DNA from: Alkalicoccobacillus plakortidis
GTDB lineage: Bacteria; Bacillota; Bacilli; Bacillales; Bacillaceae_D
DNA length: 64,000 nucleotides
Reading direction: 5' to 3'
NCBI RefSeq assembly: GCF_023703085.1
Contig: NZ_JAMQJY010000001.1
Location: forward strand, 62,001-126,000
Every line of letters starts with the position of its first letter. Position 1 is the stretch's first letter. The notes beneath the pieces were generated by a model that saw nothing but the letters and a program-made list of their open reading frames with translations, did not search any database and was not told the DNA's origin. Shown one piece after another: positions 1 to 64,000 of the stretch. The position numbers and the translations under genes are program-made.

Positions 1-242
1 ACTTTTTCAATTAAATTCATAGCATGCAATTTCTTAAGTTCTCGGCTCGTATTAGGTAGAGAGATATGCTGACAATCGCTGATTTCACTCGGATTCACAG
101 GTTGTGAAACAAATACATATTCCATAATCCCATATTGTACTGACGTTAAGGACCGGCTGCGGACATTTTTAGTAATCTCATGTTTTACTTCATGTACAGA
201 TGCTGTAAATGCAATAAAACGGTTAAAAAGAGTGCTACTCAT
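1..242 (-). CDS. MarR-family transcriptional regulator (5' part; 3' part lies outside the window)
   Basis: The reverse strand reads ATG at 242-240 after a good ribosome binding site (GAGGTGA), then about 80 residues to the window edge. The visible part has the early helices and the start of the winged helix-turn-helix of MarR proteins (TSVQYGIMEYV, then NPSEISD, then LPNTSRELKKL). MarR proteins are dimeric repressors that usually control a neighbouring gene and often respond to phenolics or oxidants. It is divergent from a flavodoxin-fold oxidoreductase, with two copies of a 17-bp element between them, so it probably represses both. The ligand-binding and dimerisation helices at the C-terminus are not visible, so the ligand cannot be guessed. 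Confidence 0.8.
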   Translation of the reverse strand, partial: MSSTLFNRFIAFTASVHEVKHEITKNVRSRSLTSVQYGIMEYVFVSQPVNPSEISDCQHISLPNTSRELKKLHAMNLIEK

Positions 243-290
243 AAAAATCACCTCATAAAAAATGTATCAAATTAAATATCAAAAAACAAT

Positions 291-348
291 TATCAATTGA
301 CAACTAAAATGCAGGTAGGATATGATCTAGTTATCAAATGACAACTAA
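291..348 (+). promoter_or_regulatory. Promoter with two copies of a 17-bp putative MarR operator
   Basis: A 17-bp element occurs at 291-307 (TATCAATTGACAACTAA) and at 332-348 (TATCAAATGACAACTAA), differing at one base. The first copy contains a -35 box (TTGACA, 297-302), followed after 18 bp by a -10 box (TATGAT, 321-326). The second copy then covers the expected transcription start of the oxidoreductase gene. A repressor bound to both copies would block the promoter. That the divergent MarR protein is this repressor is inference from position. Confidence 0.6.
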
Positions 349-360
349 TTGAGGTGAGCT

Positions 361-948
361 ATGAATTTATTAATTATATATACCCATCCGAATCACAAAA
401 GCCTATGCTACTCTTTCTTAGAGAATGTTCTTAAAGGTGCGGAGGAAAATTCAAACATTAATCATGTTCATGTTCTTGATTTATATGAGGAGCAATTTGA
501 TCCTATTTTACGTTTTAATGAAAAGAAAAGGCGCAGGGATATGCATAGAGATCCTAATCTTGAAACGTATCGGCTTCAGCTTCTATGGGCAGACAAAATC
601 ATTTTCATTTACCCCATATGGTGGGGACGCCCTCCTGCAATGCTATTAGGGTTTATTGATCAGATGTTTGCTTCAAATTTTGCATACAAAGATATAGGGA
701 AGATACTTCCGGAAGGTCTCCTGAAAGGAAAATCAGTTATCTGTATTTCTACGATGAAAGGTCCAAAACACTACCCGCTATTTCTTTTAAATAATGCTCA
801 TAAAGTATTGATGAAAAAAGCACTTTTTAACTACGTTGGAATTAAGAAGGTTAAATTCATTGAATTCGGTAATATGGAGGGAGCAAATAAAGGACAGAAC
901 AAGAAGTTACAACTTGTTTATCAACATGTTAAAAAGCTTGTTATATAA
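361..948 (+). CDS. NAD(P)H-dependent oxidoreductase, flavodoxin-2 fold (quinone reductase type)
   Basis: 195 residues, the usual length for the MdaB/KefF/NQO-like family, which transfers two electrons from NAD(P)H via FMN or FAD to quinones or similar electrophiles in the cytoplasm. The N-terminus shows the flavodoxin-like phosphate loop (IYTHPNHKSLCYSF). The central motif WWGRPPAMLLGFIDQMF is the family hallmark for flavin and dimer contacts. Start ATG 361 follows GAGGTGAGCT. It is divergent from a MarR regulator and has its own promoter with repeated operator, consistent with an electrophile- or oxidant-induced detoxification gene. The exact substrate is unknown. Confidence 0.85.
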   Translation: MNLLIIYTHPNHKSLCYSFLENVLKGAEENSNINHVHVLDLYEEQFDPILRFNEKKRRRDMHRDPNLETYRLQLLWADKIIFIYPIWWGRPPAMLLGFIDQMFASNFAYKDIGKILPEGLLKGKSVICISTMKGPKHYPLFLLNNAHKVLMKKALFNYVGIKKVKFIEFGNMEGANKGQNKKLQLVYQHVKKLVI

Positions 949-1143
949 GATTTAAATTTTAAAATGAAGAAAGTGCTTTATTAAACGCCCGTTGAGAATA
1001 AAGGGGCCATGTTTGTTCCGTTTCTACTTATCATACACCAATTTCTTACTATCTAACGTTTACACTATCTAAAACGATGAACAGTTTTAGTGCATGAGTA
1101 TGTAATGGAGGATCCAAGAATATGAATCCACCAAGTAAACTAA

Positions 1144-1440
1144 TTAACAACGATTGTTGTTATAGTTATTATTGTTGTAATAGCCATTACCATTACTATA
1201 TCCATTGCCATTACCATTTCCGTTGCTATAACCTTTTTCTACAAATCCTGCACCAACGATGATTAATAGGATAAACAGGATTAAGACAAGTGCGAAACCA
1301 GGGTCTTTCTTTTTGTCATCATGTTTTTTGCATTTATCATGTTTATCATCATGTTTATCATCATGTTTATGACATTTGTCGTGCTTGTCTTTGCCGTTTC
1401 CTCCCCATTTATCATCATGTTTATATTCATTAAATTCCAT
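1144..1440 (-). CDS. YjcZ-like small sporulation membrane protein with His/Asp/Lys-rich head
   Basis: 98 residues. The middle segment (about residues 49-68, GFALVLILFILLIIVGAGF) matches the single hydrophobic stretch of the YjcZ family, short proteins found widely in spore formers. The N-terminal 45 residues are unusual for that family: repeated HDDK/KHD units with two cysteines, strongly charged and potentially metal-binding. The C-terminal 30 residues are a low-complexity Gly/Asn/Tyr tail. ATG 1440 follows GAAAGGGG at good spacing. A sporulation sigma -10-like CATAGTATA lies about 40 bp upstream. Membrane or coat association during sporulation is inferred from the family; the function is unknown. 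Confidence 0.75.
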   Translation of the reverse strand: MEFNEYKHDDKWGGNGKDKHDKCHKHDDKHDDKHDKCKKHDDKKKDPGFALVLILFILLIIVGAGFVEKGYSNGNGNGNGYSNGNGYYNNNNYNNNRC

Positions 1441-1480
1441 TGTGATTGCCCCTTTCGAAGTTGTATTGATGGTACACTTC

Positions 1481-1489
1481 TATACTATG
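1481..1489 (-). promoter_or_regulatory. Possible mother-cell sigma (SigE/SigK-type) -10 element
   Basis: On the reverse strand these bases read CATAGTATA, matching CATAnnnTA, about 40 bp upstream of the YjcZ-like start codon. The -35 side is not convincing, so this is suggestive only. Confidence 0.3.
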
Positions 1490-1620
1490 AGCATGGAAAT
1501 AAGATGACTGGGGAAATCTACTGAGGGTTTCACACAATTTAGTAGGACTTTAATTTTCTTTTTGCCGTTAGTAGACGATAATCTATTTGGTGGAGTGAAC
1601 TCTCGACCTCAAGAACTAGT

Positions 1621-2280
1621 TTATATACTAACCTTATCAACCTTGTTAAAAATGAATGTTCCAAAGTCTTTTACCTTTATTTCAACAGGAAAAAAGCTAG
1701 CAGGTTGATCAGAGAAAAACCAGATCCGATTGCTTTTAACAATAATGAATAAACCTTCTACATCACCAAGCGGAGAAAAATCCTCAGTGCCTTGTCGCGA
1801 ATTTTCAATACCTATTTTATTAATTTGTTTTGCAATTGTTTGGACTTGATTTGTTACAATGCCTATTTCACTAATATTAATGATTTGATCTGAGTTAAAA
1901 TGGGAGTGACTTTTTTGAATGGAGTCATGTTGCCTAGCAATAAACTCTACAATATTACCAGCCGGGTCTGTGAAATAAACAGCATATGCATTCCAATTCT
2001 TGAAGAAGACTTCGTCCGTTTCATTATGTGTGTTTAGATTTGTAATAGACCTAATCCATGATTTGGCTTCGCGAAATTTATTTCTAGGGATGTTCATCGC
2101 GAAATGATAAAAAGGATCTGTATCATCATTATTCTTTTTGAACTCCAGAATAGAGGCTCCTATTTGGACAGAAAAAGATTTGGCTCGGTCACCCCGTAAT
2201 GGTAGTTGTAATCTCTCGTGATAAAATTCCTTCATCTCTTTTAGGTTATTCGTTAACAATGTTAGTGTTTGTATTTTCAT
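1621..2280 (-). CDS. VOC (glyoxalase/bleomycin resistance fold) family protein
   Basis: 219 residues starting at ATG 2280 after AAGGAGATCTTCAT. The N-terminal half has the paired beta-alpha-beta-beta-beta pattern of vicinal oxygen chelate proteins: LTNNLKEMKEFYHERL early, then YAVYFTDPAGNIVEFIAR near residue 105, a typical second-half motif. The part after about residue 130 looks like a second, weaker VOC module. Members include glyoxalases, ring-cleaving dioxygenases and resistance proteins; no specific activity can be assigned. It stands alone, transcribed away from the tRNA-like RNA gene. Confidence 0.75.
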   Translation of the reverse strand: MKIQTLTLLTNNLKEMKEFYHERLQLPLRGDRAKSFSVQIGASILEFKKNNDDTDPFYHFAMNIPRNKFREAKSWIRSITNLNTHNETDEVFFKNWNAYAVYFTDPAGNIVEFIARQHDSIQKSHSHFNSDQIINISEIGIVTNQVQTIAKQINKIGIENSRQGTEDFSPLGDVEGLFIIVKSNRIWFFSDQPASFFPVEIKVKDFGTFIFNKVDKVSI

Positions 2281-2437
2281 ATGAAGATCTCCTTATTTAT
2301 ATTGATATCACTAGTATAAGTATGTTGGGTTGAAACGAAATCAGTCATAGAGATGGTTGGGTCTACATCTTTTGAATGAACATCTGTAAAATATAAAGAC
2401 GTAAATTGGTAAATGTAGTAATATAAATAGTGTATAC

Positions 2438-2633
2438 GCCTCTGTAGCTCTAGAAGGGAAGAGCGCCGGAAAACAATTGTGAAGCCGGGTCGCAAGGTAA
2501 GGGTTTCAGAAGCACCGAAAAGCAAATCAGCTGAGGCAGGTGAAATTCCTAGCCGGTGAAAGTCCGTAGGGAAGCGTGTTCCCCCTAGCCTATGCTTACG
2601 AGAGGAGTGCGGGTTCGAATCCCGCCGGAGGCA
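2438..2633 (+). ncRNA. tRNA-like structured RNA with a large internal domain, unassigned family
   Basis: Both ends fold like a tRNA. The acceptor strand 2438-2444 (GCCTCTG) pairs with 2626-2632 (CGGAGGC) over seven pairs. Next come TA and a D-arm with 4-bp stem GCTC/GAGC (2447-2464) holding a GG-bearing loop. A 5-bp T-arm with canonical loop TTCGAAT lies at 2609-2625. The single unpaired A2633 sits at the discriminator position; no CCA is encoded. Between the arms, instead of an anticodon arm, is a domain of about 140 nt containing two successive hairpins with loops TGAAATT (2541-2547) and TGAAAGT (2557-2563) and a GGGAA/TTCCC hairpin (2569-2583). A strong terminator follows 17 nt later, so it is probably its own transcription unit. 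I do not recognise it as tmRNA, RNase P, SRP RNA or a group I intron. Confidence 0.55.
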
Positions 2634-2650
2634 TTTATAGGTACTGAAGT

Positions 2651-2682
2651 GGAACGAAGAGGTAGTGTTCGTTCCTTTTTTT
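2651..2682 (+). terminator. Rho-independent terminator of the tRNA-like RNA
   Basis: GGAACGAA (2651-2658) pairs perfectly with TTCGTTCC (2668-2675) and is followed by seven T. It lies 17 nt after the tRNA-like 3' end and before the repeat array. Confidence 0.8.
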
Positions 2683-2702
2683 GTTGTATAGTTTAGAGTA
2701 GC

Positions 2703-3243
2703 GATAGAAGGCCAAATTGGAGCGATGGAGAAGAAAGTGAAACGATAGAAGGCCAAATTGGAGCGATGGAGAAGAAAGTGAAACGATAGAAGGCCAAATT
2801 GGAGCGATGGAGCCAGAAGTGAAGCGATAGAAGGCCAAATTGGAGTGATGGAGCCGAAAGTGAAACGATAGAAGGCCAAATTGGAGCGATGGAGCCAGAA
2901 GTGAAGCGATAGAAGGCCAAATTGGAGTGATGGAGCCGAAAGTGAAGCGATAGAAGGCCAAATTGGAGCGATGGAGAAGAAAGTGAAACGATAGAAGGCC
3001 AAATTGGAGCGATGGAGAAGAAAGTGAAACGATAGAAGGCCAAATTGGAGCGATGGAGCCAGAAGTGAAGCGATAGAAGGCCAAATTGGAGTGATGGAGC
3101 CGAAAGTGAAGCGATAGAAGGCCAAATTGGAGCGATGGAGCCAGAAGTGAAGCGATAGAAGGCCAAATTAAAACGATGGAGCCGAAAGTGAAGCGATAGA
3201 AAGCCAAATTGAAACGATGGAGCCAGAAGTGAAACAATAGAAA
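2703..3243 (+). repeat. Tandem array, 13 copies of a 41-bp unit
   Basis: The word GATAGAAGG or a close variant recurs at 2703, 2744, 2785, 2826, 2867, 2908, 2949, 2990, 3031, 3072, 3113, 3154 and 3195, exactly 41 bp apart. Each unit splits into a 21-bp half (GATAGAAGGCCAAATTGGAGC) and a 20-bp half (GATGGAG followed by variable AGAAG/CCAGA/CCGAA, then AGTGAARC). The + strand is purine-rich. The last two copies are degenerate. Because 41 is not a multiple of three and the unit lacks stops on the reverse strand, long reverse-strand reading frames arise; they have no ribosome binding sites and are not genes. The array occupies almost all the space between the RNA terminator and the EamA transporter. 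Confidence 0.95.
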
Positions 3244-3286
3244 ATAAAATTTACTTAATATGAACACGTTCTAAGCAGGAGGGGTT

Positions 3287-4189
3287 ATGTCTACATTAAA
3301 AGCATACATATATACAATTTTAGGTGCGTCATGCTGGGGCTTGATAGGGCTCTTTGTTGATCCTCTTTATCAAGAAGGGTTTACTGCATGGGAAGTGGTG
3401 GCCATTCGAGGTATTTTTACGTTTGTTTTTTTAATTATATTCATGGCCATTTGGTTTAGATCTCATCTGAAAACAAGAATACGTGATCATTGGATCTTTG
3501 CTGCTTCAGGAATTTGCAGCATTGCATTTTTTAATTATTTTTACTTTGAAGTATTTGCTCGCTCAAATTTATCTCTCGCCGTAACTCTTTTATATACTGG
3601 GCCGATGTTTGTGGCATTGCTTTCCAGAGTTTTCTTTAAAGAACTGCTAACAAAGAATAAAATAGCAGCACTTGTCTTATCTCTAATGGGCTGTGCGTTT
3701 GTTGTACAACTATTGCCATCTGGAACATCAAGTATTCCAGGCACAGTCATTTTAATGGGTGTTCTTTCAGGGTTCTTCTATGCTCTATATAGCATTTTTA
3801 CTAAACCTATTACAAAACGGTATTCACCGTTAACGATTACGACCTATACTTTTTTATATACAAGCGTGTTTATGTTACTTGCAAGTCCTATTACTGAAAA
3901 AGCCTCACTATTCGTGAGTCCATCTGTATTAGTACCGGCTATTCTCCTTGCACTCGTATCAACAGTGGGTGGGTATGTATTTTATACAACGGGACTTAAG
4001 CATCTTGAGGCAAGCAAAGCCTCAATTCTTGCAACGATTGAACCAGTTGTAGCAGTTATTTCAAGCGTTCTATTTCTTAATGATTACTTAGATGTATGGC
4101 AGCTTGCTGGAATTTTGGCTGTGCTATACTCTGCTGTGCTTGTAAGTAGGAGAGGACGAAGGGTAGTTGCAGGAGAAAAGGTAGCTTAG
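3287..4189 (+). CDS. DMT superfamily EamA-type transporter
   Basis: 300 residues, ten predicted membrane helices in two repeated EamA halves: residues about 5-135, starting AYIYTILGASCWGLIGLFVD, and about 150-290, starting GVLSGFFYALYSIFTK, with the family-typical LEASKASILATIEPVVA in the second half. The family exports or takes up small metabolites such as amino acids; the substrate is unknown. ATG 3287 follows GCAGGAGGGG. It lies downstream of the 41-bp repeat array and is followed 29 bp later by a GNAT gene, so the two may be co-transcribed. No clear promoter is seen in the roughly 40 bp between the array and the gene, so the promoter may overlap the last repeats. Confidence 0.88.
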   Translation: MSTLKAYIYTILGASCWGLIGLFVDPLYQEGFTAWEVVAIRGIFTFVFLIIFMAIWFRSHLKTRIRDHWIFAASGICSIAFFNYFYFEVFARSNLSLAVTLLYTGPMFVALLSRVFFKELLTKNKIAALVLSLMGCAFVVQLLPSGTSSIPGTVILMGVLSGFFYALYSIFTKPITKRYSPLTITTYTFLYTSVFMLLASPITEKASLFVSPSVLVPAILLALVSTVGGYVFYTTGLKHLEASKASILATIEPVVAVISSVLFLNDYLDVWQLAGILAVLYSAVLVSRRGRRVVAGEKVA

Positions 4190-4218
4190 GATTTACTGAT
4201 AAGAAGTGAGGGTTCAAT

Positions 4219-4755
4219 TTGGAAAGAGTTAAAATAAGACGACCGCTAAACTCTGATAGACAAGAAATTCATAATCTTTTTAAAGATGTCATCAAAGACA
4301 CGTTTGCAAGAGAGGGCCTTTCCAAACTTGTTGATGATCAACAAGGAGAACTAAAAACAAAAATTCAATATCTAAAAAGCGATTTAGAAAATTGCAAAGA
4401 AAAGCGTCAATTTCTACTTGCCATAGATAATGCAGAAGATAAAATCATCGGAACGATAGAATATGGAAAACCGAATGAACTCATCCAAAATATAATAAAT
4501 GAAGATCTGGTCAAATACCCTGAGATTGGCACTATATTCGTTCTTCCCACATATCAAGGAAATCATATAGGGTCTAAATTAATTGAAACTTTACTCAAAG
4601 ACATAAATAATCATGATTTCCACGGGTATTGTTTAGACAGTGGATATAGACGATCACAACTCATTTGGACAAAAAAATTTGGAGCTCCTAATTATGTTTT
4701 GAATAATTATTGGGGAGAAGCAAATCACCACATGGTATGGAAGAAAGACTTGTAG
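4219..4755 (+). CDS. GNAT family N-acetyltransferase
   Basis: 178 residues with TTG start at 4219 preceded by GTGAGGG. The acetyl-CoA binding core is visible at about residues 108-130 (IGTIFVLPTYQGNHIGSKL, with the Q-G-N-x-I-G pyrophosphate loop). The N-terminal part carries a helical segment rich in charged residues. These enzymes move acetyl from acetyl-CoA to amines; the acceptor is unknown. Probably the second gene after the EamA transporter. Confidence 0.8.
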   Translation: MERVKIRRPLNSDRQEIHNLFKDVIKDTFAREGLSKLVDDQQGELKTKIQYLKSDLENCKEKRQFLLAIDNAEDKIIGTIEYGKPNELIQNIINEDLVKYPEIGTIFVLPTYQGNHIGSKLIETLLKDINNHDFHGYCLDSGYRRSQLIWTKKFGAPNYVLNNYWGEANHHMVWKKDL

Positions 4756-4829
4756 TGATTCTAGAAGAAAATCTACAAACTCATGTGGTGAGTTGTGGAA
4801 CCATCCCTACCAAATAAGGAGACAACATC

Positions 4830-5673
4830 ATGCCACAACCAACTAGTCATACTTACCATATTGCTATGACAGAGACCATTGCTTGGAAGTCTTAGATACG
4901 GATTTAAAGGAGCAGGTCGAGCAAATCATACATTTATTGCTTTTGATGATTATTTTGCTTATGGTCCGATTTGGAATCTTCATGAAAAAGCAGGTGTCAT
5001 AGCACGTTACAAATGGATGGAACGAATGCGACATAGTACTAGCTATAAGCAGGGCTACACAAGGTTTTATGAAACTCAGAACGATATTCAACAAATTCCA
5101 GCAGGTTCAGATGTAATGATTTGGACAGGAAATAATGCAACGGAGCAGGTTGGTTATTTGTTTGCCATGTATCTATTAAAAAATCATACTTCAAATGTTA
5201 GAAGTATAAATACATCAGATTATTATCACGAGCTTTTTCCGCAAATGCGTGATGAGCAATTTTATCCACAAATAAGCTCAGAAATATTGCCTGAGCAGCT
5301 GCGAATGATGTTTGCAGAGCATAAATTAGATTCAATCGCTATAGAAATCAGGAAGAAACTTGAAGATGAATGGCTGAGGAGATCTGAATCAGAAGATGTA
5401 CTCAGAGTCTGGAGAGAAAATTCATTGTTGAATGTACCAGAAGATGCACTGGACGAAGACATCTTAAACATAGCTTGGTTATTACATCATGAAAATGATC
5501 AGGATGAATTTATGAAAGCAATTAAATTAATTGCTCATGCGGTAGGTGAATTCGATCAATTACCTAGTGATACATTTATCGAATATCGGATAAAAGCGCT
5601 TATTCATCAAGGTAAGCTGTTAATGAGAGGAACATATCATCAAATGTGGACGTACGAAGTGATGCCTTTATGA
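4830..5673 (+). CDS. DUF1835 domain protein (one frameshift in this sequence)
   Basis: ATG 4830 after AAGGAGACAACATC begins a protein whose reading frame breaks at GCTTGG (4881-4886). Removing one T gives HIAMTETIAGSLRYGFK and joins the N-terminus to the rest, for about 280 residues. The N-terminal part has the DUF1835 pattern (AGSLRYG, then FDDYFAYGPI, then WTGNNATEQVG) and the end (IEYRIKALIHQGKL) matches the usual C-terminal DUF3658-like helix. Bacillus members have no known biochemical role. It overlaps the next gene by ATGA, so the two are likely translationally coupled. I judge the frameshift an artefact because the rest of the protein is well preserved. Confidence 0.7.
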
Positions 5674-6122
5674 CTGAACTGGAGAGATCTATTTTATCTG
5701 CCAATTATGATTCAGCTGAGTTACTTTATCGTGAGATGAGCTTTGATACGTTTTCGAGTACAATGATTGTGGGTGCATTTGATCAACCATCATTTAGTTA
5801 TTATACTTTTCTTGCTAGTTTACTTATCAAACAAGAAGAGGTAAGGATTCACCATTTGGCAGTAGAATTGCTTATTCTTCCTCTATGCCACATAGAAGGA
5901 GCCTACTTTTCAGCACTTTACCATGTGAGAAAAATCCTATATTTAACGAATGGTAAGGATTTAGCAGGCATGGAAATGTTACTTTTCTTAAGTGAAGTTC
6001 CTGATCAGGTAGTGGCGAAAGAAGAAGCTTCTCAAGTTGCGCAGGTACTTCTTACGTTGGATCATTCAAATCAAATAGCACGTGAGTATGTAAAAAATTT
6101 AAAGGCACAAGAAAAAGAATAG
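5670..6122 (+). CDS. Hypothetical protein coupled to the DUF1835 gene
   Basis: The start is best placed at ATG 5670, which overlaps the DUF1835 stop as ATGA; an in-frame GTG at 5646 would overlap further. The 150-residue product is helical with no membrane segment or signal peptide and resembles short helical-repeat proteins (FLASLLIKQEEVRIHHLAVE; SALYHVRKILYL). I do not recognise the family. The four-base overlap implies co-expression, perhaps as a partner of the DUF1835 protein. Confidence 0.6.
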   Translation: MTELERSILSANYDSAELLYREMSFDTFSSTMIVGAFDQPSFSYYTFLASLLIKQEEVRIHHLAVELLILPLCHIEGAYFSALYHVRKILYLTNGKDLAGMEMLLFLSEVPDQVVAKEEASQVAQVLLTLDHSNQIAREYVKNLKAQEKE

Positions 6123-6203
6123 AAGGCGACCATTTTAAAAACAGTAAATGAACTGACCATACTATCTGAATTTTGTTAATCTATGATAAAGGAGATGTTC
6201 AAA

Positions 6204-6987
6204 TTGATCAAAACTGGTGTATGTTCCGTGACCTTCCGAAAAGAGTCAGTTGATACAATTATAAAGAGAACAAAGCAGGCGAATTTAGATGGCATTGAAT
6301 GGGCTGCTGATGTACATGTTCAGCCTGGAGATAGCCAGCAAGCAGAATGTGTAGCTAGAAAGATGAAGGAAGCTGGTCTAGAGGTGTTGTCTTACGGTTC
6401 GTATTATCGTGCGAGAGCTACGGAGAATGGCAACTCGTTTGAAACGATTCTTCAAACAGCTAAACAGCTTGGAGCCCCATCTATTAGAATATGGGCGGGA
6501 ATAAAGGGGTCTGAAGAAGCATCTGAGAAAGATCGACAACAAGTAACAGCTGACATTCAACGTATTGCTGAGCTAGCTCAAGCACAAAAAATTGCTGTAC
6601 ATATTGAGTATCATGGTGGAACACTTACCGATACAAGTGAAAGTGCCAAACAATTAGTAGAGGATATTAATCATAATAACGTTAAGTTGTATTGGCAACC
6701 AGCTGTTGGTATAGAAGTATCAGAACGAGTAAAAGACATCCAAATAGTAAAACCATTCTTAAAGCATGTTCATGTTTTTTATTGGCAAGAACAGGATAGG
6801 CTTCCTTTAGCAGAGGGAGTGGGGGCCTGGAGACAATACTTGCATCATCTTCACTTAAAAGATCCTCATGAAGACCAAGCATTTTCTATTAGAGTTTGTC
6901 CAGGATGAAGATCCCGAGCAGTTTCAAGAGGATGCACAGGTGCTCTTAGAGCTTATGTCAGAATTCGAATTGAGAGCGCATTCATAA
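6204..6987 (+). CDS. Sugar phosphate isomerase/epimerase (TIM barrel; one frameshift)
   Basis: The protein starts well at TTG 6204, nine bases after AAAGGAG. The product resembles AP-endonuclease-2-type TIM barrels such as IolE/IolH-like isomerases: GVCSVTFRKE at the first strand, DGIEWAADVHV, then VHIEYHGGTLTDT with metal-ligand candidates, and KHVHVFYW. The frame breaks at CCAAGC (6875-6880). Removing one A gives DQHFLLEFVQDEDPEQF and extends the protein to TAA 6987, for about 260 residues, the normal family length. Without repair the C-terminal 30 residues are lost. The substrate is unknown and no sugar catabolic neighbours are present. Confidence 0.72.
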
Positions 6988-7016
6988 AATTTGATGTGTA
7001 AGAAGAGGTGAATGTA

Positions 7017-7736
7017 ATGAGTGAACTGAATAAGCTGAGCCCGATCAAGGCAGCAGAACAATTTATCAATGACTATTTTCGAGATTGTCAAGGAGCTTTG
7101 TTAGCAGGTAGTGTTGTTAGAGGTGAGGCAACAGAAACCTCGGATCTTGATATCGTGATATTTGATAAACATCTTACATCATCTTACAGACAGTCGTTAG
7201 TGAAATATGATTGGGCGATAGAGATCTTTGTTCATAGTCCAACCTCTTATAAACATTTTTTTAAATTGGATTTTGAACTAGCGAGACCATCTATGCAAAG
7301 AATGGTTTCGGAAGGAATAATCATAAAAGATGATGAAATCCTTGCATCCATAAAACAAGAAGCTACGGATCAATTAAATAAGGGACCTGAAGAATGGTCA
7401 ATAGAAACAATAGATACAAAACGTTACTTTATTACGGATGCATTAGATGATTTTATAGGTTGCTCTAATCGAGCTGAGGAATTATTTATAGCAAATACAC
7501 TTGCTGAGTTAGTAAGCGAATTTGTTCTAAGAACTAACAAACAATGGACTGGTGCATCAAAATGGGTGATTCGTTCATTGAGAAACTATGATGAGGTGTT
7601 CACTGATCAATTTGTCAAGGCGTTTGATATGTTTTATAAAAACGGAGACAAAAATCTAGTAATCCATCTAGTCGATGAAACATTGGAGCCATTTGGAGGT
7701 CGATTGTTTGATGGCTTTTCACTAGGTAAAAACTAA
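7017..7736 (+). CDS. Nucleotidyltransferase domain protein
   Basis: 239 residues from ATG 7017, eight bases after AGAAGAGG. An in-frame GTG at 7008 overlaps the ribosome binding site and is less likely. The N-terminal domain has the polymerase-beta-type signature GSVVRGEATETSDLDIVIF (about residues 30-48): GS followed by the D-x-D metal-binding pair. The C-terminal half is helical. Relatives include aminoglycoside nucleotidyltransferases and MNT toxins or antitoxins. No HEPN partner gene is adjacent, so a toxin-antitoxin role is not supported here. The substrate is unknown. Confidence 0.75.
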   Translation: MSELNKLSPIKAAEQFINDYFRDCQGALLAGSVVRGEATETSDLDIVIFDKHLTSSYRQSLVKYDWAIEIFVHSPTSYKHFFKLDFELARPSMQRMVSEGIIIKDDEILASIKQEATDQLNKGPEEWSIETIDTKRYFITDALDDFIGCSNRAEELFIANTLAELVSEFVLRTNKQWTGASKWVIRSLRNYDEVFTDQFVKAFDMFYKNGDKNLVIHLVDETLEPFGGRLFDGFSLGKN

Positions 7737-7762
7737 ATTAAAAGCGGGCAATAACTGTGATT

Positions 7763-7790
7763 AAACGGCTATGATAAGGTAGTCGTTTTT
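7763..7790 (+). terminator. Rho-independent terminator
   Basis: AAACGGCTA (7763-7771) pairs with TAGTCGTTT (7780-7788) with one G-T pair, followed by T residues, 27 bp after the nucleotidyltransferase stop. Confidence 0.6.
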
Positions 7791-7911
7791 AAATGATCTG
7801 AAAAATATAAGCTGAAACGCTCTGCTAGCTTCGCACGTATACTACTTTGACCATTTGATTCGTTTTTATAAGATCAGTTAATTGGAAAATAATCGTTTAG
7901 GAGATTAGTTG

Positions 7912-9543
7912 ATGAGGCAATTAAAACCACAAAAAGGGAAATCAATTGTGATTCCTTTAGGCGGCATTCTGGTTATGATCCCTGTAATTATTATAAGTGT
8001 CATACTTATTATTGGTTTGGTTCAATACAATCCAAATCTTGAGCAAGCGGATGCATTAATGGAAGAGGCTCAGCTATCACAACAACAAGCAGAATCGATT
8101 GATCAATATTTTCTCTTACCTAATGGTCATGCGCTTTCAGTCTCGTATGAGCATGAAGAGATGATGCTTCATGAGATTGATCCAAAGACAAGTGCGCTCA
8201 TTCATTCTGAAAAATTAGATACTGATATCTTTAATCGTTTATTTACTTCTTATCAACAGGATGGATTAGTTTTGATCACAAAAGCAGCAAAGGATCATAG
8301 ACTATTAGCCTATTATTATGAAAGTGGGCAAGGCTTGGTTACATTAGATATTCCAGAAACAAAAGTAGATGGTTTTCTAGAAAATCATGTTCTTGTATCG
8401 GGAAATTCAATATACATAACAGGTCTCGATGATTCAAATACCCATCTTGCTTTTATGATTAATGATACTACATTCGAGAACATCCCACTTATGGATGATG
8501 AACGAATAGTTGATCTAGTGGAGGTTGGTTTCTATAAAATTGGTTCGTTTAAGAACTTACAGCCAGCATTGGAGCTGACACTTTATGATCGATCTTCATA
8601 CATCATGAGCTTATCAGATAATGTAGATGAAAGGTTTCTAGTCTCTGCCTCTAATTCACAGTGGGAAACGGAGCAGAAGCTGTGGTCTCATTATTACCAA
8701 TCAGGTGATGCTGCCATGCGATTGGATGGTGAGAAATTTGCTCAATTTGATTTACTAACTGGTCGTTATATAAATGATATTGAAACACCACAGCTTATCT
8801 ATTATCCAGAGTTGTTTCAGCTTGGTGAGGACCAAACGCTAGCTCTTGGTCGAGAGACGGTGAATGAAACAGCTCCAATGATTGGATACCTTTATAATCG
8901 ATCTGGTGAAAAGCTTCAAGCAGATCTAACACCACAGCTACAAGAGGTTACCTCACAGATTCTTTTCACAGAGCCGGTCTTCTCAGCTCAACTAGTAGAT
9001 GATAACCTGTATCTTTCTTCATCGGACCAAGCTAGTGTCATCAACATCAAAGAGCAAAAGATAAACTACGTAACAGATTTCACATTTCAACAAACATTTT
9101 CGAATGTAGCTTATGAAAAAGAAAAGCAGGCAGAACAGCTAATAAACGAAGGTAGCACATTTTCACTAGACAAAGTGGTACCGTACGTAAAAGATGATGA
9201 AGCTGTTCAGGTAATGGGAATTTTTATGGTGATTTGGATTGCCGTCCCATTAGCTATTATTCTTATCATTACTCATTTGATGAAACGCAAGTCCCGTAAA
9301 ATACAAAAAATTTATGATAATGGGGGCGTGGTGGTGCAAGCGACAATCCTTCAATTAAGACAAACTGGTCTATTTATTAATGAACAGCCTCAGGTCCTCA
9401 TGCGTGTTCAATTTGTTCATCTAAACAAGAAAATGGAACAAGAAATAAAAAAAGTTGTTAATCTCATCTCACCACCTAAACCAGGAGATACAATTGAATT
9501 GTTATATGACCCAAGGAATGAGAAGGTTTATGTGATTGATTAA
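7912..9543 (+). CDS. Large two-helix membrane protein with extracytoplasmic domain and DUF3592-like C-terminus
   Basis: ATG 7912 (an in-frame TTG directly precedes it) follows TTAGGAG. About 543 residues. One membrane helix lies near residues 12-36 (IPLGGILVMIPVIIISVILI), then about 400 residues outside the cell with repeated beta-strand patterns suggesting a propeller-like fold. A second helix near 436-458 is followed by a cytosolic tail of about 80 residues. That tail (GGVVVQATILQLRQTG, then PGDTIELLYDPRNEKVYV) resembles DUF3592-type modules. No catalytic motif is recognised. The terminator shared with the convergent DUF418 gene ends the unit. Function unknown. Confidence 0.65.
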   Translation: MRQLKPQKGKSIVIPLGGILVMIPVIIISVILIIGLVQYNPNLEQADALMEEAQLSQQQAESIDQYFLLPNGHALSVSYEHEEMMLHEIDPKTSALIHSEKLDTDIFNRLFTSYQQDGLVLITKAAKDHRLLAYYYESGQGLVTLDIPETKVDGFLENHVLVSGNSIYITGLDDSNTHLAFMINDTTFENIPLMDDERIVDLVEVGFYKIGSFKNLQPALELTLYDRSSYIMSLSDNVDERFLVSASNSQWETEQKLWSHYYQSGDAAMRLDGEKFAQFDLLTGRYINDIETPQLIYYPELFQLGEDQTLALGRETVNETAPMIGYLYNRSGEKLQADLTPQLQEVTSQILFTEPVFSAQLVDDNLYLSSSDQASVINIKEQKINYVTDFTFQQTFSNVAYEKEKQAEQLINEGSTFSLDKVVPYVKDDEAVQVMGIFMVIWIAVPLAIILIITHLMKRKSRKIQKIYDNGGVVVQATILQLRQTGLFINEQPQVLMRVQFVHLNKKMEQEIKKVVNLISPPKPGDTIELLYDPRNEKVYVID

Positions 9544-9614
9544 TGTATAGTTGTTGCACTTGGCATTCTAGTTTGGAGAATAAAAAGAGAAAAAGCTATA
9601 GCTATCTAACAAGA

Positions 9615-9644
9615 AAAAACCATACTAATCTCAGTATGGTTTTT
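9615..9644. terminator. Bidirectional Rho-independent terminator
   Basis: AAAAACCATACT (9615-9626) pairs with AGTATGGTTTTT (9633-9644) around a 6-nt loop. A and T runs on both sides serve the two convergent genes. Confidence 0.85.
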
Positions 9645-9651
9645 CCTGTAT

Positions 9652-10821
9652 TTAAGCAATTCCTTGCTTCTCTTCCCGAGGTTTACGATGAACAAGTTTT
9701 CGAAATAGGTGATCCATCGGTCCGTTTAATTGCTTTTTCTCAAGTATAGTGGCAATTAACAGAGCCAACAGCCAGATACCAAAAGCAATGGACCAGCTTA
9801 CAGTTAATCCAAATGTCTCACCTAAATTCAGTGTATAGGTAGAGAGGAATACAACTAATAAGGCTTCATTTAGCATGAAAAAGGTGAGAGAGCGTTTGCC
9901 GAGGGCTGTGATTGGTCGAACAAAGAGTTCCTTCTGTATTAGCTTTGGACCAATTAAGCCAAATATAGCTGCATAACTTACCCCGCCAATAATGCCAGTA
10001 ATCATATGCAAGGAAAAAATTAATCCGCTAAATAGTGGACCGAGTTCAATGATTCCATTGCTGTAAAGGGCTTGAGGGATTGCGCCTAAAATGGACACGG
10101 TTATGCCTATAATCGCTACTTTTTTCAATAATGGCTTGTGATCAGGTTGTTCATTTAAGAGCTTTTTCCTTCCTGCCCATATGCCAAGTAGGAGGGAGAC
10201 AACTATAGGTAAGGCAAGGTTCCCAAGAAAGGGTCCACCAGTTATAAATTGCATGAATTGGCTGCTTAGATTCTCACTATACGAGGTGTAAGTGAGTTGA
10301 AGTGCATTTTCTTCTTGTAGCATGACCGCCATACTTCCCCACATGACTGGTAAGATGACCACAAAGAGTGCTGAAATAATCGCAATCGCTCGCTTAAGTA
10401 CTTTATCGCTTTTAAAAATGAGCCAGGTAATACAGAGTAGAGCCGCTCCGTAGATTGCTAGAATATCTTGGCCACCAACGATTACAGATAAAAAGAATCC
10501 AAAAATCATCAAATATAAAGCCCTTCTATATAGAGACATTTTGGCATCACGTATGGTTCTATTTCTTTTAAGGTAGCTTGCTACGATTAGGGTCAATCCA
10601 TAACCAAAAAGAAACGCAAACATAGGTCTTGCACGATTATCAACAACAAAAACGGAGATGTAATTTAAGATTGTATCCATCGAATGCATGCTTTCAGGTC
10701 GACTGAGTAAAGTGCTACCTGCATACAAAGAAGCATGAGCTAACGCAACTAAAAGCAGCATCATACCGCGAGCTAAGTCTAATGAGATAAAACGTTTTGT
10801 ATGTAATGAGTTATGTGTCAT
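9652..10821 (-). CDS. DUF418 family multi-pass membrane protein (YeiB-like)
   Basis: 389 residues with about ten hydrophobic segments. The N-terminus (RFISLDLARGMMLLLVALAH, with conserved D and R) is typical of DUF418/acyltransferase-like membrane proteins. The C-terminal third (ALGKRSLTFFMLNEALLVVF) is the DUF418 signature. Members are proposed membrane acyltransferases or transporters without firm biochemistry. The gene is divergent from a TetR-family regulator, with AGTACT repeats in between. It is likely the main target of that regulator. Confidence 0.8.
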   Translation of the reverse strand: MTHNSLHTKRFISLDLARGMMLLLVALAHASLYAGSTLLSRPESMHSMDTILNYISVFVVDNRARPMFAFLFGYGLTLIVASYLKRNRTIRDAKMSLYRRALYLMIFGFFLSVIVGGQDILAIYGAALLCITWLIFKSDKVLKRAIAIISALFVVILPVMWGSMAVMLQEENALQLTYTSYSENLSSQFMQFITGGPFLGNLALPIVVSLLLGIWAGRKKLLNEQPDHKPLLKKVAIIGITVSILGAIPQALYSNGIIELGPLFSGLIFSLHMITGIIGGVSYAAIFGLIGPKLIQKELFVRPITALGKRSLTFFMLNEALLVVFLSTYTLNLGETFGLTVSWSIAFGIWLLALLIATILEKKQLNGPMDHLFRKLVHRKPREEKQGIA

Positions 10822-10948
10822 CTTGAGTGGACATTCCTTCCTTTTCGACTAGTAATAAAGACCAATGATAAGAAACCAATGGTAGCATCAATTAGATTCT
10901 ACAGTCAAAAACTTTGTGGTACTACTGATATAAATGATCTGAATGAAC

Positions 10949-10968
10949 TTAGTACTCTTTAGTACTAT
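10949..10968. promoter_or_regulatory. Candidate TetR operator (repeated AGTACT)
   Basis: Two tandem 10-mers, TTAGTACTCT and TTAGTACTAT, place the self-complementary hexamer AGTACT twice, ten bases apart (10951-10956 and 10961-10966), in the region between the divergent DUF418 and TetR genes. Exactly one helical turn of spacing would put both on one face. Binding by the TetR protein is inferred. Confidence 0.5.
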
Positions 10969-11035
10969 TATCATATAAGACATTTTTTTGTATCATGTTA
11001 AAATGACCAAAGGAAGAATGAAGGAGAGATACAGG

Positions 11036-11917
11036 ATGAAAAAAACTCAAATTATTCATACAGCATTTCAACTTTTTACTGAAAAAGGGTACGCGGCAAC
11101 GAGCATCCAAGAAATTGTTAGTATATGCAAAATGTCAAAAGCGACTTTTTATCATTATTTTTCTTCTAAAAAAGAATTATTTTATGAACTTTTGCAGTTT
11201 CGCGATGAATTATTTGAAAGTCAGTTGCAGGTATTAGATCAAGAAACATCTCCAAATGTCCGTTTTCGAAAACAAACGGAGTTATATATAGAAAGTCTTC
11301 ATACGAATAGAACTCTTTTTCTTTTGGCTCCTTTTGTTGTGGAACAGGAGGAATTTATTGAGCTAGAAAAAGGGATTAAGCGATTTAAAATCAAAACCTA
11401 TAAACGGTTAGATTTCATGCTATCTAGTGTATTTAAATTGAATCAACAATCTAATAGATGGGATATTGTTTTGCTGTATGATGCCTTAATTAGGGAATAT
11501 GTTGAGATTGGATCTTATCATTCTGAGTATCTTGATATTCCGTATGCAGCTCAATGTGTGGAACAGTATCTGGATTTGCTAGTTGAAAATGAAATGGAAC
11601 CGATGTTATCCTCGGAGCTTATGGAGAAGTTGACTGAATCAAATCACTTTGAAGAAAAAGCATGTGTAGGTGAAAGTCGATTAGCTTATATTCTAATTTC
11701 ACTTGAAGAAAAATTGAATCAAATCTATCTATCAGAAATTGAACGAACAGCTTTTATCGGGAATTTGGATATGTTAAAAGAGAAATTAGAAGAAGAGCAA
11801 CCACAACTTGTCATCATGAACTCAATTCTTGGTTTATTTGAGCATAAAAGTGAGCTCGTTGATATAGTCAATCAAATAAAAAAAGTGATTGGAGAAGAGA
11901 AGGGCCTATCTATTTAA
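11036..11917 (+). CDS. TetR/AcrR-family transcriptional regulator with a long C-terminal extension
   Basis: The best start is ATG 11036, nine bases after AAGGAG; in-frame upstream starts exist to 10988. About 293 residues, some 90 longer than a usual TetR protein. The DNA-binding domain is clear at the N-terminus (IIHTAFQLFTEKGYAATSIQ, then CKMSKATFYHYFSSKKELFY). The extra C-terminal part is helical and charged (ISLEEKLNQIYLSEIERTAF). It lies opposite the DUF418 gene with a repeated AGTACT element between them and precedes a small membrane-protein gene. The ligand is unknown. Confidence 0.85.
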   Translation: MKKTQIIHTAFQLFTEKGYAATSIQEIVSICKMSKATFYHYFSSKKELFYELLQFRDELFESQLQVLDQETSPNVRFRKQTELYIESLHTNRTLFLLAPFVVEQEEFIELEKGIKRFKIKTYKRLDFMLSSVFKLNQQSNRWDIVLLYDALIREYVEIGSYHSEYLDIPYAAQCVEQYLDLLVENEMEPMLSSELMEKLTESNHFEEKACVGESRLAYILISLEEKLNQIYLSEIERTAFIGNLDMLKEKLEEEQPQLVIMNSILGLFEHKSELVDIVNQIKKVIGEEKGLSI

Positions 11918-11947
11918 ATAAGGATGTTTAAGAGTAGGGTGATTTAA

Positions 11948-12115
11948 GTGAGTGCATTTAAATTAGCATCAGAAATTCTATTGTTCCTGATGGTGGTTGT
12001 CCTAATGGTCGCTATTATTAGAGTGATTGTATCAAGATATCTTACTGGTTTTTATGAGGGGGTTTTTCGTAAATCACACAGTTTATATAAAAAGATATTC
12101 AAGGATTCTAAATAA
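11948..12115 (+). CDS. Small single-helix membrane protein (55 residues)
   Basis: GTG 11948 follows AGGGTGA at proper spacing, 30 bp after the TetR stop, and the frame ends at TAA 12115 just before a strong terminator. The first 30 residues are mostly hydrophobic (ASEILLFLMVVVLMVAIIRV), forming one membrane helix, followed by a basic tail with aromatic residues. The gene is short and easily missed. Its position suggests co-transcription with the TetR regulator. Function unknown. Confidence 0.6.
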   Translation: MSAFKLASEILLFLMVVVLMVAIIRVIVSRYLTGFYEGVFRKSHSLYKKIFKDSK

Positions 12116-12151
12116 GAGGCAGCATCGATAAATCGTTAGCTCATTACACGG

Positions 12152-12190
12152 AACGAAGTGAACAAAAGTCATTGTTCACTTCGTTTTTAT
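12152..12190. terminator. Rho-independent terminator
   Basis: AACGAAGTGAACAA (12152-12165) pairs with TTGTTCACTTCGTT (12172-12185), followed by T-rich sequence. It closes the TetR unit and may also serve the convergent YdaT-like gene. Confidence 0.85.
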
Positions 12191-12194
12191 TTCG

Positions 12195-12647
12195 TTATGA
12201 ATCATACTGAATTTTTTCATCCACACTTCCATCTTGTTTGTGTATGATTAGCTGGGTTCCTTTATTTTTTGCGATTTCTTTTCCACGTGTTATTGCTTCC
12301 TCTTTTGTGTCTAACACTTCTGAAGGCTGATCGGCTCCTTCTGCTTGGACCGCCCAACCACCGTTAGAATGAGGAGTAACAAATTGAGGCACTTCGTTTA
12401 ATTCTGGACGAGAAGAGCTTGAGCGGTTAGGGTTTGGTTTTACATGTCCGTTTTTTATAAATGAATCGATTTCATTATTACTTGCATTAGCATGCCATTC
12501 TTTAGCTTGCTTTGTTGCTATAGGAAGGGCATCGCCTTCTTTATATCCGTCATCTAGCATACTGTTTGCAATCTCAATGGCTTTTTTTCGAGTGGCCTTA
12601 TCAAGGTTCTTTAATGAACTAGGATAATCGTTAAGTGTCCAAGGCAT
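12195..12647 (-). CDS. ydaT: YdaT-like general stress protein (DUF2188 C-terminus)
   Basis: 150 residues starting ATG 12647 after AAGGAGGATTCGCC. The N-terminus (MPWTLNDYPSSLKNLDKATR, then DGYKEGDALPIATKQAKEW) matches B. subtilis YdaT closely. The C-terminus (GGWAVQAEGADQPSEV, then TRGKEIAKNKGTQLIIHKQD) is a DUF2188 module. YdaT is a SigB-dependent general stress protein of unknown activity in B. subtilis. A SigB-like promoter is visible upstream, in line with that assignment. Confidence 0.8.
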   Translation of the reverse strand: MPWTLNDYPSSLKNLDKATRKKAIEIANSMLDDGYKEGDALPIATKQAKEWHANASNNEIDSFIKNGHVKPNPNRSSSSRPELNEVPQFVTPHSNGGWAVQAEGADQPSEVLDTKEEAITRGKEIAKNKGTQLIIHKQDGSVDEKIQYDS

Positions 12648-12682
12648 GGCGAATCCTCCTTAGTTAATTATGTTTATCATCT

Positions 12683-12708
12683 ATTTCCGTTTTTAATTTA
12701 AATAAAAC
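12683..12708 (-). promoter_or_regulatory. SigB-type promoter of the YdaT-like gene
   Basis: On the reverse strand: GTTTTA (12708-12703), 14 bp, then GGAAAT (12688-12683), close to the GTTTnn-N12-14-GGGwAw consensus, about 36 bp before the start codon. Fits the known SigB control of ydaT. Confidence 0.45.
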
Positions 12709-12781
12709 CAATTCATCTTTTCAAGAAGGAAAAGTAAGAATTAAGTTGAACTTAGTACAAAAGGAATCGAGGTGAATGGTA

Positions 12782-13591
12782 TTGGAATTAAACAAAGCAA
12801 AATTGAGAGCTGAAATGCCTGATAAAGCATCAACTATTCTAGATTCTCGAACGCTTCATGCATCACACAAAAGATTAGCCCAATTGTTAACAAAAGGAAT
12901 GACTGTCCTTGATATTGGATGTGGTACGGGAGCAATAACAAAGGATATTGCGGAGGTAGTTGGGGAAACTGGTCGTGTAGTTGGAGTTGATAGTAATCCA
13001 TTGTTAATAGAAAAGGCAGTTGAGTTGTATAATGAAGTCCCTAACTTAACATTTGAAATAGGAGATATTTATAACCTGAGTTATGCAGATGAATTTGATA
13101 TTGTAACTTCAGCACGCGTCCTACAATGGTTATCAGAGCCAAAGGAAGCATTGCGTAAGATGATTCATGCAGCAAAAACAGGTGGAAACATTATTGTGCT
13201 TGATTACAATCACGAAAAATTAATGCTGAAACCGCAGGCCCCAGAAAGCTTTTACACTTTTTATAAAGCTTTCTTACAGTGGCGAACTGATGCAGGCATG
13301 AATAATATGATTGCTGATCAGCTTGAGGATATGTTTACAGAACTAGGTATTCACAAAACGAATGTTATCTCTCAACATGAATCAGTATCTAGGGTGGATA
13401 GTAATTTTCATCATCAAATTACGATTTGGGCTGACGTCATGGCAAGTAGAGGTGTACAAATGGTGAGGGACGGTTTTTTCTTAGAGGATACCCTTATCTC
13501 TACTGAGAAAGAGTATAGAAAATGGATCGATCAAGATGCAGAAACACAAATTATGTACTTATTATCGGTAGAAGGTATTAAAACGGAATGA
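12782..13591 (+). CDS. Class I SAM-dependent methyltransferase
   Basis: About 270 residues. TTG 12782 has the better distance to GAGGTGA; ATG 12776 lies only one base after it. Motif I is unmistakable (VLDIGCGTGAITKDIAE, about residues 43-59). It is followed by the acidic residue after strand 2 (VVGVDSN) and the motif II/III region (DIVTSARVLQWLSEPKEAL). The family methylates small molecules or quinone precursors; the acceptor is not identifiable. It stands alone with its own terminator and lies upstream of the nitrate operon but is not part of it. Confidence 0.8.
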   Translation: MELNKAKLRAEMPDKASTILDSRTLHASHKRLAQLLTKGMTVLDIGCGTGAITKDIAEVVGETGRVVGVDSNPLLIEKAVELYNEVPNLTFEIGDIYNLSYADEFDIVTSARVLQWLSEPKEALRKMIHAAKTGGNIIVLDYNHEKLMLKPQAPESFYTFYKAFLQWRTDAGMNNMIADQLEDMFTELGIHKTNVISQHESVSRVDSNFHHQITIWADVMASRGVQMVRDGFFLEDTLISTEKEYRKWIDQDAETQIMYLLSVEGIKTE

Positions 13592-13599
13592 ATGGATCC

Positions 13600-13632
13600 A
13601 ACCACATCTTAATTAGGTGTGGTTCTTTTTTT
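13600..13632 (+). terminator. Rho-independent terminator
   Basis: AACCACATC pairs with GGTGTGGTT (13616-13624), followed by C and a T run, directly after the methyltransferase. Confidence 0.75.
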
Positions 13633-13722
13633 CTACATATCAACCTCATACTTTTATCCTGCTCACTCAATCATAGTAAAGGACTAAAGTTTTACGATAA
13701 TCGCAGTTTTTATTAAAAACTA

Positions 13723-13781
13723 TGTCACGTTTTATCACATAAATCACCAAGTTTTGAGAATGTCTCGTTATGATTGGAGAA
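13723..13781 (+). promoter_or_regulatory. TnrA box and activator-dependent promoter of the nas operon
   Basis: 13723-13739 reads TGTCACGTTTTATCACA, matching the TnrA consensus TGTNANAWWWTMTNACA at all but one defined base. A -10 box TATGAT lies at 13769-13774 with no good -35 box. The predicted start near 13781 puts the TnrA site at about -50, the spacing known for TnrA-activated promoters. It predicts induction under nitrogen limitation. Confidence 0.75.
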
Positions 13782-13817
13782 GATTGAATAGATTCTGAAT
13801 ATTTAAGGAGTTTACTC

Positions 13818-16160
13818 ATGCCAACAGAGACTAAGAGACAGAGAATTGTGTGGATAGGAAATGGAATGGCTGGAATGCGCTCTGTAGAAGAGTTGTTGAA
13901 GATATGTCCAGACTCCTTTGATCTAACTATTATTGGGGAAGAGCCAGTCAGGAGCTATAATCGGATTCTACTTTCTTCTGTTTTACAGGGGGAAGAATCA
14001 ATAGACGGAATTCACACTCAGACAAATGAGTGGTTCTCAGATCGTGATATAACACTACTCACTGGTGTTAAGGTGGATCTAATTAATACACATGAAAAGA
14101 TCATTCGCACAAATCAAGGTGAGTGTATGACTTATGACAAGCTAGTCATTGCAACAGGATCTACACCTTTTATCTTGCCTGTGCCTGGAATTGAGAAGGA
14201 AGGAGTCACTGCATTTCGAACAATGCAGGATTGTAAAGAGCTAGTTAAAACTGCGTCTTCGTATAAAAAAGCATTGGTAATTGGCGGCGGATTGTTAGGA
14301 CTTGAAGCAGCTAAGGGCTTAATACATCTTGGTATGGACGTTGATGTGGTTCACCGTTCTACCTGTATTATGGAACGGCAATTAGATGAACAGGCTGCCG
14401 AGCTTCTTCAAAATGAATTGCAAGCACAGGGGATGAATTTTCATTTAGGTAAGGAGACAACAGAATTATCAGGTGGTGAGCGAGTAAATAGAATCCATTT
14501 TTCGGATGGTACCTCCATTGAGACTGATTTAGTTGTGATGTCTGCTGGTATTCGTCCGAATATCGATTTGGCTAGTACAAGTGGTATTAGCACAAATCGT
14601 GGCATCGTGGTGGACGATCGATTACGTACTTCAGCTGAGGACGTTTACGCAGTTGGAGAGTGTGTAGAACATCGAGGCATTGTTTATGGCATGGTTAAGC
14701 CACTTTATGAGCAAACCAGGGTTCTTGCTCAAGAACTTTGTGGGAGACAAGGGTTAGTGTTTAGAGGAAGTACCCTTGCAACTCAGTTAAAAATATCAGG
14801 TGTTGACCTATTTTCAGTTGGCGATATTACGCTAAAAGACGAGAGTAAAACCATATCTGTGATGGATGAATTAAATGGACATTATCGAAAGTTGATTTTT
14901 GAAGCAGATCGTTTAAAAGGTGCAATTTTATATGGCAATATCGTTGATGGCGCAAAGCTTACTGAACTTGTGATAAAAGAAACAGAGTTGTTAGAAGAGG
15001 AAAAGCAACAGTTGCTTATTTCGCAAGGAAGTCAGGCTGGTCAAATAGCTGAGATGACAGCTGCCACTTTAGTTTGCCAGTGCAATGCCGTATCAAAAGG
15101 AGAAATAATAAAGGCCGTACAAATAGAAAGCTTAAATACGGTTGAGGAAGTCAAAACCTTTACAAAAGCAGCTAGCTCATGTGGAGGCTGCAAACCCATC
15201 GTGGCAGATCTTCTAAGCTACATTCAAAGTGATGAGTTTGACGAAGAGATTGAGGTTACACCCTCTTTATGTGGCTGTACTAGCCTAACAGAAGCTGAAG
15301 TAGTAGAGAGAATGTATGAAAAAGAGCTTCTCTCCTTAGCTGAAATCATGACGTCCTTATCGTGGAAAACAGCGGAGGGCTGTGGAACCTGTCGAGAAAC
15401 TCTCTCTTATTACTTAGGTATGATGTATCCAGAATACCATTTGAAACAACATATTCAAGGAAATGCGATCAGGCATTCAGATGGATTTTTTTCCGTATTA
15501 GTTGATGTAGGGGAGGCAAATCAACAAGCAGAGTTTTTTAAAAATCTATCTCAATTATTACAGCAATTCACTGAATTAAGAGTTATGCAGACCAAACATT
15601 CCGAGATGCAAATTTTAGGAATTAAAGAAGATGAGCTAGACGCAGTGAGAGGCAAGCTAGGAGTTGCTCAAACCACCCATTCTGGAAGCCGAGTTTGGAT
15701 GAATAAGCAAGCAGATCTAAGTAGATGTGATTGCACGCAGGATGAAGCGTGGTCATTGTCTTTAGAGCTACATGACCTTTTCCGGTTTGTGCAAATGCCT
15801 GCTGAAACGGTTATAGACATTCAAGCCTGTACACATGGAAATGCGGAAGGAGATTTGCAGCTCATTAAATCAGTTGTTGGATGGGAGGTATTGATCGGAG
15901 GGCAAGCAGATAGCCAGCTCTTTTACTTAATGCCAAACAAAATAGAGTTAATGGAAGCTGTTCCAATCCTATTGCAGTATTATCGTCAAACGGCGATGTA
16001 TCGTGAGTCAATGCTGAACTGGATAAACCGTGTAGGCCTTGTTCATGTAAGAGAAATCGTATTTGATGCAGGCTGTCGATTTGATCTAAATCAAGAGTTA
16101 GAGGCAACAAGAAAAAGAAATGAAAAGCAATTTAACTCAGATCATAAAGAGTTCGTTTAA
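13818..16160 (+). CDS. nasB: Assimilatory nitrate reductase electron transfer subunit NasB
   Basis: 780 residues, close to B. subtilis NasB (771). Domains in order: an FAD/NAD(P)-binding oxidoreductase part, residues about 8-300 (VWIGNGMAGMRSVEEL; ATGST; ALVIGGGLLGLEAAKGL), then two BFD-type [2Fe-2S] segments (VCQCNAVSKGEII...SCGGCKP near 420-465, and CGCTSLTEAEVVERM...GCGTCRE near 490-530). A C-terminal region related to siroheme nitrite reductase fragments follows. It passes electrons from NAD(P)H to NasC for nitrate to nitrite reduction in the cytoplasm. ATG 13818 follows TTAAGGAG. First gene of a three-gene operon behind the TnrA box. Confidence 0.92.
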   Translation: MPTETKRQRIVWIGNGMAGMRSVEELLKICPDSFDLTIIGEEPVRSYNRILLSSVLQGEESIDGIHTQTNEWFSDRDITLLTGVKVDLINTHEKIIRTNQGECMTYDKLVIATGSTPFILPVPGIEKEGVTAFRTMQDCKELVKTASSYKKALVIGGGLLGLEAAKGLIHLGMDVDVVHRSTCIMERQLDEQAAELLQNELQAQGMNFHLGKETTELSGGERVNRIHFSDGTSIETDLVVMSAGIRPNIDLASTSGISTNRGIVVDDRLRTSAEDVYAVGECVEHRGIVYGMVKPLYEQTRVLAQELCGRQGLVFRGSTLATQLKISGVDLFSVGDITLKDESKTISVMDELNGHYRKLIFEADRLKGAILYGNIVDGAKLTELVIKETELLEEEKQQLLISQGSQAGQIAEMTAATLVCQCNAVSKGEIIKAVQIESLNTVEEVKTFTKAASSCGGCKPIVADLLSYIQSDEFDEEIEVTPSLCGCTSLTEAEVVERMYEKELLSLAEIMTSLSWKTAEGCGTCRETLSYYLGMMYPEYHLKQHIQGNAIRHSDGFFSVLVDVGEANQQAEFFKNLSQLLQQFTELRVMQTKHSEMQILGIKEDELDAVRGKLGVAQTTHSGSRVWMNKQADLSRCDCTQDEAWSLSLELHDLFRFVQMPAETVIDIQACTHGNAEGDLQLIKSVVGWEVLIGGQADSQLFYLMPNKIELMEAVPILLQYYRQTAMYRESMLNWINRVGLVHVREIVFDAGCRFDLNQELEATRKRNEKQFNSDHKEFV

Positions 16161-16184
16161 TAGAAAAGAGTGGGAGTGTTTAGA

Positions 16185-18330
16185 GTGGCCGATATGCTAT
16201 TAAGCTACTTTCGAGAAAAACAGAGACAGACACAAAAAGAAAAAGTACGTAATACCCAATGCCCGTTTTGTAGTGTGCAATGTAAGATGCAATTAGTGGA
16301 GCAAACAAGTGTTACGAGAAAAACGTATCGAACAATAGGACTTGATAATCCAACCTCAAAAGGACGACTATGCATAAAAGGCTTGAATGCCCACCAACAT
16401 GCTTTCCATAAAGATCGTCTAATGCAACCGCTTATTAAAAAGAATGATGAATTTGTTCCTGTAAGCTTGGGACGAAGCTCTTTCTTATATAGCTGAACAA
16501 ATTCATCTTATTCAAAACGAAGACGGCAAGAATGCTATGTCTGTCTATGGAAGTGCATCCATTACCAATGAAGAGGCTTATCTTATGGGTAAATTTGCAA
16601 GAGTTGGGCTTCAAACCAAATACATCGATTACAACGGACGTTTATGTATGTCTGCTGCCGCTTCAGCTGGAACCCTGACATTTGGGATGGATCGAGGACT
16701 CACAAATACCTTAGAGGAAATTTCCTATTCTGAATGTATCATTCTCGCTGGTACGAATATTGCTGAATGTCAGCCAACGATTATGCCTTATTTTGAGCAA
16801 GCAAAGGAGAATGGCGCTTTTATCATTGCTATTGATCCACGCGAAACCGCAACAACCAAACTAGCAGACCTACATTTAAAGCTTAAGCCAGGAACGGATG
16901 CGGCATTAGCAAATGGTCTCTTAAAAGTAATTATTGATGAAAAACTGATTGATGAAGTTTTTATTCAAGATAGAGCTAATGGATTTGAAGAAGTGAAGCA
17001 GCATGTGGCGGGCTTGTCACTTGATGAGATTGCTGAGAAAACAGGTGTAGCCCTTCGAGATATTCAGAGAGCAGCCACAGTTTTTGGTAAAAGAGCAGCA
17101 GGTATGATCCTGACTGCGCGTGGAGTTGAGCAACAGACGGATGGCTCCATTGCTGTGCGTAATTTCCTTAATATTCTGATTGCAACAGGGAAGATTGGCA
17201 AAACAGGCTGTGGTTATGGCGCTATTACTGGCCAAAGTAACGGTCAAGGTGCTAGAGAGCACGGACAAAAAGCGGATCAATTGCCAGGTTATCGATCGAT
17301 CGAAAACGAAGAGCACCGCGCCTATGTAGCGAATGTATGGGGAGTCGATCCCAATCAGCTTCCAAGAAAAGGTGTATCAGCTTTTGAGATGATTCAGAAA
17401 ATGGATCAAGGAGAAATCACTGGTTTGTTTCTCCTATGTTCAAATCCAATCGTTTCAAATCCAAATGCTCGATTTGTAAAAAAGGCATTAAAAAAGCTGA
17501 AATTTCTTGTAGCAGTTGACTTATTTGTCTCAGAGACAGCTAAGCTTGCGGATGTCATCCTACCGACGACATCATACTTAGAAGACGAAGGAACCATGAC
17601 CAATTTAGAAGGCAGAGTGACGTTACGTGAAGCAAGTAAATCGGCACCGGGTGAAGCAAGGCATGATTGGCAAATTATCTGTGATGTTGCAAAGGCGTTA
17701 GGCAAAGAACAGTACTTTTCCTATACATGTGCAGAAGATGTTTTTAATGAACTACGACAGGCAAGTAAGGGAGGAGTCGCTGATTATTACGGAATAACGT
17801 ATGATCGACTTCGTGGTAAAGACGGCCTGCTTTGGCCATGCCCAACACTTGATCATCCAGGAACCGGTCGATTATTTGAGGATCGTTTTGCCCATCCAGA
17901 TGGGCGTGCTGTCATGGCTGTCGTTCCGAACGAACCAGTCATTCCAAAAGAACAGCCATGTGTTGAGTATCCACTATTTCTAACAACAGGTAGGGTAATG
18001 GCCCATTACTTAACAGGTGTTCAAACAAGAAAAAGTTCATCTTTATCAGCAAGACATTTTGAATCATTTATGGAGATCCATCCTGAAACGGCCAAACAAC
18101 TCGGAATCACCGATCAGACTCTTGTTCGTATTACCTCAAGACGTGGATCGATTGTGGTAAGAAGCAAATGGTCCACTCAGATAAGGGCAGACACTGTCTT
18201 TGTGCCATTTCATTGGGATGAAACACAAAATGTAAATAGGCTTGTAGAAGACAAACTGGATCCAACCTGTAGAATGCCTGGATTTAAAGTAAGTGCAGTT
18301 CAAGTGTCTCCACTAGTTCATATACGCTAA
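16185..18330 (+). CDS. nasC: Assimilatory nitrate reductase catalytic subunit NasC (one frameshift)
   Basis: Molybdopterin oxidoreductase of about 714 residues after repair, like B. subtilis NasC (710). The N-terminal [4Fe-4S] motif is intact ([10 protein letters not shown]... then GRLCIKG), followed by the Mo-bisMGD domains ([59 protein letters not shown]) and the C-terminal dinucleotide-binding domain (RVMAHYLTG). The frame breaks at GCTTGG (16465-16470); with one T removed it reads [18 protein letters not shown] 16185 has good spacing from GGGAG. It reduces nitrate to nitrite. The nitrite reductase genes nasDE are not in this window. Confidence 0.85.
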
Positions 18331-18355
18331 ATTTATTAATAGGAGTGAGAGAGAG

Positions 18356-19572
18356 ATGAAACTATCAGACTTACGAAAAAGTGGTCATGCTCCATCATTG
18401 TTTTCTGCGTTTTTATACTTTGATATTAGTTTTATGATTTGGGTTATGCTTGGCGCATTAGGTGTATATATTACAAATGACTTTGGCTTAACTGCTTCAC
18501 AAATCGGCTTGATTGTGGCAATCCCAATCCTCGCCGGGTCCATTTTTAGAATCATTATGGGGGTTCTAACTGATCGTTTTGGACCAAAGAAAACAAGTGT
18601 TGGTGGAATGATTGTCACGATGATTCCACTCTTATGGGGTTGGCTACTCGGTACATCGGTAGCCGAACTCTATATGATTGGAATTCTATTAGGTGTAGCT
18701 GGAGCAAGTTTCTCCGCGTCGCTGCCAATGGCAAGTCGCTTCGTACCCACCTGAATTACAAGGACTAGCTATGGGTATAGCCGGAGCTGGGAATAGCGGG
18801 ACACTGCTTGCGACCTTATTTGGTCCAAGGCTTGCCGAAGTAGTTGGTTGGAACGGAGTGATGGGTCTTGCTTTAATTCCACTCTCTCTTGTTTTGCTTT
18901 CCTATACGCTTATGGCAAAGGAGCCGCCCAATCAACCTAAACCAAAACCGATTAAAGAATATTTTGCCGTCTTTAAAGAACGAGACACCTGGTTTTTCTG
19001 TTTGCTCTATAGTGTAACCTTTGGTGGATTTGTTGGATTGTCGAGCTTTCTTAGTTATTTCTTTGTTAGCCAATATACACTATCACCTATCAGAGCAGGC
19101 GAGTTTGTCACCATTGTTGTGGCAGCTTGGAAGTTTTCTACGTCCAGTAGGTGGTTTGATCTCGGATAAAATTGGTGGAGCCAAGTTGCTTTATTTCTTA
19201 TTCATTGGTATGACGATTTGTATGCTAACGGTCAGTATGCTCCCACCATTACTTTTTGTGACAATAGCCTTGTTTATTGGAATGGGATGTTTAGGTATGG
19301 GCAACGGTGCTGTATTCCAGTTGGTACCGCAGCGTTTTCAAAAAGAAATTGGGATGGTAACAGGAATCGTCGGGGCCGCAGGAGGAATTGGCGGATTTTT
19401 TCTTCCAAATATCTTGGGAATCCTACGAGATTGGACAGGAACCTATGCAAGTGGATTTATTGTTTTTGCAATGATTACACTGATGGCTGTAGGACTATTA
19501 GCATTTGCCCAAGCTTCATGGAGAAAGGAATGGAAGTTGGCTAAGTCATCTAAAAAGGCTGTTCAACTATAA
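18356..19572 (+). CDS. Nitrate/nitrite MFS transporter, NarK/NasA type (two frameshifts)
   Basis: About 404 residues after repair, 12 membrane helices. Nitrate-porter motifs are visible: [12 protein letters not shown] after helix 2, [20 protein letters not shown] in helix 5, and [10 protein letters not shown] plus [15 protein letters not shown] in the second half, matching the paired Gly-rich nitrate signatures. The first break lies at 18740-18743, within SR-x-YPPE, where relatives have Trp (TGG). The second lies at GCTTGG (19125-19130), and removing a T gives [18 protein letters not shown]. Last gene of the nas operon; ATG 18356 follows AGGAGTGAG. It imports nitrate for NasBC. Confidence 0.82.
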
Positions 19573-19583
19573 TAATAAAACTA

Positions 19584-19622
19584 AAACGAGGTGGGCAATC
19601 ATTGTCCACCTCGTTTGCTTTT
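19584..19622 (+). terminator. Terminator of the nas operon
   Basis: AAACGAGGTGGGCAAT pairs with ATTGTCCACCTCGTTT (19601-19616) with a single G-T pair and a one-base loop gap, followed by a short T-rich tail. Confidence 0.75.
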
Positions 19623-19775
19623 GAAAAGAATTATTACAGTGAATAGAGCAATAAAAGGAAATTAATGTTTCTAAATATTGAGGTGAATCATTGTTCTATA
19701 CAATGTTAATCTTTTTCCACTCATCTTCTCATTAAAAAGAAAATCAAAATCGAAGAAGGCTTAGGAAAATCATAA

Positions 19776-20660
19776 CTAAGTCCTATGCTTGTACATGTCT
19801 AAGATATGAGTAATCAGGTTTTGTGAAGCGGCTGAAAGATAGCTGTCTTCATTCCAACAGACCCCAATGAGTCGATTACATTCTATTGAATGCACAGGGA
19901 TTTGGACGATTTTATTTTCTTTTGCTTCTGCAATTTTAGGCAACAACGAGATTCCAAGACCAGAAGCAATTAATCCGGCAATTGTTTGAACTTCTTCACC
20001 TTCAAACGTTATGTTTGGCATTATTCCAAGTTCTGAAAAAATCTCATCTGTTGTGTGACGTAACGAATAGCCACTTTTTAAGAAGATAAAGGAATCATGT
20101 TCCACTTGATCTAATCTCAATTCTGATAGATGAGCAAGTCGATGAGTGGTCGGTAATGTTATAAACAATTCTTCACTTTTAATGAGTGTCCATTTCGTTC
20201 TTTTTTGAAGATGTACTTCTGGTACTAGACATAAATCAATGTCTCCTGAATTGAGCTGTTTCATTAAAGCATGTGAATTATTTTGTACGAGGTTTAATTT
20301 AATTTTTGGAAACTGAACCATAAAGGATCGTATCAGCTCAGGTATAAAGCTCGGTCCTAACGTATGTAAAAAGCCTAATGTCACTTCTCCGCTGTTTGGT
20401 TCTATCATTTCTGATAGTTCTTTTTTTGCCTCGCTTAGTTCAAAGGTAATGCGATTGACTCTTTCCAAAAATATCTTTCCGTATTTATTTAACACAATAG
20501 ATCTGCCTTTACGATCAAATAATGGAACGCCTAATTCTTGTTCAAGTCGTTTGATGGATCGACTTAATGCTGGTTGGGAAACGGATAATAATTCAGCTGA
20601 CTTTATCATATGTTCAGTGCGTGCTAGTGTTTGGAAATATTCAAAATGATGCCATTCCAC
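19776..20660 (-). CDS. LysR-family transcriptional regulator
   Basis: 294 residues, normal for the family. The N-terminal helix-turn-helix is clear (HFEYFQTLARTEHMIKSAEL, SQPALSRSIKRLEQELGVPL, LFDRKGR). The C-terminal substrate-binding domain starts near residue 90 (GEVTLGFLHTLGPSFIPELI). Transcribed divergently from an MFS transporter, an arrangement like yybE/yybF of B. subtilis. It probably controls the transporter in response to an unknown small molecule. Confidence 0.88.
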   Translation of the reverse strand: MEWHHFEYFQTLARTEHMIKSAELLSVSQPALSRSIKRLEQELGVPLFDRKGRSIVLNKYGKIFLERVNRITFELSEAKKELSEMIEPNSGEVTLGFLHTLGPSFIPELIRSFMVQFPKIKLNLVQNNSHALMKQLNSGDIDLCLVPEVHLQKRTKWTLIKSEELFITLPTTHRLAHLSELRLDQVEHDSFIFLKSGYSLRHTTDEIFSELGIMPNITFEGEEVQTIAGLIASGLGISLLPKIAEAKENKIVQIPVHSIECNRLIGVCWNEDSYLSAASQNLITHILDMYKHRT

Positions 20661-20707
20661 ATGTATTCCTCCATTTATTCATTACATATATGCATTGATT
20701 CTATATT

Positions 20708-20721
20708 TATAATTCATTATA
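20708..20721. promoter_or_regulatory. Short palindrome between LysR and MFS genes
   Basis: TATAAT-TC-ATTATA is a perfect 6+2+6 inverted repeat midway between the divergent starts. It may be a LysR site or simply overlapping AT-rich -10 boxes for both directions. Confidence 0.35.
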
Positions 20722-20785
20722 CAGCATCAAGAAGGGCTGATACGATAAAGGTGAAACGAAAACAAAACATAAAAGGATGTTTTAT

Positions 20786-22019
20786 TTGGAAAATGACGAA
20801 TCTAGTATGGAAAGGCGCTACATTCATAAAGGAACAAAGCAATACCTGAAAACGAACATTGCTTTTTTTGTTGCTGGTTTTAATACATTCACCATATTGT
20901 ATTGTGTGCAGCCTTTACTTCCAAACTTCTCGCAACACTATGAACTCAGTCCAACTGTAGCGAGTTTAGCCCTTTCATTAACAACAATTGCATTAGCAAT
21001 AGCTATGTTGTTTTTTGGGTCACTTTCGGATGCTGTAGGTCGAAAGAATGTCATGCTTTATTCAATGATTGCAGCTTCTGTCATCTGTCTTTTCATCCCA
21101 CTAAGTCCTACATTTACATGGCTACTTGTTTTACGAACGATCCAAGGCATTGCACTTGCTGGTTTGCCATCGGTTGCAATGGCTTATTTAAGCGAAGAGA
21201 TATCTCCCAAAAGTCTCGGCGCAGCCATGGGATTATATATTTGTGGTAATGCTTTAGGAGCAACATTTGGACGAATGTTCTCTGGTATTGTGACAGAAGC
21301 CGCAAATTGGCAATCTGCTTTATTTTTGGTTGGGGTTATTAGTTTAGCAGCAAGTATTTTGTTTGCATTCTTTTTGCCTATTTCATCTAATTTCCGTCCA
21401 ACAAAACGACAAGTGCCAGAGATGATTTATTCATTAAAAAGTCATCTAGGTAATACTCGGCTTCTGTGTTTGTTTGGTTTAGGGTTTATTTTGCTCGGAA
21501 CGAATGTTGCTTTATTTAATTACATGGGTTTTACACTATTAAATGAACCATATTCAGTCAGCCAAACGATTGTTAGTTCGATTTTTCTTTTATTTATCAT
21601 TGGCATGTTTAGCTCAGTTATAGCAGGTAAATTGGTAGATTCCGTTGGAAAAGAAAAGACCGTTCTATTAAGTTTACTAATTATTTTAGTAGGTATCTTA
21701 TTAACACTGATTCCAAATCTAGCATTCAAAATATGTGGTACAGCGATGTCTGTGTACGGTTTTTTTAGTAGTCATTCTGTTGCGAGCAGTTGGGTTGGCT
21801 CGATTGTTAGTAAAAATAAGGCGCAAGCAGCTTCCTTATATTTGTTTTTCTATTATGCTTGGGTCAAGTGTAATCGGCACACTTGGCGGTATTCTATGGG
21901 CTACGTTAGATTGGACTGGTGTGGCTTGGATGAATATCATCTTTATTTTAATTGGATTCCTATTGATGTACGTTTTAATTAGTCAGAGTAATAGTGGAAT
22001 AAAAAAGTCGAATCTTTAA
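20786..22019 (+). CDS. MFS transporter, YybF-like drug exporter type (one frameshift)
   Basis: About 410 residues after repair with 12 membrane helices. The start is best at TTG 20786, six bases after AAAGGATG; an in-frame ATG at 20777 is too close to the ribosome binding site. The MFS motif A follows helix 2 (GSLSDAVGRKNVML), and VLRTIQGIALAGLPSVAMAY in helix 4 is typical of drug/H+ antiporters of the YybF/YnfM group. The frame breaks at GCTTGG (21857-21862). Dropping one T gives YYAGSSVIGTLGGILW and restores the last helices. Divergent from its probable LysR regulator. Confidence 0.8.
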
Positions 22020-22036
22020 GGGGTTTGGCTTTTTTA
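22001..22036 (+). terminator. Terminator overlapping the end of the MFS gene
   Basis: AAAAAAGTCGAATC (22001-22014) pairs with GGTTTGGCTTTTTT (22022-22035) with wobble pairs; the stop codon lies in the loop. Confidence 0.65.
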
Positions 22037-22118
22037 TTTTAGAGAAGGTATCAAACAAATTGTATTGAATGGTAATATATAGAGAAAGTAGTAGTCATAA
22101 TGCGGAGGTGGATAGCGC

Positions 22119-22697
22119 ATGAACGTTCTTTTTTTATTTGGGCCACAAGCTGTAGGAAAAATGACAATAGGTGAAATTCTTTCAGAGAAGTTGGACATTC
22201 CTTTATTGTTTAACCATATGACATTGGATATCATTTCACCTTTTATTGGTTGGACACAAAAGACATTTGAATTGTCCACGCAATTGCGAAAGGATATTTT
22301 CCAAGCCATGGTTGACCAACCAGAGAACAAAGGGCTAATCTTTACTTTTGTCTGGGCATTAGATGTTGAAGAAGATCGAAAAGAGGTAGAGAACTTCAAA
22401 CAGATTTTTACAACTGCGGGCATAGATGTGTATTTTATAGAATTAGAAGCGGAACTAGAGGAGCGCTTAAGACGTAATAAAACAGAGAATCGACTTGCTA
22501 AAAAACCATCTAAAAGAGATATAGAGTCAAGTGAACAAGAACTACAGACTAGTCATCAAAAACATCGACTAAACTCTAAGCAAGGAGAGATTCAAGAACC
22601 TCTTTATTTGCGTTTGAATGTAACAAATTTGACGGCGGAGGAAGCAGCAGAGAGAATTTTTGATTTCCAACAGTTCGGTGAACGGAGATACAACTGA
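22119..22697 (+). CDS. P-loop nucleotide kinase-like protein
   Basis: 192 residues with a Walker A loop at the N-terminus (FLFGPQAVGKMTIGE), as in small AAA/shikimate-kinase-like P-loop proteins. A helical lid-like region follows (RLRRNKTENRLAKKPSKR). ATG 22119 follows GCGGAGGTGG. Members are often annotated as kinases without a known substrate. It directly precedes the HIT gene, with a 1-bp gap between its stop and the HIT start, so the two are probably co-transcribed and both may act on nucleotides. Confidence 0.7.
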   Translation: MNVLFLFGPQAVGKMTIGEILSEKLDIPLLFNHMTLDIISPFIGWTQKTFELSTQLRKDIFQAMVDQPENKGLIFTFVWALDVEEDRKEVENFKQIFTTAGIDVYFIELEAELEERLRRNKTENRLAKKPSKRDIESSEQELQTSHQKHRLNSKQGEIQEPLYLRLNVTNLTAEEAAERIFDFQQFGERRYN

Positions 22698-22698
22698 T

Positions 22699-23145
22699 AT
22701 GACACTAAATAAGCAAGCACCCTGTTGTTTAGGCTGTAACCTAGCAAATCTAAAAGAGCCAGTTCATCTAATCTATGAAAATGACTTACTTACCTGCATC
22801 TTAGATCATGATCCATTTAACAATGGTCATACATTAATATTGCCAAAAAAGCATTATGAAGACGTTGATGATTTAGACGAAGAAACCGCACATGCTATCA
22901 TACAATGCTCGATGGTGATTTCTAAGGCATTAAAGTCGATATATAGACCAGACGGGATCACGATTTGTCAAAATGGAGGGATTTTTAGTGAGCTTACACA
23001 TTTTCATATGCATGTAGTACCAAGATACAAGGATCAATCATTTGCGTCCTTCTATCTTGATGAACCATTCAACAATGAACATCTTAAGAAAAGGATAGCG
23101 GATGCTAAGACTGAAATGTATCAAGCATTAAGAAAGTATGTGTAA
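22699..23145 (+). CDS. HIT family protein (histidine triad nucleotide hydrolase)
   Basis: About 148 residues from ATG 22699, which follows ACGGAG. An in-frame upstream start at 22660 would lie inside the preceding gene. The histidine triad HFHMHVVPR is intact (about residues 98-106), and the substrate-side motif (LDHDPFNNGHTLILPKKHYE) is typical. HIT hydrolases cleave nucleoside phosphoramidates or dinucleotides via the middle histidine. Two cysteines near the start (CCLGC) are common in Bacillus HIT proteins. Co-transcribed with the P-loop protein. Confidence 0.88.
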   Translation: MTLNKQAPCCLGCNLANLKEPVHLIYENDLLTCILDHDPFNNGHTLILPKKHYEDVDDLDEETAHAIIQCSMVISKALKSIYRPDGITICQNGGIFSELTHFHMHVVPRYKDQSFASFYLDEPFNNEHLKKRIADAKTEMYQALRKYV

Positions 23146-23172
23146 GGAATAAGCGAATGTGGAGGTATGCCT

Positions 23173-23622
23173 ATGAACATTATAGATGAAAACAAAAACT
23201 CGCGAATTTTACTTGAAGACATTCTTTCACGCCCGCTTTTTGCACACCTATCAACAGCTGATGAAAACGGACCACGTGAGTCTCCGCTTTGGTTTTTGTG
23301 GGATGAGGGTTCAATTTGGATGCTCGGTAGTTACCAGTCTAACTCGTTTACTAAACGAATTGAAACAGAACCACGTTGCGCAATTGGAATCGTGGACTTT
23401 AAAGTTGAAACGGGACTTGTGCATCATGTAGGCTTACGTGGCAAAGCAGTTCTTGAAGCTCAGCAGGAAGACCGTGTCAGAAAACTCTTAAGCAAATATA
23501 TGGGGGATTTTGAACGATGGGATCCAAGATTTCATGGCGTATTAGGTGATTTAGATTGGTTATTTGTTCGATTTAACCCGGAAACGGTTGTAGTGAGAGA
23601 TCAATCTTATCAGTTGCGATAA
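23173..23622 (+). CDS. Pyridoxamine 5'-phosphate oxidase-fold (FMN-binding) protein
   Basis: 149 residues from ATG 23173, seven bases after GGAGG; the ATG at 23167 is too close. The split-barrel pattern is visible: LSRPLFAHLSTADENGPRES (strand 1-2), PLWFLWDEGSIWMLGSYQSN, then KRIETEPRCAIGIVDFKVET. The family binds FMN or F420 and reduces small molecules; true PdxH activity is unlikely at this length. It stands in the run of small enzymes following the HIT gene. Confidence 0.78.
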   Translation: MNIIDENKNSRILLEDILSRPLFAHLSTADENGPRESPLWFLWDEGSIWMLGSYQSNSFTKRIETEPRCAIGIVDFKVETGLVHHVGLRGKAVLEAQQEDRVRKLLSKYMGDFERWDPRFHGVLGDLDWLFVRFNPETVVVRDQSYQLR

Positions 23623-23646
23623 GATGATATAAAGAAAGGAAAAAGC

Positions 23647-23976
23647 ATGGAGTATATTGATATAATTTTACCAGCAATTGTTACATTATTATATTTAAAA
23701 GTTATTAAAAGGAGCATTCATCCACTTGTAAAAATGGAGATTGTGATCGAAATAAAAGCAATGCTTATATTTGTCGTTTTAACAGTTTTGTCTTTTCTAG
23801 TTTTGTGGTTACCACTACGAGAGGGCATTCATACATATTTTGCAAAAGGTGGTTTAATTGTTTCATTTGTATTGCCTTTATATGTAATCTGGTTGTTAGT
23901 AATTATGAAAATGAAGCGTGCATATTATGATAAATCTGTTCTACTTTTAGAAAAGTTTATGGGGAATATCATTTAA
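23647..23976 (+). CDS. Hypothetical membrane protein, three helices
   Basis: 109 residues, ATG 23647 after AAGAAAGGAAAAAGC. Three hydrophobic segments (IILPAIVTLLYLKVI; MLIFVVLTVLSFLVLWLPL; LIVSFVLPLYVIWLLVIM) with basic loops. It starts 24 bp after the preceding gene and is probably co-transcribed. No family recognised. Confidence 0.6.
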   Translation: MEYIDIILPAIVTLLYLKVIKRSIHPLVKMEIVIEIKAMLIFVVLTVLSFLVLWLPLREGIHTYFAKGGLIVSFVLPLYVIWLLVIMKMKRAYYDKSVLLLEKFMGNII

Positions 23977-24005
23977 GCATAGTACACCAGAAGGAGAGAT
24001 AACCG

Positions 24006-24752
24006 ATGGATTTAGGTTCACCCATTGCATCTGGAAACACCGCCTCGATCTATCTAAGTGAAGGAAACGTGATTAAGCTTTTTAATGATGGTATGGATCG
24101 TTCTTATGTATTATATGAAGCAAATAAGCAAAAATCTGTACATAACTCGGGACTTTTTGTTCCAGAAGTATTAGAAGTTAAGCAAATTGAAGGAAAACAA
24201 GCTATTTTGATGGAATATATAGAAGGTAGCACATTAGGTGACCTCTGCCATCATAATATGGAAAAAGTGGAGCGTTACTTAAGGATATCAGTAGATGTGC
24301 AGCAAAAAGTTCATATGATCTCAACAGTGTATTCACTTGAGAAGATGACTACTAAATTAACTCGCCAGATCGAATCAGTAAATAAACTATCCAGTCTTCA
24401 AAAAAGAGATTTAATTGAGAAAATGAATTCATTTTCATTTGAACAAAAACTGTGTCATGGAGATTTTCATCTTTTTAATCTGATTTTATCAAATGAGGAA
24501 GTAGCGATAATCGATTGGGTTGATGCTAGTTTGGGGGATATTCGTGCTGATGTGTATCGCACGTATTTATTGTACACTCAACATTCAGACGACATAGCAG
24601 AAACGTACCTCCGCTTATATTGTGAGAGCAGTGGCTTGTCAAAAGAGGAAATTTTTCAATGGGCACCAATCATTGCTGGAGCCAGATTATCAGAGAATGT
24701 CGCAACCGAAGACTCAGACCGACTTTTAGAGATTGTCAATCAGTACAGCTGA
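24006..24752 (+). CDS. Aminoglycoside phosphotransferase (APH)-fold kinase
   Basis: 248 residues, ATG 24006 after AAGGAGAGATAACC. Kinase-like landmarks: N-lobe GNTASIYLSEGNVIKLF with candidate ATP lysine, hinge AILMEYIEGSTLGDL, catalytic loop LCHGDFHLFNLIL (D and N of the Brenner motif) and metal-binding AIIDWVDA. The family phosphorylates antibiotics or small alcohols such as choline or fructosamine. The length and the short N-lobe resemble uncharacterised Bacillus members, so resistance is not implied. Confidence 0.8.
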   Translation: MDLGSPIASGNTASIYLSEGNVIKLFNDGMDRSYVLYEANKQKSVHNSGLFVPEVLEVKQIEGKQAILMEYIEGSTLGDLCHHNMEKVERYLRISVDVQQKVHMISTVYSLEKMTTKLTRQIESVNKLSSLQKRDLIEKMNSFSFEQKLCHGDFHLFNLILSNEEVAIIDWVDASLGDIRADVYRTYLLYTQHSDDIAETYLRLYCESSGLSKEEIFQWAPIIAGARLSENVATEDSDRLLEIVNQYS

Positions 24753-24770
24753 ACGTGTGAGGTGGAAAAA

Positions 24771-25184
24771 GTGGACCTTTTAATAGACGAATACGAAGGT
24801 ACAAAGTTTATATCTCCTAGAGATTGTGGAAATTCCCCAAAAATCATTCGCTTAAATGAGTTAAACGAAGCATTTTTCAGAAGAGATTGGACGTTTATAG
24901 AAGAGAACCTAGATGTTGATATACAATGGCTTATTATTGGAATGAAACAAATAGAAGGAAAAACGAACGTTAGGGATCAACTAGAGACATTTAGAAATGA
25001 AGAAATAACAGAAATCAGAATAAAAAACACCATTACACATGGAAAAGTAGGCTCAGTGAACGGCACTCTAATAATGGAAAAAGGAAGAAACATTGATTTT
25101 TGCAACATGTACACCTTTTCTAGTGCAGGGAATAAAGCAAAAATGAAAGAAATGACCTCTTATGTGATTGAAACGATGGAATAA
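24771..25184 (+). CDS. NTF2-like (SnoaL-type) fold protein
   Basis: About 137 residues. GTG 24771 has good distance to GTGAGG; GTG 24762 overlaps that site. The pattern LNELNEAFFRRDWTFIEENL...DIQWLIIGMKQIEGKTNVRD...HGKVGSVNGTLI fits the cone-shaped NTF2-like fold (helix, then 'W..G...G' and 'HG..' strands). These are small ligand-binding or enzymatic domains of varied function. It lies 18 bp after the phosphotransferase, likely the same transcript. Confidence 0.6.
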   Translation: MDLLIDEYEGTKFISPRDCGNSPKIIRLNELNEAFFRRDWTFIEENLDVDIQWLIIGMKQIEGKTNVRDQLETFRNEEITEIRIKNTITHGKVGSVNGTLIMEKGRNIDFCNMYTFSSAGNKAKMKEMTSYVIETME

Positions 25185-25199
25185 GTAGAATTCCATTTA

Positions 25200-25754
25200 T
25201 TATTTATGTACATTATTTATTCTTCCCATTAAAACAGTGTGGTGATAAACACCATCAGCTAGAAGTTTTTCATGTCGAAGTAATCCTTCTTCAATAAAAT
25301 TAAATTTCTTGTATAGTTTAATGGCGTTAACATTGTTTTCTGTTACATTTAATGTAATCTTCTTTATATTAGCTGAATCTGCCCAATGTACTGATTCTTT
25401 CAAAAGGTTATACCCAATACTAAATCCCCAGTAATCTTGAAGAACTGCTAATCCAAATTCTACTTTATGTGCAAATCGAGCTAAAGAAATCCCTTCACAT
25501 CTTGAAAAACCTACAATTTGATCGTCGATAAGTGCAACTAAAAATAAGTTATGAGCACTTTGTTCATCTATTTTAATGATGGAGATAAAATCAGATGTAC
25601 TTAAATAATTCTCACCTTGAACTCGATCCATGTTTTCTGTTTCGCCATCAATGATATATCTAACCTCAGAAAGTCTTTCTGCATCACTCTTTATCGCTGA
25701 TCTTATAGTGAATTGAATACCTTTATAACTGTAGTTCTTATTTTCAATGAACAA
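25200..25754 (-). CDS. GNAT family N-acetyltransferase
   Basis: 184 residues. The GNAT core is visible: strand 4 and acetyl-CoA loop (VEFGLAVLQDYWGFSIGYNL) and the C-terminal motif (ENNVNAIKLYKKFNFIEEGL), as in RimI/SpeG-like enzymes. Start ATG 25754. The gene is convergent with the NTF2-like gene, which ends 15 bp away. Substrate unknown. Confidence 0.82.
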   Translation of the reverse strand: MFIENKNYSYKGIQFTIRSAIKSDAERLSEVRYIIDGETENMDRVQGENYLSTSDFISIIKIDEQSAHNLFLVALIDDQIVGFSRCEGISLARFAHKVEFGLAVLQDYWGFSIGYNLLKESVHWADSANIKKITLNVTENNVNAIKLYKKFNFIEEGLLRHEKLLADGVYHHTVLMGRINNVHK

Positions 25755-25841
25755 TGGATGTCACCTCCGAATGTGAATATATCTAAAGCTCAATCATTTG
25801 AAAAGTCTGTTAAACCGTATTAATAAAAGGAGGTGCTAGTA

Positions 25842-25955
25842 ATGATAAAGAAAGAAGCAGTAAATAAGGGAAGCTTATTAATAATAGCAGTTGTAGCAGC
25901 ATCAATTGGCGCTGTGCTTGGTATTGTAGCATATAATCAACAGTGGCTTGGTTAA
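25842..25955 (+). CDS. Small single-helix membrane protein (37 residues)
   Basis: ATG 25842 follows an excellent AAAAGGAGGTG at ideal spacing. The peptide has a short basic N-terminus and one helix (LLIIAVVAASIGAVLGIVAY), ending QQWLG. The ribosome binding site is among the best in the window, so this is likely real despite its size. It lies 37 bp upstream of a lipoprotein gene, probably in one transcript. Function unknown. Confidence 0.65.
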   Translation: MIKKEAVNKGSLLIIAVVAASIGAVLGIVAYNQQWLG

Positions 25956-25992
25956 ATGAACATTTTTCAACTCAAATTTGAGGAGGAATCAC

Positions 25993-26436
25993 ATGAATCG
26001 CTACTTTAAACAAACTATCTTTTTAATGGGTGTCTCTGCATTCCTTTTAGCTGGTTGCTCCGAATCAGAATGGAATGAAAGTGAGATCTTTGAATCGGGT
26101 GATTTTCAAATGCTCGGTGAAGAAAATCTCATTGGATTTATTTATGATGATTCTGAGGTTACAAGGTTTTACCCAAATAAAGAACAGAAATACATGTGGC
26201 ATCTTTGGGGAGATGATTTGAATGGAGCTTTTAATGTGATTGCAACAAAAGAAGGAACTGACGAGGAAATTGAGATCTTTCAATCTACCTCTTCAAGTGG
26301 GGAACACAATGGAGCGGATGCATCCCTTCCTTCTACGATGTCTTTACCTGAAACTGGAATGTGGAAGTTAGATGCCTATGTAAATGACAGTCTACACGGA
26401 TCCGTTTTTGTAAAAGTGCATGAAGAAGCCGGATGA
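25993..26436 (+). CDS. Lipoprotein of unknown function
   Basis: About 147 residues from ATG 25993, which follows TTGAGGAGG; the in-frame TTG at 25978 lies upstream of that site. The signal peptide ends with a lipobox (FLLAGC, lipid-modified Cys at about 21). The mature domain is beta-rich (FYPNKEQKYMWHLWGDDLNG; LPETGMWKLDAYVND), resembling small immunoglobulin-like extracytoplasmic domains. Anchored outside the membrane. Likely co-transcribed with the 37-residue membrane peptide. Confidence 0.7.
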   Translation: MNRYFKQTIFLMGVSAFLLAGCSESEWNESEIFESGDFQMLGEENLIGFIYDDSEVTRFYPNKEQKYMWHLWGDDLNGAFNVIATKEGTDEEIEIFQSTSSSGEHNGADASLPSTMSLPETGMWKLDAYVNDSLHGSVFVKVHEEAG

Positions 26437-26444
26437 TTAAAAAA

Positions 26445-26738
26445 TCAACCGGTTGTTTTAGTTGATGATCTTTTTAGATAGAAAAAAGCAGCCATACAAA
26501 TTAGAATCACGCTTGCAAAACTAGAGGTAATGAACATAAAGGGATATGGGAAGAAGTGTTGATCAAACGAGTAAGTAATATACTCAGAGTGCGTAATGTC
26601 ACTAGGGGAGATGATTCCACCTAAAGGTTCTCTTTCACCACGTAAATCCGTACCAACATACCAAGTCATTACTAGGGAAAAAGCCATTGTCATTATACAA
26701 AGTCCAATAGGAATGGAGAACTTGAAAAAGACGGTCAT
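26445..26738 (-). CDS. Small membrane protein, two helices
   Basis: 97 residues. The N-terminal helix (IPIGLCIMTMAFSLVMTWYV) and C-terminal helix (PFMFITSSFASVILICMAAF) flank an extracytoplasmic loop of about 45 residues. AAAGAGGTG lies directly upstream, overlapping the alternative GTG start at 26741. Convergent with the lipoprotein gene; no clear terminator lies between them. No family recognised. Confidence 0.55.
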   Translation of the reverse strand: MTVFFKFSIPIGLCIMTMAFSLVMTWYVGTDLRGEREPLGGIISPSDITHSEYITYSFDQHFFPYPFMFITSSFASVILICMAAFFYLKRSSTKTTG

Positions 26739-26860
26739 CACCTCTTTATATGGGATTAAAAGGAACTTATTATTAGCTTATGAAAACGTGCATGGCTTGT
26801 CAATTCAAACTCAAAATAAAAAAGCAATGAAGAGAGTGTCTCTTCAATGCTTTGTAGAAT

Positions 26861-28071
26861 TTAAAAGTAGTCCGAAAACCAAGGATCATTATTGGGAACG
26901 ATTTGTTCCAGATATTGAATCGTTTCTTCAGATGCTTTAAGGCGTCCAACTTCCTTTAGATTCGATGCTTTTTTATAATTAAGCAGCATCGTGCATAAGG
27001 TTTGTATATCTGTTTCAATCACATGAGGTTGAGTAGAATCAACCTGTGAGATCTTTTTCTCTTTTGTCCATTCAAATGAAAAGGTTCCATTGTTCCATTC
27101 TAGAATGGGATCGGTCAGATGGATAGTAAGGCCATCGCTGACATGCTCAGTGAACGGGAAGTCTAATAAAAAGCGCACTGCATCAACAATTCTCGCCATA
27201 TAATAAGGTGAGATTTTTTCTTCGATTTCTCCATCATCCAGGAAAAAGGAAAGTGGTTCATTTTGAAAAATCTTTCCTTCAACATAATAAACCATCGAAA
27301 AGTGTGCACCAATAAAATTCCAAAGTCCTCTTCGTGCATCCTCATTATTGAAAATCATCTCGCGAACATAAAATGTTTCATTTTCAACCTTGTAATACAT
27401 ATATCCTGTAGGGTGGTGATCTTCATTGTAATAAACACATGCAGAAAGATCGTCTCGTTCCCAGCGGAAATGTTCATCCCACGCGAGCTCATTCCGGATC
27501 ATCGCCCCGTTTTCTTTCTTTGAGAAATCGGAGTAGGTTAATTTAATGTCAGGGTGATCCCACTTCACTCGTTCCATTCTTCCAGACACTTCATAAGATT
27601 TCGGAATCTGTGTATCTCGAACTTTATAAGTGATGACATCTGAGATGATCTCCAGCCTTTTTTGCGATAATAAGGAATGGAGTACGGATAGAGATACGAG
27701 ATGGTTTGGCCTGAATCTCTCATCTTTTGTAAGCTTTGTTTCATTAGGTCATTCATAAGTCCGAGGCCAACGTACTCCGGATATGTGCCTACACCAGTCA
27801 CTCCACCCATTTTAAATGCCTTGCCGTGGATATTGACGTTAAACGGGTAAACAACCAATTGTGACACTAGCTTATCACCAGAAAACCACCCAAGACCTTC
27901 ACACTGCTCAAGAACGGGTTTTTTCCATTGCATTGGATGTTGTCCGCGAATTTGAGCTAAGTCTTGATTTGTTACTTGAAATACATATGTTAATAACTCT
28001 GCAGACTGGTCCACGTGTTGAATTCCGATTGGGCGTATATCCAACGACCGCTTAATCTCCTGCTTTGACAT
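26861..28071 (-). CDS. Eis-like GNAT acetyltransferase (one frameshift)
   Basis: About 403 residues after repair, the length of Eis-type enzymes, which have two GNAT domains and a sterol-carrier-like C-terminal domain. The N-terminal GNAT is clear (GGVTGVGTYPEYVGLGLMND, then PYSIPYYRKKGW). The C-terminal part (GLTIHLTDPILEWNNGTFSF) is the SCP2-like domain. The frame breaks at 27651-27656: the reverse strand reads GGCTGGAGATC, whereas GGCTGGGAGATC gives KGWEIISDVITYKV, the family continuation. ATG 28071 and GTG 28078-28080 are both possible starts. Members acetylate amines of small molecules; no resistance claim is made. Confidence 0.75.
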
Positions 28072-28275
28072 ACTTTTCACTGTCCTTTTTAATCCGTTTA
28101 ACTAAATGTAACACAAATAGAGACAAAAATCCTTTTGTTTGGGTGTAGAACCAGTTCATTTAATTTAATTCTCTTATGTGAAGGATGAGAGTAACTTGCA
28201 ATAATTAGCAGGGGTTTTGAGGATTTTGTCGAAATGAGAATATAGAGACATATTATGCATCGCAGGAGAGTTTTT

Positions 28276-28473
28276 ATGAAAAACATGCCTAAATTCAAAT
28301 TCTATTTAATTGGTTCGGTAGTTATGAGTATGGTGGGGGCGCTGCTTTGCGTCATTCTGAGTCCATTCGATCTAAATTTAATGCCTACTATTATGATTTT
28401 CAGTATCTTAACGTTTACTTATTTGGTGCGTGGAATTTATTGTTGGAAAGTTGGAGTGAAAACAAGTGAGTAG
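28276..28473 (+). CDS. Small membrane protein, two helices
   Basis: 65 residues from ATG 28276, which follows CAGGAGAG; an in-frame ATG at 28255 lies before that site. Two hydrophobic segments (FYLIGSVVMSMVGALLCVIL; MPTIMIFSILTFTYLVRGIY). Its last codons overlap the GTG start of the following GNAT gene by 8 bp, indicating coupled translation. No known family. Confidence 0.55.
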   Translation: MKNMPKFKFYLIGSVVMSMVGALLCVILSPFDLNLMPTIMIFSILTFTYLVRGIYCWKVGVKTSE

Positions 28474-28912
28474 TATTAGTATTGAATTAGAGGATATCAA
28501 TAAACCAGATGCTTGGCAGTTAATACATGAACTTTCTACGGTTCTTGAAGGAATTACCGGAAGTAGTGGAAAAAACTCATTTAACCTAGATGAAATGTTG
28601 AGCCCACGCTCTATTTTTGTTTTGGCTAGAGCGGAAGGAAAAGCGGTTGGGTGTGTAGCAATACGTCCATTAGATGAAAAAACAGGAGAAATGAAACGGA
28701 TGTATGCGAAGGAAAAAGGTGTAGGAGCAAAATTACTCGCCTTTATAGAGGGTCAAGCAAAGCGTTTGGATTATTCTACAATAGTTCTAGAAACGCGCAT
28801 GATCAATCAACAAGCTGTTCGATTTTATGAGAAACACGGATATACTCGTATTGAAAATTACGGAAAATATATTGGTCGAACGGAAGCGATTTGTTTTGAG
28901 AAAAAAATATAG
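28466..28912 (+). CDS. GNAT family N-acetyltransferase
   Basis: 148 residues, GTG start 28466 inside the end of the preceding gene. The acetyl-CoA motif (MKRMYAKEKGVGAKLLAFIE) and the C-terminal motif (NQQAVRFYEKHGYTRIENYG) are both intact; the latter is characteristic of Bacillus GNATs related to YwnH-like enzymes. Followed 15 bp later by the Rossmann-fold gene. Substrate unknown. Confidence 0.82.
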   Translation: MSSISIELEDINKPDAWQLIHELSTVLEGITGSSGKNSFNLDEMLSPRSIFVLARAEGKAVGCVAIRPLDEKTGEMKRMYAKEKGVGAKLLAFIEGQAKRLDYSTIVLETRMINQQAVRFYEKHGYTRIENYGKYIGRTEAICFEKKI

Positions 28913-28927
28913 GGAAGGAGTGGTGGG

Positions 28928-29479
28928 ATGAAAAATGTGCTAATCTTTGGTGGGACAGGTATGCTTTTGCAAACAACAAAATGGTTGGATAGGCAAACTG
29001 AAAATGTTGTTGTATTTGGAAGAACTCAATCTAAAAATGCGTGGCTCGTTGAGAGAAAAAATAAGGTAGGGTTTGAATTTTATAAATTAGATTATCAAGA
29101 GACAGATAAGCTCAAACTGGCAATTCATGAAATTGTGAGCAATGTCGGGGTTATTGATTGTGTAGTAGCTTGGATACATAGTGGAGCAGCGCCAAAAGCA
29201 CTATCAACGATATTAGATGAATTACAAGTAGTTCAGCAAGAGCCATATCATTTGTTTCATATAAAAGGAAGTAGTGAATCAATAAAATCCATTCAAACTA
29301 AAATGGACGTACCAGCAAATTGTTTGTATCGAGAAGTTTTATTAGGTTTTTATTATGACGGACAGCAATCTAGATGGCTCACTCATCATGAAATATCTAC
29401 GGGAGTTATTGAAGCAATTAGTGAAGATGTGAAAACAAAAACTATTGGCGTACTCACTCCCTGGGAGAAGAGACCATAA
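28928..29479 (+). CDS. Short Rossmann-fold (SDR-like) protein
   Basis: 183 residues. The N-terminus has the nucleotide-binding turn IFGGTGMLLQTTKWL, and VVFGRTQSKNAWL follows strand 2. No catalytic YxxxK is seen and the protein is about 60 residues shorter than a classical SDR, so it may only bind NAD(P) or act as a regulator. ATG 28928 follows AAGGAGTGGTGGG. Its stop overlaps the start of the Nudix gene (TAATGG), so the two are coupled. Confidence 0.65.
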   Translation: MKNVLIFGGTGMLLQTTKWLDRQTENVVVFGRTQSKNAWLVERKNKVGFEFYKLDYQETDKLKLAIHEIVSNVGVIDCVVAWIHSGAAPKALSTILDELQVVQQEPYHLFHIKGSSESIKSIQTKMDVPANCLYREVLLGFYYDGQQSRWLTHHEISTGVIEAISEDVKTKTIGVLTPWEKRP

Positions 29480-29985
29480 TGGAACTAAGACATATGGCCG
29501 TTGCATTCCTAATAAATGAGAAAAATGAAGCTCTATTCCTGCAAAAAAAGAAAGACGCCGCTTTTCTGCCGGGTTACCTAGTACCAATAGGCGGACATTT
29601 GGAGCAAAATGAAATGTCTGACCCAAAGCAAGCCTGTTACAGAGAGATCGAGGAGGAAACAGGAATAGACCGAGATGATATAAAAGATCTATCGCTAAAA
29701 TATATTGTACATAGATTAAAAGGATTGGAAGAAATTCGTATTCAATATGTATTCTTCGGGACTGTTCATAAGGGAATGACATTAAAACAAAGTGATGAAG
29801 GCACTTTAAATTGGGTTGATTTAACCTATGTAGATACGTACTTTGTTTCTGAAACAACAAGTGAAATCGTTCATCATTATTTGGCTGATAGACCACGTTC
29901 GAATGATATCTATATTGGAACAATGTATCAAGATAAGGCAGTGCCAGTGATGAATTGGAGTGTGTTGCAGGATTGGGAGAAATGA
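29479..29985 (+). CDS. Nudix hydrolase
   Basis: 168 residues. The Nudix box is present (GGHLEQNEMSDPKQACYREI, continuing EEETGI) with two extra residues between the first Glu and the REIEEE core, a tolerated variation. It cleaves nucleoside diphosphates linked to another moiety; the substrate is unknown. It overlaps the upstream Rossmann gene by one base and is followed 15 bp later by a Cys-containing hypothetical protein. Confidence 0.82.
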   Translation: MELRHMAVAFLINEKNEALFLQKKKDAAFLPGYLVPIGGHLEQNEMSDPKQACYREIEEETGIDRDDIKDLSLKYIVHRLKGLEEIRIQYVFFGTVHKGMTLKQSDEGTLNWVDLTYVDTYFVSETTSEIVHHYLADRPRSNDIYIGTMYQDKAVPVMNWSVLQDWEK

Positions 29986-30000
29986 GAGGACGTTTAAAGT

Positions 30001-30327
30001 ATGATTTGTCTATGCGAAGAGCAAGAGATCTTTGATCTGAAATTAGAGGGTGATTTTGGCGCGGATCCAATTTGGTGCATTAGTTGCGGTTGTAATATCG
30101 ATCTAGAAGAAATGCCTCTATCTGATGAACTAAAAAATGAATTACTGAACTGGGTACTTGATTTTGGAAAGTGGATAGACATAGTACACGAGAAATGGCT
30201 GCCTAATGGGAGTTACTTAGAAAACGCTCATAATACTCGAGGTCGGAGTCTAGTTGAGAAAATACAAGGTGAACTTGGAAAGGCTTATACGATAACATTT
30301 ATTTCATCTAATATGAGTAATTCCTGA
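30001..30327 (+). CDS. Hypothetical protein with possible zinc-binding cysteines
   Basis: 108 residues from ATG 30001. Two Cys pairs near the N-terminus (CLC at 3-5 and CISCGC at about 26-31) could bind zinc; the rest is helical (LKNELLNWVLDFGKWIDIV) with no membrane segment. The spacing to the Nudix gene suggests one operon. No family recognised. Confidence 0.5.
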   Translation: MICLCEEQEIFDLKLEGDFGADPIWCISCGCNIDLEEMPLSDELKNELLNWVLDFGKWIDIVHEKWLPNGSYLENAHNTRGRSLVEKIQGELGKAYTITFISSNMSNS

Positions 30328-30436
30328 GTAGTGCTTTTGTGAAATCAAGAAAGAAACTACATATCCAAAAAGAGTATGAACCATTTTATTTGTACATAAT
30401 CATGAATTGAAATTTAACAACGTTGCAGGTGATCAA

Positions 30437-30907
30437 ATGTCAGCAGTAAAGCTATATACGATGTGTATTGTTCAAAATGAAAAGAATGAGATCCTCCTTA
30501 TTAATCGTCCCGATAAGCTAGGTTTCCCCGGATATATCGGTCCAGGTGGAAAAGTGGATTTCCCTGAAAGTCTTACGGAAGGAGCCATTCGTGAGGTATG
30601 GGAGGAGACAGGATTGCGCGTTGGTGACCTTGAATATAAGGGGTTAGATGAAAACATAGATCCAAATGAGAATGAGCGGTATATGGTGTTTAACTATCTA
30701 GCAAAAACGTATGAGGGTGAGTTATTAGATGATGCACCTGAAGGAGAGCCTCGTTGGGTTTCTGTAGAGCAGGCGCTTAAGTTACCAATGCAATGGTGGT
30801 TTAAACGAAGACTGCCACTGTTTTTTGAGCCAGGTACGTTTGAAATATACACTTTATATGATAATAAGTCAGAGCAAACGTTAAAAGAAACAATTAAGGA
30901 ATTGTAG
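30437..30907 (+). CDS. Nudix hydrolase (MutT-like)
   Basis: 156 residues from ATG 30437 after GCAGGTG; the in-frame TTG at 30407 precedes that site. A canonical Nudix box runs GGKVDFPESLTEGAIREVWE with EETGL following (G-x5-E-x7-REVWEETG). It resembles 8-oxo-dGTP diphosphatase-like Bacillus proteins, which clean oxidised nucleotides, but specificity cannot be read from sequence. It stands alone ahead of brnQ. Confidence 0.85.
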   Translation: MSAVKLYTMCIVQNEKNEILLINRPDKLGFPGYIGPGGKVDFPESLTEGAIREVWEETGLRVGDLEYKGLDENIDPNENERYMVFNYLAKTYEGELLDDAPEGEPRWVSVEQALKLPMQWWFKRRLPLFFEPGTFEIYTLYDNKSEQTLKETIKEL

Positions 30908-31040
30908 TTCTGAATGTCTTTGGAACCACTGTTTTGGAAGTTTTTAAATGTAGCAATTAATCAGACTTTCTTTTATACTGAGTGGCGGACTTACTTTCGT
31001 TAAGTCGTCGAAAACCGTATATTTAGGGAGTTTTTTTAAC

Positions 31041-32378
31041 GTGTCTAACAGAGTTCCAGCTTCATTTACAGTTGTTATTGGGTTAATGTTATTTGCTTTG
31101 TTTTTTGGAGCGGGAAATTTAATTTTTCCTGCGATGCTTGGACAGTCTGCTGGAGAATCAGTATGGGTAGCTAACGCAGGCTTTTTAGTTACAGGAGTTG
31201 GGTTACCACTACTCGGTGTCTTGGCATTTGGCTTTTCCGGGAAAGAGGATTTACAGGCATTAGCTAGTCGAATTCATCCAACCTTTGCGCTAATTTTTAC
31301 AACAATTCTGTACTTATCAATTGGTCCATTTTTTGCGATTCCAAGGACCGGAGGCGTTTCTTTTGAGGTAGGGGTAAAACCGTATCTTCCCGAAAATATG
31401 GATAATGTTGGATTACTAGTGTTTACGATTCTATTCTTTGCCTTAACATGTTTGATTTCACTAAATCCAGATAAAATAATTGATATTGTAGGAAAAATAT
31501 TGACACCAATAAAATTACTTTTTATAGGAATTTTAGTTGTTATTGCGATTGTAAATCCACTTGGTGATTTTCAATCTCCAGTAGGTCCTTATGTAACGCA
31601 ACCGTTCTTTAAGGGATTCCAAGAGGGTTACTTGACGATGGATACATTAGCCTCTTTTGTTTTTGGCATTATGATCATCCAGGCTATTAAACAAAAGGGA
31701 GCTAATACAAAAAAACAATTGATGAGTGTTTGTTTAAAAGCCGCAGGTATCGCTGCAATTATTCTGGTTATTCTCTACACTTCTTTTTCCTATTTGGGAG
31801 CATCAAGTGTAGAAAATATAGGCTATGCAGATAATGGAGGAACAGTACTTGCTCAGGTTTCTGCCATTTATTTTGGGCAATATGGCTCCCTACTGTTAGG
31901 CCTCATGATTACAATTGCGTGCTTAACAACAAGTGTAGGGTTAATTACTTCATGTGCAACGTATTTTCATAAATTAATGCCGCGTTTGTCTTATAAAATG
32001 TTTGCCATTTTACTTTCAGCTTTTAGCGTGATTGTCGCTAACGTAGGCTTAACACAATTAATTTCGATTTCTGTTCCGGTTATGACGGTTATTTATCCAG
32101 TAGCGATCGTATTGATTTTCTTAACATTTTTGCATCCATTGTTTAAAGGAAGTAGATTTGTCTACCAGGGAACAATTGTGATGACTTTGATTGTTAGTTT
32201 CTTTGAAGGCCTGGAAGAGGCAGGACTATCCATTTCGTTTATCCATCAATTCTTCGGCAGCTTTCTTCCTTTTTATGATATTGGCTTAGGCTGGATTCTT
32301 CCAGCAATTGTTGGAGGATGTCTCGGCTATTTGGTAAGTATAATGGTTAATGAACAAGAAAAAGTAGTAGAGTCATAA
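31041..32378 (+). CDS. brnQ: Branched-chain amino acid transporter BrnQ (LIVCS family)
   Basis: 445 residues, 12 membrane helices, sodium- or proton-coupled uptake of Leu, Ile and Val. Family motifs: LFFGAGNLIFPAMLGQSAGE at the N-terminus, GPFFAIPRTGGVSFEVGVKP, and TTSVGLITSCATYFHKLMP. GTG 31041 follows TTTAGGGAG. Its own terminator follows. The AzlCD exporter nearby gives this region both import and export of branched-chain amino acids, though under separate promoters. Confidence 0.92.
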   Translation: MSNRVPASFTVVIGLMLFALFFGAGNLIFPAMLGQSAGESVWVANAGFLVTGVGLPLLGVLAFGFSGKEDLQALASRIHPTFALIFTTILYLSIGPFFAIPRTGGVSFEVGVKPYLPENMDNVGLLVFTILFFALTCLISLNPDKIIDIVGKILTPIKLLFIGILVVIAIVNPLGDFQSPVGPYVTQPFFKGFQEGYLTMDTLASFVFGIMIIQAIKQKGANTKKQLMSVCLKAAGIAAIILVILYTSFSYLGASSVENIGYADNGGTVLAQVSAIYFGQYGSLLLGLMITIACLTTSVGLITSCATYFHKLMPRLSYKMFAILLSAFSVIVANVGLTQLISISVPVMTVIYPVAIVLIFLTFLHPLFKGSRFVYQGTIVMTLIVSFFEGLEEAGLSISFIHQFFGSFLPFYDIGLGWILPAIVGGCLGYLVSIMVNEQEKVVES

Positions 32379-32385
32379 GATTAAT

Positions 32386-32418
32386 AAAGAACCTATTCCA
32401 TGTTGGATAGGTTCTTTT
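32386..32418 (+). terminator. Terminator of brnQ
   Basis: AAAGAACCTAT pairs with ATAGGTTCTTT around a 10-nt loop, followed by T. Confidence 0.85.
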
Positions 32419-32488
32419 TGTTGCAGGAAAATGTGGAAATGTATTGAAAGGGTAAATAAGCATTAGAAGGAAGTGCAGGTGACCAGGT

Positions 32489-32934
32489 ATCATAAAACAA
32501 TTGAGTTTAGAAGATCATCAAAAGGTTACATCCTTATTTGATGACAGACAAAAAGAGTATGGATTTTTATATAACAGATGAATTCAATAAAGTGCTGCCT
32601 ACAGACAAAGACTCATATGTGTCAAATCAGTATCATTTAATAATGGAAACATGAAAGTACAACCCGAATATGTTATTACAGATTAATGGTCAAATGATTG
32701 CGACAGCCCAGACGGTCTCTGAATATAAAAATAGTGTCATTATTACGGGTGTATATACGAGTCCACACCATCGAGATAAGGGGTAGGGAATGGATTTATT
32801 AATAAGGCTTTGCTCTCAGCTATTGATTGAGGGCAAAACGCCATACTTTTTTTACAATAACCCTAAAGCACGTTCTATTTATTTGAAAATAGGTGTCTTT
32901 GAAACGACAAATTGGCGTGTGCTATATAAATAAA
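32489..32934 (+). pseudogene. Decayed GNAT acetyltransferase remnant
   Basis: Fragments of one GNAT can be read: KQLSLEDHQKVTSLFDDRQK at the start, then MLLQINGQMIATAQTVSEYK and VYTSPHHRDKG, then LCSQLLIEGKTPYFFYNNPK and IYLKIGVFETTNWRVLYK at the end. The start codon is missing (ATC in its place), with a TGA after YGFLYNR, another TGA, and a TAG after HHRDKG. None of these lesions is at a GCTGG motif, unlike the frameshifts elsewhere, so this looks like real decay. The 3' end overlaps the convergent azlD by a few bases. Confidence 0.7.
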
Positions 32935-33242
32935 CGAAGAAGCGCCATCGTCACAACCCCTGTAATCACTGTGAAAGATAAGCTTTTTGTCCAAAAGGCC
33001 ACAACAATTGTTGGTATACTTGCAAGCAATGCGGTCACATTTATTTCAATTGTGCCAAACTCACTCTCAAGCAAAAGTTCGTCCATAACAAGCGCAGTTA
33101 AAATACAAACGGGAATATATGTGAGCCATTTTAAAAATGGTTTTGGCAATTCAACCTGACGTACTAAAATAAATGGCAGTATTCTTGGAATGAACGTGAC
33201 CAGTGCACAACCAACTAAAATCCAAAAGAAATAAGCGCTCAT
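32922..33242 (-). CDS. azlD: AzlD family branched-chain amino acid exporter subunit
   Basis: 106 residues, three to four helices (FFWILVGCALVTFIPRILPF near the start, typical AzlD). Works with AzlC as a two-component exporter of branched-chain amino acids and analogues. Its ATG overlaps the azlC stop as ATGA, so translation is coupled. Confidence 0.88.
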   Translation of the reverse strand: MSAYFFWILVGCALVTFIPRILPFILVRQVELPKPFLKWLTYIPVCILTALVMDELLLESEFGTIEINVTALLASIPTIVVAFWTKSLSFTVITGVVTMALLRLFI

Positions 33243-33964
33243 GATGGCTCAGTCACCACCCCAACGGTCGCAGCAATCACAGTTGATAAAAGAACGGCAA
33301 TGTGAGACGGAATGAATAAGCTTAGTACAATCATAAGGACGACCACACAAAGAACGATTTTAAGGTAATGTTTAACTTTGGATGCTGCAACGTTATCCAA
33401 CTGAAGAATTAATAGTGCAACAAACATCGCTGCAAGTGCATAGTCAAGCCCTAGTGCATCAGGGTTTGTAATCCATTTGCCAAAAACAGCGCCAATGATT
33501 GTGACGATAAGCCAGCATAAGTAGGCAGTAAGGTTTAGTCCATTTATCCACCTGTCATGTAAATAATGTTGTTTGACTGCTTTGGTCGTTGCGACTCCAA
33601 AGGTCTCATCTGTAACCAGTGCGCCAACTCCAATATTCTTAAGTAATGAGTATTCTTTAAAATAGGGAGCAAGTGTTAGACAAAGCAGTAGGTGTCTGAG
33701 GTTCACGACAAATGTTGTTAATATAATGGCGGATATCGGTGCTTGGGCTACCATAAGTGCACAAATAATAAATTGAGCTGCACCAGCGTAGACAAAAATG
33801 GATAACAATGCAATTTCTAAAATGCTAAGCCCTGATGCCATTCCTACAATTCCAAAAGCAAAGCCGACACTCATATAACCAAATAGTGTGGGGATACAAT
33901 CTTTTATACCTTGTAGGTAGGAATCTTGTACGTTTGTGAATACCGTTGCTTTTTCCATTGACAT
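33239..33964 (-). CDS. azlC: AzlC family branched-chain amino acid exporter, large subunit
   Basis: 241 residues with about seven helices. The N-terminal signature GIKDCIPTLFGYMSVGFAFG and the LRHLLLCLTLAPYF motif identify AzlC. ATG 33964 follows AAAGGAAC. Exports branched-chain amino acids (known from 4-azaleucine resistance). Divergent from an XRE-cupin regulator that may control it. Confidence 0.9.
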   Translation of the reverse strand: MSMEKATVFTNVQDSYLQGIKDCIPTLFGYMSVGFAFGIVGMASGLSILEIALLSIFVYAGAAQFIICALMVAQAPISAIILTTFVVNLRHLLLCLTLAPYFKEYSLLKNIGVGALVTDETFGVATTKAVKQHYLHDRWINGLNLTAYLCWLIVTIIGAVFGKWITNPDALGLDYALAAMFVALLILQLDNVAASKVKHYLKIVLCVVVLMIVLSLFIPSHIAVLLSTVIAATVGVVTEPS

Positions 33965-34099
33965 ATCTATGTTCCTTTCTTGTCTATGTTTTAAAAAAAC
34001 GAAAGAAGTATAGTATAATGACTAAAAAGGTCCTTATAACGTCCGTGCTTTATATAATACATAATGATCTTTATATTGTATATAGGGAAAGGAGAAACG

Positions 34100-34654
34100 A
34101 TGGAAGAAATTCAATTAATCCTCGCTCGAAATTTGAAGCAGTTACGTGAAAAGGAAAAATTAAGTCTTGAAAAGCTCTCACAACTAAGTGGAGTAAGTAA
34201 AACGATGATTGGTCAGATTGAGCGGGGGGAATCAAGTCCAACGATTACAACGATTTGGAAAATAGCAAATGGCTTAAAGGTTTCATTTTCTTCGTTAATT
34301 GATCATCCGCAACCCGAAAGTAAGGTGATTTTGCGGGAAGATGTAGGTGTTGTTATTGGAGATAGTGGCCGATATAAGGTATTTCCGTTGTTTCCTTTTG
34401 ATGAGGAGAAGCGTTTTGAAATTTATTCAGTAGAAATTGAAAAAGAGGGTAAAACCGAATCACCGCCACATAAGGAAGGAACGGAAGAATATATTACTGT
34501 TTATGAAGGGGAAGTAACGATTTCTTTGAATGAAGAGATCTACCTGTTAAAGACGGGGGACTCTATGCGTTTTAAAGCAGACCGACATCATACATATTTT
34601 AATTCTGGAGATATTTTGACTAAATTAAGTATGGCGATTTATTACCCAACCTGA
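34100..34654 (+). CDS. XRE-family regulator with C-terminal cupin domain
   Basis: 184 residues from ATG 34100, which follows GGAAAGGAG. Helix-turn-helix at residues about 8-62 (LSLEKLSQLSGVSKTMIGQI, then ESSPTITTIWKIANGL) and a beta-barrel cupin at about 105-184 (PHKEGTEEYITVYEGEVTIS, then DRHHTYFNSG). Such regulators sense a small ligand, often an amino acid, through the cupin. Position next to azlCD and upstream of phzF suggests control of amino acid efflux. Confidence 0.87.
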   Translation: MEEIQLILARNLKQLREKEKLSLEKLSQLSGVSKTMIGQIERGESSPTITTIWKIANGLKVSFSSLIDHPQPESKVILREDVGVVIGDSGRYKVFPLFPFDEEKRFEIYSVEIEKEGKTESPPHKEGTEEYITVYEGEVTISLNEEIYLLKTGDSMRFKADRHHTYFNSGDILTKLSMAIYYPT

Positions 34655-34667
34655 GGAGTGAAAGCTA

Positions 34668-35447
34668 GTGAACCTACCTATATACCAAGTGGATGCATTT
34701 ACGAATGAACGATTTAAAGGGAATCCGGCAGCTGTTTGTCCCTTAACGGAGTGGCTAGAAGAGCAAACAATGCAAAAAATTGCTGCGGAAAATAACTTAT
34801 CTGAGACAGCATTTTATGTAAAGAATGATGATACGTATGAAATAAGATGGTTTACGCCAACCGGTGAAGTGGATCTTTGTGGTCATGCAACACTTGCTAC
34901 GGCTTTTGTATTATTTACTTTTTATGAAACAGATTTATCAAAGGTCACGTTTCATTCAAAAAGTGGTCCACTTCATGTAACGAAAGAGGACGAGCGTTTA
35001 ACATTAACGTTCCCGTCACGTGTTGGGGAAAGGTGTGTAGCTCCAGAAGCACTGATAAAAGGACTTGGAAAAGCACCAAAAGAAGTGTATGCCGCAAGAG
35101 ATTATATGGCTGTTTTTGATTCTGAAGATGACATCAATCAACTTCAATTAGATATGAATGAACTGAAGAAACTAGACCAATTTGCAGTAATCGTGACGGC
35201 AAAGGGAAATGATGTAGATTTTGTTTCTAGATTCTTTGCCCCTAAAGCAGGTGTTGATGAAGACCCTGTAACGGGTTCTGCACATTGTACATTAATTCCT
35301 TATTGGAGCAAGACTCTAAAAAAGGATACGTTAGTTGCAAAACAAATTTCAACTCGAGGTGGAACGTTATATTGCGAGAACCTTGGAGATGTTGTAAAGA
35401 TTTCAGGCGAAGCTGTTTTGTATTTAAAAGGAGAAATTACATTTTAA
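34668..35447 (+). CDS. PhzF-family isomerase/epimerase
   Basis: 259 residues, GTG 34668, 13 bp after the regulator. The two-lobed diaminopimelate-epimerase-like fold is visible: YQVDAFTNERFKGNPAAVC at the start, ENNLSETAFYV with the catalytic Glu, DLCGHATLATAFVLF, and DEDPVTGSAHCTLIPYW in the second lobe. The family includes phenazine PhzF but most members are uncharacterised isomerases. No other phenazine gene is present, so only the family name is supported. Terminator directly follows. Confidence 0.85.
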   Translation: MNLPIYQVDAFTNERFKGNPAAVCPLTEWLEEQTMQKIAAENNLSETAFYVKNDDTYEIRWFTPTGEVDLCGHATLATAFVLFTFYETDLSKVTFHSKSGPLHVTKEDERLTLTFPSRVGERCVAPEALIKGLGKAPKEVYAARDYMAVFDSEDDINQLQLDMNELKKLDQFAVIVTAKGNDVDFVSRFFAPKAGVDEDPVTGSAHCTLIPYWSKTLKKDTLVAKQISTRGGTLYCENLGDVVKISGEAVLYLKGEITF

Positions 35448-35458
35448 TCTAGATTTTG

Positions 35459-35491
35459 AAACTCTACCATTTGATTTGGTAGAGTTTTTTT
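35459..35491 (+). terminator. Rho-independent terminator
   Basis: AAACTCTACCA pairs with TGGTAGAGTTT, loop TTTGATT, followed by T residues; ends the regulator-phzF unit. Confidence 0.85.
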
Positions 35492-35513
35492 GTATTGAAA
35501 GCACTTTAACTGT

Positions 35514-35540
35514 TAAAAGTTACTCGAGTTGAGTCGATAT
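35514..35540 (+). promoter_or_regulatory. SigD (flagellar sigma) promoter of the chemoreceptor gene
   Basis: TAAA (35514-35517), exactly 15 bp, then GTCGATAT (35533-35540), against the SigD consensus TAAA-N15-GCCGATAT, with one mismatch. It lies about 95 bp upstream of the MCP start. Confidence 0.75.
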
Positions 35541-35635
35541 TAGTATTGTTGCAATATACATATGTTTAACCCGGGTATTTAAACATATAAATGAATGTTG
35601 CGAAATTAAACAAATGGGGCAGGGGTTTCGACTAG

Positions 35636-37647
35636 ATGAAAACCAAAAAAGAAAAACAAACAAAAGGCAAAACAATGACTTTACGTTCAAAGTTAATACT
35701 GGCTTTTTCTATTGTATTAATTTTACCTAGTCTAATTATTGGACTAAGCTCATACCAAAGTGCGAGCTCAAACATTAATGATCAACTACTTAATTCTACT
35801 TCAGAAAGCTTATCCATTATTGATAATACAATAGGCAATTTTATTAATACACAAAAGGAAAATATCGCTTATATTGCGGATGCAAGTGATGTTGAGAATG
35901 GTTTTCTTGAAGAAGAGACGGATGAACAACGAGTTCTACTCGACACATTCCAAAATACAAAAGCAGATGTAGAGCAGACCTTTGTTGGCACAGAAGAAGG
36001 GAATTTCATGAATTCTCCTACTTCCTTTCAAAATCCTCCAGATTATGATCCACGTGAAAGACCTTGGTACCTAACTGCAATGGAGGCAGGTCAAGATATT
36101 ATCATTACACCTCCATACATATCAGCATCCTCTGGTGAACCTGTAACAACAGTTGCCAGAACAACTGCTGATGGACTTGGAGTTGCTGCGCTTAATTTAA
36201 AACTTAGTGTTATTACTGATATGTTAAACGAGATCTCAATTGGAGAGAAAGGCTATGTCTTTCTATTAGATCAGAATAATATGTATGTGTCACACCCATC
36301 TGAAGAACTTGGTGAACCTGCGGAGGATGAGTATTTAAAATTTCAGGATGCTGTCAGTGGGCAAACGAATTTTACGTATGGGGAAACCGAACAGACATTA
36401 AGCTATTTAACCAATGAAGAAACTGGGTGGAAGATTGTTGCGGCAATGGACAAAGAAGAGAGCCAAGAAGCATCGTCTAGCATTTTTCAGACAATGATTA
36501 TCGTAGTTGTTCTTTCAATTGTTGGGGGAGCTACTTTAATTTACTTCTTACTTCGCTCAATTATTGGTCCAATTTCAACATTAACAAAAGCGGCAGAAAG
36601 TATGAGTCAAGGTGATCTTGGAACTGAATTTTATGTTCATCCTAGTCGGAATGATGAAATTGGTCGTTTAGGAAAAGCATTTGAACATATGAGATTTGCC
36701 TTATCAACGATGCTTTCAAACGTGCAAGATAAAGCTCAGCATTTAGCTGCCTCTTCAGAAGAATTATCTGCGAGTACAGAAGAAAATACTCGAGCTACTG
36801 AACAGATATCCTCTGAAATGCAGGAAATGGCATCTGGTGTTGATGCACAAAGAGATAGCATTGGACAAGGAAAACTCGTATCTAAACAAATGGCTGAATC
36901 TGTACACACTGTGTCACAGCGTACAGAACAAGTACAAAAAACAGCTTCCAATGCTTCTCACCTTGTTGAGGATGGAAATGAAGCTATTCAGACAAGTATA
37001 GAACAAATGACACAGATTAAGGATACAGTTCTTGAATTATCAAGTAGTGTAGAGGGACTTGGCAAAAGCTCAGATGAAATTAGCAAAGTAGTTGATGCAA
37101 TCAAAAGCATTGCGGAACAGACAAATTTATTGGCATTAAATGCAGCGATTGAAGCAGCTCGCGCTGGTGAACAAGGTAAAGGCTTTGCAGTCGTAGCCGA
37201 GCAAGTTCGAACGTTAGCTGAACAATCTGCAGAATCTACGCAAGTTATTGGCGGCATTATTCAATCTATTCAAACGGAAACAGCGAAAACTGTTAAGAAG
37301 ATGGGCGAAAGCACAAACCAAGTAGAAAAAGGAATCGAAGTCGTGAACGTGGCTGAAGATCCTTTACAGAGATGAAGAAATTTGTAGATGAGGTTGTAAG
37401 TGAAGTCTCTGAAGTGAGTGAGCACACAAAATCAATGGCTACTGGTACCGATCAATTTGTTCAAACCTTTACAGAAATTTCTGCAATCTCCGAAACGACA
37501 GCGGCAAGCACTGAGACAATTTCTGCTTCAACAGAAGAACAGCTGGCTTCAATGGAGGAGATCTCAACCTCTGTAGGTACGCTGACATTGTTGGCAGAAG
37601 AATTACAAAACTTAGTATTGCAGTTTGAAGTAAAAGATCAGAAATAA
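35636..37647 (+). CDS. Methyl-accepting chemotaxis protein with Cache sensor (one frameshift)
   Basis: About 670 residues after repair. Order: N-terminal helix (about 20-40), extracytoplasmic dCache-type domain (about 45-275; [32 protein letters not shown]), second helix (about 285-305), HAMP, and a long methylation and signalling coiled coil with the CheA/CheW hairpin ([20 protein letters not shown]). The frame breaks near 37351-37360: GGCTGAAGATCC becomes [16 protein letters not shown] if a G is restored (GGCTGGAAGATCC), as in other chemoreceptors. Behind a SigD promoter, hence expressed with motility. The ligand is likely an amino acid or carboxylate by family, but this is not provable here. 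Confidence 0.85.
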
Positions 37648-37652
37648 TGGAT

Positions 37653-37687
37653 AAAAATACTTGGAGTACGACTTCAAGTATTTTTTT
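37653..37687 (+). terminator. Terminator of the chemoreceptor gene
   Basis: AAAAATACTTG (37653-37663) pairs with CAAGTATTTTT (37675-37685), followed by T. Confidence 0.85.
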
Positions 37688-37769
37688 ATAAATACACTTG
37701 CTCAATGATTCACAATATGTTATTCTACAATCAGAATCAGAAACACAGAAGAGAGAGATTAAATCTCTT

Positions 37770-37809
37770 TTGTGAAATGTTGAACAAAAATATGTGAATT
37801 ATTTCACAA
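37770..37809. promoter_or_regulatory. Tandem Rex operator sites upstream of NADH oxidase
   Basis: Two 18-bp sites fit the Rex consensus TTGTGAA-N4-TTCACAA: 37792-37809 (ATGTGAATTATTTCACAA; one mismatch in 14 defined bases) and 37770-37787 (TTGTGAAATGTTGAACAA; two mismatches). Their centres are 22 bp apart, two helical turns, and they end 24 bp before the start codon. Rex represses at low NADH/NAD+ ratio and releases at high NADH. Confidence 0.75.
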
Positions 37810-37833
37810 ATATAAAATATGGAGGAATACAAA

Positions 37834-39195
37834 ATGAAAGTACTAGTTATTGGTTGCACACATGCTGGAACAGCTGCTGTTACAAATATAGCGAAACTTC
37901 ATCCTAATGCGGAGGTAACTGTGTATGAACGAAATGACAATGTATCGTTCTTATCATGTGGGATCGCCCTTCATGTTGGCGGTGTTGTAAAGAAAGCAGA
38001 TGACCTTTTTTATTCTTCTCCAACTCAACTAGAACAACTTGGTGCAACAATGAAAATGGAGCACGAGGTATTGGACATTGATACTCATTCAAAAACTGTG
38101 CAGGTTCGTGACCTGAAGACTGGAATTGAGTTCATTGATCATTTTGATAAATTGGTCATGGCGACAGGTTCTTCTCCAATCATTCCACCAATCACGGGAG
38201 TAGGCTTACAAAACATACAGCTAGCAAAAAACTATCATCAAGCAAAGGATATTATTACAAAAGCTACGGAAGCCAAAAATATAGCAGTTATTGGTGCTGG
38301 TTATATTGGAGTAGAATTAGTAGAAGCGTTTGAAGCATACGGAAAACATGTGACTTTTATAGAGGGTGCAGATCGAGTTTTAAATAAGTATTTAGATGAA
38401 GAATTTACAGAGGTAGTTGAACAGGAATTAAGTGAGCATGGTGTTCAACTTGCACTTAATGAAACAGTAAATCAATTTGTAGGAGACGAAACTGGTCGAG
38501 TTCAGAAAGTGGTTACATCTGAATCAACCTATGATGCAGATCTTGTTCTATTATGTGTTGGGTTTAAACCACAGACCGGTCTCTTAAAAGATAAGGTTGA
38601 TATGCTACCAAATGGAGCATTAATTGTGAATGAGTATATGCAGACAAGTCACCCTGATATCTACGGTGCGGGTGATAGCTGCGCAGTTTATTATAACCCA
38701 GCTCAGACTCGCGCGTACATTCCACTTGCTACAAATGCCGTCCGTATGGGAACCTTAGTGGCTCATAACTTGGTTGAGCAAAAGGTTAAATATAGAGGAA
38801 CACAGGGAACATCAGGATTGAAATTATATGACTTAAATATGGCTTCTACAGGTGTAACAGAAGCAAATGCTTTCTTTTTCGGATTGAATGTGAAAACAAT
38901 CACAATCGATGAAGCGTATCGACCAGATTTTATGCCTACAGCTGAAAATGTGAAATTAAAGCTTGTATATGAGGTCGAGACAAATCGTTTAGTTGGCGCG
39001 CAGATTATGTCTAAGGTTGATCTAACACAAGCAATGAACACATTGTCTGCTTGCATTCAACAGAACATGACCATTGAAGATCTCGCATTTGTCGATTTCT
39101 TCTTCCAACCACACTATAATCAGCCTTGGAATTACTTGAATAAGGCTGCATTAAAAGCGATGGATCAAGAACAAGTGCAAACGGTTTTAGTTTAA
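37834..39195 (+). CDS. nox: FAD-dependent NADH oxidase (Nox / CoA-disulfide reductase family)
   Basis: 453 residues from ATG 37834, seven bases after GGAGGA. Two dinucleotide folds (KVLVIGCTHAGTAAVTNIA for FAD; NIAVIGAGYIGVELVEAFEA for NADH). The redox cysteine is Cys42 in VSFLSCGIAL, the hallmark of H2O-forming NADH oxidase, NADH peroxidase and CoA-disulfide reductase. GAGDSCAVYYN and a C-terminal dimerisation domain follow. Length and motifs favour water-forming NADH oxidase, and Rex sites upstream fit an NADH-disposal role; CoA-disulfide reductase is the main alternative. Confidence 0.85.
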   Translation: MKVLVIGCTHAGTAAVTNIAKLHPNAEVTVYERNDNVSFLSCGIALHVGGVVKKADDLFYSSPTQLEQLGATMKMEHEVLDIDTHSKTVQVRDLKTGIEFIDHFDKLVMATGSSPIIPPITGVGLQNIQLAKNYHQAKDIITKATEAKNIAVIGAGYIGVELVEAFEAYGKHVTFIEGADRVLNKYLDEEFTEVVEQELSEHGVQLALNETVNQFVGDETGRVQKVVTSESTYDADLVLLCVGFKPQTGLLKDKVDMLPNGALIVNEYMQTSHPDIYGAGDSCAVYYNPAQTRAYIPLATNAVRMGTLVAHNLVEQKVKYRGTQGTSGLKLYDLNMASTGVTEANAFFFGLNVKTITIDEAYRPDFMPTAENVKLKLVYEVETNRLVGAQIMSKVDLTQAMNTLSACIQQNMTIEDLAFVDFFFQPHYNQPWNYLNKAALKAMDQEQVQTVLV

Positions 39196-39214
39196 GGGTT
39201 TGTAAATAGGGAGC

Positions 39215-39248
39215 ATGGTTTTCCAGAGGGAGAGCCATACTCTTTTTT
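39215..39248 (+). terminator. Terminator of nox
   Basis: ATGGTTTTC (39215-39223) pairs with GAGAGCCAT (39229-39237) with wobble pairs, followed by ACTC and a T run. Confidence 0.65.
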
Positions 39249-39363
39249 TATTTAGTTAAGACTCCGTATATGAATATGGAATATCATTTATGATAAAATT
39301 GTTTTTGTCTCATACTACATAGATGGAAAGCTCGTTTTTTTATAAGTGAAGGGTTGGTTCAGC

Positions 39364-41397
39364 ATGGATGTCATGTATACTGTGTTATTATTATTTTTTA
39401 TTATTGGGTTATCTAATGTTATTCAACGGTTTGTCCCCTTTGTACCATTACCGTTAGTTCAAATTGCAATAGGAGTTGTTATTTCTATTAGTCCTTCGGG
39501 ATTACATATACCACTTGAGCCAGAATTGTTTTTCGTTCTGTTTATTGCACCTCTCTTATTTAACGATGGTAAGGTTACGCCACGTGATGAATTGTGGAAG
39601 TTAAGAAGACCAATCCTACTTCTCGCTTTAGGTCTTGTTTTTGCGACTGTTGTAGTTGGTGGTACGTTTATTCATTTTTTAATTCCATCCATACCACTTC
39701 CAGCCGCATTTGCCTTAGCAGCCATTCTTTCACCAACTGATGTAGTAGCTGTTGGTTCGATCGCAAGTAGAATGCATATGCCAAAAGGAATTATGCGTTT
39801 GCTTGAAGGTGAAGGATTAATGAATGATGCTTCTGGCCTTGTAGCGTTTAAGTTTGCAGTCGCTGCAACGGTTACGGGGTTCTTTTCTATCTATCAGGCA
39901 ACAGGCAGCTTTTTATTAATTGCAATTGGTGGCTTAGTATCAGGTGCGTTGTTAGCGCTTTTTATAATCTGGATAAAAGTGCTATTACGTCGATTTGGGT
40001 TAGAAGATATTACGGTTCATATGCTCATTCAAATCATGACACCTTTTGTAATATACATATTAGCTGAGGAGTTAGGATTCTCGGGTATCTTAGCTGTTGT
40101 TGCGGCAGGAGTTGTTCATGCAATTGAACGAGAACGATCGGAATCTCGCACGTTAGAGCTACAAAAGGTATCAGATAATACATGGTCCGTGATTCTGTAT
40201 ATTCTGAATGGGCTTGTATTTGTTCTTTTAGGCTTACAAGTGCCAGATGCAAGTCGAGTAGTCCTTGAAGATCCAACATTCGGAAATGGAGCAGTGATCG
40301 CCTATATTTTTGCGATTACATTGGTTCTACTAGCTCTTCGTTTTGTTTGGTTAACTCTTTTCTGGAAAAAGATTAAGCCTCTGATGACCTTTAAGGAATC
40401 TGATTTGCCTAAATTTAGAGCGATTACCACACTAACCGTTTCAGGTGTGCGTGGAGCAGTAACATTAGCAGGGGCCTTCTCGATTCCTTATGTTATTTCA
40501 GGTGGCTCGCCATTCCCTGAGAGGGATTTGATTATCTTTTTAGCGGCGGGAACTATTTTGCTTACATTAATCATAGCAAGTATTTTCCTACCGATTTTAG
40601 CTAAGCAAACAGCAGGTGAGAGTGGAGATCAAAAGTTACTTACCTTTGAACAAGCAGCCGATCGAACGTGGCAAGAAGGAAGATCTTATTTACAAAAGCT
40701 ACGAACAGCAGATAATCGCCTAGCAATACGTAGATTAGCTAAGGAATATTCGCAAGCCTCCGGAGATGTTGTTTATGGAGGTGGAACGAGTTGGGACTTC
40801 GCTAAAAGACGGAAAGAACAGGCAGTTCGACTCAAAGCCATGCAAACAGAACATCGTCTTTTAATAGAAGAACTTAAAACAAATAAAGAAGAGCTGGCTG
40901 AGTCAGTGGTCGACTATCTTCAGCTTCGATTGCAAATGATCGAAGAGGTGCTTAGTAATAAAACAAGGTTTTCTCTATTTGCCATTCGATTAAAACGTCT
41001 AGCACAAAAAGTGTTTCCAGGAACAAAACATAATAAATTAAATCAAGAGGATGGAAAAAAAGTACGAGAGATTTTGGCCAGAGTGTATGTTCAAATCATT
41101 GGTGAATTGCAAAAAGGGTTAAAAACAGAGGAGAATCATGCTGCTTGTATGAATCTGATTCCTCTATACGAAAGAGTATTACATCGTATAAGCGAAACTG
41201 ACCTTGATGTAGACCCTGTGCTAGAGCATCAAGTATTGGACCTCCACTATCAAGTCATGGAGGAAATGCGCCGCGTCACACAGCAGTTATTCCAAGAAAA
41301 CAGCACTTCAAGGGAAACAACACAAAATTTAAGAAGATATCTAAACTATGTCGAATCAGCAGTAGCAGAGAATGCTCAGACACCAGTAGATCATTAA
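39364..41397 (+). CDS. CPA1 family Na+/H+ antiporter (NhaP/YvgP type)
   Basis: 677 residues from ATG 39364 (GTG 39346 is an in-frame alternative). About 12 membrane helices to residue 410, with the ion-binding motif ALAAILSPTDVVAVGSIAS and LLEGEGLMNDASGLVAFKFA (N-D pair) and FRAITTLTVSGVRGAVTLAG. A cytosolic tail of about 260 residues is rich in charged helices, possibly regulatory. It exchanges Na+ or K+ for H+, important for pH homeostasis in alkaline or saline habitats. It stands alone between terminators. Confidence 0.9.
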   Translation: MDVMYTVLLLFFIIGLSNVIQRFVPFVPLPLVQIAIGVVISISPSGLHIPLEPELFFVLFIAPLLFNDGKVTPRDELWKLRRPILLLALGLVFATVVVGGTFIHFLIPSIPLPAAFALAAILSPTDVVAVGSIASRMHMPKGIMRLLEGEGLMNDASGLVAFKFAVAATVTGFFSIYQATGSFLLIAIGGLVSGALLALFIIWIKVLLRRFGLEDITVHMLIQIMTPFVIYILAEELGFSGILAVVAAGVVHAIERERSESRTLELQKVSDNTWSVILYILNGLVFVLLGLQVPDASRVVLEDPTFGNGAVIAYIFAITLVLLALRFVWLTLFWKKIKPLMTFKESDLPKFRAITTLTVSGVRGAVTLAGAFSIPYVISGGSPFPERDLIIFLAAGTILLTLIIASIFLPILAKQTAGESGDQKLLTFEQAADRTWQEGRSYLQKLRTADNRLAIRRLAKEYSQASGDVVYGGGTSWDFAKRRKEQAVRLKAMQTEHRLLIEELKTNKEELAESVVDYLQLRLQMIEEVLSNKTRFSLFAIRLKRLAQKVFPGTKHNKLNQEDGKKVREILARVYVQIIGELQKGLKTEENHAACMNLIPLYERVLHRISETDLDVDPVLEHQVLDLHYQVMEEMRRVTQQLFQENSTSRETTQNLRRYLNYVESAVAENAQTPVDH

Positions 41398-41401
41398 CAC
41401 A

Positions 41402-41430
41402 AACCCTCCACATTGTGGAGGGTTTTTTTG
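41402..41430 (+). terminator. Terminator of the antiporter gene
   Basis: AACCCTCCACA pairs with TGTGGAGGGTT around a 1-2 nt tip, followed by seven T. Confidence 0.85.
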
Positions 41431-41459
41431 AGGAAATGGGATGCTCATGGGAGGAGGTC

Positions 41460-41746
41460 GATACCGGCGAAAAGAGCCACATTACCCGCGAGAGGAAGTC
41501 GATACCGGCGAGAAGAGCTCCATTACCCGCGATAGGAGGTGGATACCCGCGAGAAGAGCCACTATACCCGCGAGAGGAAGTCGATACCGGCGAGAAGAGC
41601 TGCTTTACCCGCGATAGGAGGTCGATACCGGCGAAAAGAGCCACATTACCCGTGAGAGAAGAAGGATACCCGTGAAAAGAGCCACATTACCCGCGAGAGG
41701 AAGTCGATACCCGCAAGAACAGACGCTTTACCAGCAAGAAGAACCA
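41460..41746 (+). repeat. Second tandem array, 7 copies of a different 41-bp unit
   Basis: GATACC starts at 41460, 41501, 41542, 41583, 41624, 41665 and 41706, exactly 41 bp apart. Each unit has two related halves of about 20 and 21 bp built on TACC(C/G)GCGAGA(A/G)GA: GATACCGGCGAGAAGAGCCA, then CATTACCCGCGAGAGGAAGTC. The last copies are more degenerate. The sequence is unrelated to the array at 2703-3243 but shares its period, two-half construction, purine-rich + strand and intergenic position right after a terminator. Reading frames over it are by-products. Confidence 0.93.
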
Positions 41747-41882
41747 ACTCCCCTCCAAACACCTTCTTAAAAACAGTCCCTTTTCTCATAACTTTGTACA
41801 TTAAAATAGAATATTCCATGCTTGACTCTATCTATAAAGGGAATAGTACATATAGTGCTAAAAGAATAAAGGAGTGTTAGAT

Positions 41883-42818
41883 ATGAAGGCTGTAGTTATT
41901 CAACAATATGGAAGCAAAGAAGAGTTGGTCGAACAAGAAGTGAATACTCCTACTGCCGGACCAGACCAGGTAGTTTTGAAATTGGAAGCTACCTCAATTA
42001 ATCCGATTGATTGGAAGCTGAGAGAAGGCTATTTAAAAGGAATGTTTGATTGGGATTTTCCGATTATTCTTGGTTGGGATGCTGCGGGGACCATTTCTGA
42101 GGTTGGATCAAATGTAACGAAGTGGAAGGTAGGAGATCGGGTTTTTAGTCGACCTGATACGACGCGTTTTGGCACGTACGCTGAATATACGGCTGTAGAC
42201 GAGCATTTGCTTGCGAAAGTGCCAGATTCGATTTCGTTTGAGGAAGCCGCAGCAGTTCCATTAGCTGGATTGACTGCATGGCAAGCGTTGTTTACTCATG
42301 GTGACCTAAAAGAAGGAGAATCGGTTCTTATTCACGCGGGTGCTGGTGGTGTAGGGATCTTTGCCATTCAGTTAGCTAAGCATGCTGGTGCACATGTCAT
42401 TACAACAGCAAGTGAGAAGAACCATGAGCTTTTATATTCACTTGGTGCAGATCAAGTGATTGATTATAAGAATGAAGACTTTACAGAAGTTCTATCTAAT
42501 ATTGATGTGGTGTTCGATACAATGGGAGGCCAGGTTGGTGATGACAGCTTTAAAGTAGTAAAGAAAGATTCTGGTAGGGTGATTTCAATCGTAGGAGAAC
42601 CAAATCAGGACCTAGCGAAGACAAATAATGTTACTGCAAAAGGTATCTGGCTTGAGCCAAATGGGGAACAGCTTCAGAAATTTGCTGATCTTTTGGAAGA
42701 GAAAAAAGTGAAAGCTGTTGTAGGAGCAACCTTTCCTTTCAGTAGGCAAGGAATTTATGATGCGCATGCTTTAAGTGAGACTCATCATGCAGTAGGTAAA
42801 ATTGTCATTGCCTTTTAA
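41883..42818 (+). CDS. Zinc-free medium-chain NADP-dependent oxidoreductase (quinone reductase type)
   Basis: 311 residues from ATG 41883, which follows AAAGGAGTGTTAG. GroES-like N-terminus (LEATSINPIDWKLREGYLKG; ILGWDAAGTISEVG) and Rossmann domain (LIHAGAGGVGIFAIQLAKHA, AGxGGVG nucleotide loop). No zinc-binding cysteines, so it belongs to the quinone oxidoreductase branch of MDR enzymes, reducing quinones or enones with NADPH. It stands alone between a repeat array and a bidirectional terminator. Confidence 0.85.
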   Translation: MKAVVIQQYGSKEELVEQEVNTPTAGPDQVVLKLEATSINPIDWKLREGYLKGMFDWDFPIILGWDAAGTISEVGSNVTKWKVGDRVFSRPDTTRFGTYAEYTAVDEHLLAKVPDSISFEEAAAVPLAGLTAWQALFTHGDLKEGESVLIHAGAGGVGIFAIQLAKHAGAHVITTASEKNHELLYSLGADQVIDYKNEDFTEVLSNIDVVFDTMGGQVGDDSFKVVKKDSGRVISIVGEPNQDLAKTNNVTAKGIWLEPNGEQLQKFADLLEEKKVKAVVGATFPFSRQGIYDAHALSETHHAVGKIVIAF

Positions 42819-42821
42819 TTG

Positions 42822-42863
42822 AAAAAAGGGTGGAGCGATATAAAAATCACTCCACCCTTTTTT
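42822..42863. terminator. Bidirectional terminator
   Basis: AAAAAAGGGTGGAG pairs with CTCCACCCTTTTTT, serving the convergent oxidoreductase and Gate-domain genes. Confidence 0.85.
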
Positions 42864-42864
42864 G

Positions 42865-43827
42865 TTAATGTGCATACGTTTCTTCAGCTCGATTTGAATG
42901 CTTCTTCTCATATTGATTCCAAAGTCGAGAGATAACGATCGTAAGCAATAAAGCAACGGTCAAACGAATGACCAACAGTGGCCAAACTGGAATACCTAAG
43001 ATTAAAAATACTAATGTATCCTCAACTACTGCATGGCAAGCGACTAAAAAGATAAATACAATGTAAAGGTCTTTCTTTTTAACCTTATCCTCTTTTACTG
43101 CATCAATCATCACACCTGCTCCATAGGCTAAACCTATGGATAATCCTGAAGCGAGTGTAATCGATGTATTCTTCTCAACACCAATTAATTTAGTTAGTGG
43201 TGCAAGACTATTTGCAATAACCTTTAGCCAGTTTTTTTCACGCATGATTTGTACAATGATCATAAGTGGAATGACAATGATGGCTAGTTGCAGGATGCCT
43301 GTCACACCAGCCATTATTCCTTCGCCTAAAATAGCAAGCCAACCGGAGGGAACAGACGCCACCGGTGCAGCTTCTGAATTTGAACCGAATCCGTAAACAG
43401 CTTGCACACCACCGCCCTGCCAGACCAAATTTATGACGAAAGCAGAAATAAGTGCTAATCCTATACGAACAGCAAGAATAACGGAGATACGTAATCCTAC
43501 CTTTGCAGCAACGGCTGATTCAATAAACAAATTATGAGAAAATGAAAGCATAATAGCCAGTATAAAAACTTCTTTTACTGTTAAGTCCAAACTGAGAATG
43601 GCACCGATCCCAGCATAGAGGTTTAAGGCATTCCCGATTACTAATGGGATGGCAGCTTCCCCAGATAAACCGATAAGTTTCATTAAAGGAGAGATAAATG
43701 AAGCAATCCAATGTAATACGGGTGTGTAACCGAGAATGGTAATAAATAAGGTTATTGGAAAAATCACTTTACTTAAGGTCCATGTAGTTGAAAGACCTGA
43801 GAGGAGACCTCTTTTTAACATAAACAT
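42865..43827 (-). CDS. Gate-domain (nucleoside recognition) membrane protein
   Basis: 320 residues, about nine helices, with the duplicated Gate domain seen in nucleoside transporters and spore maturation SpmA/SpmB proteins (SGEAAIPLVIGNALNLYAGI; VEKNTSITLASGLSIGLAYG; CHAVVEDTLVFLILGIPVWP). B. subtilis YvoD-like proteins have this layout; the transported molecule is unknown. ATG 43827 follows GGAAGGATAGG. Confidence 0.78.
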   Translation of the reverse strand: MFMLKRGLLSGLSTTWTLSKVIFPITLFITILGYTPVLHWIASFISPLMKLIGLSGEAAIPLVIGNALNLYAGIGAILSLDLTVKEVFILAIMLSFSHNLFIESAVAAKVGLRISVILAVRIGLALISAFVINLVWQGGGVQAVYGFGSNSEAAPVASVPSGWLAILGEGIMAGVTGILQLAIIVIPLMIIVQIMREKNWLKVIANSLAPLTKLIGVEKNTSITLASGLSIGLAYGAGVMIDAVKEDKVKKKDLYIVFIFLVACHAVVEDTLVFLILGIPVWPLLVIRLTVALLLTIVISRLWNQYEKKHSNRAEETYAH

Positions 43828-43960
43828 CCTATCCTTCCGTACGTTAATCTACCAAAATCATTATACATGAAACACCAAGTAAAAATCACAAGACATTCAC
43901 TTTTCTTTTTTAGTCCGAACCGTTTATAGTAGAAGTATAGATCATGAGAGGGTGGATAGA

Positions 43961-44266
43961 ATGTATGTAGTCATGAATGAATTACATGTGCCTAGTGAGC
44001 GAAAGGCAGTTTTAACCGAACGATTTTCACGCTCAGCGGAGAATATGAGCCATGTGCCAGGCTGTATTGAATTTCTTTTCTTAGATAATGAAAACGAAGA
44101 TGGAAAACAAGTTGTCTTCACTAAATGGGAATCAAAGAAAGATTATGAGAACTGGTTAGAGAGTGATGCATTTAAAAACGCGCACAAACAAAAAGGGAAC
44201 TCGGAGAAACAAGCTGCACAGACTAACGAATTGCAGGCATACACAGTAGCCCATCAGAGCTCATAA
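43961..44266 (+). CDS. Heme-degrading monooxygenase, HmoA/IsdG-like (ABM fold)
   Basis: 101 residues from ATG 43961, after GAGAGGGTGG; an in-frame GTG at 43952 is less likely. One ferredoxin-like ABM domain. The Asn-Trp-His triad of IsdG-type enzymes is in place: N6 (MYVVMNELHV), W65 (ENWLESDAF) and H75 (FKNAHKQ). Such enzymes open heme to release iron. No heme uptake genes are adjacent, but B. subtilis HmoA is also a stand-alone gene. Confidence 0.82.
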   Translation: MYVVMNELHVPSERKAVLTERFSRSAENMSHVPGCIEFLFLDNENEDGKQVVFTKWESKKDYENWLESDAFKNAHKQKGNSEKQAAQTNELQAYTVAHQSS

Positions 44267-44308
44267 AATGAATAAATCATCACGTCCAGGGGCACGATTG
44301 TTTGCTTC

Positions 44309-44337
44309 TGGATTTTTAACTATAACCATGCTATAAT
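44309..44337 (+). promoter_or_regulatory. Likely SigA promoter of rlmN
   Basis: A perfect -10 TATAAT (44332-44337) has a weak -35 TGGATT (44309-44314) 17 bp upstream, about 80 bp before the rlmN start. Confidence 0.45.
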
Positions 44338-44416
44338 ACATGGTTGTTGCGATTACTACTAAAAAGACATTTTATAATGGAAAAATAGAAAGAAACATCT
44401 GAAATGAGGGTATGTC

Positions 44417-45487
44417 ATGAATAAGCCATCCATTTATGGATTAACATTAGACCAGCTGTCTGCTTGGTTAATGGAACATGGTCATAAAAAATTCCGTGCG
44501 TCACAAGTATGGGATTGGTTATATAGAAAACGTGTAACAAGCTTTTCTGAAATGAACAACGTGAACAAAGAGTGTATTGAAGTATTAGAGGAGAATTTCT
44601 CGATCCAAACACTAACGGAGCACGTGCGTCAAGAATCAAAAGACGGTACGATTAAATTTTTATTCCGCTTGCAGGATGGAAATTTAATTGAAACAGTGTT
44701 GATGAGACACAAATACGGTTTATCTGTATGTGTAACAACACAGGTTGGCTGTAATATCGGCTGTAGCTTCTGTGCCAGTGGTTTGTTAACAAAGAACCGT
44801 GATTTAACAAGCGGTGAAATTGTTGAGCAAATTATGAACGTACAGCTACACCTTGATACAAGAGGACAAGAAGAACGTGTTAGTCACATCGTAGTCATGG
44901 GTATTGGTGAACCGTTTGATAACTTCCAAAACACGGTTGATTTCCTTGAAGTCATTAAGGACCATAAAGGACTAGCTATCGGCGCTCGTCACATCACTGT
45001 TTCAACAAGTGGTCTGGCTAACAAAATTTACGAATTTGCTGATCTGAAACTTCAAGTGAACTTGGCTGTTTCTCTTCATGCACCAAACAATGAGCTTCGT
45101 ACTCGTATTATGAAGATTAACAAAGCTTTCCCAATTGAGAAGCTAATGGATTCAATTGAGTATTATCTAGAGAAAACCAACCGACGCGTGACGTATGAGT
45201 ACATTCTAATTAGAGATGTGAATGATCATAAAGCAGAGGCCCTTCAATTAGCTGAATTAATTGGGGATAAGCGCCATCTTTCTTATGTGAATCTCATTCC
45301 TTATAATCCAGTTGATGAGCACGGGGATTACCAACGTAGTACGCCTGAAGCCATCTCTGAATTCTTTGATACACTTAAGAAAAAAGGCATCAACTGCGGA
45401 GTTCGTTTAGAACAAGGTGCGGATATTGATGCTGCTTGTGGTCAGTTGAGAAGTAAACAAGAGAAGAAAAAAGAAAAAGTAAACTAA
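44417..45487 (+). CDS. rlmN: 23S rRNA (adenine(2503)-C(2))-methyltransferase RlmN
   Basis: 356 residues, normal length. A radical SAM enzyme that methylates A2503 of 23S rRNA and also certain tRNAs. The CX3CX2C cluster motif is present ([12 protein letters not shown]), as are [12 protein letters not shown], the downstream [11 protein letters not shown] segment, and the second catalytic Cys in [10 protein letters not shown] near the end. ATG 44417 follows AATGAGGGTATGTC. RlmN rather than the resistance enzyme Cfr is favoured by its single-copy stand-alone context. Confidence 0.9.
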
Positions 45488-45492
45488 AGACA

Positions 45493-45528
45493 TAAAAAAG
45501 CGCCGTCCTCATTGGATGGCGCTTTTTT
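45493..45528. terminator. Bidirectional terminator
   Basis: AAAAAAGCGCCGTCC pairs with GGATGGCGCTTTTTT around TCATT, between convergent rlmN and the peptide transporter. Confidence 0.88.
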
Positions 45529-45532
45529 GCAT

Positions 45533-47028
45533 CTACTCAATACCTTGCATGAATTTCCGGATGAATGGTGTAAAGAGATAAAGAAGCAATCCAAGTGCAA
45601 TCGCTGATCCTCCAATAATACCAAAGTACATTATTTCATTATCAACGCTATAATACTGAACTACTTGTGCGTTAATCGCTTGACCCGCGGCATTAGATAA
45701 AAACCAAAGACTCATCGTTTGTGCAGAGAATGCGGCTTGGCGCTAATTTTGTAGTAGCCGAAAGTCCAACTGGAGATAGGCAAAGTTCACCTAATACAAC
45801 GATGAAGTAACTCAGAACTAACCATAGTGGGTTTACTAGACCTGTACCACCAGACATATAGGCTGGAAATAGCATGACAAGAAAAGATAAACCAGCAAAC
45901 AAAAGCCCGATTGAAAATTTCTTAGGTATAGATGGCTGTCTAGCTCCTAGCTTCACCCAAAACCAAGCGAACACTGGTGCTAAAATTATAATAAACAATG
46001 GATTCATTGATTGAAACCATGCTGGAGAAATTTCGATCCCAAGCAAAATTTAGTTGTGTTCGTTTATCTGCATAGTTAGCAAGAATCGTTGATCCCTGTT
46101 CTTGAATAGCCCAAAACATAACTGATGCAAGAAACAGTGGAATGTAAGCAAGAACTCTGGATTTCTCTTTAGGGGTTGTCTTAGAGCTACGATACATTAC
46201 AACAAAATAGATTGTAGGAATGAGAAAACCTAAAATTCCAATAATGCCTACAAATACATCAAAAGTAAGAAAGCCATAAGAAAGACCAGAAACAACAAAC
46301 AAAGCAATAATAACAGCAGCTAAACTAAAGATTAAGCCTGTCCGCTTTTTCTCTGATGCATTTAATGGATTAGAAGGAAATGTTCAGCAAGACCAAGGTT
46401 TTTAGAACGAGTAAATAGAAACGTGATGAGTCCAATCAGCATTCCAATCGCAGCTAATGCGAACCCAAGGTGAAAATCTACTTCTGTTCCCACGGTACCA
46501 ACAATAAATGGTGAGAGAAACCCACCAAGGTTAATCCCCATATAAAAGATACTAAAACCAAGCGTCTCGTCGATTATCTGTCTCACTATATAAATCGCCA
46601 ACTACACTCGATACATTGGGTTTTAACAAACCTGTTCCTAATACTATTAAAACCATCGAAACGAAAAACATGGGTACACTGCCTGGTATGGCTAATACGA
46701 TGTGACCAAACATGATGAATACACCACCGTAAAAAACCGCCTTTGATGTACCAAAAATTCGATCGGCAAGCCATCCACCGATGATTCCAGACATATAGAC
46801 TAGCGAACCATAGATCGACATAATGGCAAGTGCGGTGCTCTCAGGAAGTCCAAGTCCGCCTTTAGATACCTCATAATACATATAAAAAACCAGGATCGCT
46901 CTCATTCCATAATATGAGAATCGTTCCCAGAATTCTGTGAAGAACAATGTGAATAGGCCTTTAGGGTGACCAAAAAAACCTTTCTGAGGAACACTTTCAA
47001 CTATTTTTTGTTTATCAATTTCTGACAT
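45533..47028 (-). CDS. POT/PTR2-family di- and tripeptide transporter (four frameshifts)
   Basis: About 497 residues after repair. The PTR2 signature opens the protein ([20 protein letters not shown]), followed by [39 protein letters not shown] and [20 protein letters not shown]. Breaks: 46558-46563 (reverse strand GCTTGG, should be [10 protein letters not shown]), 46384-46388 (GCTGAAC, should be GCTGGAAC, giving LGLAGTFPSNPL), 46039-46044 (GCTTGG, should be [11 protein letters not shown]) and 45736-45740 (CCAAGC on the coding strand, should be [11 protein letters not shown]). Each repair is a single base and restores the family sequence. Proton-coupled peptide uptake. Strong promoter upstream. 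Confidence 0.83.
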
Positions 47029-47056
47029 GAAAATAACACTCCTTTAATAGTTAGAA

Positions 47057-47094
47057 ATAATACTCTTTAACACTTTAGTTGTCAAAAGTGTTAA
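47057..47094 (-). promoter_or_regulatory. Strong SigA promoter of the peptide transporter with overlapping inverted repeat
   Basis: Reverse strand: TTGACA (47085-47080), 17 bp, TATTAT (47062-47057). A perfect 10-bp inverted repeat, TTAACACTTT-N8-AAAGTGTTAA (47067-47094), brackets the -35 box and is well placed for a repressor. The regulator is unknown. Confidence 0.65.
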
Positions 47095-47190
47095 TAATCA
47101 AATGATTTTAAAGACTTTTATACCGTGGAAAAATGTCGTAAATGATATGAAAATGTAAAAAATTAATGTCTATGGTGGTGAAATAAAGGT

Positions 47191-47236
47191 TTTTACTTAA
47201 TGAGAAATACGGTATAATCAAATGAAAACGCTTACT
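47191..47236 (+). promoter_or_regulatory. Promoter of the YesM-like kinase with a CcpA cre site
   Basis: A -10 TATAAT (47213-47218) has a -35-like TTTTAC (47191-47196) 16 bp upstream. 47222-47236 (ATGAAAACGCTTACT) matches the cre consensus WTGNAANCGNWNNCW at every defined base and covers the expected start point, so CcpA would block transcription when preferred sugars are present. Confidence 0.7.
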
Positions 47237-47256
47237 CGTAAGGGAGTTATGACGTA

Positions 47257-49038
47257 TTGCTAAAACAAAAGCTTCTCAAATGGATGAATCACTTAAAACT
47301 TAGAGACAAATTAATGCTGACTTTTATAGTGGTTGTTTTAGTTCCAATTTCTTTAGTGGGAATGATGTTAACCCAGGAACTAAGGTCTATTGCTTTGGAT
47401 GAGATGAATAAACAATCTCAGGCTAATATCGAAAGGGTTAAGGAAAGAACCTACGACCTTCTTAAGATTCCCACGTTCATTTCAAATAGCCTTGAATTTG
47501 ATAAGGAATTAGATGATCTTGTGAACACGTCTTATAACTCAACCTATGAGGTTTTTCAAAGCTATTATCAATATCAGAACTTTCAATCCTACCTGTATAC
47601 TCAACGAGAGATAAACGGTATTCGATTTTATTTTGATAATCCTACTCTTATCAATAATTGGGAATTCATACCTGTTGATGATGATTTGAGGAAAAAAAGT
47701 TGGTTTCAGCAAGTAGAAGATGAAGTAGGTTTTAATCAATGGCGGTTATTATCAGATGAGACAAATCAAAATCAAACCTATCTTAGTTTAATTAAACGGA
47801 TTAATTTCTTAGAGAATCAAACGTATGGAGTCGTTGTTATAACAATCGATCCTACCCAGTTAAATGCTATTTTAAATCAAGAGTCTCTATTAACATTCAT
47901 TACAGATGAAGAAGGTCATATTATTTCAACGAATAAAAAGGAATATATGGATGGAGTGTTGAGTGATTTTATCGATCCGAACATTTTAAGAGAAACTGGG
48001 ACACATGAATCCGCTTTTGAGGGTGATCAAGCTCAGGTAACAGTAGATCATATTAATCCCATGTTAAGTCAGAGCGAACTGAAAATCGTATCTGTAACCT
48101 TAGATAATCTGGTTGTAGAGCGGGCAGATCGACTTGGCGTTACAGGAATTATGATCACACTAATTGGGGTAACGGTGGCAGTTGTTTTAATTGCTATTTT
48201 TTCGAACCTTCTTTCTCAACGCCTCTCTAACTTAAGTCGAAAGATTGAACGTGTTGCTGCAGGGGACTTAACAACTAAAATTACGATTGATGGCACAGAT
48301 GAAATTGGACAGCTTTCGCATCAATTTAATGATATGGTTGAGAATTTAAAAGGAATGATCGAACAAGTTCTCGAAACCAATCGTCAAAAGAACTTAATGG
48401 AAGTCACACAAAATGAAATGAAGTTTAAAATGCTTGCGAGTCAAATAAACCCTCATTTTTTATTTAATACTCTTGAATCGATTCGTATGAAAGCTCACAT
48501 CGAGCAAGAGAAAGAAATTGCTAATGTAGTTAAGCAATTAGGCATTATTATTCGTAAGAGCCTTGATACGGAAGGAAAGCCGCTTCCATTAGAAGATGAA
48601 ATGGAACTTGTAAAAACGTACTTAGAAATTCAGACATTTAGATATGGAGATAGACTCCAGTATCAATTAAAGATTGCACCAGAATCTAAACACATACTTA
48701 TTCAACCGTTAACCATTCAACCAATTGTAGAGAATGCTGTCTATCATGGACTTGAAGCGAAAGAAAATGGGGGAGAAGTCGTTGTCTCTACCTATATTCA
48801 GGACAGTGACATGATTATTTCAGTTAAAGACAATGGTGTGGGAATTAGCGAAGCTCGGTTGGGTCAAATCCAGGATATGTTTGAGGAAAAAGAAAGTAAT
48901 GGACAAAATCGGATTGGATTGAGGAACGTACATCAAAGACTTCAGATCATGTATGGGCCGAACGCAGGACTTAAGATTTCAAGTAAAGAGGGAGAAGGTA
49001 CACACATTCAATTTAGCATACCATGGGAGGGGACATGA
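47257..49038 (+). CDS. YesM-type sensor histidine kinase
   Basis: 593 residues from TTG 47257. N-terminal helix (about 17-37), extracytoplasmic sensor of about 250 residues, second helix (about 298-320), HAMP, then the HisKA_7TM-type kinase core with the His box SQINPHFLFNTLESIR, N box VENAVYHGLEAK and G box DNGVGISEARL. The family pairs with AraC-type response regulators to induce carbohydrate uptake. Its stop overlaps the regulator start (ATGA). A perfect cre site lies in its promoter. Confidence 0.9.
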   Translation: MLKQKLLKWMNHLKLRDKLMLTFIVVVLVPISLVGMMLTQELRSIALDEMNKQSQANIERVKERTYDLLKIPTFISNSLEFDKELDDLVNTSYNSTYEVFQSYYQYQNFQSYLYTQREINGIRFYFDNPTLINNWEFIPVDDDLRKKSWFQQVEDEVGFNQWRLLSDETNQNQTYLSLIKRINFLENQTYGVVVITIDPTQLNAILNQESLLTFITDEEGHIISTNKKEYMDGVLSDFIDPNILRETGTHESAFEGDQAQVTVDHINPMLSQSELKIVSVTLDNLVVERADRLGVTGIMITLIGVTVAVVLIAIFSNLLSQRLSNLSRKIERVAAGDLTTKITIDGTDEIGQLSHQFNDMVENLKGMIEQVLETNRQKNLMEVTQNEMKFKMLASQINPHFLFNTLESIRMKAHIEQEKEIANVVKQLGIIIRKSLDTEGKPLPLEDEMELVKTYLEIQTFRYGDRLQYQLKIAPESKHILIQPLTIQPIVENAVYHGLEAKENGGEVVVSTYIQDSDMIISVKDNGVGISEARLGQIQDMFEEKESNGQNRIGLRNVHQRLQIMYGPNAGLKISSKEGEGTHIQFSIPWEGT

Positions 49039-50559
49039 TGAATCAGGTTATCATTGTTGATGATGAACCCATGATCCGAGAGGGATTACGTTCATTAATA
49101 CCTTGGGAGCAATATGGGTTTAGTGTAATTGACATCGCTAAGAATGGAAAAGAAGCATTTGAACTATATCAGCGAGTAAAACCAGATCTAATGATCGTAG
49201 ATATTCGTATGCCAGAAATGGGTGGGTTAGCATTAATAGATCTTATTAGGGAGCATGATACAAAAATTCATTTTATCATATTAACAGGGCATGCAGACTT
49301 TAGTTATGCTCAAAAAGCATTGTCTTCTAGAGTAGACGGGTATTTGTTAAAACCATTAGATGAGGATGAACTCATAGACTTGCTTATTCAAATTCGGACT
49401 GAGCTACAGAGACATAATGCAATCAACTTATTACAGGAAAAAGATCAACTTTGGCAAAGAGATCTTCTTATTAAAGAGACATTGTCTGAACCAATCGACG
49501 CAAAGAACCTAATGACTTTTTATGATAAGTGGAAGGACCATGGTCTTCAAGAAGACAGGTATCGAATTATATTGGTAACCGTTCCTGAATCCATGGATAA
49601 AGTTCATGCAGCACTTAGTTCTATTGCTAATGAAAAGAAGGATGCCATTCCTTTTTCAATATGTACTTTTAATGGAGTCATTCTTTTTAATGAAGCGATA
49701 CACACTGAAAAAAAGGTAGCTGCTTACATTCAAACAACAAAAGGGTATGGTGCTATAGGAGCAACAGTAACAGATCCAAGCCGACCTGTATCAATCCTAT
49801 GAAGAAGCACAATTCTTATTAAAACAAACGTTTTTATTCGAAGAAGCAACATTTATAACGAAGGATTTGATAGCAGATCTTCAAGAGCATGAGTTAGAAA
49901 TAGTAACGGAGCTTTCAATGGATGACTATGTAGAAAGTCTTTCCATTACGATTACTCTTGGTCAGACGGAATCATGTCAATCTCAACTACAGGAGTTCAC
50001 AAATGAATTGATAAGACGCAAATATGATTCACAGCAAATCAAAAAAAATATTGTCCATCTATATTCAATGGTTATAAACCGGCTTGTACTAAATGATTCT
50101 AGAAAATTAAAATCAATAGAGTCTACGCAATTTAGTACGAGTCAGATTTATGATCAGCATCATGTGCATGCCATTACTGAGGCTGTAAGTGATCGGTTTA
50201 CAGAGTTAATTCATCATGTTTACTCGGGAGGTAAGGAGACTACGATTAAAAAAATGGTAGATTTGATTAAACAGCAATATGATCAAAATCTTCGTCTCGA
50301 GTCGTTAGCCGATCTTCTTAATTATAATTCCGCTTATTTAGGCAAGCTCTTTCGTGAACACACAGGGGAATACTTTAATACGTACCTTGATAAGGTCAGA
50401 ATTGAGAATGGAAAAAAACTATTAGTAAACGGATATAAAGTATATGAAGTATCAGAAAAAATTGGATACAAAGATGTGGATTATTTTCATCGTAAATTTA
50501 AGAAATATGTAGGGATCTCACCAAGAACGTTTCAGAAAGAGCAGGCAGCGATTAAATGA
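49035..50559 (+). CDS. YesN-type AraC-family response regulator (one frameshift)
   Basis: About 507 residues after repair. Receiver domain at 1-120 (VIIVDDEPMIREGL; phospho-acceptor Asp56 in LMIVDIRMPEMGG; Lys in GYLLKPLDEDEL), a long middle region, and a C-terminal double helix-turn-helix (LRLESLADLLNYNSAYLGKL, then VSEKIGYKDVDYFHRKFKKY). The frame breaks at CCAAGC (49776-49781); removing an A gives TDPADLYQSYEEAQFLLKQ. ATG 49035 overlaps the kinase stop. Probably activated the sugar ABC transporter now separated from it by the IS110 element. Confidence 0.85.
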
Positions 50560-50620
50560 AGATGAAAAACTGGAGATTGAGACATAACTAAAAGTAAAAG
50601 TTATAAAGACGAAAAATATA

Positions 50621-50800
50621 AAATATGCTGAGTTGCACCGCTACAGGCGAATCCTTAGCACCCGGAGGGCACGGCCTCAGCCTCCTCCGTGGAAAACCAC
50701 CACTCCAGAGTCGGTCTGCCACGTGCTGGTCCCCCAGGAGCATTCCTGTGGGATTTCTTTTCGTCCTATTTACACAAAAAAAGCCCTCCGTTAAGATGCA
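50621..50800 (+). ncRNA. Candidate bridge (seek) RNA region in the left end of the IS110 element
   Basis: IS110 transposases are guided by an RNA encoded in a non-coding end, 5' of the gene in the IS110 subgroup. This stretch is GC-rich and can fold: GCTGAG...CTCAGC (from 50627 and about 50677) and CGGAGG...CCTCCG (50663-50668 with 50684-50689) are visible stems. No coding signal is present. Assignment is by position and family knowledge; the binding loops were not identified. Confidence 0.4.
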
Positions 50801-50835
50801 ATTGTACCCAAACAACACATCGAGGAGGACTTACT

Positions 50836-52128
50836 ATGAATCATACGCGCAATGATCGATTAGATCAAGTTCAAGAGGATACATTGGTGATTGGCATTGA
50901 TATCGCCAAATTCAAGCACTACGCATGTGCTGTGAATGATCGCAGCCGTGAACTTAGTGATGCCTTTCCGTTTCATCAATCAAGAAATGGGTTTCACCAC
51001 CTCTATGACGAGCTTGAACAACTAAAGAAGGCTCATCAAAAAACAAACATCCTCATTGGCTTTGAACCAACCGGTCATTACTGGATGAATCTTGCGCAAT
51101 TTTTAAACCATCATGGCATTCCTTTTGTCTTGGTAAGCCCGCTGCACGTCAATCGAGCCAAAGAGTTTGATGATAACCTACAAACGAAGAATGACCGTAA
51201 AGACGCTCGTGTGATTGCGAAAATGGTCACTCAGGGATATTTTAGCTATCCGCGTTTCTTGACGGGCGTAGATGCAGAACTGCGTAATGGCGCAACCCTT
51301 CGAGACCGGTTAAAAAAAGATAGGGCGCGTGTGACCAACCAGATCATCCGTTGGATGGATCGGTATTTCCCAGAATTACATGGAGCCTTTAAAGCCATGG
51401 GGAAAACCCTTGTCTGCATCTTAAAGTACCGTCCCTTACCTGAGGAGTGGCATGATCTTGAGGTAGAGTCTTTTCTATCCGAGATCAAAGAAAAAGAAGC
51501 GATCAGGAACCCCTCTAGAAAGAGATTGCACAACGTTCAAGTATTAGCGTCTCAATCCATTGGGTTAACCGAAGGGAACGAGTTTGCGAGACAAGATATT
51601 CGTTCGCTCATTGAGCAATATGAACGAACTTGTGCGGAGTTAGAAGAAACGAAAGAGACGATGCGAGAGCTCGCTCGACAAGTAGACGCCTATGAGAGTT
51701 TAATCTCTATCCCTGGTATTAGTGAAGAGACCGTTTGTGAATTACTCGCTGAAACGGGACCACTCACCAACTACAGTCATCCACGCCAACTGACAAAATT
51801 AGCGGGATTGACGCTACGTGAGAATTCTTCCGGCCAACATCAAGGACGAAAGAGGCTCTCTAAACGAGGAAGACGCCGCTTGCGTTCTCTGCTCTTTCGA
51901 GCGGTTCTCCCGCTCATCCGGAATAACCAAGCTTTCTTAGATCTCTATACGTACTACATTTCAAGAAGTCAAAATCCGCTTCAAAAGAAGGATGCCTTGG
52001 TGGTTCTCTGTAGTAAGCTATTGAAGATCTTTTGGGGGTTAAGCCATCACCAGATGGCGTTTGATGCTGAAAAGATGAGGAGTGATAGCCCTCCTCTTCA
52101 AAAAGCACGATCCTCGCTCGCTTCATAA
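50836..52128 (+). CDS. IS110-family transposase (DEDD)
   Basis: 430 residues from ATG 50836, which follows GAGGAGG. The N-terminal RuvC-like DEDD domain shows Asp in VIGIDIAKFK, Glu in GFEPTGHYW, and Asp-Asp in KNDRKDARVIAK. The C-terminal Transposase_20 domain follows (SLISIPGISEETVCELLAET; LTKLAGLTLRENSSGQHQ, with the candidate catalytic Ser). The gene is intact, so the element may be active. Confidence 0.92.
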   Translation: MNHTRNDRLDQVQEDTLVIGIDIAKFKHYACAVNDRSRELSDAFPFHQSRNGFHHLYDELEQLKKAHQKTNILIGFEPTGHYWMNLAQFLNHHGIPFVLVSPLHVNRAKEFDDNLQTKNDRKDARVIAKMVTQGYFSYPRFLTGVDAELRNGATLRDRLKKDRARVTNQIIRWMDRYFPELHGAFKAMGKTLVCILKYRPLPEEWHDLEVESFLSEIKEKEAIRNPSRKRLHNVQVLASQSIGLTEGNEFARQDIRSLIEQYERTCAELEETKETMRELARQVDAYESLISIPGISEETVCELLAETGPLTNYSHPRQLTKLAGLTLRENSSGQHQGRKRLSKRGRRRLRSLLFRAVLPLIRNNQAFLDLYTYYISRSQNPLQKKDALVVLCSKLLKIFWGLSHHQMAFDAEKMRSDSPPLQKARSSLAS

Positions 52129-52550
52129 GGAAGCCTAAAGGAATATGAAAAATGGTGACTTGGAGAATCGGTAATAAAGACGACTTTTGACCTCGAGTCC
52201 ATACAGGAGCATAAATCCGACTCTGCCTTATGAAGAGACCCAACGAAGGAATGTGAGCGCACGACGCTAAGAGACATGGGAGGGTATGTCCACATAAGTT
52301 GAGCAGAGCTCATTGAAGCACCCATATCGTTATAATTGGATGAGATTCCCTACATCTATTAGCGTAGCGTACGCTCATATTCCTTTAATAAACATTATTG
52401 GAATGAATAACTTAGCGTAATCATAAAAAATATTTTTTAACCTGTTAATATAGCCTTTAAAACACTGATACATTAGGTTTTTCGGAGGGAGTCTGCGGAT
52501 TCGCTTTCCGCTAATTTCTCTTTAAAAAGATAAGATGAGAGTTCACTGTT
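52129..52550. other. Non-coding stretch: right end of IS110 and flanking host DNA
   Basis: No gene is supported here. The first 200 bp are probably the right end of the IS element; the remainder returns to AT-rich host composition. A short GC-rich word with mirrored TAGCG/CGCTA occurs near 52368-52378, but no clear promoter or operator could be assigned. Confidence 0.4.
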
Positions 52551-52597
52551 TACACCCTGAAAGTTAGAGTCGAAATCTAACATTCAGGGTGTTTTTC
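52551..52597 (+). terminator. Terminator upstream of the ABC transporter genes
   Basis: ACACCCTGAA pairs with TTCAGGGTGT, with an inner TTAGA/TCTAA stem and a T run. It would stop read-through from the IS element or from yesN. Confidence 0.8.
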
Positions 52598-52708
52598 TTT
52601 GAAGACATAGGATGTAAATCACTGATTTTTATCTGATATCTTGTGAAATTTATCATGTATTTCCGTCCACTAATCTCGTTTATGATGAGATAAGGAAGGA
52701 GAGAAGAG

Positions 52709-53670
52709 ATGAAAACAGAAAAAATGAAAACGCATTCAAAGTTAAGTGGCTTGTCTCAGAAAAAGAGTTTCTGGACTGTTTTTAAACAACAAAAATATCT
52801 TTATTTAATGTCTTTGCCTTTTGTTGCTTGGGTTTTTGTCTTTAACTATCTCCCATTAGGCGGCTGGGTCATGGCTTTTCAGAACTATCGACCTGGTTGG
52901 GTTTCTTTGAGCAGGAGTGGGTAGGGCTTCAACAGTTTATTGAGTTGTTTCAGGATGATCGCTTTTATCTCGTCTTGAGAAACACCATTGTCATGAGCCT
53001 TATGGGATTAACGGTTGGTTTTACCGTACCCATTTTCTTTGCAGTTTTGTTGAATGAAATTCGAGTTAAAACATTTAAGCGTACAGTACAAACAGTATCT
53101 TATCTACCTCACTTTGTATCTTGGGTTATAGTAGCAGGAATTGTTACAAAAATGCTTTCAGTTGATGGTGGAGTAATTAATGATTTACTTGTAGCTGCAG
53201 GCTTACTTGATCAACCTGTGCAATTTATGACTAAGGGAGAATATTTTTGGGTGATTGTTACACTGGCTGATTTATGGAAAGAGATGGGTTGGAATTCCAT
53301 TATCTTTCTAGCGGCAATTGCAGGGATAGATCCTCAACTTTATGAAGCAGCAAAAGTGGACGGGGCAAGTCGTTTTAGACAGATTTGGCATATTACTTTA
53401 ACAGGGATTAGACCAACGATTTTAGTTGTATTAATTCTTTCTATAGGAAATCTAATTACAATTGGTTTTGAGAAGCAATTTTTACTTGGAAATCCAACAG
53501 TTGTTAATTTCTCGGAAGTATTAGAACTTTATGCATTGAATTACGGAATTGGTTTAGGTAGATTCTCATATGGTACAGCCATAGGGATCTTTAATTCATT
53601 AGTCAGTATTATGCTGTTGTTCTTAGCTAATGGAATCTTTAAACGATTCGCGAATCAAAGTGTTATGTAG
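52709..53670 (+). CDS. Sugar ABC transporter permease, LplB type (one frameshift)
   Basis: About 320 residues after repair, the size of B. subtilis LplB. Six helices (KYLYLMSLPFVAWVFVFNYL first) and the EAA loop (YEAAKVDGASRFRQIWHITL) that contacts the ATPase. The frame breaks near 52895-52901: one extra base is needed to give YRPGWGFFEQEWVGL. ATG 52709 follows GGAAGGAGAG. Pairs with the next permease. No ATPase gene is present; such systems commonly share MsmX. Confidence 0.85.
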
Positions 53671-53686
53671 AAGGGAGGGTGAACCT

Positions 53687-54601
53687 ATGAAAAAGCTACT
53701 AGCAAGTAATAGAACAACGGTTAATGATCGATTGTTTGACATCTTTAATTATACATTTTTAACCATCGTTTTTGTGGTTACATTGTATCCATTTCTTAAT
53801 GTACTGGCTATTTCATTAAACGATTCTACAGATACGGTACGAGGCGGCATTCATATTTGGCCGAGGGCTTTTACTCTTGAAAATTACAAAACAATCTTTG
53901 AATATGACAACCTAGTAACGGGATTAATCAATTCAGTGCTCCGTACTGTTATTGGAACTATATTAGGTGTTCTTTCCTCAGCTATGGTGGCGTTTACATT
54001 AAGTCGAGCAGACTTTCAAGGTAGAAAGTTTGTCTCTATCTTTATTGTCTTAACTCTCTATTTCTCTGGTGGGTTAATTCCAGGTTATATGTTAATGAGA
54101 GAATTGAACTTAATTAATACCTTTTGGGTGTATATCTTACCAGGTATGGTAAATGCCTTTAACATCATCATTGTAAGGTCGTTTATGGATGGGCTTCCAT
54201 ATTCGCTTCAAGAGTCAGCAAAAATTGATGGTGCTAGTGACTTCACTATTTTTTGGCGAATTGTTATGCCTCTTTGTATGCCTGTTTTAGCAACAATTGC
54301 ATTATTTGTGGCAGTAGGGCAGTGGAATGCTTGGTTTGACACCTATCTCTATAACAGTTCAAATCCTGCGTTAACGACCCTTCAGTATGAATTGATGAAG
54401 ATTCTACAGAACACAAATATGGGAGCATCGGATCCTAATGCTTTCAGGGGAGTGGTTGGAGAAGAAGCGGCTAAGCAAGTTTCTCCAGAGTCGATTAAAA
54501 TGGCGATTTCTATGGTCACCATCATCCCTATCTTATTAGTCTATCCATTCTTACAAAAGTACTTTGTTCAAGGAATGACGTTGGGTGCAGTGAAAAGCTA
54601 A
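53687..54601 (+). CDS. Sugar ABC transporter permease, LplC/YtcP type
   Basis: 304 residues from ATG 53687, eight bases after AGGGAGGG. Six helices and EAA loop (LQESAKIDGASDFTIFWRIV), with the typical start YTFLTIVFVVTLYPFLNVLA. Partner of the LplB-type permease 16 bp upstream; together they form the membrane channel of a CUT1-type oligosaccharide or lipo-oligosaccharide importer. Two binding lipoproteins follow. Confidence 0.88.
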   Translation: MKKLLASNRTTVNDRLFDIFNYTFLTIVFVVTLYPFLNVLAISLNDSTDTVRGGIHIWPRAFTLENYKTIFEYDNLVTGLINSVLRTVIGTILGVLSSAMVAFTLSRADFQGRKFVSIFIVLTLYFSGGLIPGYMLMRELNLINTFWVYILPGMVNAFNIIIVRSFMDGLPYSLQESAKIDGASDFTIFWRIVMPLCMPVLATIALFVAVGQWNAWFDTYLYNSSNPALTTLQYELMKILQNTNMGASDPNAFRGVVGEEAAKQVSPESIKMAISMVTIIPILLVYPFLQKYFVQGMTLGAVKS

Positions 54602-54617
54602 CGATAGGAGGCAGAAG

Positions 54618-56282
54618 ATGAACAAATATTTGAGGAATGGGTTGTTCTTCACTTCAATTGTTTTAATAGCTGGTGTAACAGGATGTAGCAAAGATTCAGC
54701 GAATGTAGAGGATGAGGATCCTGATGGTGATATTACACTGAGTTTATTTGGTGCAGACATGCATTCTCAGTGGGATAACATGGAGAGCCCTGTAAGTCAG
54801 ATTGTTAAAGAAGAGACTGGCGTCACATTGAACGCTGAATTTGATGTTAATGGAGGAGACCAAAAAATCTCCTTGATGGCAGCAAGCGGTGATTATCCAG
54901 ACTTAATTTTACCAAAGGGAAATGCTAGCACACTTGTTGATTCAGGAGCGTTGCTAGATTTGACTGATCTAATTGATGAGCATGCTCCTAATCTTAAAAA
55001 AATCTACGGAGAATACTATGACCGGTTGAAATGGAGTAATGAGGATGAGTCCATCTATATCCTTGCGACCCCTCCGGTGGATCAAACGTATTGGCAGCCT
55101 GGGACCGGATTTATGCTGCAGCATGATGTAGTTGAAGAACTTGGCTATCCTGATATTCGAACTGTGCAAGACTTTGAAGATGCAATAAAAGAATATAAGG
55201 ATATTAATCCGACGATTGATGGGCAGCCAACAATTGGGTTATCCCTGCTTGCTGATGATTGGAGAATAATGATTTCCACGACAGATCCTGCTGCCTTTGC
55301 TACAGGCTCAACAGGAGATGGAGAGTTTTACGTTGATCCAGAAACATATGAAGCTAAATTACATTATCGTAGAAGTGAAGAAAAAGACTATTTTCGTTGG
55401 TTAAACCACATGAATGATATCGATTTGTTAGATCCTGAGAGTTTTGTACAAAAGTATGATCAGTACCTTGCGAAAATATCTTCAGGTCGTATATTAGGAC
55501 TAATTGATTCAGATTGGCAAGTAGGAGAAGCGCAAAGGGCTTTGAGAGAAGCAGGAATGGAAAACCGGATGCATGGTATGTATCCTGTCACATTAACAGA
55601 AGAATTTAAACACCCTAATTTTCAAGATACAGGATATCTTGGAGGGTGGGGAATCGGTATTTCCGTTGATTGTGAAAATCCTGTTAGAGCTATTAAATTC
55701 TTAGATTATCTTGCATCAGATGAAGCTCAGATTCTTCAAAACTGGGGGATTGAAGGCGAACATTATACGATTGAAGACGGAAAACGTGTGATTAGTGAAG
55801 AAGAAATGGATGAACGTGATAATAATGCAAACTACCAAAAACAAACGGGAATCGGTGTTTTGAAAGGGTTTGCACCTGCTTACGGTGATGGAGTTGAAGA
55901 TTCAACAGGTCAGACTTACACCATAGCTAGTCCTGAACAGATTAAAGACTCGTATACGGATAAAGAAAAAGAGGTTCTTGGTGAATATGGAGCTGAATTG
56001 TGGAAGGATCTTTACCCGCAAGAAGATGAATTTCCAGCTAAACCATGGGGCGCAGCTTATAATATGGCCGTTCCGTCAGGATCTAGTTTAGAACTAACGT
56101 TGCAAAGATGTTTAGACATTATGAAACGTAAAGTTCCAGAAGCGATCTTGGCAGACCCGAACGATTTTGACAAGGTTTGGGATGAGTTTATGAGTGAACT
56201 TGAAGCAGCGGGAGTAGAAGAGGCAGAGAAAGAATACACTGAACTGATTAAAAATAGAGTTGAGCTTTGGGGAGGGAGTTAA
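54618..56282 (+). CDS. Extracellular sugar-binding lipoprotein, LplA/YtcQ type (copy 1)
   Basis: 554 residues. Signal peptide with lipobox VTGC (Cys at about 23), then a CUT1 solute-binding domain (SQWDNMESPVSQIVKEETGV; DLILPKGNASTLVDSGALLD; GGWGIGISVDCENPVRAIKF). ATG 54618 follows TAGGAGGCAG. It delivers an unknown glycan to the two permeases upstream. It is followed by a close paralogue of almost equal length, most differences being conservative. Confidence 0.88.
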   Translation: MNKYLRNGLFFTSIVLIAGVTGCSKDSANVEDEDPDGDITLSLFGADMHSQWDNMESPVSQIVKEETGVTLNAEFDVNGGDQKISLMAASGDYPDLILPKGNASTLVDSGALLDLTDLIDEHAPNLKKIYGEYYDRLKWSNEDESIYILATPPVDQTYWQPGTGFMLQHDVVEELGYPDIRTVQDFEDAIKEYKDINPTIDGQPTIGLSLLADDWRIMISTTDPAAFATGSTGDGEFYVDPETYEAKLHYRRSEEKDYFRWLNHMNDIDLLDPESFVQKYDQYLAKISSGRILGLIDSDWQVGEAQRALREAGMENRMHGMYPVTLTEEFKHPNFQDTGYLGGWGIGISVDCENPVRAIKFLDYLASDEAQILQNWGIEGEHYTIEDGKRVISEEEMDERDNNANYQKQTGIGVLKGFAPAYGDGVEDSTGQTYTIASPEQIKDSYTDKEKEVLGEYGAELWKDLYPQEDEFPAKPWGAAYNMAVPSGSSLELTLQRCLDIMKRKVPEAILADPNDFDKVWDEFMSELEAAGVEEAEKEYTELIKNRVELWGGS

Positions 56283-56353
56283 TAGCTGAACGTTCATAAT
56301 GATAGGTACTAATTATTCCAATAGATTAAATCTAATCATAAGGGGAGAGTTGA

Positions 56354-58015
56354 ATGAACAAACATTGGAGAAGAGGCATGTTCCTAAGTTCAGTCATATT
56401 GGTTGGGGGGATTTTGGGATGTAGTAAGGATACAGCCAATCTGGAGGATGAAGATCCAGATGGTGAGATAACTTTAAATTTGTTCAGTGGTGACATGCAT
56501 TCCCAGTGGGATAACATGGAGAGTCCGGTTAGTCAAAAAGTTAAAGAAGCAACAGGAGTGACCATCAATGGCGAGTTTGATGTCAACGGTGGAGATCAAA
56601 AGATTGCTCTGATGGCAGCAAGTGGAGATTATCCAGATTTAATCTGGCCAAAAGGTAATGCAGGTACACTAGTTGATGCAGGAGCATTTCTAGATTTAAC
56701 GGATTTAATTGAAGAACATGCACCAAACTTAAAGGAAATCTATGGTGATTATTTTGACCGTCTTAAATGGAGTAATGATGACGAATCGATTTATATCTTG
56801 CCAACTGCTGAAGTTGATCACACTTATTGGGAACCAGGAACAGGCTTCATGCTGCAGCATGCAGTAGTAGAAGAGCTTGGTTACCCTGAGATTAGAACCG
56901 TTGATGATTTTGAAAACGCAATCAGAGAATATAAAGAAAAAAATCCCACCATTGATGGTCAACCAACAGTTGGATTATCGCTTTTAGCAGATGACTGGAG
57001 AATCATGATCTCCACAACAAACCCTGCATTCTTTGCAACGGGCGCTCCGGATGATGGAGAATTTTATATTGACCCTGATACCTATGAAGCGAAATTCCAT
57101 TATCGTCGTGCCGAAGAAAAAGAGTACTTCCGTTGGTTAAACCATATGAATGATGAAGAATTGTTAGATCCAGAGAGTTTTGTTCAAAAATATGATCAAT
57201 ACCTTGCAAAAATATCATCTGGTCGTGTTCTAGGTTTAATTGACGCTGACTGGGAAGTAGATGAAGCGCAAAGAGCATTAAGAGAAGCAGGAATGTCAGA
57301 ACGTATGCATGGCATGTATCCTGTTACGTTAACAGAAGAATTTAAACACCCTAATTTCCAAGATACAGGTTATTTAGGTGGCTTGGGAATCGGCATTACA
57401 GTTGATTGTGAAAATCCTGTTCGAGCTATTAAGTTCCTAGATTATCTTGCTTCAGAAGAGGGTCAAATCTTGCAGAACTGGGGTATTGAAGGAGAACACT
57501 ATACAATTGAGGATGGGAAACGTGTCATTAGTGAAGAGCAGATGGATGAGCGTAATAACAATGCGAATCATTCCAAACAAACAGGTATCGGTGTCTTAAG
57601 AGGATTTGCTCCTGTTTATGGTAATGGCGTTGAAGATTCAACAGGTCAAACGTTTACTGTTGCTAGTCCTGATCAAATCAAAGATTCTTATACAGATGTA
57701 GAAAAAGAAGTTTTAGATGCGTATGGAGCAGAGTTCTGGAAGGATTTATATCCTCAAGAAGATGAGTTCCCGGTAAAACCTTGGGGAGCTGCATATAATA
57801 TGGCTGTTCCAGCAGGATCTAATCTAGAGCTAGTTATGCAAAGATGCCTTGACATCATGAAACGTAAAATTCCAGAAGCTATCTTGGCCGATCCAGAAAA
57901 ATTTGACGTCGTTTGGGATGAATTCCAAGACGAACTACTTGCTGCAGGTGCTGAAGAAGCAGAGGCAGAATATACAGAACTGATCAAGGACCGCATTGAA
58001 TTATGGGGTGAATAA
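56354..58015 (+). CDS. Extracellular sugar-binding lipoprotein, LplA/YtcQ type (copy 2)
   Basis: 553 residues; lipobox ILGC. Alignable with copy 1 over its whole length without large gaps (for example IDPDTYEAKFHYRRAEEKEY against VDPETYEAKLHYRRSEEKDY), clearly a tandem duplication. Differences include Trp to Leu in the GGWGIG/GGLGIG segment and changes near the presumed binding cleft (ATPPVDQTYWQPG against PTAEVDHTYWEPG), so ligand preferences may differ. ATG 56354 follows AGGGGAGAG. Last gene of the operon, with a strong terminator. Confidence 0.88.
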   Translation: MNKHWRRGMFLSSVILVGGILGCSKDTANLEDEDPDGEITLNLFSGDMHSQWDNMESPVSQKVKEATGVTINGEFDVNGGDQKIALMAASGDYPDLIWPKGNAGTLVDAGAFLDLTDLIEEHAPNLKEIYGDYFDRLKWSNDDESIYILPTAEVDHTYWEPGTGFMLQHAVVEELGYPEIRTVDDFENAIREYKEKNPTIDGQPTVGLSLLADDWRIMISTTNPAFFATGAPDDGEFYIDPDTYEAKFHYRRAEEKEYFRWLNHMNDEELLDPESFVQKYDQYLAKISSGRVLGLIDADWEVDEAQRALREAGMSERMHGMYPVTLTEEFKHPNFQDTGYLGGLGIGITVDCENPVRAIKFLDYLASEEGQILQNWGIEGEHYTIEDGKRVISEEQMDERNNNANHSKQTGIGVLRGFAPVYGNGVEDSTGQTFTVASPDQIKDSYTDVEKEVLDAYGAEFWKDLYPQEDEFPVKPWGAAYNMAVPAGSNLELVMQRCLDIMKRKIPEAILADPEKFDVVWDEFQDELLAAGAEEAEAEYTELIKDRIELWGE

Positions 58016-58026
58016 TTATTGACATC

Positions 58027-58066
58027 AAAAAAGCCGTGAGAGGTAACACTTCTCACGGCTTTTTCT
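58027..58066. terminator. Bidirectional terminator
   Basis: AAAAGCCGTGAGA pairs with TCTCACGGCTTTT around GGTAACACT, between convergent operons. Confidence 0.88.
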
Positions 58067-58069
58067 TCA

Positions 58070-58504
58070 TTAAAATTTTGATTGAATCATTACTGAATCC
58101 CTATTACTATTCGAAACCACATTCCATCGACTTTGTATGAGAGTAGCTAATTCAACCTTCTCTGCTGTTGTTAGGATCAAGTTAGAAAGAACAAAATTTT
58201 GCTCTTTGTAATGGATATCTTCTAGCTTGTTGAAACGTAGCTTTAAAAGCTTTTTGACGCCATTCATGTGAAGAAATTTAAATTGATAACCATCTAGCAG
58301 TGCCTTCTCCCAGGGCTCATTAAGATCTTCAGCTGTTTGAATACGTTCAATAAAATCCATGTTTGGTTCAATAACGAGATCAGCGATGGGTTCGAAGTCT
58401 CGTTTTTTTATTAAAGTCACAAGTTCTTGATCTGTCAAACCACTTGTCCTGCAATTCTCAATTAAAAAAGCAATCGGCATAGAAAGTTGTACAGTGGATG
58501 TCAT
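58070..58504 (-). CDS. Hypothetical protein coupled to a peptide-binding lipoprotein
   Basis: 144 residues, no signal peptide or membrane segment, helical. Its ATG overlaps the stop of the upstream binding-protein gene by one base (TAATG), so translation is coupled. The sequence (LTDQELVTLIKKRDFEPIAD; VLSNLILTTAEKVELATLIQ) does not match a family I know. A cytosolic partner of an extracytoplasmic binding protein is unusual. Confidence 0.6.
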   Translation of the reverse strand: MTSTVQLSMPIAFLIENCRTSGLTDQELVTLIKKRDFEPIADLVIEPNMDFIERIQTAEDLNEPWEKALLDGYQFKFLHMNGVKKLLKLRFNKLEDIHYKEQNFVLSNLILTTAEKVELATLIQSRWNVVSNSNRDSVMIQSKF

Positions 58505-60084
58505 TATTGATCAACTACCTTAACATCTTTTAATAGAACTACACCAGATGGTAGTGTTTTGACTCCAGTAATTTGATCAGACACACCTAATAAATCTACT
58601 GGATAGTACAAAAAGTCAAACGGCACATCATTTGCTACGATATCCTGAGCCTCTTGGAATAATGCATTTCTTTCAGCTTCGTCCTCTGTTTGAATCGACT
58701 GATCAACGAGTTGATCGAATTCAGGATTTGCGTAGGTATAACGTAACTGGTTACTGCTTTGCTTATTTGAGTGAAGGATGGTGAATAACGCATTATAACC
58801 ATCACCTGTAGGACTAGAACGACCTAATAGGAATAAATCAGCTTCACCTTGACCAGTATACTCAACAAAAGAAGCAAACTCCATTTGACTGATTTCAACT
58901 GTAACTCCAATATCCTGTAACGCTTGTTGGATGTACGTTGCGATATCTACACGGGTACGGTCATCATTAACAGATAGCTCAAGAGTAAGATTACTTTGTC
59001 CGGCTTCTTCTAGCAACTCTTTTGCAGCGTCTGGATCAAATGGCAATGCGTCGACATCTGCAAAGCCAAAATCATTTGGCGAAAGTGGACTGTTTGCGAC
59101 TGTGCCGATTCCGTTTAAAATGGAATCCACAATCACATCCTTATCAATGGCCATTGAGATGGCTTGTCTTACACGAATATCATCAAATGGTTTTTTGTTT
59201 GTGTTAAAGCCCAGGAAATTCACATAGGTTGAATCGGTTTCGATGATTGAAGCTGCATCACTATTCTCAATTTGTTCCATACTATTTGGGTTGATTGAAT
59301 CAATGATATCAGAAGCTTGTGTTTCTAAATCAGCCACTCGAGTAAGCTCTTCTGGAACAATTTTATAAGTGACCCCTTCAATATCGGGAGCACCACCCCA
59401 ATAGTCTTCATTTCGTACCAATTTTATTTCTGAACCTGGACTCCAAGATTCAAATTTAAATGGGCCAGTTCCAATTGGTTTCTCTGCTACTATACTGCCT
59501 GGGTCAGCACCGTTTGCGACTGCTTCGTTATCTTCTTTAATTACTTCAGGGCTAAGCATAGAACCTCCATACTGAGCTAAATGAGCCGGTAAGGAAGCAA
59601 AGGGTTCACTTAAATGGAATCGAACAGTATATGGATCAACGACCTCAACTTCTTCAATTCGATCATATAAATAAGCTGTTGGAGAAATGGTTTCTTCTGC
59701 TAGGCTCCGATCTAAATTAGCTTTTACAGCATCGGCATTAAATTCAGTACCATCATGGAACGTCACATCATCGCGAAGTTTAAACTCCCAAGTGGTAGGG
59801 TCGATTGTCTGCCATTCCGTTGCTAGTCCTGGTTCAAGATCCATGGACTCATTTTGTGTAACTAGTCGATCATATACGTTAAAACCAACCTTCCAGTTTA
59901 CAACAACATTTTCGGTATGTGGGTCAAGCTTTTGAATATCTGTTGCCAAGGAGTAGTTAATTGTGCGACCAGGTTCGTTTGATTCTGCTTCTGGTGATTG
60001 AGCTGTATCGTCATTACTATCACTTGAGCAAGCACTTAAGAGCAGGGTAAAGGTCAATAGAGTTAACGTTAAGTATTTTTTCAA
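58504..60084 (-). CDS. Peptide/nickel-type ABC transporter substrate-binding lipoprotein (SBP_bac_5)
   Basis: 526 residues; lipobox LLLSACSS. Typical DppA/OppA/GsiB family landmarks: LATEWQTIDPTTWEFKLRDD, VTFHDGTEFNADAVKANLDR and RQAISMAIDKDVIVDSILNG. Binds di- or oligopeptides, glutathione or similar outside the cell. No permease or ATPase genes are adjacent, so it may serve a transporter elsewhere or a sensing role. Preceded by a GntR regulator on the same strand 30 bp upstream. Confidence 0.87.
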   Translation of the reverse strand: MKKYLTLTLLTFTLLLSACSSDSNDDTAQSPEAESNEPGRTINYSLATDIQKLDPHTENVVVNWKVGFNVYDRLVTQNESMDLEPGLATEWQTIDPTTWEFKLRDDVTFHDGTEFNADAVKANLDRSLAEETISPTAYLYDRIEEVEVVDPYTVRFHLSEPFASLPAHLAQYGGSMLSPEVIKEDNEAVANGADPGSIVAEKPIGTGPFKFESWSPGSEIKLVRNEDYWGGAPDIEGVTYKIVPEELTRVADLETQASDIIDSINPNSMEQIENSDAASIIETDSTYVNFLGFNTNKKPFDDIRVRQAISMAIDKDVIVDSILNGIGTVANSPLSPNDFGFADVDALPFDPDAAKELLEEAGQSNLTLELSVNDDRTRVDIATYIQQALQDIGVTVEISQMEFASFVEYTGQGEADLFLLGRSSPTGDGYNALFTILHSNKQSSNQLRYTYANPEFDQLVDQSIQTEDEAERNALFQEAQDIVANDVPFDFLYYPVDLLGVSDQITGVKTLPSGVVLLKDVKVVDQ

Positions 60085-60114
60085 ATAGAAAACCTTCTTT
60101 CATATTATGTTTTT

Positions 60115-60837
60115 TCATAGATGGTTTTGTTGAGAGATTCTTTTTGCAATGGCCAAAGAGGTTCCACTAATGTGTGCATACATGGTTTCTTTTGCGAGCC
60201 TTGAATCCTTTTTAATGAAGGCTTCTACAAGTTGTTTATGGTGATTGATTGTATTTAACTTAACCTCATCACTATATGGCATTAGATCAAGCGCAGGATT
60301 AATACTCGTTCTTATTTTGCGTATTGCATTTGCAATATATGCGTTTTGGGAAGCAGCTCCAATCAAGAGGTGAAACTTAACATCAATAGAACGGAATTCT
60401 TCACGCATTATTGACTCACTTTGACTTTGGTGAAGTAGTTGTTCTAATTGTTGCAGGTCTCTTGGTAAGATTCGGTCCGCTGCAAGGCGTGCCGCTTCAG
60501 GTTCTACCATTAGCCTGTATTCAAAAATCTCGAGTAAATCTTGCCAAGAGGATTCAATGTCCTCTTTTGTTCTTGTATTTGAACGTTGTGTGACGGGTAG
60601 AACAAATGTACCGCCTTTTGCTCCTAATCGCTTTTCTATTAAGCCTTGAGTCTCTAAAGTAGATAGAGCTTCACGAAGGGCTAAGCGACTGCAATTAAAA
60701 GCGGCAGCAAGCTCTCTTTCAGACGGAAGCTGTTCATTAGATAAAAACTCTTTTAGTATGATGGCTTCTTCTAGCTGTTCGAGAATAAAATCACTTACTT
60801 TTTTAGATTGAACCTGTCTAAAGAATGGATGACTAAT
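60115..60837 (-). CDS. GntR/FadR-family (FCD) transcriptional regulator, probable AUU start
   Basis: The complete open frame runs from ATT 60837-60835 to 60115 and encodes about 240 residues, standard FadR-type length. It has an N-terminal winged helix (SDFILEQLEEAIILKEFLSN; QLPSERELAAAFNCSRLALR; LIEKRLGAKGGTFVLP) and a C-terminal FCD domain with His ligands (RSIDVKFHLLIGAASQN; INHHKQLVEAF). No in-frame ATG, GTG, TTG or CTG exists before residue 110; starting there would delete the DNA-binding domain. A strong AAAGGAGGGG lies seven bases before ATT-AGT-CAT, so AUU initiation is likely. A perfect 22-bp palindrome lies just upstream. Likely controls itself and the binding lipoprotein. Confidence 0.78.
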   Translation of the reverse strand: MSHPFFRQVQSKKVSDFILEQLEEAIILKEFLSNEQLPSERELAAAFNCSRLALREALSTLETQGLIEKRLGAKGGTFVLPVTQRSNTRTKEDIESSWQDLLEIFEYRLMVEPEAARLAADRILPRDLQQLEQLLHQSQSESIMREEFRSIDVKFHLLIGAASQNAYIANAIRKIRTSINPALDLMPYSDEVKLNTINHHKQLVEAFIKKDSRLAKETMYAHISGTSLAIAKRISQQNHL

Positions 60838-60855
60838 AGAGTTGCCCCTCCTTTT

Positions 60856-60877
60856 GTTTAAGGTTTAAACCTTAAAC
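60856..60877. promoter_or_regulatory. Perfect 22-bp palindromic operator of the GntR regulator
   Basis: GTTTAAGGTTT followed immediately by its reverse complement AAACCTTAAAC, ending a few bases before the regulator's ribosome binding site. Position and symmetry fit autoregulation by the GntR protein. Confidence 0.65.
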
Positions 60878-61108
60878 CATTCAAAATAAAAACAACAATT
60901 CCCACAAAAATACCCGGGTTTGAATAAGCAAATCCTAGCATACCACTAAAGAGCTGTCAATAAACTTATTTTTTAAAATCAGGCAAACTCACCAGTAAAA
61001 ATCTAAGTAAACCATGATTTCTTACTCAATTTTTACTATAATAGGGACTATCAATGGATAATACATCCATTATATAGTTCTTGTGAAATGGTTATAAGGG
61101 AGTTGGCT

Positions 61109-62689
61109 ATGAAGAAATATCAATATAAATTCCAAATGAAAATAGAGCGTACACTAGAAGAGTGGAAAGAACATAATAGGGTTTCGTATGATGAACTTTA
61201 TCGATTTCTACATTCAATAGCCGGTACTGGATCATCCATCGGCCTTCCACAACATTCAGTTGAAGCAAGGGAACGTCTTGAAAGGCTTGATCCTAATAAA
61301 AAAATCTGGTTATATGAAGACATTTATACATACTTATCAGATACAATTCTACTAGTAAAAAAAGCAGGGGTTACTCGAAGTGAGAATCAAGAACTCTCAT
61401 TAATTTTAGTAATCTCTGAACATGCGGAGTATTTAGCTTATCTAAAGGATCATTTAGAGAAGTATCAGTTTATGGTTACTGGTGCGATTACGCTAGAAAA
61501 GGGAAATCAATTGTTTAACGATCAAAAACCTGATTGCGTTCTCTTAGACTACCCCTATGAATATGAACATGCACCAGCAGAGTTAGATGCTCTAGCTCAA
61601 AAAGCATTCTCAGAGATTGTTCCGGTCATGATTTTAAGTGAACTATCTAATCGGAGGATTCAGAATCAAGCCTATAAAAAAGGAGTGACTGATTACTTTG
61701 TTAAACCAGTTCATTTTGAAGAGTTATCTATTCGTATAACAAATCGGATTAAGCTCAGAAGTATTTTCGAAAATTCAATTATGTATGATGAATTGACAGG
61801 TGTATTTACAAGAAGATATTTACGTTTGGAAGGAACAAGACAATTAGAATTATACCATCGTTATGGAACGGTATTTTCACTTGTATTAATGGATTTAGAT
61901 TTCTTTAAGAAGATTAATGATACGTATGGTCATCAAACTGGCGATGATGTTCTAAGGGGATTTGCTGATTTTCTCACTAGTGTAAAAAGAGAAGGTGATC
62001 TAGTCATTCGATTAGGAGGAGAGGAGTTTGTCTTGCTACTGCCTAATACAAATGCAGAACAGGCTCTCATCATGACTGAACGATTTAGAGAAGGCTTTCA
62101 AAAGGTTCAATTTCCATATCAACATGATTCTTTTCGCGTAACGTTTTCAGCTGGAATCTCAGAAGTATCAAAGTCTATTAGTAAAGTGGAAGAATTAAGT
62201 GATCAGGCAGATAAAGCGTTATATGCGGCAAAACGTACTGGGAGAAATAAGACCCTAATGTACGATCCATTAGAGGTCTATGAGGCTGAACAAGTTGTTA
62301 CTATTTGTATTGTTGATGACGATGAAATATTAAGACAGTTGGTAGAGGAACAACTTCAAAAAATAAGTGTAAGTGGATTCAGATTTCAAATATTAACGTT
62401 TGAAAGTGGCAAAGCGTTCCTTGATACAGATTGGTATCAACCAAGGCAAAAGTTTTTAGTGATTCTTGATCGAATGATGCCAGGAATAAATGGCCTTGAC
62501 GTTTTAAATCAGATTCGAACAAATTACCCGGAATTAGATATTATGGTTGTGATGTTAACGGGACAATCAAACGAAACAGAAATTGTTCAAGCGCTAAATG
62601 CAGGGGCGGATGACTATATTACTAAACCATTCCAACCAGATGAATTACGTGCTCGCATACAGAGATTACTTCAACGAACTTTATTATAA
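61109..62689 (+). CDS. Diguanylate cyclase with HPt, degenerate receiver, GGDEF and C-terminal receiver domains
   Basis: 526 residues from ATG 61109, after AAGGGAG (an in-frame ATG at 61088 precedes that site). Order: HPt-like module, residues about 1-85, with candidate phospho-His35 (RFLHSIAGTGSSIGL); receiver-like domain about 95-215 lacking the acidic pair (VISEHAEYL) but keeping LLDYP; GGDEF domain about 220-385 with RLGGEEF and an I-site RxxD five residues before it (REGD); and a complete receiver about 395-526 (CIVDDDEIL, VILDRMMPG, VMLTG, ITKPF). Predicted to make c-di-GMP under phosphorelay control. The next two genes supply a CheY-like protein and a kinase. Confidence 0.88.
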   Translation: MKKYQYKFQMKIERTLEEWKEHNRVSYDELYRFLHSIAGTGSSIGLPQHSVEARERLERLDPNKKIWLYEDIYTYLSDTILLVKKAGVTRSENQELSLILVISEHAEYLAYLKDHLEKYQFMVTGAITLEKGNQLFNDQKPDCVLLDYPYEYEHAPAELDALAQKAFSEIVPVMILSELSNRRIQNQAYKKGVTDYFVKPVHFEELSIRITNRIKLRSIFENSIMYDELTGVFTRRYLRLEGTRQLELYHRYGTVFSLVLMDLDFFKKINDTYGHQTGDDVLRGFADFLTSVKREGDLVIRLGGEEFVLLLPNTNAEQALIMTERFREGFQKVQFPYQHDSFRVTFSAGISEVSKSISKVEELSDQADKALYAAKRTGRNKTLMYDPLEVYEAEQVVTICIVDDDEILRQLVEEQLQKISVSGFRFQILTFESGKAFLDTDWYQPRQKFLVILDRMMPGINGLDVLNQIRTNYPELDIMVVMLTGQSNETEIVQALNAGADDYITKPFQPDELRARIQRLLQRTLL

Positions 62690-62713
62690 AAGGTATAGGA
62701 ATGAGGGATTGGT

Positions 62714-63076
62714 ATGAAAAAGGTATTAGTTGCAGACGATGAAGAAGTTCTAAGAATGTTAATTACAGATACATTAGAAGACTTAGATTTAGATGTGTAT
62801 GAAGCAACAGATGGTAAAGAAGCACTAGATCTAATACAAGAGCATGATTTTGATCTTCTTGTATTAGATTATATGATGCCTGAGATGACAGGAATTGAGG
62901 TTATAGAGAAAGTAAGAACGATTGAGAATAAGAAGCAGGTCTTAATTATGATGCTAACGGCAAAAAGTCAGCAAGCGGACCAAGAGGAAATTTTAAAAAA
63001 GGGTGCAGATTTCTTCTTGGCAAAACCCTTTAGTCCAATAACCTTAATGGATCGTGTGCAGGAGATATTAAAATGA
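62714..63076 (+). CDS. CheY-like single-domain response regulator
   Basis: 120 residues: acidic pair in LVADDEEVLRML, phospho-acceptor Asp in LLVLDYMMPEMTG, Thr in MMLTAKS, Lys in FLAKPFSP. No output domain, so it acts by protein contact or as a phosphate shuttle, here probably between the downstream kinase and the HPt or receiver domains of the cyclase. Its stop overlaps the next ATG (ATGA). Confidence 0.88.
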   Translation: MKKVLVADDEEVLRMLITDTLEDLDLDVYEATDGKEALDLIQEHDFDLLVLDYMMPEMTGIEVIEKVRTIENKKQVLIMMLTAKSQQADQEEILKKGADFFLAKPFSPITLMDRVQEILK

Positions 63077-64000
63077 AGGAGTATTTTCAAAAAAGCTTAA
63101 ATCGACAATTAGTGTCATTTATGGCCATTATTATATTTGTCACATTAATTCTTGGTACAGGTTTAATCTATTATGTTAGTGCAAATCAAACGAGCTACAT
63201 TGATAATAGACAGGAATTAGTTGAAAAACAAGATCTTGCTTTTCAGATAGATACGAAAGTCAATCAGATGTTAATCCATTTAAGAGGCTATTTTGCATTT
63301 CAATCTGATAAAGAGTATTCACTTTTAATAAGTGATTTAGAATCTATAAGTCAATCTATAGATGAGTTCTCATATATGAACCTGGAGTCAGAAGAGGTTG
63401 AATTTATTGATGCGGTGGATATATTAATCGAACAAGTAGAAAGTTTTATTCCTACAGCAGTAGAACTAATAAATAATGAGAACTTAGAAGAATTAAGGGA
63501 AATCGGAAACTCAAGTGGAGGAGAAGTTGTTAATCAATTAACAGCACTAACTACTGAAAATCTAAAACAAACAAATGACAAGCTTGCTAATCTGAGCTCA
63601 GATTATACGAAAGCAAACAATACCGTCTTATGGCTACTATTTGGCTTTATAGTCATCTTTATAGCGGCATTGTTTTTAATTATTCGTCGGATTTTCACAA
63701 AAATTGGTAAGCCACTAGGTGATTTAACGTTAGCAAGTCAACAACTTGCAGCTGGTAAGGATGTTAACCTTATTGAGAGTAATAGGGAAGACGAGGTAGG
63801 AATTCTTTCGCGTACATTTAATGGGATGGTGTACACCTTACAAGAAAAAGAAGAAGAATTAATTGCTCAAAATGAAGAATTAATTAGCCAACAGGAAGAA
63901 CTCGAACATCAGCAATTTAAGCTCCGTTCATCTTTAGAAGAAACGGAATCAGTTAGGCAAGTATTAGAAAAATACAATCGATTAAACCACTCTATTTCAG
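63073..64000 (+). CDS. Sensor histidine kinase or hybrid sensor (5' part; continues beyond the window)
   Basis: ATG 63073 overlaps the CheY-like stop, and the frame stays open to the window end (309 codons). Helix 1 (about 12-35, SFMAIIIFVTLILGTGLIYY), an extracytoplasmic helical sensor of about 140 residues resembling CHASE3/4HB domains, helix 2 (about 180-200, LWLLFGFIVIFIAALFLI), HAMP (PLGDLTLASQQLAAGKDVNL), then a coiled coil rich in Glu and Gln (EKEEELIAQNEELISQQEEL). The catalytic core is outside the window; histidine kinase is inferred from the neighbouring receivers, and a chemoreceptor is less likely. Confidence 0.72.
   Translation, partial: MKEYFQKSLNRQLVSFMAIIIFVTLILGTGLIYYVSANQTSYIDNRQELVEKQDLAFQIDTKVNQMLIHLRGYFAFQSDKEYSLLISDLESISQSIDEFSYMNLESEEVEFIDAVDILIEQVESFIPTAVELINNENLEELREIGNSSGGEVVNQLTALTTENLKQTNDKLANLSSDYTKANNTVLWLLFGFIVIFIAALFLIIRRIFTKIGKPLGDLTLASQQLAAGKDVNLIESNREDEVGILSRTFNGMVYTLQEKEEELIAQNEELISQQEELEHQQFKLRSSLEETESVRQVLEKYNRLNHSIS

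Follow-up and report, generated by a model that had tools for sequence, protein, structure and literature searches.

Frameshifts at GCTGG in Alkalicoccobacillus plakortidis are probably modification-linked assembly errors, with an adjacent cytosine-5 methyltransferase pair as candidate writer

Frame breaks in the window

The window analysed here is a stretch of 64,000 nucleotides (positions 62,001 to 126,000 of contig NZ_JAMQJY010000001.1) from the genome of Alkalicoccobacillus plakortidis, an alkali-loving, soil-type bacterium. Frame breaks in it were called against congener proteins (protein coverage at least 60%, identity at least 40%, local identity at the event at least 40%). All 14 single-base frameshifts described in an earlier, sequence-only reading were recovered independently, among 19 events; the five extra events (6106, 22116, 34094, 38693 and 61046) were called from one reference apiece. 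At least two congeners back 12 of the 14, and one, A. murimartini (G002), backs those at 4883 and 21859. The sites, in window coordinates, are as follows.

4881..4886, + strand: GCTTGG, insertion-class frameshift; GCTGG in A. murimartini DNA, 97% identical here (1/1 aligned)
6875..6880, - strand: CCAAGC, insertion-class frameshift; CCAGC in 1/4 congeners
16465..16470, + strand: GCTTGG frameshift in the assimilatory nitrate reductase gene; GCTGG in 4/4 congeners
18738..18743, + strand: GCTTCG frameshift in an MFS transporter gene; GCTGG in 3/4 congeners
19125..19130, + strand: GCTTGG frameshift in the same MFS transporter gene as 18738..18743; GCTGG in 1/4 congeners
21857..21862, + strand: GCTTGG frameshift in an MFS transporter gene; GCAGG in the sole aligned congener
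27652..27656, - strand: CCAGC with an adjoining base lost (deletion class) in a GNAT-domain gene; CCAGC in 3/3 aligned congeners
37352..37355, + strand: GCTG, deletion-class frameshift in a chemoreceptor gene; GCTGG in 2/2 aligned congeners
45735..45740, + strand: GCTTGG frameshift in the oligopeptide:H+ symporter gene region; GCTGG in 3/3 aligned congeners
46039..46044, - strand: CCAAGC frameshift in the oligopeptide:H+ symporter gene region; CCAGC in 3/3 aligned congeners
46385..46388, - strand: CAGC, deletion-class frameshift in the oligopeptide:H+ symporter gene region; CCAGC in 1/3 aligned congeners
46558..46563, - strand: CCAAGC frameshift in the oligopeptide:H+ symporter gene region; CCAGC in 2/3 aligned congeners
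49776..49781, - strand: CCAAGC frameshift in a response-regulator/AraC-type gene; CCAGC in 1/2 aligned congeners
52890..52902, strand not assigned: frameshift in an ABC permease gene, with no GCTGG tie; GCTGG in 0/4 congeners

Nine of the 14 sites carry GCTTGG or CCAAGC, as had been claimed. Congener DNA has GCTGG or CCAGC at the matching place in at least one congener for 12 of the 14 sites (25 of 41 site-by-congener alignments), the exceptions being 21859 and 52897; at 6877, 19127, 46384 and 49778 the motif is present in just one of several aligned congeners. The deletions near 27652, 37355 and 46384, previously proposed as altered GCTGG, do lie at GCTGG places (congener motif in 3/3, 2/2 and 1/3 aligned). 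Two other breaks had been thought consistent with a garbled GCTGG: this holds at 18741, where three of four congeners have the word, whereas 52897 is rejected as a GCTGG site, none of four congeners having it there. The intact GCTGG copies named in the sequence-only reading are present as stated, and counts for the window of 58 GCTGG/CCAGC against 33 GCTTGG/CCAAGC indicate that the majority of copies are intact.

Frameshifts across 800 kb and in a congener

Strict tallies of DNA flanks against genome G003 gave little signal, since identity was 77% and too few GCTGG places (67) could be used; protein-guided tests were therefore used, requiring protein coverage of at least 70%, identity of at least 50%, local identity at the event of at least 45% and at least 8 aligned residues per side. 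In 800 kb of the same contig compared with G003 proteins, frameshifts break 139 of 579 conserved genes. GCTTGG or CCAAGC lies at 104 of the 133 insertions (mean interval 24 nt), against a null mean of 1.6 and a maximum of 7 in 300 random placements, and both strand orientations are affected, as the window had suggested (66 and 38 motif insertions). Deletions fall at GCTG(G) in 22 of 45 cases (null mean 6.0, maximum 14) and in homopolymers in another 13 (null 2.0), a surplus of homopolymer deletions that would fit nanopore-like errors; 19 insertions and 10 deletions are at neither motif nor homopolymer. GCCTGG occurs at 6 insertions, yet its overall count, 131 against 133 expected, is not enriched. 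The same pipeline applied to a congener found 3 of 164 genes frameshifted and neither of two insertions at the motif; with the references of this control, A. plakortidis itself had 33 frameshifted genes among 129 and the motif at 23 of 29 insertions.

Word statistics and substitutions

GCTGG is the most depleted of the 512 five-letter words (rank 1, ratio 0.73) and GTTGG the most enriched (rank 512, ratio 1.29); under the same test GCTGG ranks 87 and 338 in two congeners. The balance over 800 kb is -394 for GCTGG, +314 for GTTGG and +136 for GCTTGG. By word counts, then, C-to-T substitution, a change not visible to the sequence-only reading, is more frequent than insertion. GCTTGG occurs 3,178 times genome-wide, about 728 per Mb with genome sizes rounded, against about 507-544 in four congeners; samples of 20 kb from each of contigs 2-9 contain 888 GCTGG and 681 GCTTGG per Mb and resemble contig 1. 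At 974 GCTGG per Mb remaining, most copies are correctly read, and TGCTGG is near unchanged (ratio 0.87), so that any modification would be partial or its copies often called correctly.

The substitutions disregard coding effect. Where congeners have alanine before glycine, GTT makes up 36 of 312 GCT and GTT together; the figure is 55 of 2,939 for other contexts and, in the reverse direction, 5 of 285. Likewise CCA/GC becomes CCA/AC in 22 of 112 cases, against 5 of 215 in other contexts and 2 of 126 in reverse. C-to-T changes fall on conserved alanines and silent positions alike, Ala-to-Val and Ala-to-Thr at conserved sites (14/41 after G, 7/19 after C) being of the same order as the silent rates. 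The changes are thus motif-specific and coding-blind across 800 kb, with matching word statistics in the samples of other contigs, and are absent from a congener. Being bound to the motif and blind to coding, they indicate that the frameshifts are assembly errors.

Modification-linked miscalls

With a probability of about 0.88, we consider the frameshifts to be consensus errors arising from modification-caused miscalls at GCTGG. This was already the simplest account from the window, and it gains support from the genome-scale enrichment, the congener control, the GCTGG/GTTGG/GCTTGG balance, the coding-blind errors and a precedent in Listeria. The assembly would be a long-read, nanopore-like one, made with a basecaller that had no knowledge of base modification at GCTGG/CCAGC, such that about a third of GCTGG copies would be misread, for the most part as GTTGG (C taken for T) and GCTTGG (a T added) and more rarely through a lost G. 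The C-to-T pattern and the enzyme inventory suggest that the mark is 5-methylcytosine (5mC) on the C of GCTGG. The putative writer would be two cytosine-5 methyltransferases encoded side by side, each acting on one strand of this asymmetric word; marks on both strands would account for the failure of the consensus.

The precedent is Listeria monocytogenes R20-0026 (ST1081), for which the available part of the report describes ONT modification-mediated errors centred on GCTGG, with 5,670 mismatches reduced to 16 by whole-genome amplification and 0-40 mismatches in seven strains sequenced alike (Chiou et al. 2023, PMC10687267). As far as that part extends, the two cases have in common the identical pentanucleotide, errors in a long-read assembly and a writer not known to the Listeria authors. 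They differ in that the Listeria errors were mostly mismatches, with indels stated not to be responsible, whereas A. plakortidis has substitutions and indels; in that the Listeria errors were proved by Illumina sequencing and amplification, whereas ours are deduced from congeners; and in that those authors detected no restriction-modification (R-M) system in the affected strains, whereas A. plakortidis has an R-M-like locus. Their negative result weighs against the view that GCTGG is in general written by an R-M pair.

Candidate methyltransferases

The sequence-only reading proposed a search for an orphan, Type IIG or Type III methyltransferase. Among the adenine families searched (PF01555, PF02086, PF02384 and PF07669), there are no PF01555 or PF02086 genes, the two matches to the Eco57I family (PF07669) are both below cut-off, and the one PF02384 match over cut-off (39 bits) is a 351-aa gene, presumably YtxK-like housekeeping. 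Cytosine-5 genes are the likelier writers: PF00145 has 4 matches in A. plakortidis and 1, 0, 0 and 0 in four congeners, and these four strong genes comprise two neighbours within a LlaJI-like R-M locus and two genes in prophages. Searches with them of solved structures and families yield the enzyme family and not the target.

The LlaJI-like locus lies on contig 1 at about 2,587.9-2,595.7 kb, roughly 2.5 Mb away from the window. It encodes the pair adjacently on the same strand (PF00145, 236.5 and 185.5 bits), followed by an AAA gene that we read as McrB-type and a DUF2357/PD-(D/E)XK gene; DUF2357 and PDDEXK_7 score over cut-off and the AAA domains below it. McrBC-like restriction genes are thus present, and two of six further genomes have a homologous three-gene module next to the pair. 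A 377-aa HNH gene that adjoins the pair was dropped as its endonuclease, since the other loci examined lack a homologue of it at that place and its top NCBIfam match, a phosphorothioate-type endonuclease, is below cut-off.

LlaJI itself, from Lactococcus plasmid pNP40, is described in the accessible portion of its report as two 5mC methyltransferases with two restriction genes, one McrBC-like (PMC1459862). The likeness is drawn from the gene set, two 5mC genes and McrBC-like restriction genes being common to both, and the A. plakortidis locus has in addition a 232-aa gene and the neighbouring HNH gene. The LlaJI target as given there is GACGC/GCGTC; in A. plakortidis GACGC ranks 397 of 512, and this want of depletion denotes no miscalls, not an absence of methylation. 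Lactococcus lactis plasmid p275D carries a homologous cytosine methyltransferase pair, likewise adjacent (identities 65.8% and 56.6%); unlike in the A. plakortidis locus, the annotated restriction neighbour there is a PLD-domain enzyme. The putative restriction partners of the pair are McrBC-like in A. plakortidis and two other genomes and a PLD enzyme on the Lactococcus plasmid.

A literature search for a known GCTGG/CCAGC 5mC enzyme found PMC10687267 as its sole nanopore GCTGG case; in the available text of PMC5487053, GCTGG is merely an entry in a site ranking. The GCTTGG count of G271, another carrier of the pair, is ordinary among its congeners, a result that is telling only if that assembly is a nanopore one.

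We favour the adjacent pair, somewhat better than evenly, as the GCTGG writer. It is unlikely, though far from negligibly so, that the same artefact stems instead from a prophage cytosine-5 methyltransferase of 353 aa (contig 1, 16.9 kb) or 224 aa (1,647.7 kb). Both match PF00145 and, by our reading of their neighbours, lie beside phage-type genes, and an orphan enzyme can fit a Listeria strain for which the authors' search, in the available part of PMC10687267, found no R-M system. A single-strand writer, however, would explain less well how errors survive a two-strand consensus; the 224-aa gene covers only the first half of PF00145 (1-169 of 324); and no Listeria phage is among the best 40 of 877 and the best 30 of 1,175 phage matches to the two genes. 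Returning to the pair, we see an even chance that it forms a modification module specific for GCTGG/CCAGC, with an enzyme for each strand, mobile among Firmicutes with varying restriction partners, in which case miscall scars in public nanopore assemblies could reveal the specificity of 5mC enzymes not characterised by other means.

Alternative origins of the errors

A systematic GCTGG basecalling error needing no modification has a very small probability. Uncorrected platform errors are present in the form of the homopolymer deletions, but GCAGC (1.07), CCAGG (1.11) and GACGC (1.05), which are sister words, show no depletion and, in the part of PMC10687267 available, Listeria strains sequenced alike lack GCTGG errors and amplification abolished them. 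Real mutations, whether pseudogene decay or evolutionary 5mC deamination at GCTGG, are slightly less probable still. Deamination predicts C to T exactly at the methylated C and might so contribute to the excess of silent GTTGG, but it does not produce insertions, its other-strand products GCTAG (1.00) and ACTGG (1.05) are not raised, conserved alanines change at about silent rates, and real mutations would leave a quarter of conserved genes dead. An equally slight chance attaches to N6-methyladenine on CCAGC, the same word on the other strand and, in the available part of PMC13248682, the target of Neisseria ModD1, a type III adenine enzyme of which the A. plakortidis genome has no PF01555 relative.

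Implications

If the frameshifts are modification-linked consensus errors, then, scaling up the figures for 800 kb, around a thousand genes in this public genome would appear broken in its annotation, and amino-acid changes would be recorded by the hundred, for a technical reason. Such errors lower the completeness score, which is 96.9 against about 99 in congeners, and mislead comparative work. The kind of artefact is already known; the useful part is the candidate enzyme pair. After Listeria, A. plakortidis gives an apparent second case at GCTGG, from a different genus and now with a concrete candidate enzyme, and such scars in assemblies can indicate the specificity of 5mC enzymes.

Frameshifts in the window

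The 4.37-Mb genome of A. plakortidis (9 contigs) contains a motif-specific assembly error at GCTGG (CCAGC on the other strand), an artefact that is confirmed here and is of a kind already known. Frame breaks in the window (contig 1, 62,001-126,000) were located by aligning congener proteins to the DNA with single-base frame changes scored; all 14 frameshifts of the sequence-only reading were regained, 12 of them backed by at least two congeners, together with five extra events each backed by one reference only. GCTTGG or CCAAGC occupies nine of the 14 sites, as had been read, and congener DNA has GCTGG or CCAGC at the matching place for 12 sites (25 of 41 alignments). At site 21859 the single aligned congener reads GCAGG, and the proposal that the break near 52897 is a garbled GCTGG found no support, since none of four congeners has the word there.

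The named matches of one window protein are in A. porphyridii (90% amino acid identity), A. murimartini (87%) and A. gibsonii (83%). Identity to A. murimartini reaches 97% over a 6.6-kb stretch (window 2941-9543), compared with about 75-90% in other stretches where the two genomes align, which makes this stretch a probable recent transfer. It holds nine GCTGG words of A. murimartini, two of which (4883, 6877) are struck by two of the three single-base insertions of A. plakortidis; none of 170 substitutions falls inside these words.

Other features of the window

Tandem arrays of 41-base period occupy 2700-3242 (13 copies) and 41451-41743 (6.6 copies), and an IS110-family transposase gene lies at 50689-52128. 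A tRNA-like RNA of about 200 nt (2438-2636, forward strand) is 96-99% identical in four of four congeners, exceeding the conservation of its surroundings; across 398 Bacilli genomes it has matches in 10, A. plakortidis among them (8 nearly full length). A further 18 plasmid records match, of which 8 are from Listeria and 5 from Cytobacillus, and no phage record does. Rfam assigned it no family at gathering score, ARAGORN called tRNA-Gly(tcc) with a 108-nt intron only if introns were allowed, and its fold stability did not exceed that of shuffles (z -0.87).

Error spectrum over 800 kb of contig 1

With proteins of a further congener (G003), 139 of 579 genes are frameshifted (165 events), and GCTTGG lies within the ambiguity interval at 100 of 126 insertions. 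Merging three references gives 133 insertions (104 at GCTTGG/CCAAGC, 6 at GCCTGG, 4 near intact GCTGG, 19 neither) and 45 deletions, of which 22 lie at GCTG(G), 13 in homopolymers and 10 elsewhere. Random placement would yield 1.6 motif insertions, 6.0 motif deletions and 2.0 homopolymer deletions; the homopolymer excess may point to assembly from nanopore data. In a control with identical references, G003 has 3 of 164 genes frameshifted and no motif insertions, compared with 33 of 129 genes and 23 motif insertions in A. plakortidis.

Substitutions follow the same word. Among 512 strand-merged 5-mers corrected for G+C content, GCTGG has the lowest ratio in A. plakortidis (0.73) and GTTGG the highest (1.29), GCTGG ranking 87 and 338 of 512 when G003 and A. 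porphyridii are treated likewise; counts over the 800 kb depart from expectation by -394 for GCTGG, +314 for GTTGG and +136 for GCTTGG. Loss is greatest where C or G precedes the word or G follows it (CGCTGG 0.37, GGCTGG 0.47, GCTGGG 0.44) and slight where T precedes it (0.87). GCCGG (1.27) and GTGCC (1.24) are likewise near the top of the enriched words in the 800 kb, which may reflect drift or a less frequent miscall of GCTGG with T called as C.

Protein-guided comparison bears this out: congener alanine becomes valine, as GTT before GG, in 36 of 312 cases (other contexts, 55 of 2,939; reverse direction, 5 of 285), and threonine after CCA in 22 of 112 (5 of 215; 2 of 126). Silent classes are shifted as well: GGC:GGT before TGG is 15:63 in A. 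plakortidis versus 41:39 in G003, and CTG flanked by G and G is 35 of 143 versus 81 of 143. Two further classes, serine following NCC (2 of 9) and TGC preceding TGG (6:3 versus 6:4), have too few cases or too little shift to be informative. Decay or deamination as the source of these substitutions is disfavoured because it would spare conserved residues, whereas the observed changes do not.

Cause of the errors and candidate methyltransferases

Base modification is the favoured cause, because comparable GCTGG errors in a Listeria strain largely disappeared after amplification. In that study (PMC10687267), GCTGG was the centre of one strain's ONT R9.4 errors, and the mismatches of this strain fell from 5,670 to 16 upon amplification; seven other strains had 0-40. 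Two points set A. plakortidis apart: the Listeria authors attribute the errors to mismatches, not indels, and found no restriction-modification system in the affected strains.

A profile search found four PF00145 cytosine-5 methyltransferase genes in A. plakortidis and 1, 0, 0 and 0 in four congeners. The search for adenine methyltransferases covered PF01555 and PF02086 (no matches in the genome), PF07669 (matches below cut-off) and PF02384 (one match, 39 bits, over cut-off). Two of the cytosine-5 genes sit side by side in the same orientation:

Contig 1, 2,593,245-2,594,489: cytosine-5 methyltransferase, PF00145
Contig 1, 2,594,500-2,595,666: cytosine-5 methyltransferase, PF00145

The two enzymes are 28% identical and are followed 3' by a 232-aa gene, an AAA protein that we read as McrB-type (domain scores below cut-off) and a DUF2357 plus PD-(D/E)XK protein. 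This layout matches that of LlaJI, which uses two 5mC enzymes for its asymmetric site (PMC1459862). A search of 397 other Bacilli genomes found relatives of the second enzyme (E of 1e-60 or better) in 6, adjoined in all six by a relative of the first and in two by the three-gene restriction module. An HNH endonuclease gene with weak likeness to phosphorothioate-DNA endonucleases also adjoins the pair (contig 1, 2,595,974-2,597,107) and is not conserved in the other pair loci examined.

The adjacent pair is the candidate writer at GCTGG: the asymmetric word would require two strand-specific enzymes, and the pair could supply both. The main alternative is that one of two prophage cytosine-5 genes encodes the writer. 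The Listeria precedent for GCTGG was already known; A. plakortidis adds a second genus, an explicit error spectrum and a named candidate enzyme.
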